This document shows, piece after piece, positions 1 to 64,000 of a stretch of 64,000 nucleotides of DNA (position 1 is its first letter; each line of letters begins with the position of its first letter). Source of the stretch: a virus; the IMG/VR virus record IMGVR_UViG_3300047551_000431, positions 1 through 64,000 of that record; one strand, 5' to 3'. Under the pieces are notes generated by a model. That model had not been told where the DNA came from and did not search any database. It was given only the letters and a program-made list of their open reading frames with translations. Position numbers and translations under genes: made by a program.

Positions 1-2
1 GA

Positions 3-1283
3 ACTATCAGAGAATCAATTGTAGTTAAAGACATCCTATTGGATTACATATCGTTTAATCGTAAGGAGTTTAAAAACATCCATGAGAAGTTTAAAGCTTT
101 AACGATTAATCCTAATGATACAAAGGGCGGGTTTAAATACTCTGTTACTCATAAAGGTGTAAAGACAGACTTCGGTTTGGGTGGTGTACATGGTGCTACC
201 AAAGCTGGTGTGTATGAAGCAAAAGACGGAATGATCATCATGACTTCAGATGTTACCAGTTTCTATCCTAATCTAGCGATTAGAAATAGATGGTCTCCAG
301 CGCATCTACCTAAAGAAGATTTCTGTGACCAATATGAGTGGTTCTTTGAAGAAAGAAAGAAGATTCCTAAGAAAGATCCGAAGAACTATGTATACAAGAT
401 TATTCTTAACAGTACTTATGGTTTAAGTAATGATGAGAATAGTTTTCTGTATGATCCAGAGTTCACAATGCGTATTACAATCAATGGTCAACTTAGTCTA
501 ATCATGTTGTATGAGATGTTATCTGACGGTATTCCCGGAAGTATACCACTCATGCAAAATACAGATGGTCTCGAGATGTTGATTCCTGCAAGTTACAAAG
601 ATAAATATCTTGAAATATGCAGTAAGTGGGAAGAACTGACCATGTTACAGTTAGAACATGATGAGTATGAGAAGATGATTATCGGTGATGTCAACAACTA
701 TATCGCCGTATTCAAAGAGAAAGAACTAAGTAAAGAGGATTGGGATAGTCTCAAGAAGAAGTCTCCGCACTATGTGTTCAAGGAAGTAAGTGGTAAGTAT
801 TATTTCAATGCTACCAAGTGTAAAGGTAGATTTGAGTTTTCAGATCTAGCGCTGCACAAGAATAAGTCTGCTTTGATAGTGCCAAAAGCGATTTATTATT
901 ACTTCGTACACAGTGTTATTCCAGATGTATTCCTACAGACTAACCGTAATATCCTAGATTATTGTATTGGTGTTAAGCGTAAAGGTGATTGGATCTTTAT
1001 AGAAACATGTTTTGTAAAAGGTGTTAGACAAGATAGAGAGTTACAAGCAGTTGTAAGGTACTATGTATCTAACAAAGGTTGTAAAATTATCAAGGTCAAC
1101 AAAGCTGATGGTAGAGAGTCTCGTGTAGAAGCAGGTAAATGGTTACAAACTGAGTTTAATCTTTTTGAGATTAAATCTTGGAATGACTATGATGTTAATG
1201 ACGAGTACTATCTAGAAAGGATCTATAAAGAGATCGAGAATATCAGCAAAGAAAAAGAAAAGTCACAACTAACTTTATTTTAA
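3..1283 (+). CDS. Family B DNA polymerase, C-terminal part (cut by window edge)
   Basis: The reading frame is open to the left edge, so this is the C-terminal part of a longer gene; the TTG at 39 is only an internal codon. Three palm motifs are visible in order. Motif A is SDVTSFYPN at about 246-272, matching the DxxSLYP type. Motif B is KIILNSTYG at about 397-423, matching Kx3NSxYG. Motif C is MQNTDG at about 553-570, in place of the usual YxDTDS. The protein would replicate the phage genome by template-directed DNA synthesis. The NTDG form of motif C replaces the first aspartate by asparagine but keeps the second; related gut-phage polymerases have it too, from memory. The stop TAA (1281-1283) is one base from the next start, so the two genes are probably co-transcribed. 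The exonuclease domain, if any, lies outside the window. Confidence 0.85.
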   Translation, partial: TIRESIVVKDILLDYISFNRKEFKNIHEKFKALTINPNDTKGGFKYSVTHKGVKTDFGLGGVHGATKAGVYEAKDGMIIMTSDVTSFYPNLAIRNRWSPAHLPKEDFCDQYEWFFEERKKIPKKDPKNYVYKIILNSTYGLSNDENSFLYDPEFTMRITINGQLSLIMLYEMLSDGIPGSIPLMQNTDGLEMLIPASYKDKYLEICSKWEELTMLQLEHDEYEKMIIGDVNNYIAVFKEKELSKEDWDSLKKKSPHYVFKEVSGKYYFNATKCKGRFEFSDLALHKNKSALIVPKAIYYYFVHSVIPDVFLQTNRNILDYCIGVKRKGDWIFIETCFVKGVRQDRELQAVVRYYVSNKGCKIIKVNKADGRESRVEAGKWLQTEFNLFEIKSWNDYDVNDEYYLERIYKEIENISKEKEKSQLTLF

Positions 1284-1284
1284 A

Positions 1285-2349
1285 ATGCCCTTTAAATTAT
1301 CAATGGGTGGGTCCACAGAGAGTTATCTCTGTGACCCTTCCCTCATTCCTTCACATGGAGGACGTTACAAAGTAATTACTAACGCTAGTGTGTTAAGCAC
1401 TGTGCGTCAAGAACTAGCAACAGCTGGTTTAATTGTAGATAGAGAATTGTTTTCATCTAATGGAAATGTATCAGTGGGTAACCACTATATATCTTACGGT
1501 ACAGATGAGAATGTAGGTATTGTATTTACCTGGGTTAACTCTTATGATAAGAGTACCCGTTTCCATTGTAGCATTGGTTTACACTTTAAAGACAACGACG
1601 GAGTTATGATGACTTCAGACATGGCATTCTTTATGCGTAAACATACTGGTACTGCAGATGTAGAGATGGTTGATGCTGTAAAGAATCAAGTAGCTCGAGT
1701 ATCTGATTTCTATAATGAGTTAATGACCCGCAAGTCTAATCTAGAGTTACTTACTATATCTAGAGACGAGATGGGTGATATCATTGGTAGAGCATTTATT
1801 AATGACTACTTGAAAGCAGATCAGCTTACAGCAACCAAGCACTATTATGAAAGCTTGAAGAAAGATGAGATTACTTACTGGGAAGCTTACTTTACACTAG
1901 CTTCTAGTATTAAGCACTCTCATCCTAAGTTTTATACTAGATCTCATATTGGTTGTTTTGATACTGTATATGCAGCGTATCTTCATAGAGCTGTAATAAG
2001 TACACCACCTTCTGTAATAAGTGCACTAGCTGCAGGTTTAACTACACCAGTTGATCCTGCTCAGATTAATATCTTTGATGTTATTGCTGAAGAGGAAGAG
2101 CTGCATGTAGATATGACCAATGATTTGTTGATTCCTGGTCTTGATTATGATGAACCTAGTGTACATCATCCTGTAGATACGAAGGCTGAACCTGAAGTAT
2201 TTGATTTTGAAGAAGAAGAGGTACCGTTTGATACTACACCTGTACCAGACTCGTTCTATGAAGATCAAGAAAAAGTTGAAAATACCTTGTCTAAAGAGGA
2301 TGAATTCTTTAACTTTGGTGATGAATCAATTGATTTACCAGAATTGTAA
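1285..2349 (+). CDS. Conserved phage protein, possible DUF932-like, acidic tail
   Basis: The product has 354 residues and starts one base after the polymerase stop, so it is co-transcribed with polB. Residues ~1-250 look globular. The segment with MAFFMRKHTG (about residues 113-122), followed by a helical stretch, is weakly reminiscent of DUF932 phage/plasmid proteins, which carry a conserved arginine-histidine-threonine in a similar context; I cannot confirm this by eye. The last ~100 residues are strongly acidic and proline-containing (many E and D), which suggests a flexible tail for protein contacts, as in single-stranded-DNA-binding or replication accessory proteins. That reading is inference from composition only. 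The gene is followed by a strong hairpin at 2356-2394. Confidence 0.55.
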   Translation: MPFKLSMGGSTESYLCDPSLIPSHGGRYKVITNASVLSTVRQELATAGLIVDRELFSSNGNVSVGNHYISYGTDENVGIVFTWVNSYDKSTRFHCSIGLHFKDNDGVMMTSDMAFFMRKHTGTADVEMVDAVKNQVARVSDFYNELMTRKSNLELLTISRDEMGDIIGRAFINDYLKADQLTATKHYYESLKKDEITYWEAYFTLASSIKHSHPKFYTRSHIGCFDTVYAAYLHRAVISTPPSVISALAAGLTTPVDPAQINIFDVIAEEEELHVDMTNDLLIPGLDYDEPSVHHPVDTKAEPEVFDFEEEEVPFDTTPVPDSFYEDQEKVENTLSKEDEFFNFGDESIDLPEL

Positions 2350-2355
2350 TTAACT

Positions 2356-2394
2356 GACCCTGGGGGTATGACCCTTGCATGCCCCCTTGGGGTC
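2356..2394 (+). terminator. Strong GC-rich hairpin between replication genes
   Basis: A nested inverted repeat lies in the 59-base gap between two genes. GACCC (2356-2360) pairs with GGGTC (2390-2394), GGGGG pairs with CCCCC, and ATG pairs with CAT, around a loop ACCCTTG. It is much more GC-rich than its surroundings. It is followed by TTATTT rather than a clean T-run, so it could be a weak intrinsic terminator, a transcript-stabilising 3' end, or an attenuator for the next gene, whose start is 14 bases downstream. Confidence 0.55.
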
Positions 2395-2408
2395 TTATTT
2401 AATTGAAA

Positions 2409-2939
2409 ATGAACAAGATAGAATTCAACAAATTAGTAGATGAGCGTATCAAGCTTATCCAATCTGTATTACAAAAGAAAGGCGCTGAGTATGCTAACGA
2501 CAAAGATGTATTCCACAACTTTGAAGAAGGTACTAAGATGTCCTTTCATGACACACGTGAGATGGTAGCTTGGGAGTATATGATGAAGCATATGATATCT
2601 ATTAAAGATATGATATCTAGTAAGAGCACATTCTCTGAGCATACAATCCGTGAGAAGTTTGGTGATGCTATAAACTATCTAATCTTAATGGAAGCTATGA
2701 TGTTAGACTCTAATGGTATTCAAAAAAGATTCTGTGAAGCTGTGAAAGAAACAACAGCAAAAGCTGAAAAAAAGATAGAACAGTTACGCACTGAAGGTTA
2801 TGAAAGAGGTGTAGATCAACTAGGTTTTCCTAGAATGTCTAGTAATAGTACACCTAATAAAATGGTTTACCCTACAGATAAAGTAAAATTTCAACAACTG
2901 CCACCAAACTATGATGAGTGGTATTATTCTAGTTATTAA
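2409..2939 (+). CDS. Possible nucleotide-modification-associated (Nmad1/DUF1599-like) protein
   Basis: The product has 176 residues from the ATG at 2409; an in-frame TTG at 2403 is a less likely start. The N-terminal ~100 residues show the pattern KGAEYANDKDVFHNFEEG (about residues 25-42), then WEYMMKHMISIKDM and KFGDAINYLILMEAM. This arrangement (EY...D...F.NF, then a helix with KH, then a D.INY helix) is common in phage proteins annotated DUF1599/Nmad1, from memory. The fold is probably all-alpha. Residues ~110-135 are a charged helix and the tail is low in structure. Its position before a putative NTP pyrophosphatase suggests a role in nucleotide metabolism, which is inference. The 3' end overlaps the upstream in-frame extension of the next ORF, but the preferred next start at 2941 lies just after its stop. 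Confidence 0.5.
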   Translation: MNKIEFNKLVDERIKLIQSVLQKKGAEYANDKDVFHNFEEGTKMSFHDTREMVAWEYMMKHMISIKDMISSKSTFSEHTIREKFGDAINYLILMEAMMLDSNGIQKRFCEAVKETTAKAEKKIEQLRTEGYERGVDQLGFPRMSSNSTPNKMVYPTDKVKFQQLPPNYDEWYYSSY

Positions 2940-2940
2940 T

Positions 2941-3324
2941 ATGCAAGATGTAATTAACGCTGTAAAGCACTTCCACGATGTATTCGGTCAACACTATGCA
3001 TCAGAACCAAGTTTAATTAAAGAAAAAGAATATCAATTAAGACATGATCTCCAAGCTGAAGAACTCTTTGAATATCTTCTCGCATGTCGTGAGAACGATT
3101 TGGTGGGTATTGCTGATGCTCTTGGTGATCAGTTATATATATTGGTGGGCACCATTCTTAAACATGGTTTGCAAGATAAGATCGTCGAAGTATTTGAAGA
3201 GATCCAAAGATCTAACATGAGTAAGTTAGGAGAAGACGGACGACCTGTTCTTAGAGAAGATGGTAAGATCCTAAAAGGACCTAACTACACTAAACCAGAT
3301 ATTAAAAAGATATTAGGAGTCTAA
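2941..3324 (+). CDS. All-alpha NTP pyrophosphatase (MazG/PRA-PH-like)
   Basis: The product has 127 residues from the ATG at 2941. An in-frame ATG at 2911 would add ten hydrophobic residues read out of the preceding gene and is less likely. The metal-binding helices of the all-alpha NTP pyrophosphatase superfamily are recognisable: AEELFEYLLA (an ExxE-type helix) followed by DLVGIADALGDQLYILVG, which gives the (E/D)xxD second site. Such enzymes hydrolyse NTPs or dNTPs to NMP and pyrophosphate, and in phages may adjust nucleotide pools or remove modified nucleotides. The C-terminal ~35 residues (GEDGRPVLREDGKILKGPNY) are the typical substrate-loop and tail segment of phage members. It is the last gene of the plus-strand arm; its TAA overlaps the TAG of the convergent small gene. 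Confidence 0.75.
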   Translation: MQDVINAVKHFHDVFGQHYASEPSLIKEKEYQLRHDLQAEELFEYLLACRENDLVGIADALGDQLYILVGTILKHGLQDKIVEVFEEIQRSNMSKLGEDGRPVLREDGKILKGPNYTKPDIKKILGV

Positions 3325-3461
3325 CCTTGACCCCTATACATCTTAACGTAATTCTTACTTGTTTTTAGTTTACTTGTTTTTTTCTTAGCTACAACCCCAG
3401 GACGCTTTTTACGAGCGTTCTTGGGTGCGTAGTTATTCTTTGCAGTATTTACCTTTGCCAT
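3321..3461 (-). CDS. Very small basic protein (46 aa)
   Basis: An ATG (3461-3459) opens a 46-residue frame ending in TAG (3323-3321). The product is extremely basic, starts MAKVNTAKNNYAPKNARKKR and is Lys/Arg-rich throughout, without acidic residues that I can see. It resembles in style the small MAK-starting basic proteins at 60.9-62.4 kb. Its start lies inside the end of the next upstream small ORF (13-base overlap), which suggests translational coupling. Its stop overlaps the stop of the convergent NTP pyrophosphatase gene. No function is recognised; nucleic-acid binding is plausible from charge alone. Confidence 0.55.
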   Translation of the reverse strand: MAKVNTAKNNYAPKNARKKRPGVVAKKKTSKLKTSKNYVKMYRGQG

Positions 3462-3559
3462 ACGTTAGGGTTCTTTGGTTGTTTTGGTTTTTGAGTACGA
3501 GCTTCCTTGATTATGCTATCAAGTTTGTTGTTCTCAGGTTTGAAGGGTTTGTTCTTCAT
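3449..3559 (-). CDS. Very small protein (36 aa), unknown
   Basis: The frame runs from ATG at 3559 to TAA at 3451-3449 and encodes 36 residues beginning MKNKPFKPENNKLDSIIKEA, with a basic, proline-containing second half (RTQKPKQPKNPN). It sits 12 bases after the stop of the 51-residue ORF and overlaps the next small ORF by 13 bases, as expected for a compact phage operon end. No family is recognised. Its short length means it could be fortuitous; the coupled arrangement is the main support. Confidence 0.4.
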   Translation of the reverse strand: MKNKPFKPENNKLDSIIKEARTQKPKQPKNPNVWQR

Positions 3560-3571
3560 ATAATAATATAG

Positions 3572-3727
3572 TTAAGATCCGCAATATAAACAACCGTCAT
3601 CTTCGTTATCATGCCAGTCATCGTGTTTTTCCATAATACGCTTGACTTCCTCATTAATTTGATCTTGTGACCAATCTGGGTTCATAGCTCTAATCTGTGC
3701 TCTCAAAAAATAATAATTACTGTCCAT
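3572..3727 (-). CDS. Small acidic protein (51 aa), unknown
   Basis: An ATG (3727-3725) shares one base with the TGA stop of the preceding gene (TGATG), a classic coupled start. The 51-residue product has a predicted helix (WSQDQINEEVKRIMEKH) followed by an acidic stretch and a short CLYCGS end with a CxxC pair. The single CxxC could contribute to a metal site or redox pair in a dimer, which is inference. No family is recognised. Confidence 0.55.
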   Translation of the reverse strand: MDSNYYFLRAQIRAMNPDWSQDQINEEVKRIMEKHDDWHDNEDDGCLYCGS

Positions 3728-4191
3728 CAGTTTGTTAGAATTAGTAGTACTCCTAATAATAAGGTACTACAACCTAACCCAATGTTCCAATTAATAGACT
3801 TAGAATGTTTTAATTTTAACACATTATGTTCTTCTTGAAGCTTATTATGTACTTCTAAGAGACTATTATAATTCTCAGCATAGATCTTTGCATCACCTAT
3901 ACATTTGTTATACTTTGTTGTTAATAAGTTTATCTCAAAGTTTTTGTCACCTATAGCATTATTCAAATCTAAGATTATACTATCTTTTAGAACTATAGAT
4001 TTAGAACAATACTTATAGTCTATAAGTGCGTTGAGTATACTCTTCTCCTGAGCAGGAGTTAAGAATATACCGGGATTACCATTAATGATTAATCTTTGGG
4101 GAGTAAACTGACCAGAGACTGTCAAGTTGCTTATCAGTAGCACGCTTAACAATATCATGTGCTTGATTACGTTGGTTTTTATTTTCATCAT
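3727..4191 (-). CDS. Possible spanin (signal peptide, coiled coil, C-terminal TM)
   Basis: The product has 154 residues; either of two adjacent ATGs could start it. Residues ~1-27 form an export signal (KHMILLSVLLISNLTVSG, no lipobox cysteine), residues ~45-125 are strongly helical and coiled-coil-prone (repeated L/K/N heptads), and residues ~134-153 form a C-terminal membrane segment (IGLGCSTLLLGVLLIL). An exported N-terminus, periplasmic coil and C-terminal inner-membrane anchor resemble a unimolecular spanin, except that the outer-membrane lipid anchor site is missing. The 5' end overlaps the 3' end of the neighbouring membrane protein by 110 bases in another frame, the arrangement known for spanin pairs. 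It sits immediately downstream of holin and endolysin candidates. A lysis role is well supported by context; the exact class is uncertain. Confidence 0.55.
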   Translation of the reverse strand: MMKIKTNVIKHMILLSVLLISNLTVSGQFTPQRLIINGNPGIFLTPAQEKSILNALIDYKYCSKSIVLKDSIILDLNNAIGDKNFEINLLTTKYNKCIGDAKIYAENYNSLLEVHNKLQEEHNVLKLKHSKSINWNIGLGCSTLLLGVLLILTN

Positions 4192-4438
4192 CTTTCTTAT
4201 TTAAGCTTCTAATATGTATAATACGTAAACTATCTACATGTGCTAAGCTATCATGTAGTACTTTCATCTTTAAAGAATCTATAGTTAGACTGTCTGTATT
4301 AATTTTTTGTAGTACTTTGTTGTACTTCTGCTCATTGTCTGTAGCTCTGTATATACAATACACAAATGCTGTACCTACAACAAGCATTAACACTACTAAG
4401 AATATATCTTTAAGCAGTTGTTCCTGATTCTCCTTCAT
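4082..4438 (-). CDS. Rz-like inner-membrane spanin candidate
   Basis: The product has 118 residues. A single N-terminal membrane anchor (DIFLVVLMLVVGTAFVYCIY, about residues 11-30) is followed by an extended charged helical region, about 85 residues with leucine spacing (DSLTIDSLKMKVLHDSL). This is the i-spanin layout: cytoplasmic N-terminus, one TM segment, periplasmic coiled coil. Its start overlaps the end of the holin candidate by 29 bases, and its 3' end overlaps the next gene by 110 bases. It would take part in the last step of lysis, disrupting the outer membrane of a Gram-negative host after peptidoglycan breakdown. Confidence 0.6.
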   Translation of the reverse strand: MKENQEQLLKDIFLVVLMLVVGTAFVYCIYRATDNEQKYNKVLQKINTDSLTIDSLKMKVLHDSLAHVDSLRIIHIRSLNKKDDENKNQRNQAHDIVKRATDKQLDSLWSVYSPKINH

Positions 4439-4664
4439 CTGGTTTGTTGGTTTTTTTACTAAATACTGACTCTACTACGGTACCTCCGTAACCTGCTATA
4501 ACAATCATCACCAACCAGTCAAATACATAGTCCGGAGTTTTGTGTTCTGTAAGAGTGTTTACGTATGACAGGGATAATAAAACAACAAGAGTAAGTCCTG
4601 AACTTACTCTCTTAAATGATATATCTCCTTTACTCGAGAAGATATTATGAAGAATGTTCTTCAT
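4410..4664 (-). CDS. Holin candidate (two TM segments)
   Basis: The product has 84 residues with two hydrophobic segments, about 23-38 (GLTLVVLLSLSYVNTL) and about 46-64 (YVFDWLVMIVIAGYGGTVV). These are separated by a short polar turn, and a charged C-terminal tail (KKTNKPDEGESG) follows. Size, two-TM layout and location, directly after the endolysin candidate with a TAATG one-base overlap, match a class II-type holin that permeabilises the inner membrane and sets lysis timing. No sequence family is recognised with certainty. Confidence 0.65.
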   Translation of the reverse strand: MKNILHNIFSSKGDISFKRVSSGLTLVVLLSLSYVNTLTEHKTPDYVFDWLVMIVIAGYGGTVVESVFSKKTNKPDEGESGTTA

Positions 4665-5209
4665 TAGAATTCTTTTAATAGTGTATAGGTGAATTTCTTA
4701 AACCCAGACTTCTTGCATTTGTCTAATAACTGTGCAAACTGTTTTGGATCATTAAGAACTTGACATCCCGCAGACCATTTGTCTATGAGTTTAGATACAA
4801 TACTAGGATTAGCGCGGTGAATATTAATACCAAAGATACCGGTCTCTGTAACTTTAGACTCTTCAGCAACGTCATTCTTGTTACCATCTCTATATACAGT
4901 AACAGCTTTACATTGAGTCAATGCTTCGTACTTACCTTGGTGCATACCGATCTGCCAGCAGTCATCCCATTGTCCAGGTACTAATAACGCTGCACCTTTT
5001 GGATTAAGTAAATTCTGCAACCAGTGTGTTCCAGGATTAGTAGTGCAGGTATACCAAGTGATATTATCCTTTTCTATTACACCAATAAGATCATCAAACT
5101 GATTCTTAGCATTAGCATTAGATCTAATACCTACTAAATGAAAAACTGGGAAGTCATATCCCAATCTTTCAAACTCAGCTTTGAGTTCTTTTACTGTGTA
5201 CTTTTTCAT
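4664..5209 (-). CDS. Endolysin candidate, L,D-transpeptidase-like fold
   Basis: The product has 181 residues and no signal peptide. Residues 131-149 contain H131-x14-S146-x-G148-C149 (NIHRANP...WSAGCQVL). This matches the catalytic spacing of the YkuD/L,D-transpeptidase family, in which His and Cys act on peptidoglycan stem peptides, although the common SHGC is here SAGC. Upstream, a CTTNPGTHW region and LLVPGQWDDCWQIG look like core strands of the same domain. Its position next to holin and spanin candidates argues that it degrades or remodels peptidoglycan at lysis. Export would rely on the holin. An alternative is another Cys/His peptidase with a similar pattern. The gene abuts the upstream gene with a one-base stop/start overlap. 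Confidence 0.5.
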   Translation of the reverse strand: MKKYTVKELKAEFERLGYDFPVFHLVGIRSNANAKNQFDDLIGVIEKDNITWYTCTTNPGTHWLQNLLNPKGAALLVPGQWDDCWQIGMHQGKYEALTQCKAVTVYRDGNKNDVAEESKVTETGIFGINIHRANPSIVSKLIDKWSAGCQVLNDPKQFAQLLDKCKKSGFKKFTYTLLKEF

Positions 5210-5643
5210 TATGGATTAATAACTAAAAAGTGAAAAGTAAGATTTATAGGTGATGGTGTAGGGGATGAAGGTCTAGCGAAAGTTATACCAAAGGATCCGT
5301 CCGTTATACTATAAGTTGATGCACCAAATGGTTGAGTAGGTTGAGCAAAAGCATTATCTACTTCAAATGTTAGCAAAATAATACTAGATGCTGTTACTTT
5401 ATTATTGTTAACAGTAAAGTTACCTTGCCCACCGCCTGCAGGAGCGGCTAATGCGATCGATCCAGCATCAGCATCAACTGTTACAGAGCTGAAAATACTA
5501 ACGGTTCCTGTATCAACTGTAAATTTAGAACCAGAATTTGATAATGCATCATACAACGCATTAACGTGTCCTATACGTGCTACTTGAGCATCAGAACTTT
5601 TCTTAAAGTACTTTTTGTAGTTAAAAATATCGATGAATGACAT
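5209..5643 (-). CDS. Small structural protein, paralogue A
   Basis: The product has 144 residues. The first ~35 (FIDIFNYKKYFKKSSDAQVA, then RIGHVNALYDAL) are nearly identical to the N-terminus of the upstream neighbour at 5661-6143. The rest differs and is rich in beta-prone Ser/Thr/Val/Gly and Pro (about 40-144), as in phage fibre or decoration domains. A conserved N-terminal docking segment with a variable beta-rich C-terminal domain suggests that both attach to the same virion site. No enzymatic motif is visible. It lies between the giant internal protein genes and the lysis genes. Confidence 0.6.
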   Translation of the reverse strand: MSFIDIFNYKKYFKKSSDAQVARIGHVNALYDALSNSGSKFTVDTGTVSIFSSVTVDADAGSIALAAPAGGGQGNFTVNNNKVTASSIILLTFEVDNAFAQPTQPFGASTYSITDGSFGITFARPSSPTPSPINLTFHFLVINP

Positions 5644-5660
5644 AATTATTTATTTTTTGA

Positions 5661-6143
5661 TTAATTATATACTCTAATTTCTATTGCAGTTTTTAGTAAT
5701 AAACTATCATTAAATGGTAATATACGAGGAGGTGTAGGAGCTGCGTCGGTGTTATTATCAAAAGTAATTAATGCAGTACCTCCTCCAACAACAGGAATAT
5801 ATTCTGGAATTTGAGTACCACCAAAGCTTATTATAGATCCTGTACTTGATGTTGCTAAGAAAAGAGTTTTTGTCATGTCCCAAGCACCTGCGCTATTTAT
5901 AACATAATAGGTTCCTATACTATTTCTTTTGAAAATAACATCTGAACCAAGTGTATTATGTAGCACAGTAGCTACTGGATCATCAGTTCCACTTTGTGTT
6001 AGCAAAGCAGTATATACTTTATAAGGTAAAGAACCTTGGGATAAGGCATCATATAGTGCATTAACATGTCCGTATCTAGCAACTTGAGAATCGCTAGATT
6101 TAGAAAAATACTTCTTGAAATTAAAGATATCTATAAACGCCAT
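5661..6143 (-). CDS. Small structural protein, paralogue B
   Basis: The product has 160 residues. It shares the N-terminal FIDIFNFKKYFSKSSDSQVA...GHVNALYDAL segment with the downstream gene, then diverges into a beta-rich C-terminal part. A tandem duplication followed by divergence of the distal domain is the simplest reading. Upstream lies a 46-base AT-rich gap with a TATATTATATATG-like stretch (minus strand), which may hold a promoter that separates this gene from the 2103-residue gene. Exact virion location is unknown. Confidence 0.6.
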   Translation of the reverse strand: MAFIDIFNFKKYFSKSSDSQVARYGHVNALYDALSQGSLPYKVYTALLTQSGTDDPVATVLHNTLGSDVIFKRNSIGTYYVINSAGAWDMTKTLFLATSSTGSIISFGGTQIPEYIPVVGGGTALITFDNNTDAAPTPPRILPFNDSLLLKTAIEIRVYN

Positions 6144-6189
6144 AATCTTTATTTTTTAGTTTACATATATAATATACAAAAAAATTTGG

Positions 6190-9100
6190 TTATTTGAAAC
6201 GACTTTGTGCACTTTCAAAGTTTTTCAATGCATTAACTGGATCTACAGCTTTTCCAGAAAGTCCTATAGATTTAAGTATGTAGTTAAGAACCTTTGCGTC
6301 TTCTTGCTGTTGCCACTCAAATGGTCCCGCATCACGCTTGTAATAAGCTGAAGGATCGTTAGTTATCAAGTTTACAATAGCAGCAATACTCTTTGAGGTG
6401 TTCTCTACAGTATGTGTTAGTGCAATAGAATCTAAAGTAAACAACTTACCATAGTCATCAAGTCCTAATCCGGGTATTGGTACCATAGCTTCCTGCTCGT
6501 TTAGTGTACTCTTAAGTAAGAACAACGCATGGTTTTCCATAAATCCTACGGTGTTATATTCATACTCACTGTCTGCAGTAAAGATTCCGGGAAGTGGTCC
6601 TGACTTACGGCGTAGTTTTTCGTAGCGCTCTTCATCATCTGGATCATAATCAAACAATAATAACATCAAGTTAAGACCTCCGATAATCACTAACAATTCA
6701 ACAGCAGTCTTCTTAAGTGATGCTTTCTCTTGTTTAGTAAGAACCTTTGTGTCTTTTCCTAAAGTCGTAATTGCTCTTACCATAGTATTCAAAGACTGAG
6801 TATAGTAACCTATTCTCATCTGATTACCTTGAACATCCCATCTAGCTTGTGGGTTCAAGAAGTTTCCACGGTATCCAAAACGGTTCAAGAACATGTTAGC
6901 AAACCACTTCTTCAAGAATGTGATCATTCTCCATAGTAAGTATCTACCGCCCATAGGAGTATCAAATTGTGTAAAAGCTCCATTAAGATTTCTATTCATA
7001 GCTTGTACACGGTTCTGCATCATCTTGAACTTAGATCCTCCTGGTGCCCACTCTTGACTAATTCCTTCTTTTACAGTAAGTTGACCATCTTTAATCTCAA
7101 ATGCTTCCATGTAAGGGATTTGTTTTGTCACACCGTTGATAGTTTGATCTACCATTTGGTGGTGCATTACTCCTCCAAACAATTGCATTGTTGCGTTAAG
7201 CTGCGTCCATACACGGAAGTTAGTTAACCAGCTTCTGTCTTTTAATATGTCTCTTGTAAGTGTTCTAGTTGAACTAGTACCAAACTTATCCCCATAACCA
7301 CGGACTTCAGGTCTAAACTTCATTTCAGGATCGAACATTTCATAAATCTGAACATTCAATCCTTTTGGACCATACTTATAGATCTCAAAAGATATCTCTG
7401 CTGTAGCGTACTGTGCCCATATTGCACCTTTTGCTAAACTACTTGGTGATAAATACTGTCCTCCAGCACTCTCAATAATTGACTGGAATGTCTGACCAAA
7501 CGAGTTCTTTAACGCTGATGTAATATCTAATGCAAAGAACGCTGTCGATGCAAGACCCATTGCAAAACTACCGAACTTGTTTAGTCCCGCCATGTCTGCA
7601 GTAACACCTGCTTGTGTCTTACCCTCAAACTCTCTTTCTATAAGTGAGTTGATTGCTTGTGCTCTTACAGATGTTCCTTTCTTTTTAGTAGCAAAGCGTA
7701 GTTGATTAAACGCAAGTTTATCACTCTTACTCGCTTTAGTCATATCTTTAAGAGCACCTTCTTTTCCGTTGACAACCTTTTGAATTGCACGTACTTGAGG
7801 ATTGATCTCTACTAACTTCTTATGTCTCTCCGCACTCTGCATATAGCGCATTACACCAAGGAACATGTCTTCGGAAGTTTCTGTTAATTCTAAGTCTGCT
7901 TTACCTGCAATAGGAATACCGCTGATCTCAGAGTCAAACATGTCTAGAGTTACATAGTTTATGTCAGCTTCTGGATTATAACCTAGATCTAAATCATCTT
8001 TCGCTTTTGCAAACGTTGCTTTTGTATTACTTACAACTGTATCCCACTTGTCTTTGAGTGTGCCTTCTGTAAGAGTTTCGTAACCATCCTTTCTAAATCT
8101 AGGTGCAAATACACCAAGTCTTGAGTTCTTAGATAGTCCTTCTTGGTTCTCCAAATGGAACTGAAGCATCTTGTTAGCAAGGTTGAACTGTGCAGGATTA
8201 GTATTCTTTAATCTGTAATACTCATCATTTCTAAACTTGCTATCAGGTTTTGGTAACCATCTACCAACCTCATCTACAGTAGCTAATGTGAGATCACCTC
8301 GACGAAGTGCTTCCGCCATAGTAATCTTTTCTGTTCTGTATTCACTCTTTAAAGATCTTCTGTAATACTTCAAAGTAGGAATACCTTGTATAACATCAAT
8401 TACATTTCCGTCTTTATCTGTGATTTCTGTACTCTCGTAGTACTCAGGATCATTTGGACGGTTGACGTTCCAAGCGCTTATACGTTTATGACTTTTGATT
8501 TTAGTTCCTCTTCTTCTACCTTTCTTAATAGTATATTCAGAAGTATAATGATTTTCTCTGAACCATTTATCAAACTTAGGACTCTTTCTTAGAATATCGC
8601 TAATATTAGGATCAAGAATCTTATCAATGTTACTTGCATCAAACTCTCTAATACCTAATACGCTGAATAATTCTGCAACATCTACATTGTCCTCTTCCTC
8701 CTCACCTGGTTTTAGTAATTCATTTACAGCATCTATATACTGACTGGTAGCTTCTTTACTTCTAAGAGCATTAAGTTTTTTATAGAGAATATTTATTCGA
8801 CCTATAGATACGTCATTTAATGCGTATTCATCAATTAGGCTTTGAAGATACTCGTATCTATCTCTAAGATCGGGATTTTCTGCTACCCATTCTGAAAGAT
8901 TATCTCGATTGAGTGATAACAAAGCAGATATGTAATCGTACTCTTCTTGCTCATCTGCAGATAATCCCATCAAACCTGTGATGGTCTTTCTAGACTTTTC
9001 AATCTGTTTGTCTAGTTCTTTGATAGCTGCTCTTTTCTTTTCAGACATTAGCAAACCATCAGGTTGACCATCATCATCTCTAAACGCACTCATCTGATCA

Positions 9101-12100
9101 GTAAGATCAGCATAGAGTTCATCTAGATCTAATTTCATTTTTAAGTTCTCTGGTATCTCAGGTTTCAAGGATCTGATCTCTTCTAGAATCTCGTTTACCT
9201 TTTCCCAAAACTCTGGTTTGATTTTTACACGCGTGTTGTTTTTAATCCAGTCAGCACGCATCTTAATAAATTCTCCCCCGGTAATACCATTATCTTTAAG
9301 TTGCTGCTCGTAAGAAGCAAGTGCTCTAGAGAACATGTTCTTTACAGGAACCCATTCATAGAACTCTTTAGTTTCTTCTCTATACTCACGTAGTCTAACA
9401 GCAATCTTGTAGTCATCTGAATTAGGATCTTTCTTAGTACCGTCGGCGTAACTTAAAGAGAACAACATATTGTACTCTCTCCATAGAGAATCAAGTATTG
9501 CAACTCTATCTTTTTCTATGAGTTCATCCGGATCAGTGATACCAAGATCCAAACTCTTAATTTTTCTTAGTACAAGATCTCTTGCGTTATACGCTTTCTC
9601 ACCAATCTCATCACGCACCAATCTTTTCTCAGCATTTCTTACAACTTCTTTTTTAGAATCGTAGAAATTCTCACTAAGAAACTTCTCTCTTTCTACTTTT
9701 AGTTTATCAAGTTCTGTACTATCTCCAGTTTCCTGTGCAGTGATTTCAGCTTTTCTGATTTCATCATTGATTTTACCAATCTCGTATCTATAGTCTTTAA
9801 GGTGATTCTTAAATGCGTATCTGTCACGCTGTACGTATTCACCCTTCTCATTATAGATACCGTCTTTCTCTACATAGGTTACAGCATCTCGCAATGCTTT
9901 TAGGTTCTTGATGTCGATACCTGCAGCTTGTAGCAATGGTTCAAACTCAGTAGCAAACTTATTATGCTTCTGTTGACTGACTGTAAGTACATCAGAAATA
10001 TTATTGTTAATGAACTGAGCAAGACCAAACACTACAGGATCTTGTATATTCATATAAGATTCCATCCATGCACTAAGCACGTTTGTATCTTTTCGCTGTC
10101 CGGTTAACCACTCTTTTAAAGCTTGTTTATCAAGAATGGTATCTTTAAATTCTCTTTTGTATCGCTCAATCTTTTCAGGAGATGCTCCTTTAGAAACTAA
10201 TTCGTCAATGATATCGTTATAATATCTCTCAACTTCTTTTGCTAGTGGATCTAGAACATCCGTTAAAAGTTCTGTAGCAGATCTAACACTGAACTTCTCG
10301 TCAATATTAATTGCTGTATTAACATAACCTTCTATACTAGTAATTAAATCTACAAACTCACCAGTGTCTAATCCTTCTTCATTCAACATCTCTCTAGCGT
10401 TACTAATAGTATTCGCCCAATCTGTTGCTAACTGTCTGTAGTAAAAGAATTGTTTTGTAATCTCTGGTGTCTGGGGTTGGTTGCGGATTTCATTCATATG
10501 AATTACCATCAACCTTGCCATGTGTTTGATTTGATACAAAGTCTCGATATAAGCTTTTGCTTTATCGTGATTGTACTGATACTTTTCTACTAGCTCAGAG
10601 AACTTATCGGTAATCAAACTTTCATAATCTCTAAGATTGTTTATGATAATCTTATAGGTAGGTTCATCAAACTCACCCTTAAGAAGTTCCGCCATATCCT
10701 TAAGGTTCTTGTTAACCTCAAGACGTTCTTTATGGTTCATTGCAACACGATAGACATCGTTGATTGCTTTACTCACAGCTTGTGCACCGGAGTCTGTTTC
10801 CATAATATTTGCTAACTCCTCAACAAGTCCATCTATATCTTTCTTAAATGCAACAATATCTGTTTGATTAACAGACTCAGTTTGGAAATCTATTTTTGCA
10901 GCTAAGAATATTTCTGATAACTCATCAAGAGTTGTGGTGCTGTCTAATTTAGATACGTCATAAGTTTTACCTAAGTACTTTCTAAGCAATTGTTTTAGAT
11001 TGTACAAGAAGTTCTTAATCGCATTAAAGAAAGATGTGTCTTCTGGTTTCTTGTTTATCTTATCGTAAGCATGCTTTGACAATGCTCTTACTACAACTTC
11101 CTCCTTGAATAAGTCACTAGACGGATCTAATGTATCTTCTAACAAAGACACCATAGATACCATCTTACGACCTGTCTCAGTATTGATCAGATCATTATAT
11201 AACTTATTAAACAACTCGGGATTCTCTCTCTGAATAGCACGCACAAAAGGATGTGCAAACTCATGCATTGCTGTATCTAAACTAAGATCTTCTCTTATCA
11301 AATATACTTTACCGCCTATAAAGAATCCGGATTCTTGTGTGTATGTTTTACCAGCTTGTTTTAATATTTCAAAAGCTTCTCCTCTTGATACAAACTCATA
11401 GGGTATACCAAGTCTGTCAGAGAAACTTCTAACCATAAAGTCAACAATAGCATTCGCTCTGTTTACACTAACTCCTTGAGTATCAACTTCTATACCTGTA
11501 AGCATAGCATCAAACCCAGGAAACACAGCAAGATCTCTTAAGTGTTCATCTACTGTTTGAGACACTCTTACATAAGACACCCCTTGCTCTGTAAACTTTT
11601 TAAATCCTTCTATATCTTGTTTAGTACCTAATTCATATAAGTTCTTTGATGTTGTTGCATATACTGTACCTGACTCTGCAGCTCTTCCTTTATCCACACC
11701 TTTTAACACAAAATCTTGTGGTTCATTTTCTAAAGATTCAGTATTCATTTCTCCTACATTCTTTATACTAGCTGTATTAATTAAGAATGTATTAATCATA
11801 CCTTCACCAGATTGAGCAACAAAGCCTTTATCAAAAGCGTACTCTTTAGCATAAGATATTTTTTCTGTGAAAAACCCTCTTGTTTTAAATTGAGATCTTC
11901 CTTTTTCACTACCCCTATATACTATGGTATTTTGAGGAAAGATGATATCGAGATATGCTGAGTATAGTTGTTGAGCTTGTTGTTTTTGTTCTGGAGTTAT
12001 TTGTTTAATCCTTCCTTCTGAAAGTTTATTACCTTTTTCAGATATAAATTGAAATTCATTATTTCCTATTCCGGGACCTTCAGCTTTAGCTTTTGTTAGT

Positions 12101-12501
12101 TCATCTTTAGTTACATCTACGTAATACAAAATAGGATTCTCTCTTTCTTTTAAGTAAAAACTCAGGTCTTCTATATTATCTGTAAACCAAATTCCGGTAT
12201 CATCTTTTTCAGAACCTACTCTCCATAATCTTGTTTTACTTTGTTCAGGTTTACCAATTAAAATTTCATATACAGCATTAGCTAATTCAGAATTAGAATC
12301 AAATAGTTCTGGTATTCCTGGTTTAATTGCTGCAGGTTTTACATCTAATAACTTACCTTCTTTTCGTAAAGTCTCTTTTATCTCTTCAACAGATCTAACT
12401 CTACCATATTCTAGATAGTCTTTATTAGCTATGAACTCTCCAAATACTTTTACTGATTCATTTAGTGCATCCTTTTCAGGACCAAACGCGCATGCATTCA
12501 T
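6190..12501 (-). CDS. Giant virion protein with ART-like and zincin-like modules
   Basis: The product has 2103 residues. Residues ~90-135 (RLWRVG...GIWFTDN...ILYYVDV) and ~190-250 (IVYRGSEKG...RGFFTEKISYAKEYA) each show the R-x-G plus G-x-(W/F)FT pattern of ADP-ribosyltransferase-like folds; a catalytic Glu cannot be assigned. HEFAH at 413-417, preceded by VYLIRED and followed by EEVVVRAL, fits an HExxH metallopeptidase of the kind found in polyvalent phage proteins. Residues ~540-1500 are mostly charged helices. Residues ~1638-1667 and ~1930-1950 are hydrophobic and could insert into membrane. The only cysteine found is C4. The start is four bases after the stop of the polymerase gene, so it is expressed with it. 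Ejection with the polymerase is inferred from synteny and family knowledge. No overall family function is known to me. Confidence 0.7.
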   Translation of the reverse strand: MNACAFGPEKDALNESVKVFGEFIANKDYLEYGRVRSVEEIKETLRKEGKLLDVKPAAIKPGIPELFDSNSELANAVYEILIGKPEQSKTRLWRVGSEKDDTGIWFTDNIEDLSFYLKERENPILYYVDVTKDELTKAKAEGPGIGNNEFQFISEKGNKLSEGRIKQITPEQKQQAQQLYSAYLDIIFPQNTIVYRGSEKGRSQFKTRGFFTEKISYAKEYAFDKGFVAQSGEGMINTFLINTASIKNVGEMNTESLENEPQDFVLKGVDKGRAAESGTVYATTSKNLYELGTKQDIEGFKKFTEQGVSYVRVSQTVDEHLRDLAVFPGFDAMLTGIEVDTQGVSVNRANAIVDFMVRSFSDRLGIPYEFVSRGEAFEILKQAGKTYTQESGFFIGGKVYLIREDLSLDTAMHEFAHPFVRAIQRENPELFNKLYNDLINTETGRKMVSMVSLLEDTLDPSSDLFKEEVVVRALSKHAYDKINKKPEDTSFFNAIKNFLYNLKQLLRKYLGKTYDVSKLDSTTTLDELSEIFLAAKIDFQTESVNQTDIVAFKKDIDGLVEELANIMETDSGAQAVSKAINDVYRVAMNHKERLEVNKNLKDMAELLKGEFDEPTYKIIINNLRDYESLITDKFSELVEKYQYNHDKAKAYIETLYQIKHMARLMVIHMNEIRNQPQTPEITKQFFYYRQLATDWANTISNAREMLNEEGLDTGEFVDLITSIEGYVNTAINIDEKFSVRSATELLTDVLDPLAKEVERYYNDIIDELVSKGASPEKIERYKREFKDTILDKQALKEWLTGQRKDTNVLSAWMESYMNIQDPVVFGLAQFINNNISDVLTVSQQKHNKFATEFEPLLQAAGIDIKNLKALRDAVTYVEKDGIYNEKGEYVQRDRYAFKNHLKDYRYEIGKINDEIRKAEITAQETGDSTELDKLKVEREKFLSENFYDSKKEVVRNAEKRLVRDEIGEKAYNARDLVLRKIKSLDLGITDPDELIEKDRVAILDSLWREYNMLFSLSYADGTKKDPNSDDYKIAVRLREYREETKEFYEWVPVKNMFSRALASYEQQLKDNGITGGEFIKMRADWIKNNTRVKIKPEFWEKVNEILEEIRSLKPEIPENLKMKLDLDELYADLTDQMSAFRDDDGQPDGLLMSEKKRAAIKELDKQIEKSRKTITGLMGLSADEQEEYDYISALLSLNRDNLSEWVAENPDLRDRYEYLQSLIDEYALNDVSIGRINILYKKLNALRSKEATSQYIDAVNELLKPGEEEEDNVDVAELFSVLGIREFDASNIDKILDPNISDILRKSPKFDKWFRENHYTSEYTIKKGRRRGTKIKSHKRISAWNVNRPNDPEYYESTEITDKDGNVIDVIQGIPTLKYYRRSLKSEYRTEKITMAEALRRGDLTLATVDEVGRWLPKPDSKFRNDEYYRLKNTNPAQFNLANKMLQFHLENQEGLSKNSRLGVFAPRFRKDGYETLTEGTLKDKWDTVVSNTKATFAKAKDDLDLGYNPEADINYVTLDMFDSEISGIPIAGKADLELTETSEDMFLGVMRYMQSAERHKKLVEINPQVRAIQKVVNGKEGALKDMTKASKSDKLAFNQLRFATKKKGTSVRAQAINSLIEREFEGKTQAGVTADMAGLNKFGSFAMGLASTAFFALDITSALKNSFGQTFQSIIESAGGQYLSPSSLAKGAIWAQYATAEISFEIYKYGPKGLNVQIYEMFDPEMKFRPEVRGYGDKFGTSSTRTLTRDILKDRSWLTNFRVWTQLNATMQLFGGVMHHQMVDQTINGVTKQIPYMEAFEIKDGQLTVKEGISQEWAPGGSKFKMMQNRVQAMNRNLNGAFTQFDTPMGGRYLLWRMITFLKKWFANMFLNRFGYRGNFLNPQARWDVQGNQMRIGYYTQSLNTMVRAITTLGKDTKVLTKQEKASLKKTAVELLVIIGGLNLMLLLFDYDPDDEERYEKLRRKSGPLPGIFTADSEYEYNTVGFMENHALFLLKSTLNEQEAMVPIPGLGLDDYGKLFTLDSIALTHTVENTSKSIAAIVNLITNDPSAYYKRDAGPFEWQQQEDAKVLNYILKSIGLSGKAVDPVNALKNFESAQSRFK

Positions 12502-12505
12502 TCTA

Positions 12506-15500
12506 TTAACCTTTACAATTTTTAATATATTCTAATACTGTGTTGTCCGAAACTCGTTGTTTTACACCAGATTCCATCAAGGTCTGCTGTATATAATCTA
12601 GTCCGGTTGTCGCTCCCTCTAAAAGTTCTGTTGAGAAACCTTTACTTATAAGATCGAACATTGGATTAATATAACCAAACTCTTTTAATAGTCTCTTAGA
12701 CAAATGTACGTACAAATTCACGCTCTTCTTAAGTTGATTATTGGGAGCATACTTACCATTTTGTAGACTAAATCCTATAAGTTCTAGACCCATTCCTCGT
12801 GAAGGGAACACAATAGTTTTACCAGAATTCTTTAGTCTAGCTAGCTCATCTATCTGTTGATCAAGAACTTCTTTGTACTTCTCAAATTCTTCAGCACTAG
12901 GATTCTGACCACTAGGTAATTGTAATTGGATTCCGTAACTTCTACCTTTATCCAAACCTTTTCTAAACGCTTTTCTAGATCCGTTTGTAGGGGTCTTGTT
13001 CACTTTGGTACCGATAGGATACTGATCATCAAATACAAATACACTATCAGGATTCTCTTCAGAAACAGCATCGAATTCATTGGTTGTGAACTTCATAACT
13101 TCTTCATTGTATACACGAACAGATTCTATTTCACCTGTCTCCATATTTACAAATGCTGCATTTTGCTCTTGAAGTATGTCAGTGTTAATGGTTTCTTTAT
13201 TGAATGCACTTACTGCTGCATCTGCAACATAAGAAACATACATATTTCTGTCTCCGTTAAACTTAACGTCAAATCTTCTAGCAAATCTGTTCAGGATACT
13301 ATCTGTCTGCTCCTTATTAGTATTGAATACTTTTATGTACTGGTCTAAGTTCTGAACAATAAACGGTGCAATGTTATCCATTGTAAACACACTCATTACA
13401 TAAAGTCCGGATCTAGCGTTGTTACCACCCTGTATAAATCCAATAGTTGGAAGCCTTTCAAAGAACGCACTGATTACAGTATTGAGTTCTTTATCTTTTA
13501 CTTTACTTACACCTGGGTCAGCAAGTTGTAGCATTTGATCTTTATAAGATGTACGTAACTGACCATCCTTTTCTTGAGTAATTAATCTTAGGAATGTTTT
13601 GTTACCAACAATCTTACGTGCAAGTAACTCAAGCACTGGATAGTTAGAAACTAATCCTGGATTTTCAATTAAGAAGTGTTCTAACTTTCTATGAGTACCT
13701 ACAAGGTTTTGCTTATTATCACCTGCAAAAATACTAGTATCAATATACAAGTTATCCAAAGCTTTATTACGTAAGAATTCTTCATATCTCATTGGCATAT
13801 TTTTATTATCACCAATGATTTTCAAAAACTCTATGAACTCTTTAGACTGAACTGTCTCACTGTAGGGGTACATTCCTCGTAAGGTCTCTCTTTCAAGAAC
13901 AAACTTATAGTATAATTCAAATCCTCTATCACCGTAAGAAGAAAACGTGTTCTCTGGCAGTGGTGCTAGCACAGCATTCTTAGGATTGTATGGTGATCTT
14001 GCTGATAGAACTTCAAGTTTCTTTGTAGACTTATATTCTAATCCACTAAATAATCTTAAGTCATACTGCTCCTTTAAAGATTTCTTATCTACGAGTAGTG
14101 TAGGTTTACCGTCAGCATCAACATTTAAAAATGCTCCAAATTTAAGTACTTCCTGATTCTCAATATCAACTTCTACATCATTAGTTCTATATGTATCATC
14201 GTTGGTATTGTGTCTATACAGGAAGTTCTCAAAGATGTATTGATTCAAATCTGAAGTAAATGCGCTCACATACTTTTCTTCCATATCCATATCCATATCA
14301 AGCTTATCTAAATGTTCTAATAAGAATTCATTCAGATATACAGATGACCTTAATGGAAGAACAGCAGACAAAGATTGACGGATAAGATCTTGCTTCATGA
14401 ATGAACCTAAGATTGTAGACTTCAATAGTTTGTCAACCATCTCTTTAGGAACCTTAGCGGATATACCACGACTACCTTGTTGTTTAGCTACAGCATCGAA
14501 GTAAGTTCTCGCTTTATCAGTATCAAAATTCAAACTTCTCTTTACTTCTGAGTTAGCTTTACTCATCAATTGTATTTCTACAAAGTGCTCAAAGATCAAA
14601 TCATTAATATCAATCTTACCTTCCAAGTTAGCATATAAATCCTCTACAGGAATACTAAAATCACTAGGTATCTCACCACGCTTCTTTTGAATAGCAGCAA
14701 CAATTAGCTCTACAGATGGTTTACGTTTTCCAGTTCTTGCAAGAATGTCAGGTGATACCATATCTAACAAAGCATTATACTTTGCAAAGCTTGGTTTAAT
14801 ATATTCACCTCCAGTTAAACCAGCATACGGACTTCCATATTGTCTTACCTTTTCTAGATACTCTCTAATCTTAGGTTGGGATAAAAACAACACAATCTGT
14901 CTAATCGGTACCCCTGCTAGAATCATTACCTCAAACTCTGGTTCAAATTCTTTAATAGCATTAATGTCATAAACCCAGTCGTCTTTTGCAACGTCAAGGT
15001 ATCCATTCATCAACTCTGATATTACGTCTGCAGTGTAGCGTTTTTTATCTGCACTCATCTGGTGAGACAAAGAAATGCTATCTCCGATTTTATTATGATC
15101 TAAGAAAAGTCTTTGATAAACTTTACCGAGTTTAGTATCGTACTCATTTGCTAAGTACATACCTACAGATCTATATAAGTTAGAGAAGGTATTACCTGTA
15201 GCGATCATACCGATACCATCTTTACCAGCAGATAATGAAATCGCTTTAGAGATGTTGTAACCGTTCTCCATAATACGAGTTGGAGAAAACTTACGAGAAC
15301 TATGTCTACTTGTTTTGAAAGACTTACGGTTGTATTTACCAAACTCATTTTTTATAGATGGTGTTCCGTCTTCTTCTTCTCCTGTAAAGATTGTTGTATC
15401 GTTAGGTCGAGTCAGGTTGATATAGTTATCAGGTCTGCTTACAATACTAACCATGTTTTGCAACAATAAATTAGTTTCAGCATTAGTACTATACGACTGT

Positions 15501-18500
15501 ATCTGTCTATTTATATTTCTAATCTCTTCAAGATTATCAGCAATCTCTTTATCACGAGCTTCATAAAGTTCTTTTATTTCTTTTCGTGCTGCAAATTCTG
15601 CATCAAGTTTGCTTTGTATAGATTCAATCTTCTCAATTATAGCATCTAATTCAGCTTGTTTCTTTTCAATATATTTCTTACTATCCTTGATACTCTTACC
15701 TGCAGCAAGTCTCTCTTCTTGATCAGCTTTTGCTTTTCTAATTTTCTTGTAGATGACTGATCTCTCTTCTACTAGTGGTTCCTTTTCTGCAATTAATGCG
15801 TCGATATCCTCACTAGCAACTATTTTAGAAAGTTGTTCATCGTATTTTCTATCAATAGCATCATACTTCTCCCTAAGAGTTTCTTTTTCATTCTCAAGTA
15901 TAGCTTCTGACTTCTTTGTCTTAACTGACTTGGTAAGCTCTACCTTCTTTTCATTATAACTTATACTAGGTACAAGCGTAACAAGCTTGTCGATATCAAA
16001 GTCACCACCTGATTTAGCTACTATTTCTAATGGTAAGATCATTATGTTACCCGCATCTTCTGGTAAGAACTCATATACTTCCATAAAGTCCATAGAGTTA
16101 GTACCCTGTGTCGGAATACGAACACCGAATAGAGTAATCATTTTTCTATTATCTCCAGTGTTTAACCACTTGTCATTCTTAATCATTTCGTTTAAGCGAT
16201 CAAGTGTTCCTATCTTTTTACCATCATTATGATCTACATTCAATAACTTCTTAAAGTCACCATGTAAAGCAATCTTGATCTTCATTCCTGAGATAGGACT
16301 CTTTCCGTTCCATTTATAGAATGGTAAACCATCAGTACCATACTTTTTAAGATCTGCTTCTGTGGGTTTAGAAAACTTCTCAAATCCTACACCGGATCCT
16401 TGAATATATTGCTCACCTTTACTCATCTGGTCAATAATTCTCTTATTAACCAATGCGGTAATCAATGATTCAATCTTAGCAGGATCTGTAGAAATATCTA
16501 AAGGAAATAATAATTTACCGTTAGCATCTATTTTAATGAAGTCAATTGACTGCTCGTCTAGATCTTGTGCTGTAAGACTCTCTTTTACATATTCAACAAG
16601 ACGCTTATGATTAATTTTACCATTGTGGAAACCTAACTCTTTCTTAAGTTGGTTCTCTGCAATAGTTGTAATCTTATTGATATGATTTACATATGTCTTT
16701 TCTAGTTCGTAGTAAACAGACTCTTTCTCTTTTTGTTTTTCAGATAAGTCTGCCCATTGTTTTATTCTTTCAGACTCTGTAAGTCTTGGTCTGAAATCAG
16801 TTGGTACACCAAAGTCTCTAAGTCCTGATGTAACTAGCTTTCTTAACTGTGTAGGGAACTTTACATTCTTCTTAAACTTATCTTTAGTAACAAGCTGTTC
16901 TTTTAAGTAATCCAAGAAGATTGTATTCTCAACAAACTTGTAATCTGGTTCAGTAAATGCTGGATCAAATTGATCATTCTTATAGAACGGAATCAAATCA
17001 CCATTAGTACCTATACTAGCAATCTTAGAACCAGAATGCATTACACCGTAAGCAAAACCTTGAGATACCAAATGATTATGTAACTTCTCAAGTCTCTTAC
17101 CTTTAATTACATTAGGTATAAGCGGCATTACCGAATACTTGTGGAAAGCATTAGGTGCAAAGTTATCTGTTAACAGTGGACCAGAGTACTGTAATTTCTT
17201 TACGGGGAAGAACTGTAGTGTCTCTGCAAGATCTACATTCTCACCATTTATAATTCTATTGTATAGATCTTCTTTTTCTGGACTCCAGTTATCAAGTCTG
17301 ATCTCCAATGCTCTATATGCATCAAATGTCATCCATGCTTGAGCATCTGCTACTTTCATATTCTTGTAAGCATCGAATGCTTCTTTAGGAATAGGTACAG
17401 CAGCAGTTTCATTGTAGTCTTCTAACACACTAATCATTTCATCATAGTACACAGAGTCTGTAAATACATCTTTGAATACTGCTGTTTTTAGTATAGAACC
17501 TTGATACTCTAATGGATTAGATGGTGCTTGAAGACCTGATTGTTGGAACCAAGGTGACGTATGGTAACGACCTCCTCTATGTACAAACATATTATCCATA
17601 AATACATCTGCAACAGGAATTCTACCTGTAGCAAAGAATCCAGGAATACGTTTCATATGTTCTTCCTTATCATGGTTGTTCATAGCAGGGTCACCGTATA
17701 CAAGAATGTTCATCTCAAACTTGTGGATGAAGCTATTATATACCATAGACTTAACCGCTGTATCAAAGATTGTGGACGCTGCTTTACCTTTTAAGTTAGG
17801 TAACACGTTAGTAGTCATTGATGCATATACACCGGGTCTTTGTAATACAGGAAACGCGTTTAGTATATCCTTAGTCTTTGCAATCTCTTCTTCAAAATAG
17901 TTATTTAACTGCTCAAGAATTTGTTCTCTTACAGCAAAGTTGTTAGCTAAGAATTGTTTAAAAGAATCCAAGTCTGTAATAGACTCTTCATTGATTAACA
18001 TGTTAGCTGTTTCTTCTAGTAAGATGTCGTCAAATACTGTGAAGGTACTTCCTGTATCTTTAAATGTCACAGGGTTTCCTTTCTTATCATACCAAAGAAT
18101 AATATCTTCGGGATTAGTTCCAGTACCGCTGAAGCTTCTAACTTTTTTAATTCTTTCAAGTTCAGAACCTACATAGTCAATAATAATATTATTCGCTATG
18201 CTCCTACCGTTAGCATTTTCAAACTCTTTAGGATGTACGTAGAATGATGGGTTACCATTATTTGTAAGTGCTACGATAAAAGCTTGTGTCTTATCAGCGT
18301 GTTTATACGCCTCCGCAAATCCTTGCAGGTTATATGTGAAGAAGTCACGCAAATACGCCGTCTGGAAATCTGATGCAGATGATTTCAATCCTGATAACAA
18401 GATTACTGTTTCTACATTATCTTTAATTTGCTTGTCAAGAACTTGTGTTCCTAACTGAGATCTTATTTCAAGTTGATAAGGTACACCATTCTTTAATTGG

Positions 18501-21500
18501 CGCTTACCTAATGTCTCTCCGAACATTCTTTTGAAAATCACTGATGACTTTACAAGAGCATTTCTTTCAGGATTGTAGTGAGACATATTAGGTTCTGCAA
18601 TCATTCTATCAAATGCTGCTTGTGTTCCATCTAAACTATCCGTAGAGTCGTTAATTCTATTTATAAGATTACCTGCTGTACTAGGGTTAGACATTTCAGA
18701 TTGTGAGTCGCCGCTAGCATTCTTAATCATGTAATCGTTTACGGTACCAGAATACTTAGATTGTACTTGCAATAAGTTATTCCAAGGAGTACCTTGATCA
18801 TAAAACAAACTTGCTTGACCAGATGATTTAAGTCCGGTGATTACTCTATTGTTTTGTTTACCACTTGTAACGATGTTGTAGATGTTAGTGATAATATTTC
18901 TATCTCTAAGTAATCTTCTAATCTTTACATTCTCAGCAATATCAATACCCAAGTCTCTTAAAAACTCTACAGGTTTTTGCAATGCCATTACAGAAGTAGG
19001 ATACTTTCTAAGTACTCCTTCGAGACTTAATGTGTAAATACCATCTGAGTTTTTAACCAAGAATTGACTTCTTGTTTTATTTACTTTAAAAGCATCTTCT
19101 AGATTTCTACCTGTTAACTTATCAGCACCATCTGACTCACCTACTCTTACTTCTACAGCACTATTGTTTACATAACTAATAGTAACCTGATTACCTTCTA
19201 GTTTATCAAAACGGAAACTGTGGAAGAAACTATTCCATAGTGATTGATTACTAATATCCGGTGTATTCAAAGGACCTAGTTTCTGTAGGAGTTGTTGAAC
19301 AATTAGATATCTGCTGTCAGGTTTACCATTATCAAGAAGCATCTTAGAAGCAAGATCCATATTCTCAAGCATCTTAAGACGTGTATATGCATTCTCTGTA
19401 GAGGTTGCGATAGCACTGTATGCTTTTCTAAATGGTACTACTTTCTTGAAACCCAAACTGTTATATGCAAACTTATCACCGTCTTTTTCAAATAACCCAC
19501 TCAAAAGAAACATTACAGCGTCGTCCATTCTTTCAATGGTTCCGAACTCAATACCAGCACCCGCCATCAATCCTTCTCTATCTGATGCACCTTCTTCAGT
19601 GCTAACAGCATCTGTTTGGTTACCGATATTACTTTCTCTATCTAATGCTTTAGATTGCATTGTCATGTCAAACAATCCATAGCGTTTATTATAATAGTCG
19701 ATCAAACCGCCAGTAAAAGTTTCAGTGTTACCAAAGTTCATATATGCATACTGTAATAGCTGCATATTCTTTTCCAACTGTTCTTTTAAGAAACTCTCTG
19801 GAGTATTCTCGTATTCAGACTTTACAGCTTTAAGTCTATTAAGTATTGTTTCTTTTGCATCTTCTAATACAGCTTTCTTATATGCATTGTTATTGAATAA
19901 CGCAGATGTTGCTTTTGCTGTACCTCTACTATCTACAATATCAGATATGATTGAGTTAAGTGAGTCTGATAACAAAATAGAATCACTAATATTCAAATCT
20001 TCAAATCCTTCTGTTGTAGCAATAATACCACTATTCAAAACATTGAATTCCATATTAGCAGCATCCATTGTATAGTCGGATAAATCACCAACATACAATT
20101 TCTCAAATACTTCTGCTACATTACTTTCTGATATAGGTGTAAGGGTACTTTCTCTAGATCCAAATCCAAATAATGCTTTTAATGCATCCCATATCTTTCT
20201 AAAGATACTCTTTACTTTAGTAGGTTCAGTTTTAGTAAACTTACCACCATTCAATGCAAACTCCCGGAACTTCTCAGCAAGATGTTCTTCAGCGTAAAGT
20301 CTATGATTCTTATTAGTAAAATCTAAATCAGAAGCACTCATTGACTTCCAACTATTAGTAGAATCATCATAGTACTTAATTCTTTCTCCAGAGTTCTTTA
20401 CAGCATTATATAAATCTAATTTCTCTTTACCTGTTAAGAACCACTGTGTAAATCCGTGCCACGCTTCGTGATATAAATCTGAGTAGTCTGATCCTTGAAA
20501 TAAACTAATACCCGCTCGTGTAAAACGTGCTCTAACGTCACCATTGCTGTTTGCAATTCTAAACATAACATGATAAGGAATCACATCTGACATGTTCTTC
20601 TCTACAATGTTACCACTAGCATCTTTGAACTTAATCTTAAGATTCTTATACCAAGATTCGGCTTGAACAATTTGTGCGGGTGTAGCTTCAATCTCACCTT
20701 GACCGCGTCTCTTATAAGTACCGAAGTCAAAATCTTTAGATTTATTTACAGTAATTTCAGAGTTAGTAGGTAGACTAGATGGAATCTCATCTGCTTTAGT
20801 TTCTCTTCCTTTTTCTAATTCAAATGCTTCCCAGTTGAAGTTATTAATCAAATAGTCTAATGCATTAGAATGAGCAGGTTCGTTCAACTCTACATAGTAA
20901 AGAATATCTTTACCTTTAAGTTTACCTGAAGTAAGTTCTTGTCTGATCCAGTTAGCACGTTCTTTTAACTTTTCAATTTCTTGAGCAGTCTTTCCGGACT
21001 TACTGTAGTCAAAGTTATCATTGGTAACCCAATCTAAATATGTCTTTACAGCATCAACTGTACTAGCAACTCTTATTAAATCCGGATTCTTTTTAAGAAC
21101 ACTTTCTGTTGAAGAAAACGGATTACCAAAGTGTTGATTAGTATTATGAATTCTTGTAGCTATTACTCCAGTAATTGCACCACTCTTATTTGTTTCATAA
21201 GCTTCTGTTTTCTTTGATAGTGTTGCCCAAGTCTTTTTCTTTACATTACCTGTAATAGTTTTGTTAGGATCTAACTTAGAATACATTCTGTCAACAGGAT
21301 TATCTCCTATGACTTCCTTAACTTTCTTTGCAGTGCTTAGTGTACGAAGACCGTCGATACCTAATGAGAACTTTACATATCCATTTACTTGACGAATCTC
21401 TCCATTAAATAATTCTATACTTACTAATGCATTCTCTTTTGCCCAATCAAGATATGGTCTTGTAGATGTAGTAATATCCAAAGATCCTTCAGTGTTTGGG

Positions 21501-23050
21501 GTAAGTGTAAACTCAACAAAGTTACCAGTTGCTCTTTTGTTATTATAGAAGAACTGATTCTTCTGAGTTACAAATTCACCTTTAGCATTCTTTATCTTAG
21601 TGCTAGTAAACTCTCTTGTTAGGAAATTAATTATCGCTTGTTTAGCTGCATCTTTATCAGAAGTATCTACAGCGTCTCTACCTAGGAATATTGTACCGGT
21701 AGTTATGTCGTACCTGAAACTGTCTGCAGTGGTTCCGAACTGTGTAAAGTTTGTAAGGAGATTAAACTTTTGTGAAGGTGTCATAAGAACACCTTTCTGT
21801 TTAATCATTATATCGTTTAGTAATAAGTCCGCTACTTTACTCGCCATCTCTTGAGTGTATGGCGCCATAAAGAACTCGATAGGTTGTGATATACCGGGGA
21901 CGTTTATTACTTTCTTATCTCCCGCAACTACAGGATTGAAAGATGTAATATTCTTTACATTAGAAATAGGAGTTTGCTCACTACTAGCAAGGTTCATAAA
22001 CCCTCTACTAATATCTTCTATATTTAATCTTACAGCAGAATCTTTGTTTGCATCTAAGTAGTCTTGAATATCTTTAAGTCTTGCAAAAGCTGTTTGATAT
22101 CTGAACTCAATTGCTTCCGGAGTAGTTCCTTCAACTCTAGCAGCATACGCAACAGATTGTATGGTGAGTCCTTCTACTTGTGATAGGTCAAATACTAAAT
22201 TACCAGCTGGTCCTTTTGTACTAGACGGTATACGTCTTTGTGGAAAGTAAACAATTCTTCCATCTTCGTTTGTAGCATTCTCGTAAGTCTCAGAAAAATA
22301 CAACGGATTACCCGTCTCATCTGTAAATACAACATACATAGTATTTGCAGAAGTCTTGATATAAGCTTCTGAATCTCTAGTAGTTGGGTACAATTGATTA
22401 GTAGGTATACTTGAACCAAGTACCATTGATACATATACTTTTCTTCCGTTAAAATCTATTCCTCCGTTTTGATCCGGACCACCCAGATCTAACATTCGTT
22501 TCTCAATTGTCTTTAAGAAATCGTAGTACCAAATCATATCCTCAGATGCTAACTCATTACCTGTAGAGGTCATTGGGTCAGCGGGAATTGCTTGGAACTC
22601 TCCAAGAATCTTTAGTTCTGATTGAGGAGGTGTTTGTGCTTTCTTTGCTTCTTCGTTAGCTGACTGAGAAGCTGCAATAGTATTTTGTACAAGATTCTTG
22701 TTTACATACGTCCTAACATTCTCAATATCAGCATTAAAACTACTAGCTAACTTAAATAGTTCATTAAGGTCCAATGGTCCTTTTCTCTTCATGAGCTCGT
22801 CACTTATGTCACTAAATGCGGAAACGACTATTTTCATAGTCTCTGGTACCGCTCTTAATAACGTAAGTGCTTTATCAGGATCACCATAACCCTGTAAGGA
22901 TCTGTCATACAAATACTTTAAGAACTTCGTCATAACGAAAGGACTATCTGCATTAGCCGCTTTCTCAGAAAGAAGTTTATAAATAGCGGTTTCTAATTTA
23001 TCAATATCACTTTTCTCTAGTGACCAGTTACTTGAAGAATCACAAATCAT
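12506..23050 (-). CDS. Giant virion RNA polymerase of crAss/phi14:2 type
   Basis: The product has 3514 residues. DFDID at 2350-2354, preceded by RIPTQGTNSM at 2311-2320, matches the catalytic double-psi barrel of multisubunit RNAPs (compare RxPTLH...DFDGD). It identifies the two-barrel, single-chain polymerase shown for phi14:2 gp66. A possible partner barrel lysine is in SGSKIA (around 2080), which I infer. Immediately after the catalytic loop, residues ~2376-2510 form a long coiled coil. HEAWH at 861-865, with a downstream EEHLAEKF, gives a zincin-like site in the N-terminal half. The last ~180 residues (VFVFDDQ...GKTIVFPSRGMG) resemble a separate Rossmann-like module. Only two cysteines are seen, C3 and C3512. 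By family precedent the enzyme is packaged, ejected, and transcribes early phage genes in the host. Confidence 0.88.
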   Translation of the reverse strand: MICDSSSNWSLEKSDIDKLETAIYKLLSEKAANADSPFVMTKFLKYLYDRSLQGYGDPDKALTLLRAVPETMKIVVSAFSDISDELMKRKGPLDLNELFKLASSFNADIENVRTYVNKNLVQNTIAASQSANEEAKKAQTPPQSELKILGEFQAIPADPMTSTGNELASEDMIWYYDFLKTIEKRMLDLGGPDQNGGIDFNGRKVYVSMVLGSSIPTNQLYPTTRDSEAYIKTSANTMYVVFTDETGNPLYFSETYENATNEDGRIVYFPQRRIPSSTKGPAGNLVFDLSQVEGLTIQSVAYAARVEGTTPEAIEFRYQTAFARLKDIQDYLDANKDSAVRLNIEDISRGFMNLASSEQTPISNVKNITSFNPVVAGDKKVINVPGISQPIEFFMAPYTQEMASKVADLLLNDIMIKQKGVLMTPSQKFNLLTNFTQFGTTADSFRYDITTGTIFLGRDAVDTSDKDAAKQAIINFLTREFTSTKIKNAKGEFVTQKNQFFYNNKRATGNFVEFTLTPNTEGSLDITTSTRPYLDWAKENALVSIELFNGEIRQVNGYVKFSLGIDGLRTLSTAKKVKEVIGDNPVDRMYSKLDPNKTITGNVKKKTWATLSKKTEAYETNKSGAITGVIATRIHNTNQHFGNPFSSTESVLKKNPDLIRVASTVDAVKTYLDWVTNDNFDYSKSGKTAQEIEKLKERANWIRQELTSGKLKGKDILYYVELNEPAHSNALDYLINNFNWEAFELEKGRETKADEIPSSLPTNSEITVNKSKDFDFGTYKRRGQGEIEATPAQIVQAESWYKNLKIKFKDASGNIVEKNMSDVIPYHVMFRIANSNGDVRARFTRAGISLFQGSDYSDLYHEAWHGFTQWFLTGKEKLDLYNAVKNSGERIKYYDDSTNSWKSMSASDLDFTNKNHRLYAEEHLAEKFREFALNGGKFTKTEPTKVKSIFRKIWDALKALFGFGSRESTLTPISESNVAEVFEKLYVGDLSDYTMDAANMEFNVLNSGIIATTEGFEDLNISDSILLSDSLNSIISDIVDSRGTAKATSALFNNNAYKKAVLEDAKETILNRLKAVKSEYENTPESFLKEQLEKNMQLLQYAYMNFGNTETFTGGLIDYYNKRYGLFDMTMQSKALDRESNIGNQTDAVSTEEGASDREGLMAGAGIEFGTIERMDDAVMFLLSGLFEKDGDKFAYNSLGFKKVVPFRKAYSAIATSTENAYTRLKMLENMDLASKMLLDNGKPDSRYLIVQQLLQKLGPLNTPDISNQSLWNSFFHSFRFDKLEGNQVTISYVNNSAVEVRVGESDGADKLTGRNLEDAFKVNKTRSQFLVKNSDGIYTLSLEGVLRKYPTSVMALQKPVEFLRDLGIDIAENVKIRRLLRDRNIITNIYNIVTSGKQNNRVITGLKSSGQASLFYDQGTPWNNLLQVQSKYSGTVNDYMIKNASGDSQSEMSNPSTAGNLINRINDSTDSLDGTQAAFDRMIAEPNMSHYNPERNALVKSSVIFKRMFGETLGKRQLKNGVPYQLEIRSQLGTQVLDKQIKDNVETVILLSGLKSSASDFQTAYLRDFFTYNLQGFAEAYKHADKTQAFIVALTNNGNPSFYVHPKEFENANGRSIANNIIIDYVGSELERIKKVRSFSGTGTNPEDIILWYDKKGNPVTFKDTGSTFTVFDDILLEETANMLINEESITDLDSFKQFLANNFAVREQILEQLNNYFEEEIAKTKDILNAFPVLQRPGVYASMTTNVLPNLKGKAASTIFDTAVKSMVYNSFIHKFEMNILVYGDPAMNNHDKEEHMKRIPGFFATGRIPVADVFMDNMFVHRGGRYHTSPWFQQSGLQAPSNPLEYQGSILKTAVFKDVFTDSVYYDEMISVLEDYNETAAVPIPKEAFDAYKNMKVADAQAWMTFDAYRALEIRLDNWSPEKEDLYNRIINGENVDLAETLQFFPVKKLQYSGPLLTDNFAPNAFHKYSVMPLIPNVIKGKRLEKLHNHLVSQGFAYGVMHSGSKIASIGTNGDLIPFYKNDQFDPAFTEPDYKFVENTIFLDYLKEQLVTKDKFKKNVKFPTQLRKLVTSGLRDFGVPTDFRPRLTESERIKQWADLSEKQKEKESVYYELEKTYVNHINKITTIAENQLKKELGFHNGKINHKRLVEYVKESLTAQDLDEQSIDFIKIDANGKLLFPLDISTDPAKIESLITALVNKRIIDQMSKGEQYIQGSGVGFEKFSKPTEADLKKYGTDGLPFYKWNGKSPISGMKIKIALHGDFKKLLNVDHNDGKKIGTLDRLNEMIKNDKWLNTGDNRKMITLFGVRIPTQGTNSMDFMEVYEFLPEDAGNIMILPLEIVAKSGGDFDIDKLVTLVPSISYNEKKVELTKSVKTKKSEAILENEKETLREKYDAIDRKYDEQLSKIVASEDIDALIAEKEPLVEERSVIYKKIRKAKADQEERLAAGKSIKDSKKYIEKKQAELDAIIEKIESIQSKLDAEFAARKEIKELYEARDKEIADNLEEIRNINRQIQSYSTNAETNLLLQNMVSIVSRPDNYINLTRPNDTTIFTGEEEDGTPSIKNEFGKYNRKSFKTSRHSSRKFSPTRIMENGYNISKAISLSAGKDGIGMIATGNTFSNLYRSVGMYLANEYDTKLGKVYQRLFLDHNKIGDSISLSHQMSADKKRYTADVISELMNGYLDVAKDDWVYDINAIKEFEPEFEVMILAGVPIRQIVLFLSQPKIREYLEKVRQYGSPYAGLTGGEYIKPSFAKYNALLDMVSPDILARTGKRKPSVELIVAAIQKKRGEIPSDFSIPVEDLYANLEGKIDINDLIFEHFVEIQLMSKANSEVKRSLNFDTDKARTYFDAVAKQQGSRGISAKVPKEMVDKLLKSTILGSFMKQDLIRQSLSAVLPLRSSVYLNEFLLEHLDKLDMDMDMEEKYVSAFTSDLNQYIFENFLYRHNTNDDTYRTNDVEVDIENQEVLKFGAFLNVDADGKPTLLVDKKSLKEQYDLRLFSGLEYKSTKKLEVLSARSPYNPKNAVLAPLPENTFSSYGDRGFELYYKFVLERETLRGMYPYSETVQSKEFIEFLKIIGDNKNMPMRYEEFLRNKALDNLYIDTSIFAGDNKQNLVGTHRKLEHFLIENPGLVSNYPVLELLARKIVGNKTFLRLITQEKDGQLRTSYKDQMLQLADPGVSKVKDKELNTVISAFFERLPTIGFIQGGNNARSGLYVMSVFTMDNIAPFIVQNLDQYIKVFNTNKEQTDSILNRFARRFDVKFNGDRNMYVSYVADAAVSAFNKETINTDILQEQNAAFVNMETGEIESVRVYNEEVMKFTTNEFDAVSEENPDSVFVFDDQYPIGTKVNKTPTNGSRKAFRKGLDKGRSYGIQLQLPSGQNPSAEEFEKYKEVLDQQIDELARLKNSGKTIVFPSRGMGLELIGFSLQNGKYAPNNQLKKSVNLYVHLSKRLLKEFGYINPMFDLISKGFSTELLEGATTGLDYIQQTLMESGVKQRVSDNTVLEYIKNCKG

Positions 23051-23063
23051 TTCTTAAACTTTA

Positions 23064-26000
23064 TTATTTAGTAGGACAATAATTAAACAAATCATTCAAA
23101 CTATCGTCTGTAGATGTATTATTCATTGCAGTACGTTTTGCTTTCATTGCCTGAATTCTAGCTGCTGCATCATTAGTTAAATCTGACTGTGCAGCATCTG
23201 ACTTTTTAACAGTTTCGGTTTTAGGTTTTGGAGCTTTTTCTTCAATGGTCATTGGACGTAGATTTTGATTAATATCCTCTTCTGCTAAGGTACGAAACTT
23301 AGCATTGGTACGCAAATCTAAGTCAGCTACTGTATCAAGATTTTCAAACTTATCTGTAACATCGTGGAAACTTACAAAGGTAGTACCTTTATTATATGGT
23401 ATTAGTATAAGCTTAGTTCCATTATCATTAAATTCGTATATAACGGGTTCCTTGATACGTACAACTATATCCTTGATTTCTAATTGATTAGCTACTTCTT
23501 GTTTCTTAGTTGCTATAAGTGATTGTACTTCTTCATATGTAGTTCCAGCAAGTGCTAACTCTTTATCTAAAGTACCTAATGTTATTGCGTTATTGAGTTC
23601 TGCTCTGATTAAAGTCAATTGACTCTTATTTGTAACAGCACCTATTCTTGCTCTGATATCACCAAGTCCGGTTTGTTGAGCAGTTCCTTTTAAGATATCT
23701 ACTCCATAGATAGCAGATATAGTTAACCTCTTGTCAGCAGGAACTGCTTTTTCAGCTTTATTGATATTATCTGTTCCAGCATCTCTCTTTATATCTGATA
23801 AAGGATTTACTATAATAACATCAAACATATTATAAAAAGGTAATGCTCCTGTATTATCAAATACTACAGTAGTTCCAGTTGCTGCTTCTTCCTTAGCATT
23901 TTTTAATGCTTGTTGATATAAATATGTACGGGCATTGTTAGCACCAAGGTTAGTTGCAGCTAAAGGATTTAAGTAATACAATACATCTTTAAGATTTATG
24001 ATATTTGCAGATAGTGCTCTTATCAAACCTTCAGCAAGATCATTATCGCTTTTGGTGGTTGCTGACTTTCTAGCATCCTTAGCAATTTCCATTAACCTAT
24101 TAAATATTCTAGGTTCATTAAGAATATCCTCTATAAACTCATTACCTTTTTTGACACCATCGCCCAATTCACCAAAGTCCTCTTTAATACTACTATCTGT
24201 AGTAATGTATATGACTTTACCTTTAAACTGAGGTGCTACATTATTTACTCTCTCTGCAGGTTTTGGACGAGGTTCTCTTTTAACAAACTGAATCTTATCT
24301 ACAGGATCTCTTACTTCATATGTATTCCTATCTATATAGTAGATGTCTTGGGTTTGTCCTAACCCTTCATACATCGTCATAAAATCATCAAAGTCTACAC
24401 CAGTAATATCAAAGAAGTTCTCTTTAGCTGTTTCTATATTACCTTCAGCTGATAGTTCTTTCTTTAAATCATCAAGTGTTTTTTGACTAACCCCCCTAGG
24501 ATTACGTTTCATTAAATCTATGATCATTTCACGTAATTCATCTTCATCAGTTGTTTCATGAATTACACCTGATCCTGTAACGTCTTCTCCTCCTTTTAAC
24601 ACCATGATAAACTGATCCCATCCCATAGCGGTTTTATCGTCAGTGAACCACGCTTTTTCACTAACATCTGTTGCCCAGGTTAAATCTTTAGATCTTCTAA
24701 ACTTAGTACCTCTTAGATTTTGTAACATTACGTACTCTATATTAGAAGGATCTTCCCCTATCAAATAACTATGTTTTTCTATAGAGTCAGCTGCTTTATA
24801 GTATTGATCAAATATTTCTTTTCTTTCTGCGTCATTTAATATTTGATTCCACCATACTTTAAACCAACCTTTATTATTTCTAAATAGATTCTTAGCAAGT
24901 TGTTTAGACTTTTTAAAACTATACTCGTATTCTTGTTTCTTATTAAAGAATCTCCACATCAACTTTTCTCTATCCCATAAAGCAATGCTAGCACCTTTAT
25001 TTTCACCAATTGCCATTACACCAGCTTGCTTCTTTAGATACTCATAGCTGTCTTTATTTACTCTTTCTTCTTTTTTAAACTCATTCCAATTATCTTTTGA
25101 TGTCTTCTGGAAACCTTTAAATTCTAAATAATCAGAAACCATCTTATCCATACCAGCAGCATTGCCAACATTGAAAGTAGTTACTCCTTGGTTGATAGCT
25201 TTATCTATAAGTGGTTTATAGAATAACTGGAAGTGTCTGTTAATATCTTCATCATTAATCTTTCCGCCGGTTTGTTTAGGATTCCATGTACCACTACCAC
25301 TAATCATTACAGCAGTTATTCCTGTAAAGTCACTAGGGTTAGCTGCAGTACCCCAACCTCTTTGATATGCTTCTGTTGCAGATACATACGTATCTTTTGT
25401 TTCAGGTGCTTTGGAACCAATAAACGCATCAGACACACGCATCATCTCAATATCCTTACGGATATTCTTCGCTTTAGATGGTGCTGTTTTAATTAACTCT
25501 TCTGCAGCTTGTATCGCACTTTCTCTTGGAGTAGGTTCAGTTTGAGTATCATCTTTTCCTGTTTGTTTAGGTTCTTTTTCTGGTTGTTTACCTTCTAAAG
25601 CAGCTAGTTCTGCTTCATATTTAGCATTAATATCCCCTACAACTTTACCATTAACAGGAGTAGTAATCGTACCCTCAAGTCTTGCTTTTATATAAGCTCT
25701 TTGACCTCCTATACTTGTATAAACACTTCTTACAAAACCTTGACTTGTTAAATATCTAATTACTTTATCAGCATCTTTTTCTCCATTTTCTATAAATGCT
25801 TGAATAAGTTCTTCAGCAGTATTTTTTTCTTCCTCTGTTAATTCTTTATTATTTCCATCTGCAATATATTTCATCATAGTAGCAGAACCTACAGGGATAG
25901 CTTTTAACTCTTCTTGTTTCCTTCTTTCTATATCAGCTATAATAACATCCATTACAGGTTTACCTTCAGGATTAGCAACAGGAGTCATTGTACCATCAGG

Positions 26001-29000
26001 ATTATTATAGAATATTAATCCATTATCTACACTGTAGTTTGAAGTACCAACTTGCCCTTCTATATCAGAAACAGGAGTTTTTGGTGTTTTTGTTTTTTCT
26101 AAAGGTTCTGTATTTTCAGAATCAACTCTTTCTGCAATTTTATCAGAAAGTATTTGACTATAGGACATATTCTTACCATTGATGACTTCATCTTTACCGT
26201 AAGATGATTCTAGTATTTTATCACCATAGAACTCTTTAGCTACCTGTAAAGCTAGTTTAGCATCATTTTCTGAATAACCATGCATTACTACTTGGTCACT
26301 TAAAGCAGGACCTTGTACTTCTAAATCCTGAAATATTTTAACATCACCATTATAACCTCTTTTTTGAAGCTCTATCATAAAGTCTCTAAACATTTCTGGA
26401 GAAAAATCATTAAGATTTTTTAGTGAGAAATAACTTTTATGTGTAAAGGATTCATTGGTATTAGTTCCATTATTTATACCAAAGTATAACCATGAGTTAG
26501 AATCTTTAGTTCCCGAGTACAGTCTTACATTTTGAGCTAAGTACCTCTCTGCTTGAGGTTTATTCACAATAGCCATCATTGCTCTATAAAAAGAATCAAA
26601 TGCTTTTTTAGATTCCTCAGTTAAAGAATCTCTATCTGCTTTTTTAATATCTATTATCTCTTGTGCAGTTGTAGCGTTTCGGTGTTTTGGATTTGTTCTA
26701 AGTTGTGAATCATCTATTTTTAGATAATTCTTAATAGCATAGTTAGCATATTCTTCTCTTGATAGTTTAGATAAATCAACACCTTCTGTTTTAGCAATTT
26801 TTGCTAATTCATATGAAGCATCCCATCCTGAAAGTTTTTTTCTTCTTTCTATTTCTTCTTTACTAGTAGTACCAGACGTTGGTGGTTTTGTAGCACCAGG
26901 TTTAACAATAGGATTAGCAGGATAGTCAAATACAGTTTGTCTTAAACTAGATATCTTATATGTACTATCAGGAGTGGTGATATCCATAACATAACCAGTT
27001 CTAGACTTACCTTTCTCAGTTCTTCCTGGTACCATAATACTTCTATTATATTTTATAGAAGATCCTGCCTCTTTCAACGTCAGTATTGGGAAAATATAAA
27101 GTTTATCAGCCACAATACCCGTTGATTGTCTCAATAGTTCACGGTATGCAGCTAACTGTGCTTGATCCGATTCCTTATATAAATACAAGTAACCCTTCTG
27201 TGCGCTTTCTTTTAACTCAGGATATTTGTTTCCAAACTTTGCAAAAGCAAGAGTCATCTTATTCTGCATCTCCGGAGTCAGTTTGTTTCTTATAAGTAAA
27301 CTATTTTCATTATCTTTAAGAATAGATTTAAACTCAGCATAGTCTTCACCCATTGCTTCTTCAAACGCTTCCTCTAATGCATACTGCTCATTTCTTTCTA
27401 GAGTAGAAGTCTTTAAGTCGATAATAAATATCTCACCTTTGTTATTATATCCTAGTAAGTCAATAGAACCAGCAGCATCTTTACCGTCTAGTTTACCGTA
27501 GAGCGTAGGTATGTCAGAAATAATTTTAATTCCATTTCTATCTAACGCACGTTTTACAGTTCTTAGATTATCAAATAACTCATTAAGGAAGTTTGCTGTA
27601 AAGATTGGTAATTCACTTGCGTCTTTGTCTGTAAATCCAGGTTTAGACGATATTTTATTTCTAGATGCAGTGTATGCATCTTTAAAGTCACCTATATTCT
27701 GAATACGATTATTTAAGAAATCTCTGGTAAGATCATCTATAATAGTTCCTCTAAATGATGAAGTCTTTGACTTAGCTTCAAATGGATCTTTTACAATAGT
27801 GGTAACACGTTCGAATAATGTACCATCTTCATCTACATAGTTCTTATCATCTTCTGTTAATGATAATTTCTTAGCAGCTAGTTTTTGACGTGCTTCACGA
27901 AGTGCATCACTGATAGCTTCCATACCTTCTTCATTTAGTACAGATGCTTTTGGTGACACAACTTTATTATTGATAATATCAAGTAACTCCTGTGTTGGAG
28001 TACCGTCAAGAATCATTGCGTTTATTTCCTGAATTGTATATCCTAATGCTGTTGCAAGTTGGGGAATATTATCCATTGTGATAACAGTACCTGCAGTACC
28101 TTCACCCTCTTTCTCTTTTGCTTTCTTCTTTGTTTTGAAGTTTGATATAATACGACGAGCTTCAAGATCATTAAGATACCATTCATCTAAAGTCATTCCT
28201 TTAGCAATCTCCGGATCTGTCTCTGCAACTTTTGTTTTCTTACTTTCAAAAGCTGCTTTTAATTCTTCTTGTAGTTTAGGATCTAATTTAGAAAATTCTT
28301 CAGCAGCAGATGCTGGTTGTTTTTCTTTTTCAGTAGATTTAGGACCCTCTGACAACTTATTAGCAAGAACATTTAATGCTTGTTTATATACAGAGCGTTC
28401 TTCGTTAGTGATGTTAAGTAGCTTCTTAATAAAATCAGTAAGAGTCTTAAAGAATGCGCCAAACATAGTCTGTGCTTCCTTTGTCATATCGACTTGCTCA
28501 CCAGTGTACTCATACTGTGCAGCTAGATTAGCAAAGAAAGGATTGGTTAACATCTCTGATAAGAAAGATGTATTATTAGTGAACGCATAAGCATATGATG
28601 CTTTTTGCTGATCGCTTAATTCTTTAAGTAAAGACTCTCTAATATCTTTAATCTTATCTGTAAACTCTTTGTCAGAACTATTCTCTATAACAATCTTCTG
28701 CATCAAAGCGCTTAAGATAGAATACTCTATGGATACTTTATCCATTCCTAATACCTTGTAGTCTTCGGAACTATATCGAGCATCTACCATTACACCATTT
28801 CTCTGATCGTATGTAGAGTTTGTATAGTGGTTTCTTACAAATGTAATTTTCTCATTACCATCAAGAAGACCTTTTAGTAGTCTAGCAAGTTCTTTTTGTT
28901 GTACGGTACCAGGACCATTTATAACAGCAGTTAATACAGATCCGATAGTTACTTCACTCATAGGTGCGGATCTATCAAATCCGAATTGTTTTGCCATATC

Positions 29001-32000
29001 AACAAAATTCCTTTTATCAGAATCTTCTTTAGCAGCTACAGTTTGTGTAGCATATGCTTTTAATTCTTCAGCATAGAAAAGATCAGTTCCTTCTCTATAG
29101 AGTTTCTCACCGGCATCTTCTACTACAGGTTTAAATAATCTCTTACCTGTAAGTTCAAAGTAACTGTCATCTGTAGCATCAATGAATTCTAGAATCTTTT
29201 GGTATCTAGAATCATTCGAAGGAATCAATTGACCGCTGTCTGCATCAATAAATTTCTCTGGAATAATATTGTTTGCTAAATATGCTTCCGCCTCATCCTC
29301 AGATATATATGCATTGAACTGACTAAGCAATCCGTTTAAGAATGCATCAGTAGCATGACGTCTTCTATATTCGTCAACTTCTTCTTTTGCTCTTTTAGCA
29401 CTTACTTGAGACGCTACTTCTAAAGCACCGTTGATACGTCTAGCTACGTTACTAAAGTACTCAGGATTATTTAACGCATTTACAGCTTCTGCGAACTGAG
29501 TCTTATCTCTATTAAGTCTCCAGTAATCTCTAAAGTCATCAAATGCTTTATCAATATCTTTATCTAAGATTGTCGTACCATTATTCTTTGCAAGCAATTT
29601 GATGTAATCACCAAATGCTGTTCTTAATAACTTTTCAGATTCTTCTGTAGATGTTGCTAATTCCTCTGCGTTTTCTTCAGTAGCTGTTTGAAGAGTATCC
29701 AAGTTAGAAGCATAGTCCTGAATAAGTGTAGACAAACTCTTTAACTTATCATACTTATCTTGTAGTTTAACTGCTTCTGCTTTTTGCTCATCGGTACCAG
29801 CATTCATGTTATCAATCTCTTGCTTGAGAATCGCTAACATGTTGTTAGTACCACCAATACCTCCAGCGGCACCAGCGAGTAGTTTAGGATTGATACTAAA
29901 CATTGTAGCAATGTCTGCATAATCAACACCTGCTAATGACGTATTTGTTTTAAGTTTCTCTAAGATACTTGTCATACGTTCTCCAGTTCTTTGATAACTG
30001 AAGTCGTTAAATACTGCAAGCTTTCTTGCAGACTCAAACGCAAAGTATCCAATAGGATCTTGTCTAAAATCAAAAGGATTAGTAAGACCTTGATATTTGT
30101 TGTATGTATCTTTTACTTGATTAATTCTCCCTACAACAGCATCAATTCTTTCTAATGTTGTTTTCTTATCGTATGTGTTGTTACCGGGGTTCTCATAAAG
30201 TGATGCAGCAAGTTCTTTCTCATCTAACTGCTTTAATCCGTTTAAGTGATCAATAAACAAATCTAAATGTCCGGACTCCATAAGAGTCATAATGTGTTGA
30301 GCAAAAGAATCATCTTTAGCATCAACAGCACCTTTAACATCACCTTCAACCACTGCAGCTTCAAACAAATCAGCAAAGTCTTTTTGTGCTTTTACGTTAG
30401 CATCAACATTTGAAAAGTATGACTTAGTATCTTTTGTTAGAGTATTTAGAGCATTTACAACTTTGTCATTGTATGCTTTTTGATCCTTTAAGTACTTCTC
30501 ATACGGACTTACTTTACCTGCGTTTGCGGGATCTGCTTTAAATGCTTTATCTTTTATTTTTAGTTGTGCAAGTTGTCCGAGATTATACGCACCATGCACA
30601 GATGACTGTACTGCTTGTATTGGTCCCGCCATCAAGAAACCTGATAAGAATACTTCTAAACCTTCACCAGACATCTGTGACTTAACACCTGTCTTTAGAG
30701 AGGATAGTATTTGTGCTTTACCTACTTTACTAGGGTTAAGATATGTCTGAGTGTAATAGTCAGTAACTCCTTTTGCAGTACCTTCTTGATACATCTCTTG
30801 AACACCTTCCATCATATTAGCAGACAAGAATCGCAATCCATTCTTAGGTGCATTCTTTAGTATCTGTTGTCTGTAATATTTATTACCGAGCGCTTTTACA
30901 CCAGAACCAAATCCTGAGATAACTTCCCAAGGATTCTTTCCTGAAGTTTTCCAATCAGCATTCTGAATAAGTTTACCGTTTTTAATACCCTTACCGGCAA
31001 GATGTTCAACTTCATCCATAAAGGGTAAACCCTTAAGTGCTCTTTCTAAAACAACTTTATTGGATAAGTATATACCACCGGTATTTAAAAATCCTGCAGT
31101 GTATCCTGCAGTACGTGCTTGCTGATAAATACTTTGTGCTTCTTGATCGTTAGGATCACGACCATTCTTTTTCTTAAACTCATCAATAAGATTGTTTGCT
31201 ACCTCATTCTGTACAAACCCTCCTTCGAGTTTTGCTTCAGCTGTAACAAGATTAATCTCACGTAAGTCTCTATAGAATGCACCAAATGTTTTATATCCAG
31301 CAGCTAAGTCAGATAGTTTATCTATGTTAGCAGCTGCTCTTCCAGAATCTCTAAATAGTTCCGCAGTATTTTGGAAAGGTAACCAGCTCTTAGCAAAGTT
31401 ACCTAATGTCTTAGATGCATCATATGCTTGTTTAGCGTTCTGAATATTATTTGCAGCGCGAAACGTATCAAACAATCTATCAAATGCTAAACCTCCTCTA
31501 AGTAAATTCTGTCCTGTTCTTGCAGCAGCTAAACCTTGCATACCGGGTATGCGAGATGCTAACATCAATGCCGCTTCTTCAGCATATATTTCACTTATAA
31601 CACCAAGTGTGTATGGTACATTAGATAGAAAGTTTACAGTTTTAGCACCAAGTGTATCTCTAGATGATGATGCAATACTCATTGCTTTCTCCATCTCCTC
31701 AGCACTTTCAGTATCAGGTTTCATGCTGAACATGTTGCTCCAGTTACCAAATGTAGATGTAATACCTAAACCAAACATTTTAGGCATCTGTTTAACAGCG
31801 CGACCTAAATCATCCCATGTACTACTATGTTGATTATAGAAAGATTCATTATCACGTAATGGAGTAAAACCTAATTGTTTAAACTTAGGATGAGAATAAT
31901 ACCTATCATAGTTAAAACCTTTCTGACCAGCGTTAAATGTAGTAGGTTTATCAAATCTAAACGCATCTGGTCTAGATGCGTTCATGAAGTTCTTATCTAG

Positions 32001-32153
32001 CATCGACTGCGCTTTTTTCTTAGCGTCTGTCGACGTAGTTGGATTTGGTAACGGATCTACACCTTGTATTGCATTCCCTACTGAGTATTTATATAAATCT
32101 GCTGTTGAAGGTTTCCCATTAGGTGTTGGGGTAATGTTTACTCTATTCTCCAT
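23064..32153 (-). CDS. Giant virion protein with PD-(D/E)XK nuclease and SLOG-like modules
   Basis: The product has 3029 residues. Residues ~1550-1680 carry a RecB/Cas4-type PD-(D/E)XK core: D1565 (GSIDLLG), D1579-x-K1581 (IIDLKTS) and a QLAAY helix (1666-1670). Around 2290-2345, VMISGSGTW...NVGNAAGMDKMVSDYL fits the nucleotide-binding SLOG/DprA-like Rossmann pattern. The N-terminal ~500 residues contain Gly/Ala-rich, partly hydrophobic helices. The middle is long charged helices, with a Pro/Lys linker near 1750 and low-complexity acidic/Lys stretches. Only one cysteine is found, C3026. It is placed just before the polymerase gene (13-base gap) and is presumably co-packaged. The start overlaps the end of the 1063-residue gene by 11 bases. 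The nuclease could act on host or phage DNA during entry, which is inference. Confidence 0.7.
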   Translation of the reverse strand: MENRVNITPTPNGKPSTADLYKYSVGNAIQGVDPLPNPTTSTDAKKKAQSMLDKNFMNASRPDAFRFDKPTTFNAGQKGFNYDRYYSHPKFKQLGFTPLRDNESFYNQHSSTWDDLGRAVKQMPKMFGLGITSTFGNWSNMFSMKPDTESAEEMEKAMSIASSSRDTLGAKTVNFLSNVPYTLGVISEIYAEEAALMLASRIPGMQGLAAARTGQNLLRGGLAFDRLFDTFRAANNIQNAKQAYDASKTLGNFAKSWLPFQNTAELFRDSGRAAANIDKLSDLAAGYKTFGAFYRDLREINLVTAEAKLEGGFVQNEVANNLIDEFKKKNGRDPNDQEAQSIYQQARTAGYTAGFLNTGGIYLSNKVVLERALKGLPFMDEVEHLAGKGIKNGKLIQNADWKTSGKNPWEVISGFGSGVKALGNKYYRQQILKNAPKNGLRFLSANMMEGVQEMYQEGTAKGVTDYYTQTYLNPSKVGKAQILSSLKTGVKSQMSGEGLEVFLSGFLMAGPIQAVQSSVHGAYNLGQLAQLKIKDKAFKADPANAGKVSPYEKYLKDQKAYNDKVVNALNTLTKDTKSYFSNVDANVKAQKDFADLFEAAVVEGDVKGAVDAKDDSFAQHIMTLMESGHLDLFIDHLNGLKQLDEKELAASLYENPGNNTYDKKTTLERIDAVVGRINQVKDTYNKYQGLTNPFDFRQDPIGYFAFESARKLAVFNDFSYQRTGERMTSILEKLKTNTSLAGVDYADIATMFSINPKLLAGAAGGIGGTNNMLAILKQEIDNMNAGTDEQKAEAVKLQDKYDKLKSLSTLIQDYASNLDTLQTATEENAEELATSTEESEKLLRTAFGDYIKLLAKNNGTTILDKDIDKAFDDFRDYWRLNRDKTQFAEAVNALNNPEYFSNVARRINGALEVASQVSAKRAKEEVDEYRRRHATDAFLNGLLSQFNAYISEDEAEAYLANNIIPEKFIDADSGQLIPSNDSRYQKILEFIDATDDSYFELTGKRLFKPVVEDAGEKLYREGTDLFYAEELKAYATQTVAAKEDSDKRNFVDMAKQFGFDRSAPMSEVTIGSVLTAVINGPGTVQQKELARLLKGLLDGNEKITFVRNHYTNSTYDQRNGVMVDARYSSEDYKVLGMDKVSIEYSILSALMQKIVIENSSDKEFTDKIKDIRESLLKELSDQQKASYAYAFTNNTSFLSEMLTNPFFANLAAQYEYTGEQVDMTKEAQTMFGAFFKTLTDFIKKLLNITNEERSVYKQALNVLANKLSEGPKSTEKEKQPASAAEEFSKLDPKLQEELKAAFESKKTKVAETDPEIAKGMTLDEWYLNDLEARRIISNFKTKKKAKEKEGEGTAGTVITMDNIPQLATALGYTIQEINAMILDGTPTQELLDIINNKVVSPKASVLNEEGMEAISDALREARQKLAAKKLSLTEDDKNYVDEDGTLFERVTTIVKDPFEAKSKTSSFRGTIIDDLTRDFLNNRIQNIGDFKDAYTASRNKISSKPGFTDKDASELPIFTANFLNELFDNLRTVKRALDRNGIKIISDIPTLYGKLDGKDAAGSIDLLGYNNKGEIFIIDLKTSTLERNEQYALEEAFEEAMGEDYAEFKSILKDNENSLLIRNKLTPEMQNKMTLAFAKFGNKYPELKESAQKGYLYLYKESDQAQLAAYRELLRQSTGIVADKLYIFPILTLKEAGSSIKYNRSIMVPGRTEKGKSRTGYVMDITTPDSTYKISSLRQTVFDYPANPIVKPGATKPPTSGTTSKEEIERRKKLSGWDASYELAKIAKTEGVDLSKLSREEYANYAIKNYLKIDDSQLRTNPKHRNATTAQEIIDIKKADRDSLTEESKKAFDSFYRAMMAIVNKPQAERYLAQNVRLYSGTKDSNSWLYFGINNGTNTNESFTHKSYFSLKNLNDFSPEMFRDFMIELQKRGYNGDVKIFQDLEVQGPALSDQVVMHGYSENDAKLALQVAKEFYGDKILESSYGKDEVINGKNMSYSQILSDKIAERVDSENTEPLEKTKTPKTPVSDIEGQVGTSNYSVDNGLIFYNNPDGTMTPVANPEGKPVMDVIIADIERRKQEELKAIPVGSATMMKYIADGNNKELTEEEKNTAEELIQAFIENGEKDADKVIRYLTSQGFVRSVYTSIGGQRAYIKARLEGTITTPVNGKVVGDINAKYEAELAALEGKQPEKEPKQTGKDDTQTEPTPRESAIQAAEELIKTAPSKAKNIRKDIEMMRVSDAFIGSKAPETKDTYVSATEAYQRGWGTAANPSDFTGITAVMISGSGTWNPKQTGGKINDEDINRHFQLFYKPLIDKAINQGVTTFNVGNAAGMDKMVSDYLEFKGFQKTSKDNWNEFKKEERVNKDSYEYLKKQAGVMAIGENKGASIALWDREKLMWRFFNKKQEYEYSFKKSKQLAKNLFRNNKGWFKVWWNQILNDAERKEIFDQYYKAADSIEKHSYLIGEDPSNIEYVMLQNLRGTKFRRSKDLTWATDVSEKAWFTDDKTAMGWDQFIMVLKGGEDVTGSGVIHETTDEDELREMIIDLMKRNPRGVSQKTLDDLKKELSAEGNIETAKENFFDITGVDFDDFMTMYEGLGQTQDIYYIDRNTYEVRDPVDKIQFVKREPRPKPAERVNNVAPQFKGKVIYITTDSSIKEDFGELGDGVKKGNEFIEDILNEPRIFNRLMEIAKDARKSATTKSDNDLAEGLIRALSANIINLKDVLYYLNPLAATNLGANNARTYLYQQALKNAKEEAATGTTVVFDNTGALPFYNMFDVIIVNPLSDIKRDAGTDNINKAEKAVPADKRLTISAIYGVDILKGTAQQTGLGDIRARIGAVTNKSQLTLIRAELNNAITLGTLDKELALAGTTYEEVQSLIATKKQEVANQLEIKDIVVRIKEPVIYEFNDNGTKLILIPYNKGTTFVSFHDVTDKFENLDTVADLDLRTNAKFRTLAEEDINQNLRPMTIEEKAPKPKTETVKKSDAAQSDLTNDAAARIQAMKAKRTAMNNTSTDDSLNDLFNYCPTK

Positions 32154-35100
32154 TTTTCTTTCTTAACTGTCTAACAATACTTTCATAATTATTTTGAAGG
32201 TCTGTTGATAGTTGAGCATAAAGATAATTAATATCAATGTCTTGCTCAACATACTGCTGATTAACACTCATCAATTGTCCGGATTCTGGATCCACATATT
32301 TAAGAGAGTGATCAATTACATACTGACCGTTTGCTGACTTCTTGATACTAGAAGCTCCTCCATATTGAGAATAGGAACTTATATCTAATTGACCTGTTGA
32401 ATTCAATATAAATTCTAAATCTGATGTCTCAGTAGATTTAAAGAACTGCGAGTTTACTTTATCTCTATCCATAACCACAGAAATATCAGTACCTTCAAGT
32501 CCCCAAGTAATTCCTTTGTTCTTCTCTGTACCTTTATACTTCTTTATAAAGTCTTCTGATAAAGTAAATGTCAAACCTACTTTGTTAGGATCACCTTGAA
32601 CCATACCACTTCTTGTAATATCAAACAAGGGTCTGTCATCATTTGATTCTTTCCATTTTGTCTGGAAAGAACTTCTTAGAATCTGAGACAAGATACGAGA
32701 TGCGTTTGGATTATTACCAACCTCATCATCTGCCTCTAAATTCATTAAGTTACCCTCAAGGAATGTTGCTCCTTTAGCAGCAGGATTCTTTAATGCGGGT
32801 GCGATATCTTTAGCATATAAATCTCTTACTGCATCTTTCAGCGCACTCTTTCCAGCAGGATCAAAACTATAAATTCTATTCTGAGAAAAGATACCTGTAA
32901 TACCATCATCTAAAGAACCACGTCCTGACTTTAATCCTTGAACTTCATCACTATTATAAGTCTTTCTGTATTTCTCGTCTAGGTCTTGATAGATATCATC
33001 AACATCATCAATAACACCATTAAAAATCAAACCTGCAAGAAATCCTACACCAGCACCAATAGGTCCTCCGGTAGCACCAGCTGCGGTAAGACCTGCTGTA
33101 GTAAGTAATTCACCATAGCCAGATGATTCACCTTCTAATAAACTAGGATCATACTTAGCTGCATAGTCTTTTGCAAATTGCTCAAAGTTTTTCTTTGTAC
33201 CGTTTGGTGTAAACATCATATCGATCATACCAGGTTCAAAGTCATTACCGTATTTAGCAATCATTCTATCACGAACAAGCTTGTTATTATTAGCAACATT
33301 GCCTAAAGCAGCATTCTTTTTCATTTGAGCAAGATCAATACTTTGTTTTAATTTAGCATTGTTTGCTAAAAATACTTGATCATCTCTAAATAATCCGTCT
33401 CCTTGAGTTGATACAAAACTATCAAGTCTTGATTTTAAAGCATCAAAGTTATTAGGGTTATTATAATCTGTTCCGGTTACATTATTTCTAAAACTAGCAA
33501 GTTCGCCAGCAGATGTCATATAACCATCTTTTGTTTTCTTTGGTACTGGTACACTGGATGTCTTATCAGAGTTATCCATGAAATCCTCAACACCGTTATA
33601 CATTGCAATACCACCAACAGCAAGTGCAGCCCAACCAATAGGGTTACTTAAACCTGCTGCTAGTAATATACCCGAACCTATAATACCCATGTCAGCACCA
33701 GCTGCAAATTCTACACCACCTAGTATCTCATTAAATAACGAACCTTCTCCATTTTCTGCAGCTTCTTTAAGTGCTTTCTGATACTCGGGATCATTAGGAT
33801 CTTCATATACAGATGCTGTACCGAATATTTCTTCTCTCTTCTTAGCTGCTAATTCACGTTCTTGTTTTGATCTATTAGGATCTGCAATTACCGCGTTTAG
33901 TTTATCAAGTACATATTTTGATTGTGCTTCTAAACCACCAGCGTAATCATCGTTAGCACTATTAATTTCACCCTCAACTAACTTGATAGGATCTACTTTA
34001 TTTACTTGACCAGCACCACCATCAACAGGCATTCCTTCTTCATCAAATACCATTTCAGCTTCTGCTTCTGCAGCTGCTTTCTCTTCTGCTTTCTGTCTTC
34101 TTTCTAAAGTATCTTTTAGTAATATTTCTGAAACACGTAAACTGTGCTCATATCCTGCAAGTGCGTATTGATCTGCTTTGATATCTACTTTCATAGTATT
34201 CATAGCGAAGTCTGTAGCAGCACCTTGCATATCACCATAGAATAGTTGATTTGCCATAGCACTATCTACACGAGCACGCATAGAATTGATATCTAGATTC
34301 TCAATACCTTCTATATTACTAAGAGTGGATTTAGAAAAGTCAACTGCTGATGTGTTAAGTTCTTCTTGGGTATTTAATGAGTCAAACGCTTCTAGGAAAC
34401 TCTTATCTAGATTTTCTTCTATAGGAGTTTTCTCGATTGATTTCTGACCAGCAACTTTCTTATTCTTAGTAGTCTTGAGTTCTTCCTCTGCTTGTTTTAA
34501 TAACTCTTGTTGGATCCGATTAATCTCAGTAATCTTAGTATTAAGATAATCTCTTTCAGCTCCTTCTTCTCCACCAAACTTTTCAGCGTATTGAGTAGCA
34601 TAATCTTTACGTTCTAGATATGCTGATGTTTGATACATGCTCATAGCAGCACCATCACCTTTAAGGTAGTTTACAAATGCATCTGTAAGACTAGGAATCT
34701 GTTGTGGTCCACCTGTGGTTGTAATAATATATCTTCCGTCAGGTGTCCAGCTGATGTTCTGTGCTTCATCAAATCCCATTTCTTTTGCAAAGTCCATTGC
34801 TTTTGCATAGACATTTACATAAGGTGTGTAAGTAGGGTTAGCAAAACCTAACGTATCATTAATATTTACTTTTGTAAACTCATCTAATTTATAATTCAAT
34901 GCTCTTACACCACCATCCCAATATTTACCACCGCATTTCTTTTCGTCAGTACAGTTCTTAAAACCTTCTGCTCTCTCTAACTCCCTTCTATAATTCTTTG
35001 TAAACGCTATATCTCTTTGAATAAACTTATCGTCAATAAGAGGTTGGAATATTTTCCCAGCTGCTTTTACATTCTGATCTTTAGATAAATCTAAACCAGA

Positions 35101-35334
35101 TATTTTTTTAATATCATTATCAATCTTTGTAAAGAATTCGTCTCGTCTGTTAATGTTATCAGTACGAGACATTTCAGAGTTTAACAGAGTTCCGTATATG
35201 CTACTAATCTTTTCATAACCTGCATCATATTGCGCTTGCTTTGTTTGTAAAGCATTCGAATAGAAGTTAAAGTCAGGTACAAAAGGTTGTATCCTTGGTA
35301 TATAATCTGTTACTCCGGGTAAGTACGTTGCCAT
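32143..35334 (-). CDS. Conserved crAss-like internal structural protein (MATYLPGVTDYIP type)
   Basis: The product has 1063 residues, starting MATYLPGVTDYIPRIQPFVP, a beginning I recognise from crAss-like structural proteins encoded next to the giant genes. Residues ~20-130 are helical with QYDAGYEKISSIYGTLLN. Two Gly/Ala-rich hydrophobic stretches, ~546-582 (GIIGSGILLAAGLSNPIGWA) and ~744-776 (LTAAGATGGPIGAGVGFLAG), could insert into a membrane. A role in forming an entry channel or holding cargo is possible but inferred. An Ala/Glu-rich region (~410-450) looks like a flexible helix. There are only two cysteines, close together (NCTDEKKC). The stop is TAG, showing that TAG is not reassigned here, and it lies 11 bases inside the next gene. 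Confidence 0.7.
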   Translation of the reverse strand: MATYLPGVTDYIPRIQPFVPDFNFYSNALQTKQAQYDAGYEKISSIYGTLLNSEMSRTDNINRRDEFFTKIDNDIKKISGLDLSKDQNVKAAGKIFQPLIDDKFIQRDIAFTKNYRRELERAEGFKNCTDEKKCGGKYWDGGVRALNYKLDEFTKVNINDTLGFANPTYTPYVNVYAKAMDFAKEMGFDEAQNISWTPDGRYIITTTGGPQQIPSLTDAFVNYLKGDGAAMSMYQTSAYLERKDYATQYAEKFGGEEGAERDYLNTKITEINRIQQELLKQAEEELKTTKNKKVAGQKSIEKTPIEENLDKSFLEAFDSLNTQEELNTSAVDFSKSTLSNIEGIENLDINSMRARVDSAMANQLFYGDMQGAATDFAMNTMKVDIKADQYALAGYEHSLRVSEILLKDTLERRQKAEEKAAAEAEAEMVFDEEGMPVDGGAGQVNKVDPIKLVEGEINSANDDYAGGLEAQSKYVLDKLNAVIADPNRSKQERELAAKKREEIFGTASVYEDPNDPEYQKALKEAAENGEGSLFNEILGGVEFAAGADMGIIGSGILLAAGLSNPIGWAALAVGGIAMYNGVEDFMDNSDKTSSVPVPKKTKDGYMTSAGELASFRNNVTGTDYNNPNNFDALKSRLDSFVSTQGDGLFRDDQVFLANNAKLKQSIDLAQMKKNAALGNVANNNKLVRDRMIAKYGNDFEPGMIDMMFTPNGTKKNFEQFAKDYAAKYDPSLLEGESSGYGELLTTAGLTAAGATGGPIGAGVGFLAGLIFNGVIDDVDDIYQDLDEKYRKTYNSDEVQGLKSGRGSLDDGITGIFSQNRIYSFDPAGKSALKDAVRDLYAKDIAPALKNPAAKGATFLEGNLMNLEADDEVGNNPNASRILSQILRSSFQTKWKESNDDRPLFDITRSGMVQGDPNKVGLTFTLSEDFIKKYKGTEKNKGITWGLEGTDISVVMDRDKVNSQFFKSTETSDLEFILNSTGQLDISSYSQYGGASSIKKSANGQYVIDHSLKYVDPESGQLMSVNQQYVEQDIDINYLYAQLSTDLQNNYESIVRQLRKKNGE

Positions 35335-35358
35335 AGTTTGTAAAGGTAATAATTATCT

Positions 35359-37926
35359 TTATCCGTTTTGTGAATATTGTGGTCCTACGTTATATCCGTA
35401 TGCATTCATATATGCGTCCGCAGCTGCAGTATTTCTTTTAGATTTACCTGGTGTACTGGTTGCCATTTCCCAAATTGTTTGACTATCTTCATCAGGCATG
35501 ATTCCACGCAATTGTCTGAATCTATCGATTTGTGGATCATATCCCACATTGCTAGCTACCATTTCATCACCACCAGTAAATGTGGTAAATCCACCACTTA
35601 TAGGATCAACCATATAATTATCACCATATACAGCATTAAGTGTTTGTGCTTTAGCTCTATTGGTGATAGCATTTATAAATGATGAGCGTAGTTGTTCTCT
35701 TGCTTGTGCTTTAGCATTATCATACTGTTGATTTGCAATAACATTTGAGTCATACAAATTCTTAGCAATATCTGCATTTGCCATTGCAGTTTGATTAAAT
35801 ATATTTGCTTTAGTCAACTCAAACTGATTAGCTGCACCAACATTAAGATTGTTATATCTAGATAGAGTATCTGCTGCAGCTTTTGCTGCTTGACCTTGAA
35901 TCTGAGAAGAACGTGCGTTAAATGCTTGTGCTGGTGCATACGCTGCAGCACCTTGTGTAGCAATATTTGCTTGCTCACCTATTGTTGCAAGTTCTCTAGT
36001 AGGATCGTAGAATGTTGGATTAGGAATATAGGGTGACAACTTAGGTGACCAAGGTTGGTACTTTTTAATACGTGCCATATCACCAAGTGCTCCTGTTGTA
36101 GCAATAATATCCTGTAACCAGAAATCTGCATTTGGATCTTCTTGATCAACTTCTAGTTCTTCTGTTGGTACTTCATCAGCTACCTCATCTTGACCTAGAT
36201 CTTCTTCTGCAATGTTCTCACCGGGAACACCAATGATTTCACCAGCTGTAGTATTTGTATAAATACCATCGATAGGCGATATCTGTTTGTTTTTACCTGG
36301 TTCATCAGCAGCACCAACTTGACCTGGAATAAATCCATCTGCTTCACCAGCAAGTGCTAGTTCATTCATTGCACGATAAGTTGCTTGTTGTAATGCAGCA
36401 TCTGCTGCACCTGGCATTGGTACACCAGCTTCAGCTGCTGCTTTTTCTAATTCTTCATTAGATACACCTTTTGCAGTATCTGTAGGATTATTAGCAGTCT
36501 TTGCAACTTTACCATGATGCACTCCTAAAGCAATGTTACGCTTCTGCATATCTAAGAACTGTTTTACAACTTGTTCTTTTGTCAATGATTTTTTTAATTC
36601 AGCAGGTTTAACTCCCCTAGATGCAAGTGCTTGAGATCTTTGACTTTCTGGGTTATCAAGTTCCTTTAATGTTGCTTGATAAAGTTTTTCTTGAAGTGCA
36701 GGATTAGACATCAACTGATCTTCAATATATTGATACTTACCAGCAACATCTTTGTTACCCTTAAATGCTTTATCAGCATCCTTACCTTTATATTCAGGTG
36801 CTGTAAATGCTTTACTTACAACTCGGTAACTCTTTCCACTTGCATCAGTTGTATAAACGTTTCCTTTATTCTTTGCATCCTTGAAAGCTTTATCACGTGC
36901 TTTGCGGTATTCTTCATCTGTTTTATAATCAGATCTCTTAATTACCGTAGCACCTTCCGGAATCTTTCTATCAACCTTAATCGTTTTAGTTTGTGTTCCC
37001 TTACCTGTAGTTGTTTTTGTAACTCTAGCACCAGGTTTGATAAACTCTTGAGGAAGTTGAACATTAGGAGGCAGCGGAGTACCACGACCATCTGTATAGA
37101 TAACTTCTCCGTTTCTACCAGTCTTCATATAAATACCAGTAGTAGGATCGAACTGTTGTTGAGAACGTAATCTATTAAGTCTTCTTGCTAAACGATTTTG
37201 TCTTCTAACGTTCATACCAAACTGTGCTTCCGGCATAGTCTCCTCATCTACAAACTCCTCTTCACTTGGGTTCTCTTCTGCATACATTTCATCTTCATCC
37301 ATTTCTTCTTGAGGTGTCTCTTGACCCTTTAGAGGTAAAACATCTTGTGGTTGAATATTATTTGTTGCAAGATATGGTAATGCTACAGTAGGTACTCCAC
37401 CAGGGAAACCTTTTGTAGACTCTTGATATAAAGCAAGTTTAGCTAACTTAAGATTGTAGTTAGCTATCATTTTCTCAGCAGTTTCTTTACTGCGCTTATC
37501 CATATCAGGATCAGCTAGAATTTCACGATATTTATTTATATCATACTTCTTAGCAATCTGTGCAGGAGTCTTTGGTTTAGTCTCATCAAAGTCAGCAAGT
37601 ACTTCAGGATCACGGATGATCATACCACGAGTGTCGCTAAAGATAAACGTATCTTCTGGTAAGTTCAAAGGTGTACCACCTTGTGAATGACGCTTACCAC
37701 CAATCTTGTAGTGAGCAGGTAATCCGTTTGCATCAGTGATTAAAGCTGTTTCATTTTTCTCAGCTTCTAAATTCGCTAACTCTCTAGGTACGGGTTGTAA
37801 TGTATCTCTAACTTGAATAGGTTTCTGACCCATATTGTTAGGCATGTACATAGGAGCTAGTTGATTATAACTAACTCCTCCGTCTTTCTTTCGAGGTAAA
37901 TTTTTTATTTTAACTCTCTTAAGCAT
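35359..37926 (-). CDS. Internal virion protein, Ala-rich C-terminal half, no cysteine
   Basis: The product has 855 residues. The N-terminus KRVKIKNLPRKKDGG is basic and repeats, in altered form, the C-terminus of the 1334-residue protein. GGKRHSQGGTPLNLPEDTFIF (residues ~77-96) is a segment I associate with crAss-like structural proteins. A very acidic stretch (~200-230, EDEMYAEENPSEEEF) is followed by an Arg-rich patch (RRQNRLARRLNRLR). Residues ~690-790 are an Ala/Gln/Asn-rich helical region, typical of cargo or scaffold-like proteins. No cysteine is seen. It forms a tight cluster with the 775- and 1063-residue genes. No enzymatic motif is recognised; a role in packaging or guiding the giant proteins is inferred from position. 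Confidence 0.6.
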   Translation of the reverse strand: MLKRVKIKNLPRKKDGGVSYNQLAPMYMPNNMGQKPIQVRDTLQPVPRELANLEAEKNETALITDANGLPAHYKIGGKRHSQGGTPLNLPEDTFIFSDTRGMIIRDPEVLADFDETKPKTPAQIAKKYDINKYREILADPDMDKRSKETAEKMIANYNLKLAKLALYQESTKGFPGGVPTVALPYLATNNIQPQDVLPLKGQETPQEEMDEDEMYAEENPSEEEFVDEETMPEAQFGMNVRRQNRLARRLNRLRSQQQFDPTTGIYMKTGRNGEVIYTDGRGTPLPPNVQLPQEFIKPGARVTKTTTGKGTQTKTIKVDRKIPEGATVIKRSDYKTDEEYRKARDKAFKDAKNKGNVYTTDASGKSYRVVSKAFTAPEYKGKDADKAFKGNKDVAGKYQYIEDQLMSNPALQEKLYQATLKELDNPESQRSQALASRGVKPAELKKSLTKEQVVKQFLDMQKRNIALGVHHGKVAKTANNPTDTAKGVSNEELEKAAAEAGVPMPGAADAALQQATYRAMNELALAGEADGFIPGQVGAADEPGKNKQISPIDGIYTNTTAGEIIGVPGENIAEEDLGQDEVADEVPTEELEVDQEDPNADFWLQDIIATTGALGDMARIKKYQPWSPKLSPYIPNPTFYDPTRELATIGEQANIATQGAAAYAPAQAFNARSSQIQGQAAKAAADTLSRYNNLNVGAANQFELTKANIFNQTAMANADIAKNLYDSNVIANQQYDNAKAQAREQLRSSFINAITNRAKAQTLNAVYGDNYMVDPISGGFTTFTGGDEMVASNVGYDPQIDRFRQLRGIMPDEDSQTIWEMATSTPGKSKRNTAAADAYMNAYGYNVGPQYSQNG

Positions 37927-37932
37927 AATTTA

Positions 37933-40260
37933 TTAATCTAAGAATTCTACTTGTCCGCCCATAGCAATGATCTCGTCGATCTCTTCTTGAGTAAGATAGT
38001 ATTCACCACCTTTCTTGTAAGATCCTCCCATTCTTGCATAGGGTGATTCAAAGTTATATCCGGTAAATTGTGTAGGAACTTGTTGATCAGGTCTGAAGTA
38101 ACCTTCATTTGCGGTATAGTCACCTCTAGACATATCCGGCATTTCTGTAAATACTTGATCAGCTCCCATCTTATTTCTAAACATTTTTTCATTTCTAGAA
38201 GCTTCTCTATTCTGCAAACCTGCAGACAATAGATCTAATCCAGCACCGATAAATTGTTTAGTATATGGATTTTGTTTTTTACCATACTTAACTTTTAAAT
38301 TACCTTTTCCTTTTTCACCCATCATTTGAGTAGTATTAGGAACTAAATCTACAGGAGCAATATTTCCAACATAAGTTGATGCTAAATCTTTTTCACCCAT
38401 AGAACTATAATCGGGTATTCCATTACTAACTGGAGTATTTAGAGATACTGATTCACCTGTTACAGAATCTGTTATTGAATCTGGAATATATTCATTCTCA
38501 AAAGTAACAGGACCTGCATCTTGATAATGTTTTAAATATCCACCGTATTGAAATTCTGGTTCTGTATACTCGTCTCTATTAAATCTATTAGCAATTCTAT
38601 TATATCTTCGTTCATCACGATTTCTTAAACGCTCCATTCTATCTGATATAGGTGCGTCGTAACGCTCATCCAATGACTTTTCTCTCTGCAAATTTCTATC
38701 AATACGTTCACCTAAACGAGTTAAACGATCTGTTGCTCTTTGATTTCTAACATCAGACATATAATTTTTGTCAGAATATCCTTCTGGATTAAATTGACTT
38801 TTTCCTATAAGTGGTTCTTTTTCTTCTAGTTTTGGACCCTTTTCAGGATTCCATCTTTCTTGTTCATCAGGTCTTCCAAATACTCTTTTGAAAAAACCAT
38901 CTTTCTTTTCTGTCTCAGATTGCTTTTTTCTACCGGGTACATCACCTTCCATCTTTCCTGTAGCATTGTCATAGAAAAATGGTTTCTGTTGATTAGCAGA
39001 TGCTGTAATAGGAGTCATACCGGGACCGTATGTAGTAAAGTCAAAACTTGCGCTACGTAAACGTCTTTTTAACGGACCCATCTTAACATCAGCATGAGTT
39101 ATGAATGTCATATACTGTTGAGGTGACATTCCTAATTGTGCAGCTTCTTGTTGAACTTGCTGAGGTGTTTTGTTTTCTGGTGCACCTGCTCCTGTTTCTG
39201 CTGGAGTTGGTTTAGTGTCTGTACCAGTAGTAGTAGTTATTGTAGTTGATGCATCCTCAGCTTTTGGTTTCTCTTCTGTTTTACCAGCGGCAGGTGCTTC
39301 AGGTTTAGTAGTAGCTTTAGGTTTAGTAGATGTTGCTTTAGGTGCAGTAGTAGTAGTTGTCTGAGTTCCTCCAATAGGTTGAAAAGGTCTCCAAGGAGCT
39401 ATTATAGGTTGAGGTACATAACGGGCATAACTATTCTCACCTACATAATAATCAGGCATTTCTATAGGAGCATCGCGATCAATAGTTCTAACAGGTCTTT
39501 TCTGACCTCTGTTAGTTACTGTAGCTTGTGCAGCACCAGGAATACTAAATATCTGAAAAGGATTACCAACTGGTCCTGAAGCTGTTGCAGGTAAATTTCT
39601 AAGACGTTCTGCATTCATCATTGCCATATCTCTATTATACTGAGAAGAACCAAAGTCACCTTGAAATTCTTGTAACTCCATACCATACTGAGCAGTTGGT
39701 TTGTAGCGGTACTTCATCTTCTTAATGTAATAGTCATCACCAACACTTCCGAAATCTTGAGCAGCTTGTGCAAAATTACCAAAAGCACCCATCACATCAC
39801 CTTGATCTTCACTAAGATCTGCCCATTGATTTGCTTTATCAAAGTTGGTTTCGTATCCACCAGACCAACCTCCACCCCATTGCATCATAGCATTATCCAT
39901 TTCCATAGAAGCTTGATCGTAAGCATCACCCATCATCATACTCTCATCTTCCATTTCTTTCTGGAGCGCTTCATACCCTTTCTTTTTAATTCTTTCTAGG
40001 AAACTATTAACCTTATTAGGTTTAGGATCTTCGAAAGACATCATGTTACCACCATCTTGAAATACAAAAGGTGTGTATGGTGTAGGTGCACCATAATTAT
40101 AGAACTGGTCCATAGTAGGTGCTTGGGGGTATGCTTCACCACCGGTTTTTTTAACCTTGGGAGCAAATCGTGATGGATTACTATACATAAGAAAGTCTCT
40201 TAAATCTATTGAGAGCGGTGAACTTTTTCTACTGCTGTGATTTCTTTTTTTTCTGTTCAT
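37933..40260 (-). CDS. Structural protein with GG motifs and Thr/Lys/Pro-rich linker
   Basis: The product has 775 residues, with a basic N-terminus (MNRKKRNHSSRKSS). A Met/Gly/Trp-rich region follows (~100-150, AMMQWGGGWSGGYE). Residues ~295-365 are a Thr/Pro/Lys-rich linker (TTTTTAPKATSTKPKATT), and ~500-600 an Arg-rich helical part (RNRDERRYNRIANRFNRD). The C-terminus is GGSYKKGGEYYLTQEEIDEI. Several short aromatic or basic-x-GG motifs (FQDGGN, FQYGGY, YKKGGE) recur, as in neighbouring proteins. No cysteine was noticed. Conserved function is unknown; virion association is inferred from its place between tail and cargo genes. Confidence 0.55.
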   Translation of the reverse strand: MNRKKRNHSSRKSSPLSIDLRDFLMYSNPSRFAPKVKKTGGEAYPQAPTMDQFYNYGAPTPYTPFVFQDGGNMMSFEDPKPNKVNSFLERIKKKGYEALQKEMEDESMMMGDAYDQASMEMDNAMMQWGGGWSGGYETNFDKANQWADLSEDQGDVMGAFGNFAQAAQDFGSVGDDYYIKKMKYRYKPTAQYGMELQEFQGDFGSSQYNRDMAMMNAERLRNLPATASGPVGNPFQIFSIPGAAQATVTNRGQKRPVRTIDRDAPIEMPDYYVGENSYARYVPQPIIAPWRPFQPIGGTQTTTTTAPKATSTKPKATTKPEAPAAGKTEEKPKAEDASTTITTTTGTDTKPTPAETGAGAPENKTPQQVQQEAAQLGMSPQQYMTFITHADVKMGPLKRRLRSASFDFTTYGPGMTPITASANQQKPFFYDNATGKMEGDVPGRKKQSETEKKDGFFKRVFGRPDEQERWNPEKGPKLEEKEPLIGKSQFNPEGYSDKNYMSDVRNQRATDRLTRLGERIDRNLQREKSLDERYDAPISDRMERLRNRDERRYNRIANRFNRDEYTEPEFQYGGYLKHYQDAGPVTFENEYIPDSITDSVTGESVSLNTPVSNGIPDYSSMGEKDLASTYVGNIAPVDLVPNTTQMMGEKGKGNLKVKYGKKQNPYTKQFIGAGLDLLSAGLQNREASRNEKMFRNKMGADQVFTEMPDMSRGDYTANEGYFRPDQQVPTQFTGYNFESPYARMGGSYKKGGEYYLTQEEIDEIIAMGGQVEFLD

Positions 40261-40297
40261 CTGGCTAAGATAGTGATATTATATAAGATACTAAAAT

Positions 40298-43200
40298 TTA
40301 CTGGTTTTTCCTAGGGAGACTCTTGATCTTTACTTTTCTTACAGAACCTCCATTCTTTTCTTGCATCAATCCTAACTGACCAATCTGATCATAGAATTTA
40401 CTATAAGATCCGGGATCATTCATTGTTTTAAATCTTTCCCCTGTAAGCATGTATCTATCTAATGCTTGGTCTCCTATATACTGACCTGATACTACTGAAG
40501 GTACATCGATGTCACCTTCATCACTTCCGTAAGTATATTTATATTCTGTAGCTCCAGTATCCATACCTAGATTAGGTCTTTGTGGATCTGGAAGAATCTC
40601 ACCTGTTTCTGGATTTATAGGTTGATTATATTCAGGAAGTAAATATATATTTTGTTCTTTTAATGGTAATCCAAATGGCATGTCACCACCTTCTTGCATT
40701 CGTACAAGACCACCATCTTTGAATTCATAGGTACCCATATAGATACCACCGTCCTGCATTCTAACTTTTTTCTTTACTTTATTCACAGCACCTCTGGTTT
40801 TTTTCTCTAATGCTTTCAAACCTCTTTCTATTTTTCTATCCGCAGCGCGCATGCCTCTTCCTGCATATTTTGTTCCTTCGCGAACAACACTTTCAACATT
40901 TTCAACTACTGGAGAAATAGCTTCATCGTAAACAAAAGAAGGATCTGTCCAATCTGTATAATCATAATGTTCACGATCAGCTCTTTGTTTAGCATCTGTA
41001 TTCCAATAATTACTCTTTACTTTATTATAATCTACGTCTAAGGATGCACTATAATCTTGTACTAAGTTAGCATATGAACCAGCATTCTTATGAAGATTAG
41101 CATACTGACCTAATCCAGATTTTAAACTACCGTAGTCTCTTCTCTTAGTTCCTTTTAACTTACTTTCAGACCATGATGTATCAGTTGTTGCATAATCGTA
41201 CGCTCTTTCAAGTAAGTTTCTACTTTCTGCTTTACTAATATCAGTAAACTCATTTTTAAGTACGTTATCTATTCCTTTATTATGAGCAAGTGCTAAGACA
41301 TTTCTCATTGTAATAGGATCCATGTTATCAAATCCTACACCAAATGCCTGTTTAAATCTTTCATAATTTCTTGCAGTTTCTAGGAGTGTGGCAGCAGCAG
41401 CGTTCTTTTCATCCCAGATATTTTTATCATCTACACCATACTTTTGAAGAAGTGCTTTTTCTTTATCTGTATTAAAATTAGTATCTACTTTAATTTGAGT
41501 TGGTCCACTACTCATCTCATCACCTTCAAACATCCAGTCAGGTGCTATATCTTTATACAGTTTTGTAAGTTTTCTATTTTTTCTCTTGCTTGTGTATTTA
41601 TCACCATGAGAAAATCCAGATTCTTTTCCATACACACCAAATGCTAACTTCATTATCTCTGATGTCTCATTATCAGATAGTTTGAAATCTTGCTGTACTT
41701 GAGGCGCGTAGTATGCTAATCCTTGTACATAGTTGTTTGCTTCTGTAGACTGAGCGGGTATTACCGCACCATTATCACCTTGCTTAGATGACCACTTTTC
41801 ACCCTCATGTATCAAGCCTCTTTCTTCATCATCTGCTTTTAAGTACCTGGGTTTATCACTTACTTTAACACCAAGAGCATTCTCATCAACTTTGTAATTA
41901 GGTCGAACAATACCTGATGCCATGTATTTTCTTTTACCATTAATTACATCTTGAAGTTTATCTGTATGCCATGTACCATGTATATTGTGTGTTACATATT
42001 TGACACCATCTTTTTCTGTAACAACACCAGAGTGGGTTGTTAGAGTATTACCTTTTGAATTGGATAGCGCTTCCTCTTGAGAACCTGAGTCCTTGTACCA
42101 CATTTCAACAACGTCTCCTACTTGAGCATCATTAGTTATTTTTTGAGCATCAATTTTTCTTTTCTTTTTTTCAGACTCAAGTAAGTTTTTAACTCCTTTA
42201 TTATCATACTCTGTCGGTGTAATGTCAAGATCATTAGTTAATCCGTATACGCGAGATCCTCCTTTATCAATTATATTTTGACCAACTTCCCAAGAGTCAC
42301 CGGTTATACCTAAATCTTTTCTGTTTAACTTATCTCCAAAATTTATATCTAATCCTAATTGATATCCTGCAGCACATCTATCCTCTACTTTACCATTGAT
42401 CATACAAGATGTACCATCATCTCTATAAAGATTTGGTGCATTTTTTTGTAGGACATAATCGAGTTTTTCTACTGTACCTTCTGTTAAAGCTTGGGTTTCT
42501 GCTTCTATAGGATTATAGGGTACATCACTTATCTCTCCCATAATACTTTGAGAAGGTACCGTTTCCATAAATGCTTGTTTGGTACCATCTGGGAGCTCTA
42601 TTACACCTCTCTTACTTCCATAATAAAATTGATCAGGATTCAATGTATCCGCTGGAATACTATAGTCAGGATTTTTAATCTCGTAAGCATACTTGTCTTC
42701 AGTCTCTAAAGGTTGAAAACCTTGATCAACTGCTAGTCCACTTTGCGTATACTGGGGTATATCTGTAACTTTAATATTCTTTTGCTGAACTTGTTCGGGT
42801 AAAGAATTATCTAAAGCTTTATTATGAAGAGTCGATGATGTATCAGCAATTTGTTCATTAAATACAGTACTATCTTCTTCACTAAAGATTGGAGTTTGTG
42901 TAGAGTCTTGAGAAGTTTCAGTTCTTGCTTTCTTATTAGTAAAGTCTCGGTATGCTTTTTCTGTTTTAGGACCCCACACACCATCAACACCATCTTTACT
43001 CTTACCAGACTTACCCAAATCATAACCAGCATTCTTAAGTTCTTTCTGTAGAGATAGAACTTTACTTTTATCTATATTAGTTCTTCTAAAGTTTGTTTGT
43101 ATACCCTCTGATGCTTTAACTAGACCCCCGTCTTTAAATTCATATTTACCTAGGTATATACCACCTTGTTTATACGTATCTTCTTCAAACGCTTGTTGAC

Positions 43201-44302
43201 TGTCCCAGTTTAAGTCACGCATGTATACATTTCCATCAATACCAATAAGAGGTACATATGTATCATCCCCAAGTGGAGTTTTATCTACAGCATAATTAAA
43301 TGTAGGATGAGTCGGTGCTTTTAAAATTTTACCAGTTTCAGGGTGTCTGCTGAATGCGTGGTAGTAACCATCTTCTTGAGTAGGTTGAGAATAATCAAAT
43401 TCTTCCGGTCTACCGGATGCATCCCAATAACCTCTTATATCATACATGCTGTCATCAGCTCTTAAATTATCAGGAAGTGTTTGAAAAAACTTTTTAAATT
43501 GTTTTTCCTCTTCTGCAGATAATTTAGTTTTAAAATTACTACCACCTTCTTGATACTTCTTTTTTGTATTTTTAGGTACAAATACTGGTTGATTAGTAGA
43601 TTCAGAAACTGCAAATCTATCTAAAGATTGTCTAGGAGTTTCTAATGGTTGATAATGATTTACTGGAGGTTCCAGTAATATCTTGTTTAACTCTCTACCT
43701 ACAGGAGTAGCTGATACTACACTCATTGCTGTTCCAATCGTTTGAGTGGCGCGATGTGGAATTAATTGTAATGTATTACCTACATATCCTATTGGGTTTT
43801 TATTTATAACATCACTTATTGCTCCTGCAGCAGATAATTGTCTACTTATAGATGGATTTAATGCTCCTATTGCTTCTAACATTAATTGATTTATATCCCA
43901 TCCTTCATTATTTGCTTTTTCTAATGCTTCATTTATTGGAGTATTAGGATCATAATTTGGAGGAATATACCCTGATACTGATAACATTGGAATACATCTT
44001 TTTTGTTCTTCGGACCAAATGTATCCAGTAGGACAAGAATTTACTTTACCTCCAGTTTCTTTTTTAATTTTACCCTTTTGATACTTACCCATAGGTATCT
44101 CAGTAACATAATCACCTGGAAACGAATACTCTCCACCAGGCATCATTGTTTGTTTGTTACCTAGATTGTCTATACCAACTATAGGGAACGGAACTTCTTT
44201 CATAGTAATCTGGTTACTAGGAATGATGTTCATGTCATTGTGTCTGTCTGGACTATCTGGTAAATATCCGGTCTTGGTAATTTTTACTTTACGCTTCTTC
44301 AT
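40298..44302 (-). CDS. Virion-associated peptidoglycan hydrolase, multidomain
   Basis: The product has 1334 residues. Residues ~416-453 (LQKELKNAGYDLG...DGVDGVWGPKTEKAY) are a PG_binding_1 peptidoglycan-binding domain. Residues ~630-780 look like a papain-fold (NlpC/CHAP-like) amidase: candidate Cys C633 or C643, then THSGVV with H757 and a THNIH segment (H772). Residues ~885-1060 look like a lysozyme/SLT domain: E894 in GKESGF, SSGPTQI (~930-937) and LAHNKG (~1002-1007). Two copies of a short motif YEFKDGGLV occur (near 395 and 1200), plus several other GG motifs. The C-terminus GGSVRKVKIKSLPRKNQ is basic. It probably sits in the tail and opens the cell wall during entry. The start overlaps the stop of the 1702-residue gene by one base. 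Domain order is by eye. Confidence 0.7.
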   Translation of the reverse strand: MKKRKVKITKTGYLPDSPDRHNDMNIIPSNQITMKEVPFPIVGIDNLGNKQTMMPGGEYSFPGDYVTEIPMGKYQKGKIKKETGGKVNSCPTGYIWSEEQKRCIPMLSVSGYIPPNYDPNTPINEALEKANNEGWDINQLMLEAIGALNPSISRQLSAAGAISDVINKNPIGYVGNTLQLIPHRATQTIGTAMSVVSATPVGRELNKILLEPPVNHYQPLETPRQSLDRFAVSESTNQPVFVPKNTKKKYQEGGSNFKTKLSAEEEKQFKKFFQTLPDNLRADDSMYDIRGYWDASGRPEEFDYSQPTQEDGYYHAFSRHPETGKILKAPTHPTFNYAVDKTPLGDDTYVPLIGIDGNVYMRDLNWDSQQAFEEDTYKQGGIYLGKYEFKDGGLVKASEGIQTNFRRTNIDKSKVLSLQKELKNAGYDLGKSGKSKDGVDGVWGPKTEKAYRDFTNKKARTETSQDSTQTPIFSEEDSTVFNEQIADTSSTLHNKALDNSLPEQVQQKNIKVTDIPQYTQSGLAVDQGFQPLETEDKYAYEIKNPDYSIPADTLNPDQFYYGSKRGVIELPDGTKQAFMETVPSQSIMGEISDVPYNPIEAETQALTEGTVEKLDYVLQKNAPNLYRDDGTSCMINGKVEDRCAAGYQLGLDINFGDKLNRKDLGITGDSWEVGQNIIDKGGSRVYGLTNDLDITPTEYDNKGVKNLLESEKKKRKIDAQKITNDAQVGDVVEMWYKDSGSQEEALSNSKGNTLTTHSGVVTEKDGVKYVTHNIHGTWHTDKLQDVINGKRKYMASGIVRPNYKVDENALGVKVSDKPRYLKADDEERGLIHEGEKWSSKQGDNGAVIPAQSTEANNYVQGLAYYAPQVQQDFKLSDNETSEIMKLAFGVYGKESGFSHGDKYTSKRKNRKLTKLYKDIAPDWMFEGDEMSSGPTQIKVDTNFNTDKEKALLQKYGVDDKNIWDEKNAAAATLLETARNYERFKQAFGVGFDNMDPITMRNVLALAHNKGIDNVLKNEFTDISKAESRNLLERAYDYATTDTSWSESKLKGTKRRDYGSLKSGLGQYANLHKNAGSYANLVQDYSASLDVDYNKVKSNYWNTDAKQRADREHYDYTDWTDPSFVYDEAISPVVENVESVVREGTKYAGRGMRAADRKIERGLKALEKKTRGAVNKVKKKVRMQDGGIYMGTYEFKDGGLVRMQEGGDMPFGLPLKEQNIYLLPEYNQPINPETGEILPDPQRPNLGMDTGATEYKYTYGSDEGDIDVPSVVSGQYIGDQALDRYMLTGERFKTMNDPGSYSKFYDQIGQLGLMQEKNGGSVRKVKIKSLPRKNQ

Positions 44303-47300
44303 TATCTAGGAGAGTATTGATTCTTCACATTAGTTATCTTGAACAACATTTTGATTGGTCCTGATATATTACGATATAACAAGACGTGAGTAGTATAGTG
44401 TCTAAACTTCTTTCTTTCAAATGCTGACTTCTGATAATCTAGGTTGTTTATATTTAGTTGCCTCTTGTAACCGTTTAGTTCGGTGCTCCATATGGATTGC
44501 TGAACATTAGGAAAGGTGAATTCTCCGCGATCTCTAGTTATATCCCAGAACTGATTCATTCTATATTTCTGTTCTTCTTTACTATACAGAATATCAATAC
44601 TAGTGGGATTAATTATAGGATACTGTAGCGCAGCTATTGGATTACCTTTCGGATTCAGATTTAGATTTAATACACCTGATACTTGTTCTGTATTGTGTAC
44701 AACAGCATGATCAAAGTTAAAATCAAGCACATGATACATATCAATACCATCAACATCGTAAGTATAACACTCTAAATCATACTCTAATGACTTTAGTGTG
44801 TTTACTATCTGTCCTGTTGCAGCAATGTATTCAATTTCAAATGGGTAGTCAACACCATAGAAGTTAGAAAATAAATCTGTTCTATCGTTATGTCTCCAGA
44901 TACCACCTTCACCAGCAGCATTAGTTTTAGTTGTCAAGAAATAATTTTTACTTGATACAGCTAACTCAGGATGCCAATCGTGGAAAGATATCCACATTTG
45001 ATTTTTTGGATCATAACTAATAGTCCAACTACAATCTTCAAAGTATGCAGGATCACCAAGTTGAACTTCAATAGAATTATTAACTAAGAAAGTATTATAT
45101 CCTTTTTGAGGAGCATATACCACAGTATCTGTAATATCTCTTCTCTTTCTAAAATCTCGTTTAGAAAAATACAGTATCATATTACTATTATCAAATACTG
45201 ATTGGCATCCAATACCCACAATAGGATTATCCGTATATATGTAATCAGGAAAATCTAAGGTAAGCTGATATGGTAAATATTTATTAAACCACCAGCGCAT
45301 ACTTGCTGCTGATATTTCATCTAAACCTTGTCCGGTTACAGCAAAAACTTTACCCTGAGATTGACTAACATAAAAAGCACCAACTGGAGTATTTGTAATA
45401 GACAATCTATTCTGACAAGATCCATGTTGGAACTCTGAGTCAGCATTAGTTAAGTACTGTAAAGGTTGTGAAAATAATCCACCATCACCTATAGTTATCT
45501 TAGTACCAGCATCTGTTTGTAAAGTATCCACCCCTAAAAACTGCGCAGGTCCCTGTGTTTCAAATAGTATCAAAGCTCCATTTTTAGAAATGGGTTTAAC
45601 AGCTATTACTCTAGATGTAAAGTCTTTGTAATTATTTGGTAAGAATACTTGCCAAAAGTCATTGACTGCTTCATCTTGTTGTGGTAATGAATATATAATT
45701 CTATTAGGATAATATGTGTAACAAGTTTCTGCAACCATTGGGTTATAGTATCTTGCTTGCATTGATCCCCAAGATACAAAGTTGTTAAAGATTCTAGACA
45801 CACTTAAAGATAAGTCATATTTAAAATAGTTACCAGATTTGATTACATCTGTTCCAAATAGTTCTTTTAAATTAGTAAATCTATAAGGATCGTAATGTCT
45901 TTCAGCTATGCTATTTCCCCAGTCTCTTAAGTCTACATTAATTTCAGACTCTACAAAAAAGTCACGAACACCAGATTGAAATAAGTAAAAGTATACATCT
46001 TTTTTAGATAACTTAAATGCACTACCTATAGCACTAAGACCCTGACCAAAAAATCCTTCACTATCTGTAAACGGATCAAGATCTAAATTATGCATATCAT
46101 TAGGTAGCGCATCAAATAATTGACCTATTTGAAATCCTACTATTGAGCTTATGAACTTACTTACAAATAAGTTTGTATCAAACTTTGTAAAATCTGCCCA
46201 GAATCTAGGATTAGATACCATACTTCTAAGTCTATAATCAAACTCAGTTCCATCAGGTTGATCCATCAACCAATCATAGAAATAGAAAAATGTATTCTTT
46301 TCTGTATATCTTCCTATATACACATCTCCTCCAAATACTATAGAAGAATCTGGCATTAAAACAGATGTGTCTGTAGAGGTATTTGTGATGGGAACTTTAG
46401 TTACGCAACCTGTAGTAAGTTGTCTTATCGTAGGTAATTGTCCATACTGATTACGCAATCTTACTTTTAATCCAGCATAATAACTATAGCTACTAGTTTG
46501 AAACTCTTCAAATCTTCTTTTTTCGTTTTGTAATCTAGGTTCAATATTTCTAGCAGTACTAAGAACTTGTGTTGAGTTATCTATACCAACCGTAGCACTT
46601 ATAGGATTCGAGGTATTTAATGTTACACAACGTCCTCTGAATATATTATTTATCGTAATATTTTCAAAGTTCTGAAGTTGATTTTCTAAATACCCTGAAG
46701 CTTTTATATATCTTCTAGAATTACCTATAGTTAAAGCTCCTTTAGTGTGTCTTAATAAAGAACCGTGGGATATGTATTTTAAAGCATATTGTCTATACTT
46801 TGTAAACTTTAAAATTAAATCAATAAATCTATCGGTACCATCAACAACATAATTAATATACATAAACGCACCTGTAACAGCTCTGATTGCAGTTGGCATA
46901 GATCCAAATTCACTATACTCATAAGTAGTTACCTGAGTTGATCCTATACCACCTGTTGTAGGTGTTACTGTTGTAGCAGGTACTAAAAGAGCACTATCTG
47001 TACCTGTAAAACCCGCATCTAGATATATACTTAAAGCACTATCTCCAGCAGGGTTAAAAAGGGTTCCGATTACGTTAGCTAATGTCCATTCAGCTTGATC
47101 ATATGCATTTTGTGCAAATGGTAAAGCTGCGTTATTAACAGCATTACCCGCCGAAATTATAGGACCGCTTACAGGACCAGCTATTAAACCAGATATACCA
47201 GCATTAAATATTTGTGCTGGTTTATATTCTTTTATTTCTTTACCTCTAATTGCTTGACTCGCTATAGAAATACCACCTACTGCAGCTAGTACAAATGCTA

Positions 47301-49410
47301 AGTCTGTTGGTAATTTATGTTTAGGATGCTTATCAATAGGTTCAAAATTACCAGTAACATTATTAGGACTACCTACTTCTCCATATAATTTTAATTCTTG
47401 TGCAGAAAGAAAAGGATTTTTAAATTGTGTATCAGGAGAATGAAAGGTAAACAAACTATCTGAAACATTATTTAAAAAGTTGTTAGAGTCATTCCAACCT
47501 GAATCGTCTATCCATGATATAGATGTTAATGAAGGGTCGGGTTGTCTAGAATTATATGGGTAGTTTTGATAATAAATATTTTCATTATCTACGTTTCTAT
47601 ATGAACGCATGTTGTTAATGATACCCTTTGCTATGACAGTTTTGTTTCCTTCTCTAGAACTTCTTAAAATTTCATATCCCACAATACCCGGTATTGCCAT
47701 ACCATAGTTATCAACAGGACATTTTATATTTTTAAATTGTACACCTAATACGCGAATAGCTACAGGTTTTAATCCATTAACGCGAATTCTAGAAAAACCA
47801 TCTACACCTGAAGGAAGATCTAATGATACATTTAGAACATCCGCAGGCATTTTGTGATGACGAATAGGTTTACCACAAAGATCATAACTATCATTTCCAG
47901 GATCTGACCAACTGTGTGCTGACGCATTCCATATGTCAGGTCTATCATTAGGATAATTCTCAGTGGATTCCCAATACCCCATTTTACCAGTAGCAATAAC
48001 AGCACCACCAACAAATGGAGCAGATTCTTGTAAAGCCACACTGTTTGTATATGCAGTATTAATACTTTCCCAAATTGCAGGTGCTACATAAGGACCCCCT
48101 TGATCAAGATGTTGTTGATATTCTACGTTATCAAAAGTACCAGTTGCAAGTGATGCTATATCAGTACCATCAGGATTTAATTCTCTTCCTATTTCTTTTG
48201 CTCTACCTGGAATATGATACGAACTTGATCTTTCTCCTGTGTTATATACCCATCTGATCCAGAATGCATATTGTTCATCGCGCATGTATCCTGTATCATT
48301 TCCTCCTCTCTTATAGTAATCAGGAGACTGTTCAACCATAACCCACTCAGTATTAATCTGATTAGCTAAAGGTTGATAGTTGAAATCAAATTTAGTACGG
48401 GGTCCTGTTCGTAGCATATACGGACCGTTCACATACAAACCATCTGACTTTTCATAAGCAGGTGATCTTAACGGAATTACTTCAATAGGTACACTAGGTA
48501 AACTCTCATCTATGTAATCTATAGATATAGATACTGGTCCTTTTGTATTATATAATCCTATTCTTTTAGCGCTTGTTTGTTGATTAATAGTTCTTACAAT
48601 GACTAATTCAAATTCATCAAATGTTTTTGAATCTAGATTTTTTATTGTAACTTCTAATGATCCTGATAAGTTATCATGATCAAATAGTGCTTGAACTTCA
48701 CTAGGTGTATAATAATCTGAATATCTCTGACCATTAATAGTATACGCTACCACAGCATAATAAGATCCATTTTGTAAAGCACCGCCTGCCGCTCCTTTAC
48801 TAATTGTAACACATGGTATAGTGATTAATTTAGCAAGTCTTATTTCTTCACAATCTAACTGATATGGTGGTTTAGGTTGACAATCAACGCAATCTCTATC
48901 AGGATTAATGTCTTCACAAAAGTATGGTACACCCGGCCATGGTTGATCGAACGGTCCTAATCTAATATCACCAATGTTCATGGTTCTGTCAGGATTTAAA
49001 CCATCTATCCAATACAACTGATAAGAACAATCAAAGTTCTCTTTTGCTGTACCAATAATAAGATTTGACTTTTTAAAGTTTAGACAAGGATCGTTTACTA
49101 CAGTAGTGTAAGTACACGAATCTTCTTTAAATAATCCAATTTCAGAATTTACATCATCAGTAGAGTATACTGCCCAATAGTCACTTGTAACTCGTACCTG
49201 ACCGATAATAGTATATGGTGCATTTGTACACAACTTGTTTGCGGGTTCGTTACCAATGATACCTACGTCTCCACCAGCTGTATTATTTGTAGCATTGCGC
49301 GCATGCGACCACGTACCTTCTGGATAAAAGATATCATCAAAGTCTTTAATAAGACCTTTATTAAAGATTTCTGATTCTTGACTATTCGCTGAATCTTGCT
49401 GCTTCGCCAT
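44302..49410 (-). CDS. Large tail/muzzle-type structural protein conserved in Crassvirales
   Basis: The product has 1702 residues. The N-terminal part (FNKGLIKDFDDIFYPEGTW, then HARNATNN...GIIGNEPANKLC) matches a beginning I remember from very large crAss-like proteins annotated as stabilization or tail (muzzle-like) proteins. Most of the chain is beta-rich with many aromatic residues and a Cys-rich segment near residues 110-190 (DINPDRDCVDCQPKPPYQLD). A Gly/Ala-rich segment (~700-760) includes GISGLIAGPVSGP. No catalytic motif is visible. It lies between the connector proteins and the wall-degrading protein, which fits a distal tail component. The exact structural name is uncertain. Confidence 0.6.
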   Translation of the reverse strand: MAKQQDSANSQESEIFNKGLIKDFDDIFYPEGTWSHARNATNNTAGGDVGIIGNEPANKLCTNAPYTIIGQVRVTSDYWAVYSTDDVNSEIGLFKEDSCTYTTVVNDPCLNFKKSNLIIGTAKENFDCSYQLYWIDGLNPDRTMNIGDIRLGPFDQPWPGVPYFCEDINPDRDCVDCQPKPPYQLDCEEIRLAKLITIPCVTISKGAAGGALQNGSYYAVVAYTINGQRYSDYYTPSEVQALFDHDNLSGSLEVTIKNLDSKTFDEFELVIVRTINQQTSAKRIGLYNTKGPVSISIDYIDESLPSVPIEVIPLRSPAYEKSDGLYVNGPYMLRTGPRTKFDFNYQPLANQINTEWVMVEQSPDYYKRGGNDTGYMRDEQYAFWIRWVYNTGERSSSYHIPGRAKEIGRELNPDGTDIASLATGTFDNVEYQQHLDQGGPYVAPAIWESINTAYTNSVALQESAPFVGGAVIATGKMGYWESTENYPNDRPDIWNASAHSWSDPGNDSYDLCGKPIRHHKMPADVLNVSLDLPSGVDGFSRIRVNGLKPVAIRVLGVQFKNIKCPVDNYGMAIPGIVGYEILRSSREGNKTVIAKGIINNMRSYRNVDNENIYYQNYPYNSRQPDPSLTSISWIDDSGWNDSNNFLNNVSDSLFTFHSPDTQFKNPFLSAQELKLYGEVGSPNNVTGNFEPIDKHPKHKLPTDLAFVLAAVGGISIASQAIRGKEIKEYKPAQIFNAGISGLIAGPVSGPIISAGNAVNNAALPFAQNAYDQAEWTLANVIGTLFNPAGDSALSIYLDAGFTGTDSALLVPATTVTPTTGGIGSTQVTTYEYSEFGSMPTAIRAVTGAFMYINYVVDGTDRFIDLILKFTKYRQYALKYISHGSLLRHTKGALTIGNSRRYIKASGYLENQLQNFENITINNIFRGRCVTLNTSNPISATVGIDNSTQVLSTARNIEPRLQNEKRRFEEFQTSSYSYYAGLKVRLRNQYGQLPTIRQLTTGCVTKVPITNTSTDTSVLMPDSSIVFGGDVYIGRYTEKNTFFYFYDWLMDQPDGTEFDYRLRSMVSNPRFWADFTKFDTNLFVSKFISSIVGFQIGQLFDALPNDMHNLDLDPFTDSEGFFGQGLSAIGSAFKLSKKDVYFYLFQSGVRDFFVESEINVDLRDWGNSIAERHYDPYRFTNLKELFGTDVIKSGNYFKYDLSLSVSRIFNNFVSWGSMQARYYNPMVAETCYTYYPNRIIYSLPQQDEAVNDFWQVFLPNNYKDFTSRVIAVKPISKNGALILFETQGPAQFLGVDTLQTDAGTKITIGDGGLFSQPLQYLTNADSEFQHGSCQNRLSITNTPVGAFYVSQSQGKVFAVTGQGLDEISAASMRWWFNKYLPYQLTLDFPDYIYTDNPIVGIGCQSVFDNSNMILYFSKRDFRKRRDITDTVVYAPQKGYNTFLVNNSIEVQLGDPAYFEDCSWTISYDPKNQMWISFHDWHPELAVSSKNYFLTTKTNAAGEGGIWRHNDRTDLFSNFYGVDYPFEIEYIAATGQIVNTLKSLEYDLECYTYDVDGIDMYHVLDFNFDHAVVHNTEQVSGVLNLNLNPKGNPIAALQYPIINPTSIDILYSKEEQKYRMNQFWDITRDRGEFTFPNVQQSIWSTELNGYKRQLNINNLDYQKSAFERKKFRHYTTHVLLYRNISGPIKMLFKITNVKNQYSPR

Positions 49411-49411
49411 A

Positions 49412-50317
49412 TTAAACTACATTATTGATATTAAATTGTGTGGGACGACCTATAGATTTAAACATATCATAGTACTTAGAGTACATTGCTTTTCTATTCA
49501 TCGCCCATACCTTTTGCATCTCAGAGAAGTTAGGTGTATTAACTATAGATAACGCATTGTTTCTAGCGGCACGTAACTCGGCGTTTACTAACTGAAACTG
49601 ATTAGCAATTGTTGGATTACCATCCATCAACATATTTTCTAATATACGCTTCTTAAGCGCATACTCATAATATTCATTAATCATTGGATGATCAGGAACT
49701 AGTAAGTTACCTTCAGCATCTTCCATATTACCTTGGTAGTTGATATATAGTTTTCCAGTTTCTAGATTTGTAAATATAAACCCATCTTTGATATAACCTT
49801 CATCTTTACCTTTATAGTTTAAGTCTGCACAATCACAATTGATCATGTAAGCATTTTTAAATCTTAAAGGAGTAAGCATGTTATATGTACGAGTTTCTGT
49901 ACCTATTACCTGTATGAGACTATATGTATTACCGCATTGTGTTAAGCATGTAGACTCAGGAGGTAACGTTGTTCCAGCACATGTTGTAGCTTCAACCCAA
50001 GGTTTGTAACTAGGTACAACTTCTTGAATATTAGTTCCTTGCGGAAGTGTTGTTGTAATACTGTATTCTCCACAAAGTAATGCAAAGTTCATTACATGAA
50101 AGTTCTCAGGAAGACGTGTCCTATAGTGTTCTATTTCTAGAACCATTTCATTAGTCTTTTCTATGCGCAGACCTAAATCATAGTTTACTTTCATTGCAAT
50201 CTTAATTAACTGTGCTGGTTCAATAACACCGTCTGTTGCAATACTGCGTAAGTCTGTTCTTACATCTTCGAGTAAAGAATCAAAACTTCTGTATTTGAGT
50301 GTATAATTATAATTCAT
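49412..50317 (-). CDS. Tail/connector structural protein
   Basis: The product has 301 residues. The start FDSLLEDVRTDLRSI and a segment IKIAMKVNYDLGLRI are helical. The middle is beta-rich with several cysteines (CLTQCGN, NCDCADLNYKG), and the C-terminus is a helical region with many Met/Asn (NRKAMYSKYYDMFKSI). The length and its place beside a 222-residue protein and the large tail protein match conserved crAss-like ring/tail-tube-type proteins that join head and tail. This rests on synteny; I see no diagnostic motif. The gap to the next gene is one base. Confidence 0.5.
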   Translation of the reverse strand: MNYNYTLKYRSFDSLLEDVRTDLRSIATDGVIEPAQLIKIAMKVNYDLGLRIEKTNEMVLEIEHYRTRLPENFHVMNFALLCGEYSITTTLPQGTNIQEVVPSYKPWVEATTCAGTTLPPESTCLTQCGNTYSLIQVIGTETRTYNMLTPLRFKNAYMINCDCADLNYKGKDEGYIKDGFIFTNLETGKLYINYQGNMEDAEGNLLVPDHPMINEYYEYALKKRILENMLMDGNPTIANQFQLVNAELRAARNNALSIVNTPNFSEMQKVWAMNRKAMYSKYYDMFKSIGRPTQFNINNVV

Positions 50318-50319
50318 GA

Positions 50320-50988
50320 TTATGATCTAAGTAAACTTTGTTTGTCTGCAGGTGCCGGATCCGTATTTATCTGACTACTTCTTAAGAAGTCGTTGATTAC
50401 TTGTTGTTCTATTTGTGCAAATAGATCAGCGGGTATATTTAAGTATTGACTTTGTACAGCTTGACATTCATCATCACAAGTTAATCCAGCTAAGGAACCT
50501 TCAAAGATTCCATCAATTTGAGCACTATCCCATTCAACATTAGGAATAAAAAGATAACCGTCTAATAACCAGTAATACTTTTTGTTATTATATTTGAATC
50601 CGGATGTTTTTTGTAATGACGTATATAACTGAGGAGTTGTTCTGAACGCTTCTACGGAACCATCTATAGATGCTACTGTTCTTAATAGCGGTCCATTAGA
50701 TCCTTCTAAAATAGCAGGTAGTTTTTCTTTAGTACGTTTAATTTTTATTCCTGATTGCACTTCGCAACAAGCTGCAACTTTATCAACCTCTATAAGATCG
50801 ACGCAAGGTATTCTTTTATACAAAGAGTTAAACTTTGCTTGACTGGTTTGACCATCCTGTCTTTTGATAAACATCTTAGCATACTTAAGTATGTTACTGT
50901 AAATCAATCGATCAGTAATAAAAGAGTCAGCATCAACTGCTTTGATACCATTACGTACTCTTGATATTGCTTCAGCTATTGTATTCAT
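50320..50988 (-). CDS. Head-tail connector/ring-type protein
   Basis: The product has 222 residues. The N-terminal helical part (AEAISRVRNGIKAV...ITDRLIYSNILKYAKMFIKR) is followed by a beta-rich domain with YWLLDGYLFIPNVEWD and a helical C-terminus (FAQIEQQVINDFLRSSQI). This helix-sheet-helix layout resembles phage connector (adaptor/stopper) proteins and recalls the 235-residue protein at 60179-60886, which has the same general plan (N-terminal helix, central YLYFKRI-type strand, C-terminal helix). Overlap with the upstream gene is one base. The role is inferred. Confidence 0.5.
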   Translation of the reverse strand: MNTIAEAISRVRNGIKAVDADSFITDRLIYSNILKYAKMFIKRQDGQTSQAKFNSLYKRIPCVDLIEVDKVAACCEVQSGIKIKRTKEKLPAILEGSNGPLLRTVASIDGSVEAFRTTPQLYTSLQKTSGFKYNNKKYYWLLDGYLFIPNVEWDSAQIDGIFEGSLAGLTCDDECQAVQSQYLNIPADLFAQIEQQVINDFLRSSQINTDPAPADKQSLLRS

Positions 50989-51554
50989 TATTCAAATTCG
51001 TTATATTCATCTGATATATCCACGTTTATTTTTTTCTTAGGTACTTTATGGTAACTTGATATATAATCTTTACCGTTAACCTCTACATACATTTTCCAGT
51101 TTTCTGGAAACATCTTTGCTACCAATCTTTTAAACTCACGCGCTGGTTTAAAAATCCATAATGTACTATCCTCTATTCTATACTTAACATTAGTGTTTGT
51201 ATAGAATATTTTACCTAGCTGACCATCTGTGGTCCAGTTCTTATGCATGACTTTTACACCATACTTAATTGATTTACCAAAGTCCACATTCTCTTTTTGA
51301 ACAACATGACAGCTACCTATAAATAATCTACCAATACCTTGCGATAAGTCTACACCCTCTCTAGTATTAATAACAGTATCAACTATTTTCTCTTTATTAA
51401 ATGTTCTGATAATCTTAGCTATCTGAGCAGGTTTATATTTTTTCAAATGAGGATACTTCTCCCGTAAAGCTTTTAAAAAATGTTTATCGTGTGCATTTTT
51501 TCTAGGTGCTCTGTAACGAGGTTTATTAAGATCCGGTTTTCTAAAGTTCTCCAT
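50988..51554 (-). CDS. Conserved basic protein of head-tail module, unknown
   Basis: The product has 188 residues, with a strongly basic N-terminus (KPRYRAPRKNAHDKHFLKAL). A helix follows with KKYKPAQIAKIIRTFNKEKI, and the remainder is a beta-rich domain (GRLFIGSCHV...WTTDGQLGKIFYTN). The first helix could be DNA- or protein-binding. I recall similar proteins in this position in crAss-like genomes but no experimentally supported function. It is the first gene after the terminator at 51627-51652, with a ~70-base AT-rich leader, so it may have its own promoter. Confidence 0.5.
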   Translation of the reverse strand: MENFRKPDLNKPRYRAPRKNAHDKHFLKALREKYPHLKKYKPAQIAKIIRTFNKEKIVDTVINTREGVDLSQGIGRLFIGSCHVVQKENVDFGKSIKYGVKVMHKNWTTDGQLGKIFYTNTNVKYRIEDSTLWIFKPAREFKRLVAKMFPENWKMYVEVNGKDYISSYHKVPKKKINVDISDEYNEFE

Positions 51555-51626
51555 AGTCCTTATTATAATTTACAAAATTTATTCGAGGTTTGAAAGTTAC
51601 AAAGGATTTAAGTATCAACCAAATAG

Positions 51627-51652
51627 AAAAACCCCTGATCATTACCAGGGGT
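51627..51652 (-). terminator. Intrinsic terminator after the fibre gene block
   Basis: On the minus strand ACCCCTG pairs with CAGGGGT around an eight-base loop, and the stem is followed by five T. It lies 41 bases after the stop of the FN3-like protein gene and before the 188-residue gene. It would end transcripts coming from the Cys-rich fibre genes. Confidence 0.85.
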
Positions 51653-51692
51653 CTCTCAGGTTAGTCACGCTAAACCAACAAACGTAGACTAT

Positions 51693-52244
51693 TTATGAAT
51701 TTGTTGTAAATGAGATTGTAGCTGTAATACTACCTTGTCCAATACCACATACGCTTTCTAATTTCGCATAGTAGGTTGTACCAGCTGTTAAATTCTGAAC
51801 AGTTAAACTACCACCTGTTAAAGTATCAATAGTACTAACTGTTCCAAAATTAGGATCTGTAGATATGCTTAATGAATAGGTATCACCTAAAGGAAGTACA
51901 TCTGTCCAGTTAAATACTACAGCTGTAGTACCTAAATAACTAAGATGGAAATCCATTGCACAAGGACAAGTTGGTTCCCAAAAGTTAACTGATAACATCT
52001 GATATACTTGTTCTAAAGTAGTATTCGGAGTTATCTGCATACCTGGTAAACCTACTGAGTTTAGCGCGTTATATATATTATATAGAGGTCGATGTTTTAC
52101 ACAAGTATCTAAGATAGTTTCACTACAAGGATTAGGATCTGGAAACAATGGGTCCGGAGGACATTGTGGAACAAAAGGAACTTGAACAGGTGTATCCTTA
52201 CACCCGCAAGTATTATTTGATGTATTACATTTAGTGCATGCCAT
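51693..52244 (-). CDS. Cys-rich N-terminus plus FN3-like domain protein
   Basis: The product has 183 residues. The start MACTKCNTSNNTCGCKD has five cysteines in the first 16 residues, followed by a Pro/Cys-rich spacer. Residues ~90-183 form one fibronectin type III-like domain, with the signature WTD near its start and LTAGTTYYAKLESVC near its end. FN3 domains on phage surfaces commonly mediate weak carbohydrate binding; this protein is a good candidate for a surface or fibre-tip component. It is last in its transcription unit, ahead of a terminator. The gap to the upstream gene is one base. Confidence 0.6.
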   Translation of the reverse strand: MACTKCNTSNNTCGCKDTPVQVPFVPQCPPDPLFPDPNPCSETILDTCVKHRPLYNIYNALNSVGLPGMQITPNTTLEQVYQMLSVNFWEPTCPCAMDFHLSYLGTTAVVFNWTDVLPLGDTYSLSISTDPNFGTVSTIDTLTGGSLTVQNLTAGTTYYAKLESVCGIGQGSITATISFTTNS

Positions 52245-52245
52245 A

Positions 52246-53757
52246 TTACGAAGCTGTTACTGAGTCAAATCCTGAATATCTAATGTATGTACCAACTTGT
52301 GTACCGATTCTTATCTTATAGTCAGTACCTGATGTCAAACCTATAAAACCATCTGTGAGAGGTGTTGTGATAGGATTAACAAAAGTTTTAGTATCGATTA
52401 GTGTTACTTCATCGTCAGCATAAAGTTGAACATAGTAAGTAACACCTACAATAGAAGCGGGGTTAGTAAATTGGAAATAAATTTCTGCAGGTATAGAAGT
52501 GTTGTAAGTTAAAGAAGGAACCATTCCGGGATTCAAGAAAGATGAACTGATACTACCAGTACAAGCAATATTATTTGTATTCTCTATACAGTATGTTAGT
52601 ATTATATCTAAGTCTGACCATGATTGTACAGCAGTTGCTCCAAGTGCTACAGTTATCGGAGCACCATTAAGATTAGCTACGATAGCTGGAACTGGAGAAA
52701 CAGCATAGGTGTTCCCAAATTTATCAGCAATTGTTAAAGCGATACCTGCAGCACAATCAACAGCACCGGGTGCGGTAGTTCCTAAAAGAGGAACACTTAA
52801 GTTTGTTGACACTATACTAATGGTTCCGAATGAAACACTTGTACTATTACAAGTAAGAGAATCATTACAGCAAGTGTTTAAGATATTATCTACAGCAGCT
52901 CTAAGATCACACACGGTCAACCAAAGATTATTGATAGCATCAGCTGCGGTACTATAGTTAGATTGTAAAACCCAACCTGGTGTCATACCCATCAACCCAG
53001 AACCATATAGTTTTGGAAGATTATCTAAGTTAGTGCATTGTTTAGAAATAGCACTAATGATAGATGTAGTTGTTCCTGTAGCATTTCTTAGATTACAAAA
53101 CTCTTGCTCAAGTGATTGACAAAAAGTAGTAACCTGTAATACAGTATTAGGATATAAACAATTAGATAAAGTTGTAGGAACAGAAGGTGAATAATTATTC
53201 ACCCATGTTTCAAGATTAGTAATACGTTGACCTTGATTACTTACAGTAGTTTGCAATCCTGCAAACTGAGTTGACAATGTACAAACACGAGCTCCTATCG
53301 CAGCAGCATAGTCTGCAATATTCATTGTGGTAATGTTATTACCAAAACCGTCTGTATACTGAAAACAAGGTGCTATTGTTATTACACAATCAGGACAATT
53401 TCCGGTTGTTTGTGCAGACGATACCGAGAAAGATTTAGCTGTAGAAGAGAGTGCTACAGGTGTAGCTCCTGAACAACAGTTATTTAATGCACATAGTTTG
53501 TCAATAATAAACTGAACTAAATCATGAAAGTTTTCTGGTTTTGGACAAACAGGATCAAAACAACTTAAATCAAAAGAATCAAGATTTGTTTGATCTAATA
53601 AGTCGCAAAGTTCAACAGCTAGTTTATAAGTAACATCACTTACTGTATCACCCTTTTGTAGATTGATACATGCAATATCTGGTCCTTGCCAAGTAACACA
53701 GTTACTCGATATAGGGTTACAGTTCTGTTGATTATTTGAAGGTTTTACTGGGATCAT
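52246..53757 (-). CDS. Cys-rich fibre protein with C-terminal FN3-like domain
   Basis: The product has 503 residues. Residues 1-100 are Cys-rich (NCNPISSNCVTW, DLSCFDPVCPKPENF). Residues ~155-250 include a short coiled-coil-like stretch (LQTTVSNQGQRITNLETWV), typical of trimeric fibres. Residues ~300-410 have beta repeats, and ~410-503 resemble an FN3-like domain (ends LTSGTDYKIRI). No catalytic motif is seen. It is likely a trimeric tail or head fibre component, read together with the FN3-like protein that follows it. Trimerisation is inferred from the coil. Confidence 0.55.
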   Translation of the reverse strand: MIPVKPSNNQQNCNPISSNCVTWQGPDIACINLQKGDTVSDVTYKLAVELCDLLDQTNLDSFDLSCFDPVCPKPENFHDLVQFIIDKLCALNNCCSGATPVALSSTAKSFSVSSAQTTGNCPDCVITIAPCFQYTDGFGNNITTMNIADYAAAIGARVCTLSTQFAGLQTTVSNQGQRITNLETWVNNYSPSVPTTLSNCLYPNTVLQVTTFCQSLEQEFCNLRNATGTTTSIISAISKQCTNLDNLPKLYGSGLMGMTPGWVLQSNYSTAADAINNLWLTVCDLRAAVDNILNTCCNDSLTCNSTSVSFGTISIVSTNLSVPLLGTTAPGAVDCAAGIALTIADKFGNTYAVSPVPAIVANLNGAPITVALGATAVQSWSDLDIILTYCIENTNNIACTGSISSSFLNPGMVPSLTYNTSIPAEIYFQFTNPASIVGVTYYVQLYADDEVTLIDTKTFVNPITTPLTDGFIGLTSGTDYKIRIGTQVGTYIRYSGFDSVTAS

Positions 53758-53798
53758 CTTATATATAATTTACGTATTTTTTAGTCAGTTTCAAAATA

Positions 53799-54641
53799 TT
53801 AGGAGAAACAAGAATTACACTCTCCATTATTTATAATCATTGTTTCAGCAGGGTTTGTAAAATCAATAGTTTTGATTTTAGGAATAACAGTCGGACTTAT
53901 TGGAGAAACAACGTTATTAATAAGCATACAACAACCTTGATAGTTTACAAGTACTGGTAAGTCTGCAGGTGTAATCTCCTCAGTTACAACAAAGTTAAAA
54001 GTAAAAATTTCATCTCCTAAATCTTCTAAGAAATAAGTACAGCAAATATCACCAGGACAACAACCTATGGATGGTTCTATCGATGGGTTATATGTATGAT
54101 CACCATAAGTTCCGTATGTATAGGTAACAGTAACAGGAGCTGGTAATGGAACACCTGTAGGTTCCTCACAAACTTCTGGTTCTGGTGCAGGTGTCGGTAC
54201 TATACATGCATTTGCATTATATAAGTTAGCAAGATCGCATGCTTTCTTTTTTACAGTAATTCTGTCAATATCAATATTAGTGCATACTGATTCTATACCA
54301 TGTTTTAAACCTTTGAATATATCCCAATAAGCATTAGCAAACTTAACATTAGTATCAATCTCATTCTGAGTTTCAGAAGTTTGTGTAAACTGCTCAAAGT
54401 ATTCAGGAACTACCTTTGGTATTTCTGGTTCAGTAGCTGGCAAGCATGTTATACAATCGTCACAGACTTGTGTTATCGTAACATCAGGAACTCCATCACA
54501 AGGTGCTGTGTTATTAATAACACTCCAACAAGCATCAGATCCTGCGATTTTAATAACAGTACCAACATATACTGAGTATATTGCTGGTATTATCAGTACT
54601 TCATTGTTATTCTCACAGTTCTGTAAAGTTACGCAATTCAT
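53799..54641 (-). CDS. Cysteine-rich fibre-associated protein
   Basis: The product has 280 residues with about 19 cysteines by my count, including CC pairs (GCCPGDICC, GCC). Residues 1-70 form a module (LQNC...YVGTVIKI...CWSV...VTITQVCDDCITC). It resembles two segments near the C-terminus of the preceding 947-residue protein, so it appears to be a shared Cys-rich module. A Pro-rich spacer (TPAPEPEVCEEP) precedes a beta-rich second half. It is probably exported to the particle surface and stabilised by metal or disulfides. No catalytic residues are seen. Confidence 0.55.
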   Translation of the reverse strand: MNCVTLQNCENNNEVLIIPAIYSVYVGTVIKIAGSDACWSVINNTAPCDGVPDVTITQVCDDCITCLPATEPEIPKVVPEYFEQFTQTSETQNEIDTNVKFANAYWDIFKGLKHGIESVCTNIDIDRITVKKKACDLANLYNANACIVPTPAPEPEVCEEPTGVPLPAPVTVTYTYGTYGDHTYNPSIEPSIGCCPGDICCTYFLEDLGDEIFTFNFVVTEEITPADLPVLVNYQGCCMLINNVVSPISPTVIPKIKTIDFTNPAETMIINNGECNSCFS

Positions 54642-54646
54642 TTATA

Positions 54647-57490
54647 TTAGGGTTTACATGAGTATTGTTTACAGCAGTCACAGTCATCATAAATTTTCTT
54701 TATGGTAACTGGTACTAATTCTGTAGGAAACTCGGGTTCGACATCAATTCTCCAGCAAAATCCTGGATATTCAAATAACTCAACAGACTTTCCGATATTA
54801 TTATAGAGTACTTCTGATTCTACCTGAATGTAAATTTCCTCATTATAACAAGAAGTTAGTCTAACAGCTAATGGTGCACACTCTTCGCAAGTTGTAAACT
54901 GCTCGCTAACATTAACATTGCTTACATCTAATGGATCACAATAGTCAATATCACTTACAGCAATTACAAAACAACCATCTATAGGGTTTCCGTCTATTTC
55001 AATTTTTACAACAATATCAAATCCTATGTAAGCACTTAAATCATTCTTTGAACAATACAGAGGTGTAGTAAGATCTTGACAATCATATACATTATATATA
55101 CATGGTGTTATATATACTGTTTTGGGACATTCGCACTGAGCATTATTTCCTACAACAACAACTTCACACCCTTCACCACAACTTACATTAATTGTATTAG
55201 AACAAATACCTTCCGCAATTTGAGGCGCTAGTTGATCCGCTGCATCCGCAAAAGAAGATATGTAAGCATCAAGATCACCAGTTGATTTATAACTGCACAT
55301 AGGTGCATAAATATTTGCAGGGTCGCCAGGTGCGTTACAGTTCCATATTCCTGCAGGAGAAAAAGTAGAATTAGTAATTGACAAACTAGGATTACCTGTT
55401 ATACTATCTGTATATGCAGCTGGTAAAGCTTTCCAAAAACCACCAGGTGAAGTAGAAAATAAACTATAGTTTGTACTACTTTGTGCTGGACCATATACAA
55501 GTCTTCCGAAAGGAATACCTGTAGGTACATTGGTAAGTCCAGTAAGTCCTAAATTACCACCAGCTATAGGGTTTGGTGGTTGATAACCATCTGTAGAATC
55601 TACATAATATGGACTTGCTGGATTTTGAGAAGGTGGAAATATATGAGTCATCTGATCAAGATAACCTTCTACAATAGCACGATACGTAAGATACGCTTCT
55701 ACACTAGGCGCTCCTGATGGATTTTGACTTGGTAATAAAACAGTGTTTAAACTAGTTGGTGTAGTAGCCGTTAAAATAGCAAGTGTTATGTTTACATTTA
55801 GGGAGTTTTTAATGAAGTCAGACATCTCCATAGAAGTCTGATAAATATCACACCTGGTACAATCATTATATGCACCGGAATCTCTACAGGAAGATCCTGT
55901 TGAAGATGTAATTGTCCAACTGTTTGAAACACCTGCATTATTACTTAATGAAAAAGTTTGAGAACTTCCTGTAATACTTGCTGGAAATCCATCAGTAACT
56001 AAAATAAATTTCTTTATAGCATTAGGATCAGAACCCGCTCCGAATATTATTTGAGTACCTGTTACAAAACCGTCTAATGTTTTTGTACCTGACCCTTGAG
56101 CAAGTCCTGATAAACTAGTAATGTAATTATTTATATCTATTATATTGTTAGTTAAGAATAGAGGATTATCTTGACTATTACCAGGTAGTGCAGCTACTGA
56201 AAATGTACAGAATCCTAATTTAATAGTACTATTTTGTAGACCTGCTAAAATATTTGGCGCACTAACAACAGATTGTAGAAAAGCAATCATATCTGTTCTT
56301 TCTTGCGCAGAAACAGAACCTCCTAAATCTAATATAAAAACAATTTCACTTAAAGGACAATCTTGTGTACCAATACATGTTCCTGATGGAACATCATAGT
56401 TGAATCCTGGAGGACATAAGTTCGGACCTAAAGATTTACCATCACACTGATCAAGATTATTATTCTTTATGTATCCTGGAGGACATTCTCCACAATTGTA
56501 AAAAACAGCTTGTAGATCTAATGCTGTTCCACCTATATTGTCAGCTACTTGCCAAGTAACACCTGCATCAAATGTTCTTAATATCTGATGGATACCTAAA
56601 CTATTATTATATCTAGCTGTATATCCTTCAGTCTCAGAATAAAAACTAAACAAGTGAGAATTATTTCCTGGAGAACTGGATTGAAGAGTCCATGTTATAC
56701 CACCATTTACAGTCATGTAAATAGTATCATTTCCTCCCATAGCAAACATTACAAGATCATTTATTGCATCGAATGCTGTCCCATATATAGTTGTTGATAC
56801 TGGAGAAAAAACCTGCGCTACACTCCAAGTTGCTCCAGAGTCTGTAGAAAGATATATTTTTGATTTTCCTACAACAACCATTTTTGTACCATCACTTGAA
56901 AGATGTACACCACAGATTTGATCTATAGATAATAATGCATCAAATCCTACAACAGTTGTCCAGGTTATACCTCCATCATTAGTCTGCAATAATTTTACTT
57001 GAGGATTAGGAGTCGCTCCCGGATTACTAAAACCTATAATACCATTTAGTTCATCCGACATATGAAGTTTTACAAAACTTATAGTACTAGCGTATAAACT
57101 TGCAAAGTCATTGTTTACAATATTATAAGTGTTTCCGCCATCTATTGATTTATATAAACCCTCTGTTCCGTATATGTAACTTATATTCGAATCCAGTACA
57201 ATCACTCTAGATCCTAGACCAGGATCCACATTTATATCAAAGCTTATCCAATCACCTATTGGTGTATCTAGGGTATCACCGTTATCATCAGAAGTTCTTA
57301 TAATAGTACCTGTACTTGGATTACCTGCAAAAATTACTTTATTACCATTGTTAGGATCTATTCCTACACAACTTCCACCGCCTCCAAATTCCGAGGGAAT
57401 TAAAGGTATGTTTTCAAAGTCATTTCCATTATTTGTATACCCTGCTTCTGAGGACGCTCTAGTAGTATAATAAGCTTTTATTAATGACAT
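54647..57490 (-). CDS. Adhesin: beta-propeller (BNR) plus vWA-like domain
   Basis: The product has 947 residues. Five BNR/Asp-box repeats are visible at about 115-122 (SIDGGNTY), 170-177 (TNDGGITW), 215-222 (STDSGATW), 260-267 (TVNGGITW) and 306-313 (TFDAGVTW), giving a propeller. Two CPPG(Y/F) Cys-rich motifs follow (336-375). Residues ~380-600 are a von Willebrand A-like domain: FILDLGGSVS with D388, a TLDGF segment and FILVTDGFP. The metal site reads DLGGS instead of DxSxS, so metal binding may be altered. The last ~190 residues hold two copies of a Cys-rich module. This architecture suggests receptor binding at the host surface; a sialidase role is less likely since no catalytic set is obvious. 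It is followed by a Cys-rich protein with the same module. Confidence 0.7.
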   Translation of the reverse strand: MSLIKAYYTTRASSEAGYTNNGNDFENIPLIPSEFGGGGSCVGIDPNNGNKVIFAGNPSTGTIIRTSDDNGDTLDTPIGDWISFDINVDPGLGSRVIVLDSNISYIYGTEGLYKSIDGGNTYNIVNNDFASLYASTISFVKLHMSDELNGIIGFSNPGATPNPQVKLLQTNDGGITWTTVVGFDALLSIDQICGVHLSSDGTKMVVVGKSKIYLSTDSGATWSVAQVFSPVSTTIYGTAFDAINDLVMFAMGGNDTIYMTVNGGITWTLQSSSPGNNSHLFSFYSETEGYTARYNNSLGIHQILRTFDAGVTWQVADNIGGTALDLQAVFYNCGECPPGYIKNNNLDQCDGKSLGPNLCPPGFNYDVPSGTCIGTQDCPLSEIVFILDLGGSVSAQERTDMIAFLQSVVSAPNILAGLQNSTIKLGFCTFSVAALPGNSQDNPLFLTNNIIDINNYITSLSGLAQGSGTKTLDGFVTGTQIIFGAGSDPNAIKKFILVTDGFPASITGSSQTFSLSNNAGVSNSWTITSSTGSSCRDSGAYNDCTRCDIYQTSMEMSDFIKNSLNVNITLAILTATTPTSLNTVLLPSQNPSGAPSVEAYLTYRAIVEGYLDQMTHIFPPSQNPASPYYVDSTDGYQPPNPIAGGNLGLTGLTNVPTGIPFGRLVYGPAQSSTNYSLFSTSPGGFWKALPAAYTDSITGNPSLSITNSTFSPAGIWNCNAPGDPANIYAPMCSYKSTGDLDAYISSFADAADQLAPQIAEGICSNTINVSCGEGCEVVVVGNNAQCECPKTVYITPCIYNVYDCQDLTTPLYCSKNDLSAYIGFDIVVKIEIDGNPIDGCFVIAVSDIDYCDPLDVSNVNVSEQFTTCEECAPLAVRLTSCYNEEIYIQVESEVLYNNIGKSVELFEYPGFCWRIDVEPEFPTELVPVTIKKIYDDCDCCKQYSCKP

Positions 57491-57493
57491 ATC

Positions 57494-57634
57494 TTATGGT
57501 TTCTTTTGCACCTGATTTTGTGCAGGTGTCTTTAATTGATTAACACATTTACTGCAACCTACTTTTCCATCAGGGGTTACTCTCTTTTGACATCCGCAGC
57601 TCATTGCTGCTCCACAGTTTGGACATTTGCTCAT
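57494..57634 (-). CDS. Small zinc-ribbon-like protein (46 aa)
   Basis: The frame runs from ATG (57634-57632) to TAA (57496-57494) and encodes 46 residues. It has CPNCG (residues 4-8), CGC (13-15) and CSKC (27-30), the CxxC...CxxC layout of a zinc ribbon or rubredoxin-like knuckle. A short Gln/Lys tail follows. It occupies almost the entire gap between two structural genes and stops three bases before the next start, so it is likely translated with them. Zinc binding is inferred from cysteine spacing; its role is unknown. Confidence 0.65.
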   Translation of the reverse strand: MSKCPNCGAAMSCGCQKRVTPDGKVGCSKCVNQLKTPAQNQVQKKP

Positions 57635-57654
57635 ATTGTTGGTTTTTTAAAAAG

Positions 57655-58212
57655 TTAGCATGATTCACATCCGCAGTTACAACTAAGTTTTGTCAATCTG
57701 GACATTACATAATTATAGATGTCCATTCCTTGTTTAGGATTATGACAATATTCAACTTTTGCTTTAGCTGCTTCTAACATAGTAGTTAGCAAATTTAGTT
57801 CTTTTAGTTTATCCTTCAAAGGTTGAACCGGTTCACAATTCGGAACATCTAGACAACAAAGAATAGTTTGAATCTTAGCAAGCGCTGCTGTAATACGTAA
57901 GTGGTTATATTCCACATAGACATACTCATTTGGTGCAACACTATACTTTATAGCATACACACCATCAGGAATATCATTACGAACTGTTGTACAGTTAGTC
58001 GTCTGCAATCCTAAATCACAAGCTGTAAGACTAAGATTAAATGAACTACTTGTTGGATAGTATGCTACTGCATTGGTATATCCAGGTGCAAGAACTTCAA
58101 GAGTTAATGATCCCGGTGCCATACTAGGATCATATGTGCTGGTGTCTACCACTCTGAGAATACAAGTATTCAAAGTGTTAGGCATATCTAAAGATAAAAG
58201 ATGTTTTGCCAT
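57655..58212 (-). CDS. Conserved structural protein with Cys-rich C-terminus
   Basis: The product has 185 residues. The N-terminal half is beta-rich (LEVLAPGYTNAVAYY, YAIKYSVAPNEYVYVEYNH). The C-terminal half is helical (LKDKLKELNLLTTMLEAAKAKV), and the last eight residues (CNCGCESC) hold four cysteines. The layout suggests a beta-sandwich head-surface or fibre-base domain with a helical anchor. I recall similar proteins next to this capsid-region protein in crAss-like phages but cannot assign a role. Confidence 0.5.
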   Translation of the reverse strand: MAKHLLSLDMPNTLNTCILRVVDTSTYDPSMAPGSLTLEVLAPGYTNAVAYYPTSSSFNLSLTACDLGLQTTNCTTVRNDIPDGVYAIKYSVAPNEYVYVEYNHLRITAALAKIQTILCCLDVPNCEPVQPLKDKLKELNLLTTMLEAAKAKVEYCHNPKQGMDIYNYVMSRLTKLSCNCGCESC

Positions 58213-58251
58213 ATACTATTAAATTACGAAATTAATCATAATAAATGAAAT

Positions 58252-58285
58252 AAAAAAGGGTGAGATTTGATTCTCACCCTTTTTA
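58252..58285 (-). terminator. Bidirectional intrinsic terminator after the 462-aa gene
   Basis: GGGTGAGA (58258-58265) pairs with TCTCACCC (58272-58279) with a six-base loop. It is flanked by an A-run on the left and a T-run on the right, so either strand would give a stem plus U-tract. It lies 17 bases after the stop of the abundant-type structural gene on the minus strand. The strong terminator behind this gene and the long A/T leader before it suggest an independently expressed, abundant product. Confidence 0.9.
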
Positions 58286-58301
58286 TTATCAAAACTCTAG
58301 A

Positions 58302-59690
58302 TTAGTCATTAACAGGATCAATAAGGGTACAAGTAGCAGGGCACTGTAGTATTTCCAATTGTGTACAAGCACTACCAGCACTACTCAACCATGTTCCCAT
58401 AAAATCTTCAAAATCTTCCCATGATGTAGTACCAGGAGTAGTTGTATTAGAAGGAGCAATAATCTCAAGCAAATATTGATCATTATCAAAAGTACTTGAT
58501 GGATTATTGAAACGAGGTACATTATGCTGAATATAGTAACGTGTATATGATGTATTACGATTGATAGCTGCAGTTACATCATCACCGTTAGTGATTTCAC
58601 GAATACGCAAATCTCTACCAGTGTAGAAAGGTTGTTGCATATAAGCTTCAGTCATGATTAAATCACGAATTACAGTTTCTCCGTATCCTGTACCTTGATA
58701 ACCAGGACATGTGTTAGATACACAAACTCCACCAAATGCACAAGGATCACCATTCAAATCTACTTCAGAAGCATAAATCTTAACTGGCTCCAATTTAGAA
58801 ATCAAAGAATCACTTGGATAGAAAGTACAATCTCCGAACGTAGTATCTACATAAGCACCATTGATGATCAAACCTGCACGACCTAATCCAGGAATAGCAG
58901 TGGTTCCTGAATAAGTTGTATAGTTAACAACATCAGGAAGTGGTGTTACACCATTGATATAATCTAACAATAGTTCCAAATTTTGAGCAGAGTTAGTACC
59001 ATCACCAATACTTTCCCATACAGGACTTGCTGTATCATAATCCAAAGTATAAGTAATTTCAACCTGAATAAAAGGAGAGACTAAAGGAGAATTCAACAAC
59101 TGATATGCCCATTGTACATATACAATCAAAGGATTAACCGCTTGACCAATTCCATCAACTCCTTCAGCGCAACAACCTGTATAAGCAGCTGCTGTATAGT
59201 AACTGTTACGAGTTAAGAAACGTAATGCAGGAGAACCCTTAATGTCAACACGAAGATTGTAAGTACTATTACATACAAACTCACGGTTTACAACTGATCC
59301 TGAATTAAGATTGCAAGAAATCAAAGGATCACCAGCAGTAGGTTGATTAGCATAGTTAGAACCTACAGTAATTTGTGCAAATTGTGAATCACAAGGAAGA
59401 ACCTTGTAAAATTTACTAACGTACTTAGGGTTAATACTTTTTGATTTTACAGATTCGCTGTAACCACCTGCAAAAGGACCGATTTTGTCATTTGCTGCAG
59501 CATGAATAGAACCTGCAACAAGTACCAAAGGACATCCGTTAGTAGGTGCAGTAGCTTGGTTTGTCCATGTTTTAGGATCATAGAAACCAAATTGACCAGT
59601 AGCTAAAGCTGATGTAGCTGTAGTACCGTCGTTAACAAAACCGTCTGTTCCCACAAAGGTTTTGTTAAAAGCATGATTAAAGTAACTCAT
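58302..59690 (-). CDS. Abundant-type head structural protein (auxiliary capsid candidate)
   Basis: The product has 462 residues, starting MSYFNHAFNKTFVGTDGF and continuing with QFGFYDPKTW and NDKIGPFAGGY, a start I associate with conserved crAss-like structural proteins. The chain is beta-rich with ~16 cysteines, many in short loops (TGCCAEGV, DPCAFGGVCVSNTCPG). No enzymatic motif is visible. Because it has its own strong terminator and a 60-base AT-rich leader, high expression is likely, as for auxiliary capsid or head-fibre proteins. It is not the major capsid protein, which is recognised at the right edge. The exact name is uncertain. Confidence 0.55.
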   Translation of the reverse strand: MSYFNHAFNKTFVGTDGFVNDGTTATSALATGQFGFYDPKTWTNQATAPTNGCPLVLVAGSIHAAANDKIGPFAGGYSESVKSKSINPKYVSKFYKVLPCDSQFAQITVGSNYANQPTAGDPLISCNLNSGSVVNREFVCNSTYNLRVDIKGSPALRFLTRNSYYTAAAYTGCCAEGVDGIGQAVNPLIVYVQWAYQLLNSPLVSPFIQVEITYTLDYDTASPVWESIGDGTNSAQNLELLLDYINGVTPLPDVVNYTTYSGTTAIPGLGRAGLIINGAYVDTTFGDCTFYPSDSLISKLEPVKIYASEVDLNGDPCAFGGVCVSNTCPGYQGTGYGETVIRDLIMTEAYMQQPFYTGRDLRIREITNGDDVTAAINRNTSYTRYYIQHNVPRFNNPSSTFDNDQYLLEIIAPSNTTTPGTTSWEDFEDFMGTWLSSAGSACTQLEILQCPATCTLIDPVND

Positions 59691-59750
59691 AGTTTTTTGT
59701 TTTTATAAATATATAAGTAATATAAGAAGTCTTGTTTAAACTTCCAAATT

Positions 59751-60176
59751 TTATTTCAAGAAAATTAGCTTGTACTTAGTACTGTTAATCAATGACTTAA
59801 TCTCATCGATTGTGTTTATAATCTCAGAATGCTCACAAGTATCTTGAACTTTGCTACACATATCATAAAGTCCACGAAGATACTTTACACATTCTTCAGG
59901 TGTACTCATTGCTTTAAGTTCAGTAGATGTAGGATAGTCTAGTAGTTTCTCAGTAACACCTTGCCATTGTTCAGCAAGACTATCTGCAAAGTCACCAACA
60001 CCATCATAGAACTCACCCATTGCAATATGTGCAGAGTAACTAGTTGTTTTAAGATGAGCAATGTGGATTTTTGTAACACCATTTAAAAGTTCAAATGTAA
60101 GTGCTGTTATAGCACCGGTCATTTGTTTCATTGCATTACCGGTAGCTCCACCACCTTCAATTTTCAATTGTCTCAT
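59751..60176 (-). CDS. Dps/ferritin-like small protein (DUF5856-like)
   Basis: The product has 141 residues, all helical. Residues ~34-70 (GVTKIHIAHLKTTSYSAHIA followed by MGEFYDGVGDFADSLAEQWQ) match a pattern I know from crAss-like DUF5856 proteins. There a helix with H...H...TTSY.AH is followed by an EFYDG...D helix, much like the ferroxidase helices of Dps. Candidate metal ligands are the two His, Glu and Asp of these helices. It could protect or condense DNA, or bind iron, which is inference. It is separated from the connector gene by two bases. Confidence 0.65.
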   Translation of the reverse strand: MRQLKIEGGGATGNAMKQMTGAITALTFELLNGVTKIHIAHLKTTSYSAHIAMGEFYDGVGDFADSLAEQWQGVTEKLLDYPTSTELKAMSTPEECVKYLRGLYDMCSKVQDTCEHSEIINTIDEIKSLINSTKYKLIFLK

Positions 60177-60178
60177 GA

Positions 60179-60886
60179 TTAACTATTTTCTTGTACTGAT
60201 TGTTGAGATACTTGATACTGTGTCATGTATTCAATATCTCCTGATAAGATGTTTACAGCTGCATCTACAAGGATCTCCGTAATATCATCTTTAAATTCAC
60301 AAAGTACATCTGCTGTAGATTGTACTGTTGTATAAGGATCGACACAGTTAATAAGCTGTACAAATACAGGGAGTCTATAATACATAAGTTTTACTTCATG
60401 TAAACTAAACTCTCCATTTGTATAGATTCTTATTTTATTACCTACTAGTGTACAGAAAGTTTCACCCCATTCAAAACTGGGTTTCTTTAGTTCATCTGAC
60501 AAAAGCAAAGGAACATTCTCTTCTTCTGCTAAGTAAGTAATTGTCATTGCCATAGGATTATCACAACAATCTTTTTGACCGTGACCATTAATACGTTTAA
60601 AGTATAAATAGTTTGTAGGTAATTCCTGTGTCTCCATATACAAACCTTTGTTTGTAAGAGTCATAGGAACTTCTATCAACAATCTTTGTAGATCGTCAAT
60701 ACGCATTTTGGTTTGCTCATCACCTGTCTTGGTAAGATTAACACCCTGCACTTGACGACGCACCCACTCTACTTGAGCTTTATTAAAAGCTTCAACGATT
60801 TGCCAGCACTGCAAGTTATCATAGTCTAAACTATCTAACTTGTTTAGACGCTGCTTAATCTTTAATTGTAGAGTAAGATTATTCAT
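60179..60886 (-). CDS. Head-tail connector-type protein
   Basis: The product has 235 residues, with an N-terminal helical segment (LKIKQRLNKLDSLDYDNLQC), a helix EAFNKAQVEWVRRQVQGV and a central beta domain (ELPTNYLYFKRINGHG). The C-terminus is helical and acidic (ITEILVDAAVNILSGDIEYM). This is the plan of phage adaptor/ring proteins, and it resembles the 222-residue protein at 50320-50988. The start shares one base with the preceding stop. The role is inferred from size, plan and proximity to capsid genes. Confidence 0.5.
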   Translation of the reverse strand: MNNLTLQLKIKQRLNKLDSLDYDNLQCWQIVEAFNKAQVEWVRRQVQGVNLTKTGDEQTKMRIDDLQRLLIEVPMTLTNKGLYMETQELPTNYLYFKRINGHGQKDCCDNPMAMTITYLAEEENVPLLLSDELKKPSFEWGETFCTLVGNKIRIYTNGEFSLHEVKLMYYRLPVFVQLINCVDPYTTVQSTADVLCEFKDDITEILVDAAVNILSGDIEYMTQYQVSQQSVQENS

Positions 60887-61176
60887 TATCCTTTAACGCG
60901 TTTTAATCTTGGATTTGCTTTTTTAGCAGCGGGTGATGCTTTACGAGAAGAAGATGCAAGAATAGCTGATGCTGCTTCTTTTGATACACCTTGCTTCTTA
61001 GCAATACTAGCAGCTACTGCTTTAAAACCAGGATGCGCTTGACCACCCTTTTTAAATACACCACGTCCTTTTAGAACGTCTGCTTTTGTAACTTTACCGT
61101 CTCCAGTTAAGTCCGGAAAAGATCCACCAGATTTCATCTTCATGGATCCTCCACATTTCATACATTTTTTTGCCAT
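60886..61176 (-). CDS. Small basic protein with dockerin/EF-hand-type loop
   Basis: The product has 96 residues. It begins with a CMKCGG knuckle and MKSGGSF. Residues 22-33 (DLTGDGKVTKAD) match the 12-residue calcium loop of dockerin/EF-hand proteins (DxxGDGxVxxxD). The C-terminal half is Ala/Lys-rich helices (GFKAVAASIAKKQGVSKEAA) ending NPRLKRVKG. Small virion-region proteins with this C-terminal helical part are common in these phages, but a calcium loop is unusual. One loop only is present, so any metal site would be single or completed by dimerisation. Confidence 0.6.
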   Translation of the reverse strand: MAKKCMKCGGSMKMKSGGSFPDLTGDGKVTKADVLKGRGVFKKGGQAHPGFKAVAASIAKKQGVSKEAASAILASSSRKASPAAKKANPRLKRVKG

Positions 61177-61187
61177 AGTTATTTAGT

Positions 61188-61439
61188 TTAACACTTCCAC
61201 TTACGAAGTGATTTGTTTATTCTACTATTAGGATCGTTAGCTGTTTTAGAAGATGTATTCTTCTTCTTCATACCTTCCATTCGAGCACAAAATGATCTCT
61301 TTCTAGGACCACCTCCAGGTTGTGGTGCTTTTAAATCTGATCCAGGATTTTGTCTTTCGTAAGACTTTCTACCTTTTTCATTAAGACCACCTGAAGGTGA
61401 CTTACCAGCTTTACGTGTCCACGCAGCAGATTTCGCCAT
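61188..61439 (-). CDS. Small basic DUF6321-like protein
   Basis: The product has 83 residues, starting MAKSAAWTRKAGKSPSGGLN with KGRKSYERQNPGS and RKRSFCARMEGM. The series WTRK.GK.PSGGLN..GR.SY..., then P..KSF.ARM, is the signature I know from DUF6321 proteins found in phages and plasmids, although this copy is somewhat shorter. It is strongly basic. Function is unknown; nucleic-acid binding is suspected from charge. The end (RINKSLRKWKC) carries a terminal Cys. It overlaps the next upstream gene by one base. Confidence 0.65.
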   Translation of the reverse strand: MAKSAAWTRKAGKSPSGGLNEKGRKSYERQNPGSDLKAPQPGGGPRKRSFCARMEGMKKKNTSSKTANDPNSRINKSLRKWKC

Positions 61440-61780
61440 TACTTTTTCTTTTTTACAGAACCACCTTGTTTTTTAACCGAACCTCCTTTTTTATATGAAT
61501 CCGGCTTGGTTAGATAATCCATACGTTTCTCTTGAAGGTCCTGAGATTTTCTATTTAGTCGAGATGCTTTGTAGCTTAGTCTATCCCCTTTATTGTCAAA
61601 TCTACTTTCACTAGGTTTACCAAAGTTTTCACCAGCTTTTGCATAAGCATCATCAGCGCGTTGTGCAACTTTCTTAACTTTAGAATCTAATCTATTAATT
61701 TTGTTTGTAGTTCTTCTTATGACTCGTTCATCTCTTTCAGGAGAACCACCATTTTGTTTTTTAACTAGTTTTTTTGCCAT
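61439..61780 (-). CDS. Small basic protein with repeated KxGGSVKK motif
   Basis: The product has 113 residues, about one third Lys or Arg. The central region is helical (TTNKINRLDSKVKKVAQRAD...RLNRKSQDLQEKRMDYL). The termini carry short GG motifs: KKQNGGSPERD near the start and KKGGSVKKQGGSVKKKK at the end. These motifs resemble those in the large structural proteins, suggesting a shared interaction or processing feature. No family is recognised. It is translationally coupled on both sides. Confidence 0.5.
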   Translation of the reverse strand: MAKKLVKKQNGGSPERDERVIRRTTNKINRLDSKVKKVAQRADDAYAKAGENFGKPSESRFDNKGDRLSYKASRLNRKSQDLQEKRMDYLTKPDSYKKGGSVKKQGGSVKKKK

Positions 61781-61983
61781 TATTTTTTAGTTTTACGATT
61801 TGTTGTAGATTTTACCATACCACCTAACATCATTAGTTGTTCTTGAGTAGCTTTACGAACCTTACCTAAAAGTGCTTTATCTTTCTGTAGGTCGTTATAT
61901 CTGCGTATAGTATCCATAGCAGATTCTACTTTCCAGCGTTCTTCACGCATCTTGTCTTCTTTAGACATTTTGATTTGTGCCAT
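61780..61983 (-). CDS. Small basic helical protein (67 aa)
   Basis: The start is taken at ATG 61983-61981 (MAQIKMSKEDKMREERW), one base after the stop of the gene upstream. An upstream in-frame extension to 62091 would overlap that gene entirely and contains low-quality sequence, so it is rejected. The 67-residue product is nearly all helix (VESAMDTIRRYNDLQKDKAL) and basic at the end (STTNRKTKK). No family is known to me with confidence; it belongs to the string of small basic proteins between capsid and connector genes. Confidence 0.55.
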   Translation of the reverse strand: MAQIKMSKEDKMREERWKVESAMDTIRRYNDLQKDKALLGKVRKATQEQLMMLGGMVKSTTNRKTKK

Positions 61984-61984
61984 A

Positions 61985-62254
61985 TTATCTGAAGTTTTTA
62001 GATTTTTGTTTTGCTGATTTTGGTTGAGGTACAAACTGTTTACCAGATTTGTTACCTTTTGCTTTAGCAGCATTAGTAGCAGCTTTCTCACCAGGAGTTA
62101 AAGCATCCCACGCAGCTTTAGGTAAGTATCTTTTTTTACCTTTAGATTGAACCTCTTTAGAAGATCCTTTCTTAGTGTTTGCATGAGTACCTGAAGTCAT
62201 CCATTTTTGATCACTCCAATTCTTTAAACTCTGTTGTGATTTAGCTAGCGCCAT
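61985..62254 (-). CDS. Small basic protein, conserved in large-genome phages
   Basis: The product has 89 residues. It starts with SLKNWSDQKWMTSGTHANTK and continues RYLPKAAWDALTPGEKAATN and KGNKSGKQFVPQPKS. The pattern SL..W..Q.W, then YLP.AAW.ALT..EKAAT..AK..G...GKQFV, recurs in small basic proteins of phages, plasmids and large DNA viruses, as I recall. The function is not established. It overlaps the downstream end of the DUF5872-like gene by one base, in a coupled series. Confidence 0.6.
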   Translation of the reverse strand: MALAKSQQSLKNWSDQKWMTSGTHANTKKGSSKEVQSKGKKRYLPKAAWDALTPGEKAATNAAKAKGNKSGKQFVPQPKSAKQKSKNFR

Positions 62255-62439
62255 TACTTATATCCTCCACCTTTAGACTTATACTCTTTAGCAAGTAATT
62301 GTGCTTTTCTAGCTGACCATTCCCCTGGATCACCACCTTTAGTACCAGCTTTGATCTTCTTAAACAAAGATTCTCTCATACCAGGTTTGGTGTAATTACC
62401 AGCGGCGTTCACCTTAGATTTTGTTTTCTTAGCTGCCAT
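62254..62439 (-). CDS. DUF5872-like small protein
   Basis: The product has 61 residues with NYTKPGMRESLFKKI, KGGDPGEWSARKAQLLAKEY and GGGYK at the end. The core (K.GG.PG.WSARKAQLL...YK..GGGY) is the one I recognise as DUF5872, a short domain widespread in phages, plasmids and large viruses, with no known biochemical role. Its basic nature and Gly-Gly motifs match its neighbours. It lies 12 bases after the stop of the capsid-linked gene. Confidence 0.7.
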   Translation of the reverse strand: MAAKKTKSKVNAAGNYTKPGMRESLFKKIKAGTKGGDPGEWSARKAQLLAKEYKSKGGGYK

Positions 62440-62451
62440 ACTAATAATATA

Positions 62452-63465
62452 CTAATTATTCCAATACTTTTCTACAGTTTTTGTTGCGTCTGCTAAAATA
62501 CTTTCGTTCAGAGGATTTCTTAAATACTCAACAACCTCCGCAACATTTCTACCTAGTAGAGAACCTGTGTTCTTATGATAGATCATACCGTCTGCTTTTG
62601 CTGTAAATACTTTGTAGTAAATACTATCTTTAACAATCGCCTTGAGTTTCAAAGTCTCCATGTCAAGATTTGCAGTATTAAGGAATTCTTCAGCAGCACG
62701 TTTAGCATTACGTTCTGTACCTTCTCCCATAATGTGTTTATCCATCATATCATAGATTACATCAATAGGGGTAGATTTACGATATGTTGCACCAGCTACA
62801 TCCACTAACTTACCTATATAGAATAACTTATTAGTATTCTTATCAATAAGTTTCTGAAGTTCAGCAAGTGCTTTGTTACGAAGTTTCTTAAGTTCAGTTC
62901 TTGTAGAAGCTGTATCTTCATATCTGTCTAAATAGAATTTAGGTGTTTTAGTTCTAATTTTTGCATCTTCATAAGATTTAGCAATAATGCTAAAACCACC
63001 TGATTCAATTGCATATATTTTAATAAGATCATAAGGATCTTTTGTAGGATCTAAATTAACAGGTGTGTTACCACAACGCATTGTAATCTTTGCCCAAAAC
63101 TCATCATTGTCAGGACGAAGTAATTTTACTTTATTCCAGAACTCAGGATCATCAGGATTAAGAACATTTGCAGCAAGTTGTTTTTCTAACTCACATACTA
63201 CATTTCTAATCTCTCTGATTTTAGCTTCTCTTACTTCAGGATCTTTAATCAATTTGATCTCAGGAGCAAATTCATTAAGACCTGTAACATAACGTTTGAT
63301 TCCGTTATGTTCGATACAAGCTAATTGTTCTTCGTGATATACACCTTCAAAAAGTGCTAGTCCGTAATTTTGAAGACCCATGTTGTCAACGGACTGATTG
63401 ACGTAAGGTTTAACTGCAATAGGACCCTTTTTAGAAATAGGTTCCTGTACCATTGTAAAGCTCAT
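62452..63465 (-). CDS. Capsid-linked structural protein, unknown
   Basis: The product has 337 residues, mostly helical, mixed charge. Recognisable segments are SKKGPIAVKPYVNQSVDNMG at the N-terminus, GLALFEGVYHEEQLACIEHNG, EVREAKIREIRNVVCELEKQ and TRTELKKLRNKALAELQKLI. The order of this gene directly behind the major capsid gene is conserved in crAss-like phages as I recall. It could be a scaffold or capsid-associated protein; neither a protease motif nor a nuclease motif is visible. It follows a terminator and a promoter-like element, so it may be expressed separately from capsid. Confidence 0.5.
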   Translation of the reverse strand: MSFTMVQEPISKKGPIAVKPYVNQSVDNMGLQNYGLALFEGVYHEEQLACIEHNGIKRYVTGLNEFAPEIKLIKDPEVREAKIREIRNVVCELEKQLAANVLNPDDPEFWNKVKLLRPDNDEFWAKITMRCGNTPVNLDPTKDPYDLIKIYAIESGGFSIIAKSYEDAKIRTKTPKFYLDRYEDTASTRTELKKLRNKALAELQKLIDKNTNKLFYIGKLVDVAGATYRKSTPIDVIYDMMDKHIMGEGTERNAKRAAEEFLNTANLDMETLKLKAIVKDSIYYKVFTAKADGMIYHKNTGSLLGRNVAEVVEYLRNPLNESILADATKTVEKYWNN

Positions 63466-63490
63466 AATTTTGTTGGTTTTTTATGTTTGA

Positions 63491-63498
63491 CAAATATA
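63491..63498 (-). promoter_or_regulatory. Possible Bacteroidota-type -7 element TATATTTG
   Basis: The minus strand reads TATATTTG at this site, matching the Bacteroidota -7 consensus TAnnTTTG exactly. It sits ~26 bases upstream of the ATG of the 337-residue gene and just behind the terminator T-run. A clear -33 TTTG partner is not visible at proper spacing, so it is only a candidate for re-initiation after capsid termination. Confidence 0.25.
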
Positions 63499-63500
63499 GT

Positions 63501-63529
63501 AAAAAGGGGAGAGTTTTCACCCTCCCCCG
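63501..63529 (-). terminator. Intrinsic terminator after the major capsid gene
   Basis: On the minus strand a GGGGAG arm (within 63522-63528) pairs with CTCCCC (63511-63506) and is followed by five T. It stands 18 bases after the stop of the capsid frame. It would make a capsid transcript that ends here, with partial read-through to the downstream genes. Confidence 0.8.
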
Positions 63530-63546
63530 TTTTACATTTATAAAGA

Positions 63547-64000
63547 TTAGAAAGAACCTCCGGTAATTGGGTTGCGCATAACAATCTTCAATACCTTGGT
63601 TGGGTCTTTTACCCAGATAGCAGGCATCATTTGTGTCATGTATACGCGGTATCCGTTGAATTGACCAGAAGACTGGAATCCTTGAGTACGTCCCATGTAA
63701 TCCATGGTTCCGTTTTGGTACCACCACTTCAATTGATTATCCCATCCCAACTTCAACATGTAGATGTTATCGTTAGTGTTATCGGTGATATCAAAAATAA
63801 TGAAGTTGTAAGAAGACAATGGGAAACCATCGATAAGAGGATTCTCAATATCGTTAGTATGCAAGTTGTCGAACGCAGGATTCAATACAAACTTAACATT
63901 TGCCAAGAATGGGATAACGTAAGAAGTGTAAGCAAAACCGAAGTTCAAATCCATACCCTTACCAGTGATAGCACCGATATCAGCAGCTTGGATCAACAAA
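63547..64000 (-). CDS. Major capsid protein, C-terminal part (cut by window edge)
   Basis: The frame is open to the right edge, so only the last ~150 residues are visible; the TTG at 63999 is internal. The segment contains YMLKLGWDNQLKWWYQNGTM, GRTQGFQSSGQFNGYRVYM and a C-terminus KIVMRNPITGGSF. This I recognise as the conserved end of crAss-like HK97-fold major capsid proteins. It is placed first in the minus-strand virion operon and is followed by its own terminator. The N-terminal fold and any processing site lie outside the window. Confidence 0.75.
   Translation of the reverse strand, partial: LLIQAADIGAITGKGMDLNFGFAYTSYVIPFLANVKFVLNPAFDNLHTNDIENPLIDGFPLSSYNFIIFDITDNTNDNIYMLKLGWDNQLKWWYQNGTMDYMGRTQGFQSSGQFNGYRVYMTQMMPAIWVKDPTKVLKIVMRNPITGGSF

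What the first reader, a model, noticed from the sequence alone, without database searches (positions are those of the whole stretch)
6190..32153. Four cysteines in ~8,650 residues, all at gene junctions of the three giant proteins
By eye I find only C3026 in the 3029-residue protein, C3 and C3512 in the 3514-residue polymerase and C4 in the 2103-residue protein. Each lies within four residues of a terminus, and they form two pairs exactly across the two gene borders (YCPTK | MIC and NCKG | MNAC). The first protein has none at its N-terminus and the last none at its C-terminus, as a three-link head-to-tail chain would need. One hypothesis is that terminal disulfides or thiols link the cargo proteins in order for serial ejection, and that internal cysteines are selected against because the chains pass the tail unfolded. 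An ancestral split of one giant chain is an alternative.
Basis: partly seen in the sequence, partly recalled or inferred. Interest (0 to 1): 0.85.

Follow-up and report, generated by a model that had tools for sequence, protein, structure and literature searches.

The report
Cysteine couplings joining phage cargo proteins
In crAss-like gut and environmental phages, the giant proteins injected into the host carry one cysteine on each side of every gene break and none where the genes are fused, which suggests that disulfide bonds hold the pieces together as one long thread for delivery.

Summary
About 199 would be expected at the rate of the other ORFs in the window.

The window belongs to a crAss-like phage. 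The three proteins match the virion cargo set gp47, gp50 (RNA polymerase, DFDID) and gp49 of phage crAss001. I surveyed 224 distinct relatives.

- Where the polymerase and third genes are separate, both cysteines are present in 161 of 163 cases. For the first and polymerase genes it is 79 of 82.
- Each inner end carries one cysteine. No true outer chain end has one.
- Where genes are fused, the pair is absent. Ten phages encode all three as one chain of 5,005-5,683 residues; eight of these contain no cysteine at all.
- Extra, lineage-specific breaks have acquired their own pairs.
- In crAss001 the first gene lies on the opposite strand, yet its terminal cysteine remains.
- Layout changed at least 14 and 9 times at the two borders, and supported independent pairs never contradict the rule.

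The best explanation is that terminal disulfides replace the peptide bond at gene breaks, making one covalent cargo thread. No bond has been seen directly. Internal cysteine loss is common but lineage-dependent.

The parts
23064..32153 (-). P1, first cargo protein, 3029 aa (position of crAss001 gp47 / phi14:2 gp78); only Cys is C3026
   Evidence: PHROG exonuclease-like hit
23076..23078 (-). Cys3026 codon (YCPTK end): C-terminal half of coupling 1
23042..23044 (-). Cys3 codon of the RNA polymerase (MIC start): N-terminal half of coupling 1
12506..23050 (-). Virion RNA polymerase, 3514 aa, DFDID at 16003-15989; only Cys are C3 and C3512
12515..12517 (-). Cys3512 codon (NCKG end): C-terminal half of coupling 2
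12490..12492 (-). Cys4 codon of the third protein (MNAC start): N-terminal half of coupling 2; the only invariant column in a 14-sequence, 300-aa N-terminal alignment
12361..12501 (-). N-terminal cap of the third protein: unstructured leader 1-7 with Cys4, then a predicted three-helix element (residues 8-47)
   Evidence: AlphaFold2 model, block pLDDT 85-91 for residues 11-50, rest of model poor
6190..12501 (-). Third cargo protein, 2103 aa (position of crAss001 gp49 / phi14:2 gp76); only Cys is C4
32143..44302 (-). Four further cargo/tail-side genes poor in Cys (1063, 855, 775, 1334 aa; 2, 0, 0 and 4 Cys); the 855- and 775-aa ones may be the C1/C2-type cargo, judged by position and size only; not part of the chain

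Best explanation
P1, RNA polymerase and the third protein form one linear cargo thread in the virion. At each gene border the single Cys at the C-terminus of the upstream protein forms a disulfide with the single Cys at the N-terminus of the downstream protein. The chain runs P1 -S-S- polymerase -S-S- third. The bond replaces the peptide bond that other crassviruses have at the same place, because some encode any two neighbours, or all three, as one polypeptide. Being one thread would keep the pieces 1:1:1 and in order during packaging and when they pass partly unfolded through the tail. The reducing host cytoplasm would then separate them. Shown: the four Cys, the order-wide border rule, its loss with fusion and its presence at extra breaks. 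Inferred: that the pairs are S-S bonds in virions, that the thread is ejected in series, and that it is uncoupled by reduction.
For: Rule at borders: third-protein N-terminus 163/163 with a Cys within 8 residues, exactly one each and none at residues 11-40; polymerase N-terminus 79/82; polymerase C-terminus 151/163 within 8 residues and 161/163 within 50; P1 C-terminus 74/82 within 8. Outer ends: 3/105 and 3/174 by automatic call, and all six turn out on reading to be inner ends. Fusion: Suoliviridae and others (P1+polymerase fused) keep only the second pair; Intestiviridae (polymerase+third fused) keep only the first. Ten fully fused chains have no terminal Cys and eight have no Cys at all. 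Extra breaks: L038 has four pieces and three pairs; L146, L247 and L252 have further lineage-specific breaks with pairs. Independence: at least 14 and 9 layout changes; in the 6 and 8 supported independent pairs the Cys goes with the break wherever it differs, never against. Not a DNA-level effect: crAss001 gp47 lies on the opposite strand and keeps C2339 of 2341; pairs persist across inserted genes (L107). Virion disulfides in other crAss001 proteins are known (PMC10172136). A ~50-residue N-terminal module starting with the Cys (CPNxNSxEF...) occurs on the third protein in 108/163 and on the polymerase in 7 lineages, never internally, and only in crass-like phages, where named, among 50,697 phage records.
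Against: No disulfide has been observed between these proteins. The published crAss001 virion gel was reducing (PMC6235969). No thioredoxin was found in 34 of these phage records, with the control working; the sulfhydryl-oxidase search was uninformative, so how the bond forms in a cytoplasm is open. Many hosts are strict anaerobes. Some lineages tolerate more than 20 internal Cys, which should risk mispairing. Two borders with an inserted element (L137, L282) lack the polymerase C-terminal Cys. Some ends carry 8-50 residues after the Cys.
Confidence: 0.72

Rival explanations
1. Non-covalent docking: the terminal segments form a docking interface between consecutive pieces, and the Cys is a conserved contact, metal ligand or catalytic-type residue there, not a disulfide. 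The chain exists but is held by fold.
For: A small N-terminal cap with predicted helices follows the Cys, and the CPN cap is conserved beyond the Cys. Assembly happens in a reducing cytoplasm, and no thioredoxin was found in 34 records.
Against: Cys is the only invariant column among 14 divergent third-protein N-termini. Upstream C-termini share little but the Cys. There is exactly one Cys per end, which does not by itself make a Zn or Fe-S site, and fused chains need none.
Confidence: 0.17
2. Relics and relaxed constraint: internal Cys are purged from ejected proteins, while terminal residues are free to vary, so leftover Cys survive only at ends, perhaps as scars of splitting an ancestral chain.
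For: Internal depletion is real, including the unrelated N4 gp50, gp51 and gp52 with no Cys. Splits and fusions are frequent.
Against: Relaxation would leave Cys at outer ends too (none of the outer ends after re-reading) and not exactly one per inner end in over 90% of cases at ~20% identity. In lineages rich in internal Cys the terminal one is still kept.
Confidence: 0.04
3. DNA- or RNA-level border signal: the TGT codons belong to a translation-coupling or regulatory sequence at gene junctions, not to a protein function.
For: The window's borders are short (4 and 13 nt) and TGT is used about ten times more often than TGC at these sites.
Against: Both codons occur. crAss001 gp47 is convergent with gp49, not next to gp50, and keeps the Cys. 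The pair persists across an insertion of about 6 kb (L107). Position varies within 1-8 residues of the end.
Confidence: 0.02
4. Each terminal thiol binds a different virion partner (portal, C1 cargo, capsid), so breaks create anchor points rather than couplings between cargo pieces.
For: Crassvirus virions do contain inter-protein disulfides elsewhere (PMC10172136), and some Intestiviridae C1-type proteins have a C-terminal Cys.
Against: It does not predict that Cys come and go in pairs on both sides of a break, that outer ends lack them, or that full fusion removes them all.
Confidence: 0.05

Closest known systems
Crassvirales virion RNA polymerase cargo (crAss001 gp47, gp50, gp49; phi14:2 gp78, gp77, gp76)
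   Same: Homologous polymerase core with DxDxD, same three-part set, found in virions by mass spectrometry in crAss001 (PMC10172136)
   Different: The window's proteins are longer (3029, 3514, 2103 aa); the terminal-Cys rule has not been described in the papers I could read
N4-type virion RNA polymerase (Schitoviridae gp50) and neighbouring virion proteins gp51, gp52
   Same: Giant polymerase ejected from the virion, no internal Cys
   Different: One chain, no terminal Cys, unrelated polymerase class (from general knowledge)
End-to-end disulfide multimers such as von Willebrand factor and gel-forming mucins (general knowledge)
   Same: Terminal Cys join long chains end to end
   Different: Those are secreted homopolymers made in an oxidising compartment; this would be an ordered heteropolymer carried in a virion
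Poxvirus cytoplasmic disulfide pathway for virion proteins (general knowledge)
   Same: Virion proteins oxidised although made in a reducing cytoplasm
   Different: No thioredoxin found here and the oxidase search was uninformative; not homologous

Membership tests
Crassvirales virion RNA polymerase cargo block | Large polymerase with conserved DxDxD (DFDID) and RIPT[QE]G motifs homologous to phi14:2 / crAss001 | tested here: met
   tblastn to phi14:2 at 6e-17 and 83 matching records in all, crass-like where named; motif at residues 2350-2354
Crassvirales virion RNA polymerase cargo block | Flanked by P1-type and third-type giant proteins, in any fusion layout | tested here: met
   Third-protein profile from the window hits 287 ORFs; P1 similarity from the window itself is weak (8 ORFs) but position and L002 agree
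Crassvirales virion RNA polymerase cargo block | Presence of the three proteins in virions | not testable with these tools
   Shown for crAss001 by others (PMC10172136); no virions of this phage
Crassvirales (order) | Major capsid, terminase and portal of crassvirus type | not tested
   A few PHROG structural hits only; placement rests on the polymerase and its tree
Disulfide-linked cargo chain (proposed) | One Cys on each side of each internal gene border | tested here: met
Disulfide-linked cargo chain (proposed) | No Cys at outer ends and none at borders that are fused away | tested here: met
   position of the fusion point could be mapped only roughly in partly fused chains
Disulfide-linked cargo chain (proposed) | S-S bond present in virions | not testable with these tools
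   needs non-reducing gel or mass spectrometry
N4-type virion RNA polymerase | Single chain without terminal Cys | tested here: not met

The most novel reading that the evidence does not exclude
Crassvirus virions carry their transcription machinery as one covalent thread of about 5,000-8,600 residues in which disulfides at gene breaks do the job of peptide bonds. The thread is packaged and ejected in order, then cut apart by the reducing host cytoplasm. Portable N-terminal caps carrying the Cys act as couplings that evolution can place wherever the gene is broken.
Probability: 0.55. Interest if true: 0.93.

Novelty: categorically new. Interest (0 to 1): 0.88.

Why it matters
How phages deliver megadalton protein cargo through a narrow tail, in order and in fixed ratio, is unsolved. 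Here the genomes themselves supply the experiment: gene break and cysteine pair come and go together across an order that includes the most abundant gut viruses. If the bond is real, it gives a new principle (disulfide in place of peptide bond for serial protein ejection), a simple test in the cultured phage crAss001, and a hint for engineered protein trains. It also reframes the odd variation in crassvirus polymerase gene layout, noted but not explained in earlier work that I could read, as breaks in one functional chain.

Tried and rejected
Megablast of the region against phage records: no match, so relatives were reached through protein profiles. A single-sequence viral-contig scan gave one relative; alignment queries gave ~300 loci. 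Mapping the exact fusion point in fused proteins with a profile of the polymerase N-terminus gave few usable hits (13 of 109) and one irrelevant hit for the third protein, so 'no relict Cys at the fusion point' rests on proteins with no other Cys at all (24 of 90 partly fused, 8 of 10 fully fused). Search for a phage oxidation system: thioredoxin absent in 34 records; Erv1/Alr search uninformative because the control did not ring. A second cap type ('YNG') was drawn too loosely after iteration to support claims about keyed couplings. AlphaFold2 of the polymerase C-terminal 300 aa was poor (pLDDT 47). The idea of a four-Cys metal site was dropped because layouts with one border carry only two terminal Cys. 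The structure paper for the phi14:2 polymerase was not in the library, so I cannot exclude that it comments on the terminal Cys.

Full report
WHAT WAS CLAIMED AND WHAT IS THERE. The three minus-strand ORFs at 23064-32153 (P1, 3029 aa), 12506-23050 (RNA polymerase, 3514 aa) and 6190-12501 (third protein, 2103 aa) hold exactly four cysteines: P1 C3026, polymerase C3 and C3512, third C4. Other window ORFs run at 2.3% Cys, giving an expectation of 199 in 8,646 residues. Random placement of four Cys within 4 residues of the four inner ends has probability about 1e-11. The polymerase carries DFDID and matches the phi14:2, crAss001 and other crass-like polymerases. The window lies in a 91,480-base IMG/VR record. 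The nearest relative found, L002 (78% identical), repeats all four Cys with nothing internal in the stretch held.

NAMED RELATIVES. phi14:2, at ~24% identity, has gp78 C1797 of 1797, gp77 C3 and C2179 of 2180, gp76 C3. crAss001 has gp47 C2339 of 2341, gp50 C5 and C2404 of 2412 (plus one internal), gp49 C5 of 1349. In crAss001 gp47 lies on the opposite strand, convergent with gp49, so the pattern does not come from neighbouring DNA. Suoliviridae (cr1_1, cr4_1, cr118_1, cr50_1, cr52_1) fuse P1 to the polymerase and keep only the polymerase|third pair. Intestiviridae (jaberico, Carjivirus, cr8_1, cr110_1, crAss002) fuse polymerase to third and keep only the P1|polymerase pair, once two mis-called starts are corrected.

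SURVEY. Four profile scans of IMG/VR plus the named phages gave 320 loci and 224 polymerase cores under 90% identity. Start codons were chosen as the ATG nearest the upstream stop, without regard to Cys. Layouts: 46 split/split, 90 fused/split, 31 split/fused, 11 fused/fused by automatic call, the rest cut by contig ends. At inner ends a Cys lies within 8 residues in 163/163 third-protein N-termini, 79/82 polymerase N-termini, 151/163 polymerase C-termini and 74/82 P1 C-termini. Both partners are present at 161/163 polymerase|third borders (allowing 50 residues at the C-terminus) and 79/82 P1|polymerase borders. Each end has one Cys, with almost none in residues 11-40. Outer ends: 3/105 and 3/174.

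EXCEPTIONS READ ONE BY ONE. All six outer-end hits are inner ends that were mis-labelled. L038 has four pieces and three pairs. L146 splits the third protein and has a second pair there (QQNCK | MSSC). L252 splits P1 and has two pairs. L098, L036 and L274 are mis-typed borders. Missing inner Cys are two mis-called starts (L013, L018), an intron-split polymerase (L274), tails of 8-50 residues after the Cys (mainly TAG=Q gut phages on the polymerase side), and two borders with a recurrent insertion (L137, L282), which remain unexplained.

FULL FUSION. Ten phages encode P1, polymerase and third as a single ORF of 5,005-5,683 residues. None has a terminal Cys and eight have no Cys anywhere. Complete third proteins have exactly one Cys in 93 of 128 cases, and split polymerases exactly two in 35 of 45.

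INDEPENDENCE. On a FastTree phylogeny of the cores the P1|polymerase state changes at least 14 times and the polymerase|third state at least 9 times. Independent pairs on well-supported branches: 6 and 8, with the Cys following the break in every pair that differs and never opposing it. FastTree on 253 columns is rough, so the counts are approximate.

THE CAP. A ~50-residue N-terminal module beginning with the Cys (consensus M..CPNxNSxEFxxLVxAxGxxxAAYxLWDxNNGN) is on the third protein in 108/163 and on the polymerase in seven lineages, and never occurs inside an ORF. It has no Pfam match, and among 50,697 phage records only 31 match, all crass-like where named. In the window's own third protein the Cys sits in a short leader before a predicted three-helix element, the rest of that model being poor. 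C4 is the only invariant column among 14 divergent N-termini.

INTERPRETATION. A pair that exists only where a chain is broken, on both sides of the break, one residue each, and that is present at extra breaks too, is what a coupling would look like. Among thiol chemistries a single Cys per side points to a disulfide. That step is inference. Support: crAss001 virions contain other inter-protein disulfides, and mass spectrometry found gp47, gp50 and gp49 as cargo, with a proposal of ejection in a partly unfolded state (PMC10172136). Against: no thioredoxin found and the oxidase search uninformative, anaerobic hosts, and no non-reducing gel published that I could find (the 2018 gel was reducing).

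INTERNAL CYSTEINES. Depletion is common but not universal: Intestiviridae and Oafivirinae carry up to 27 internal Cys, while most fully fused chains and the unrelated N4 proteins gp50-gp52 carry none. So two things must be kept apart: a border rule that is nearly absolute, and a depletion that is lineage-dependent and probably tied to ejection or oxidation rather than to pairing.

LITERATURE. Full-text searches found no paper that describes terminal Cys or a linked cargo chain in crassviruses. Yutin et al. note the variable polymerase protein boundaries without an explanation (PMC7886860). The phi14:2 polymerase structure paper could not be read.

Noticed in passing
L137, L246, L247, L282: A recurrent insertion near the polymerase/third border: one ORF ending GGIKMSxKxGxFEAKxG or similar, then an ORF starting with IEVEGGEIAIxNxxGDIAIIPK. 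In L137 and L282 the polymerase C-terminal Cys is missing.
   Followed up: partly
window 51693-58212: Neighbouring structural genes are very rich in Cys (10/183, 24/503, 19/280, 32/947, 11/185), a sharp contrast with the Cys-poor cargo next to them.
   Followed up: no
window 20456-20470 and 11251-11265: HExxH zincin-like motifs in the polymerase chain (HEAWH, residue 861) and in the third protein (HEFAH, residue 413); the third protein also has a YRG...F stretch reminiscent of an ADP-ribosyltransferase. Proteases delivered with the chain might process it.
   Followed up: no
L322 (phage N4) gp50, gp51, gp52: The N4 virion polymerase (3500 aa) and two neighbouring virion proteins gp51 and gp52 have no cysteine at all, so Cys-free ejected cargo looks like a convergent trait.
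   Followed up: partly
window 5209-5643 and 5661-6143: Two adjacent ORFs with near-identical starts (MSFIDIFNYKKYF / MAFIDIFNFKKYF), both without Cys, just downstream of the chain; look like tandem duplicates.
   Followed up: no
L205, L209, L210, L223, L291, L308, L309: In the TAG=Q gut lineage the polymerase C-terminal Cys is followed by a tail of 9-49 residues, mostly acidic.
   Followed up: partly
L010, L011, L013 (C1-type cargo): In some Intestiviridae the C1-type cargo protein also has a Cys near its C-terminus (e.g. Carjivirus gp47 C856 of 857), which might tie it to something.
   Followed up: no
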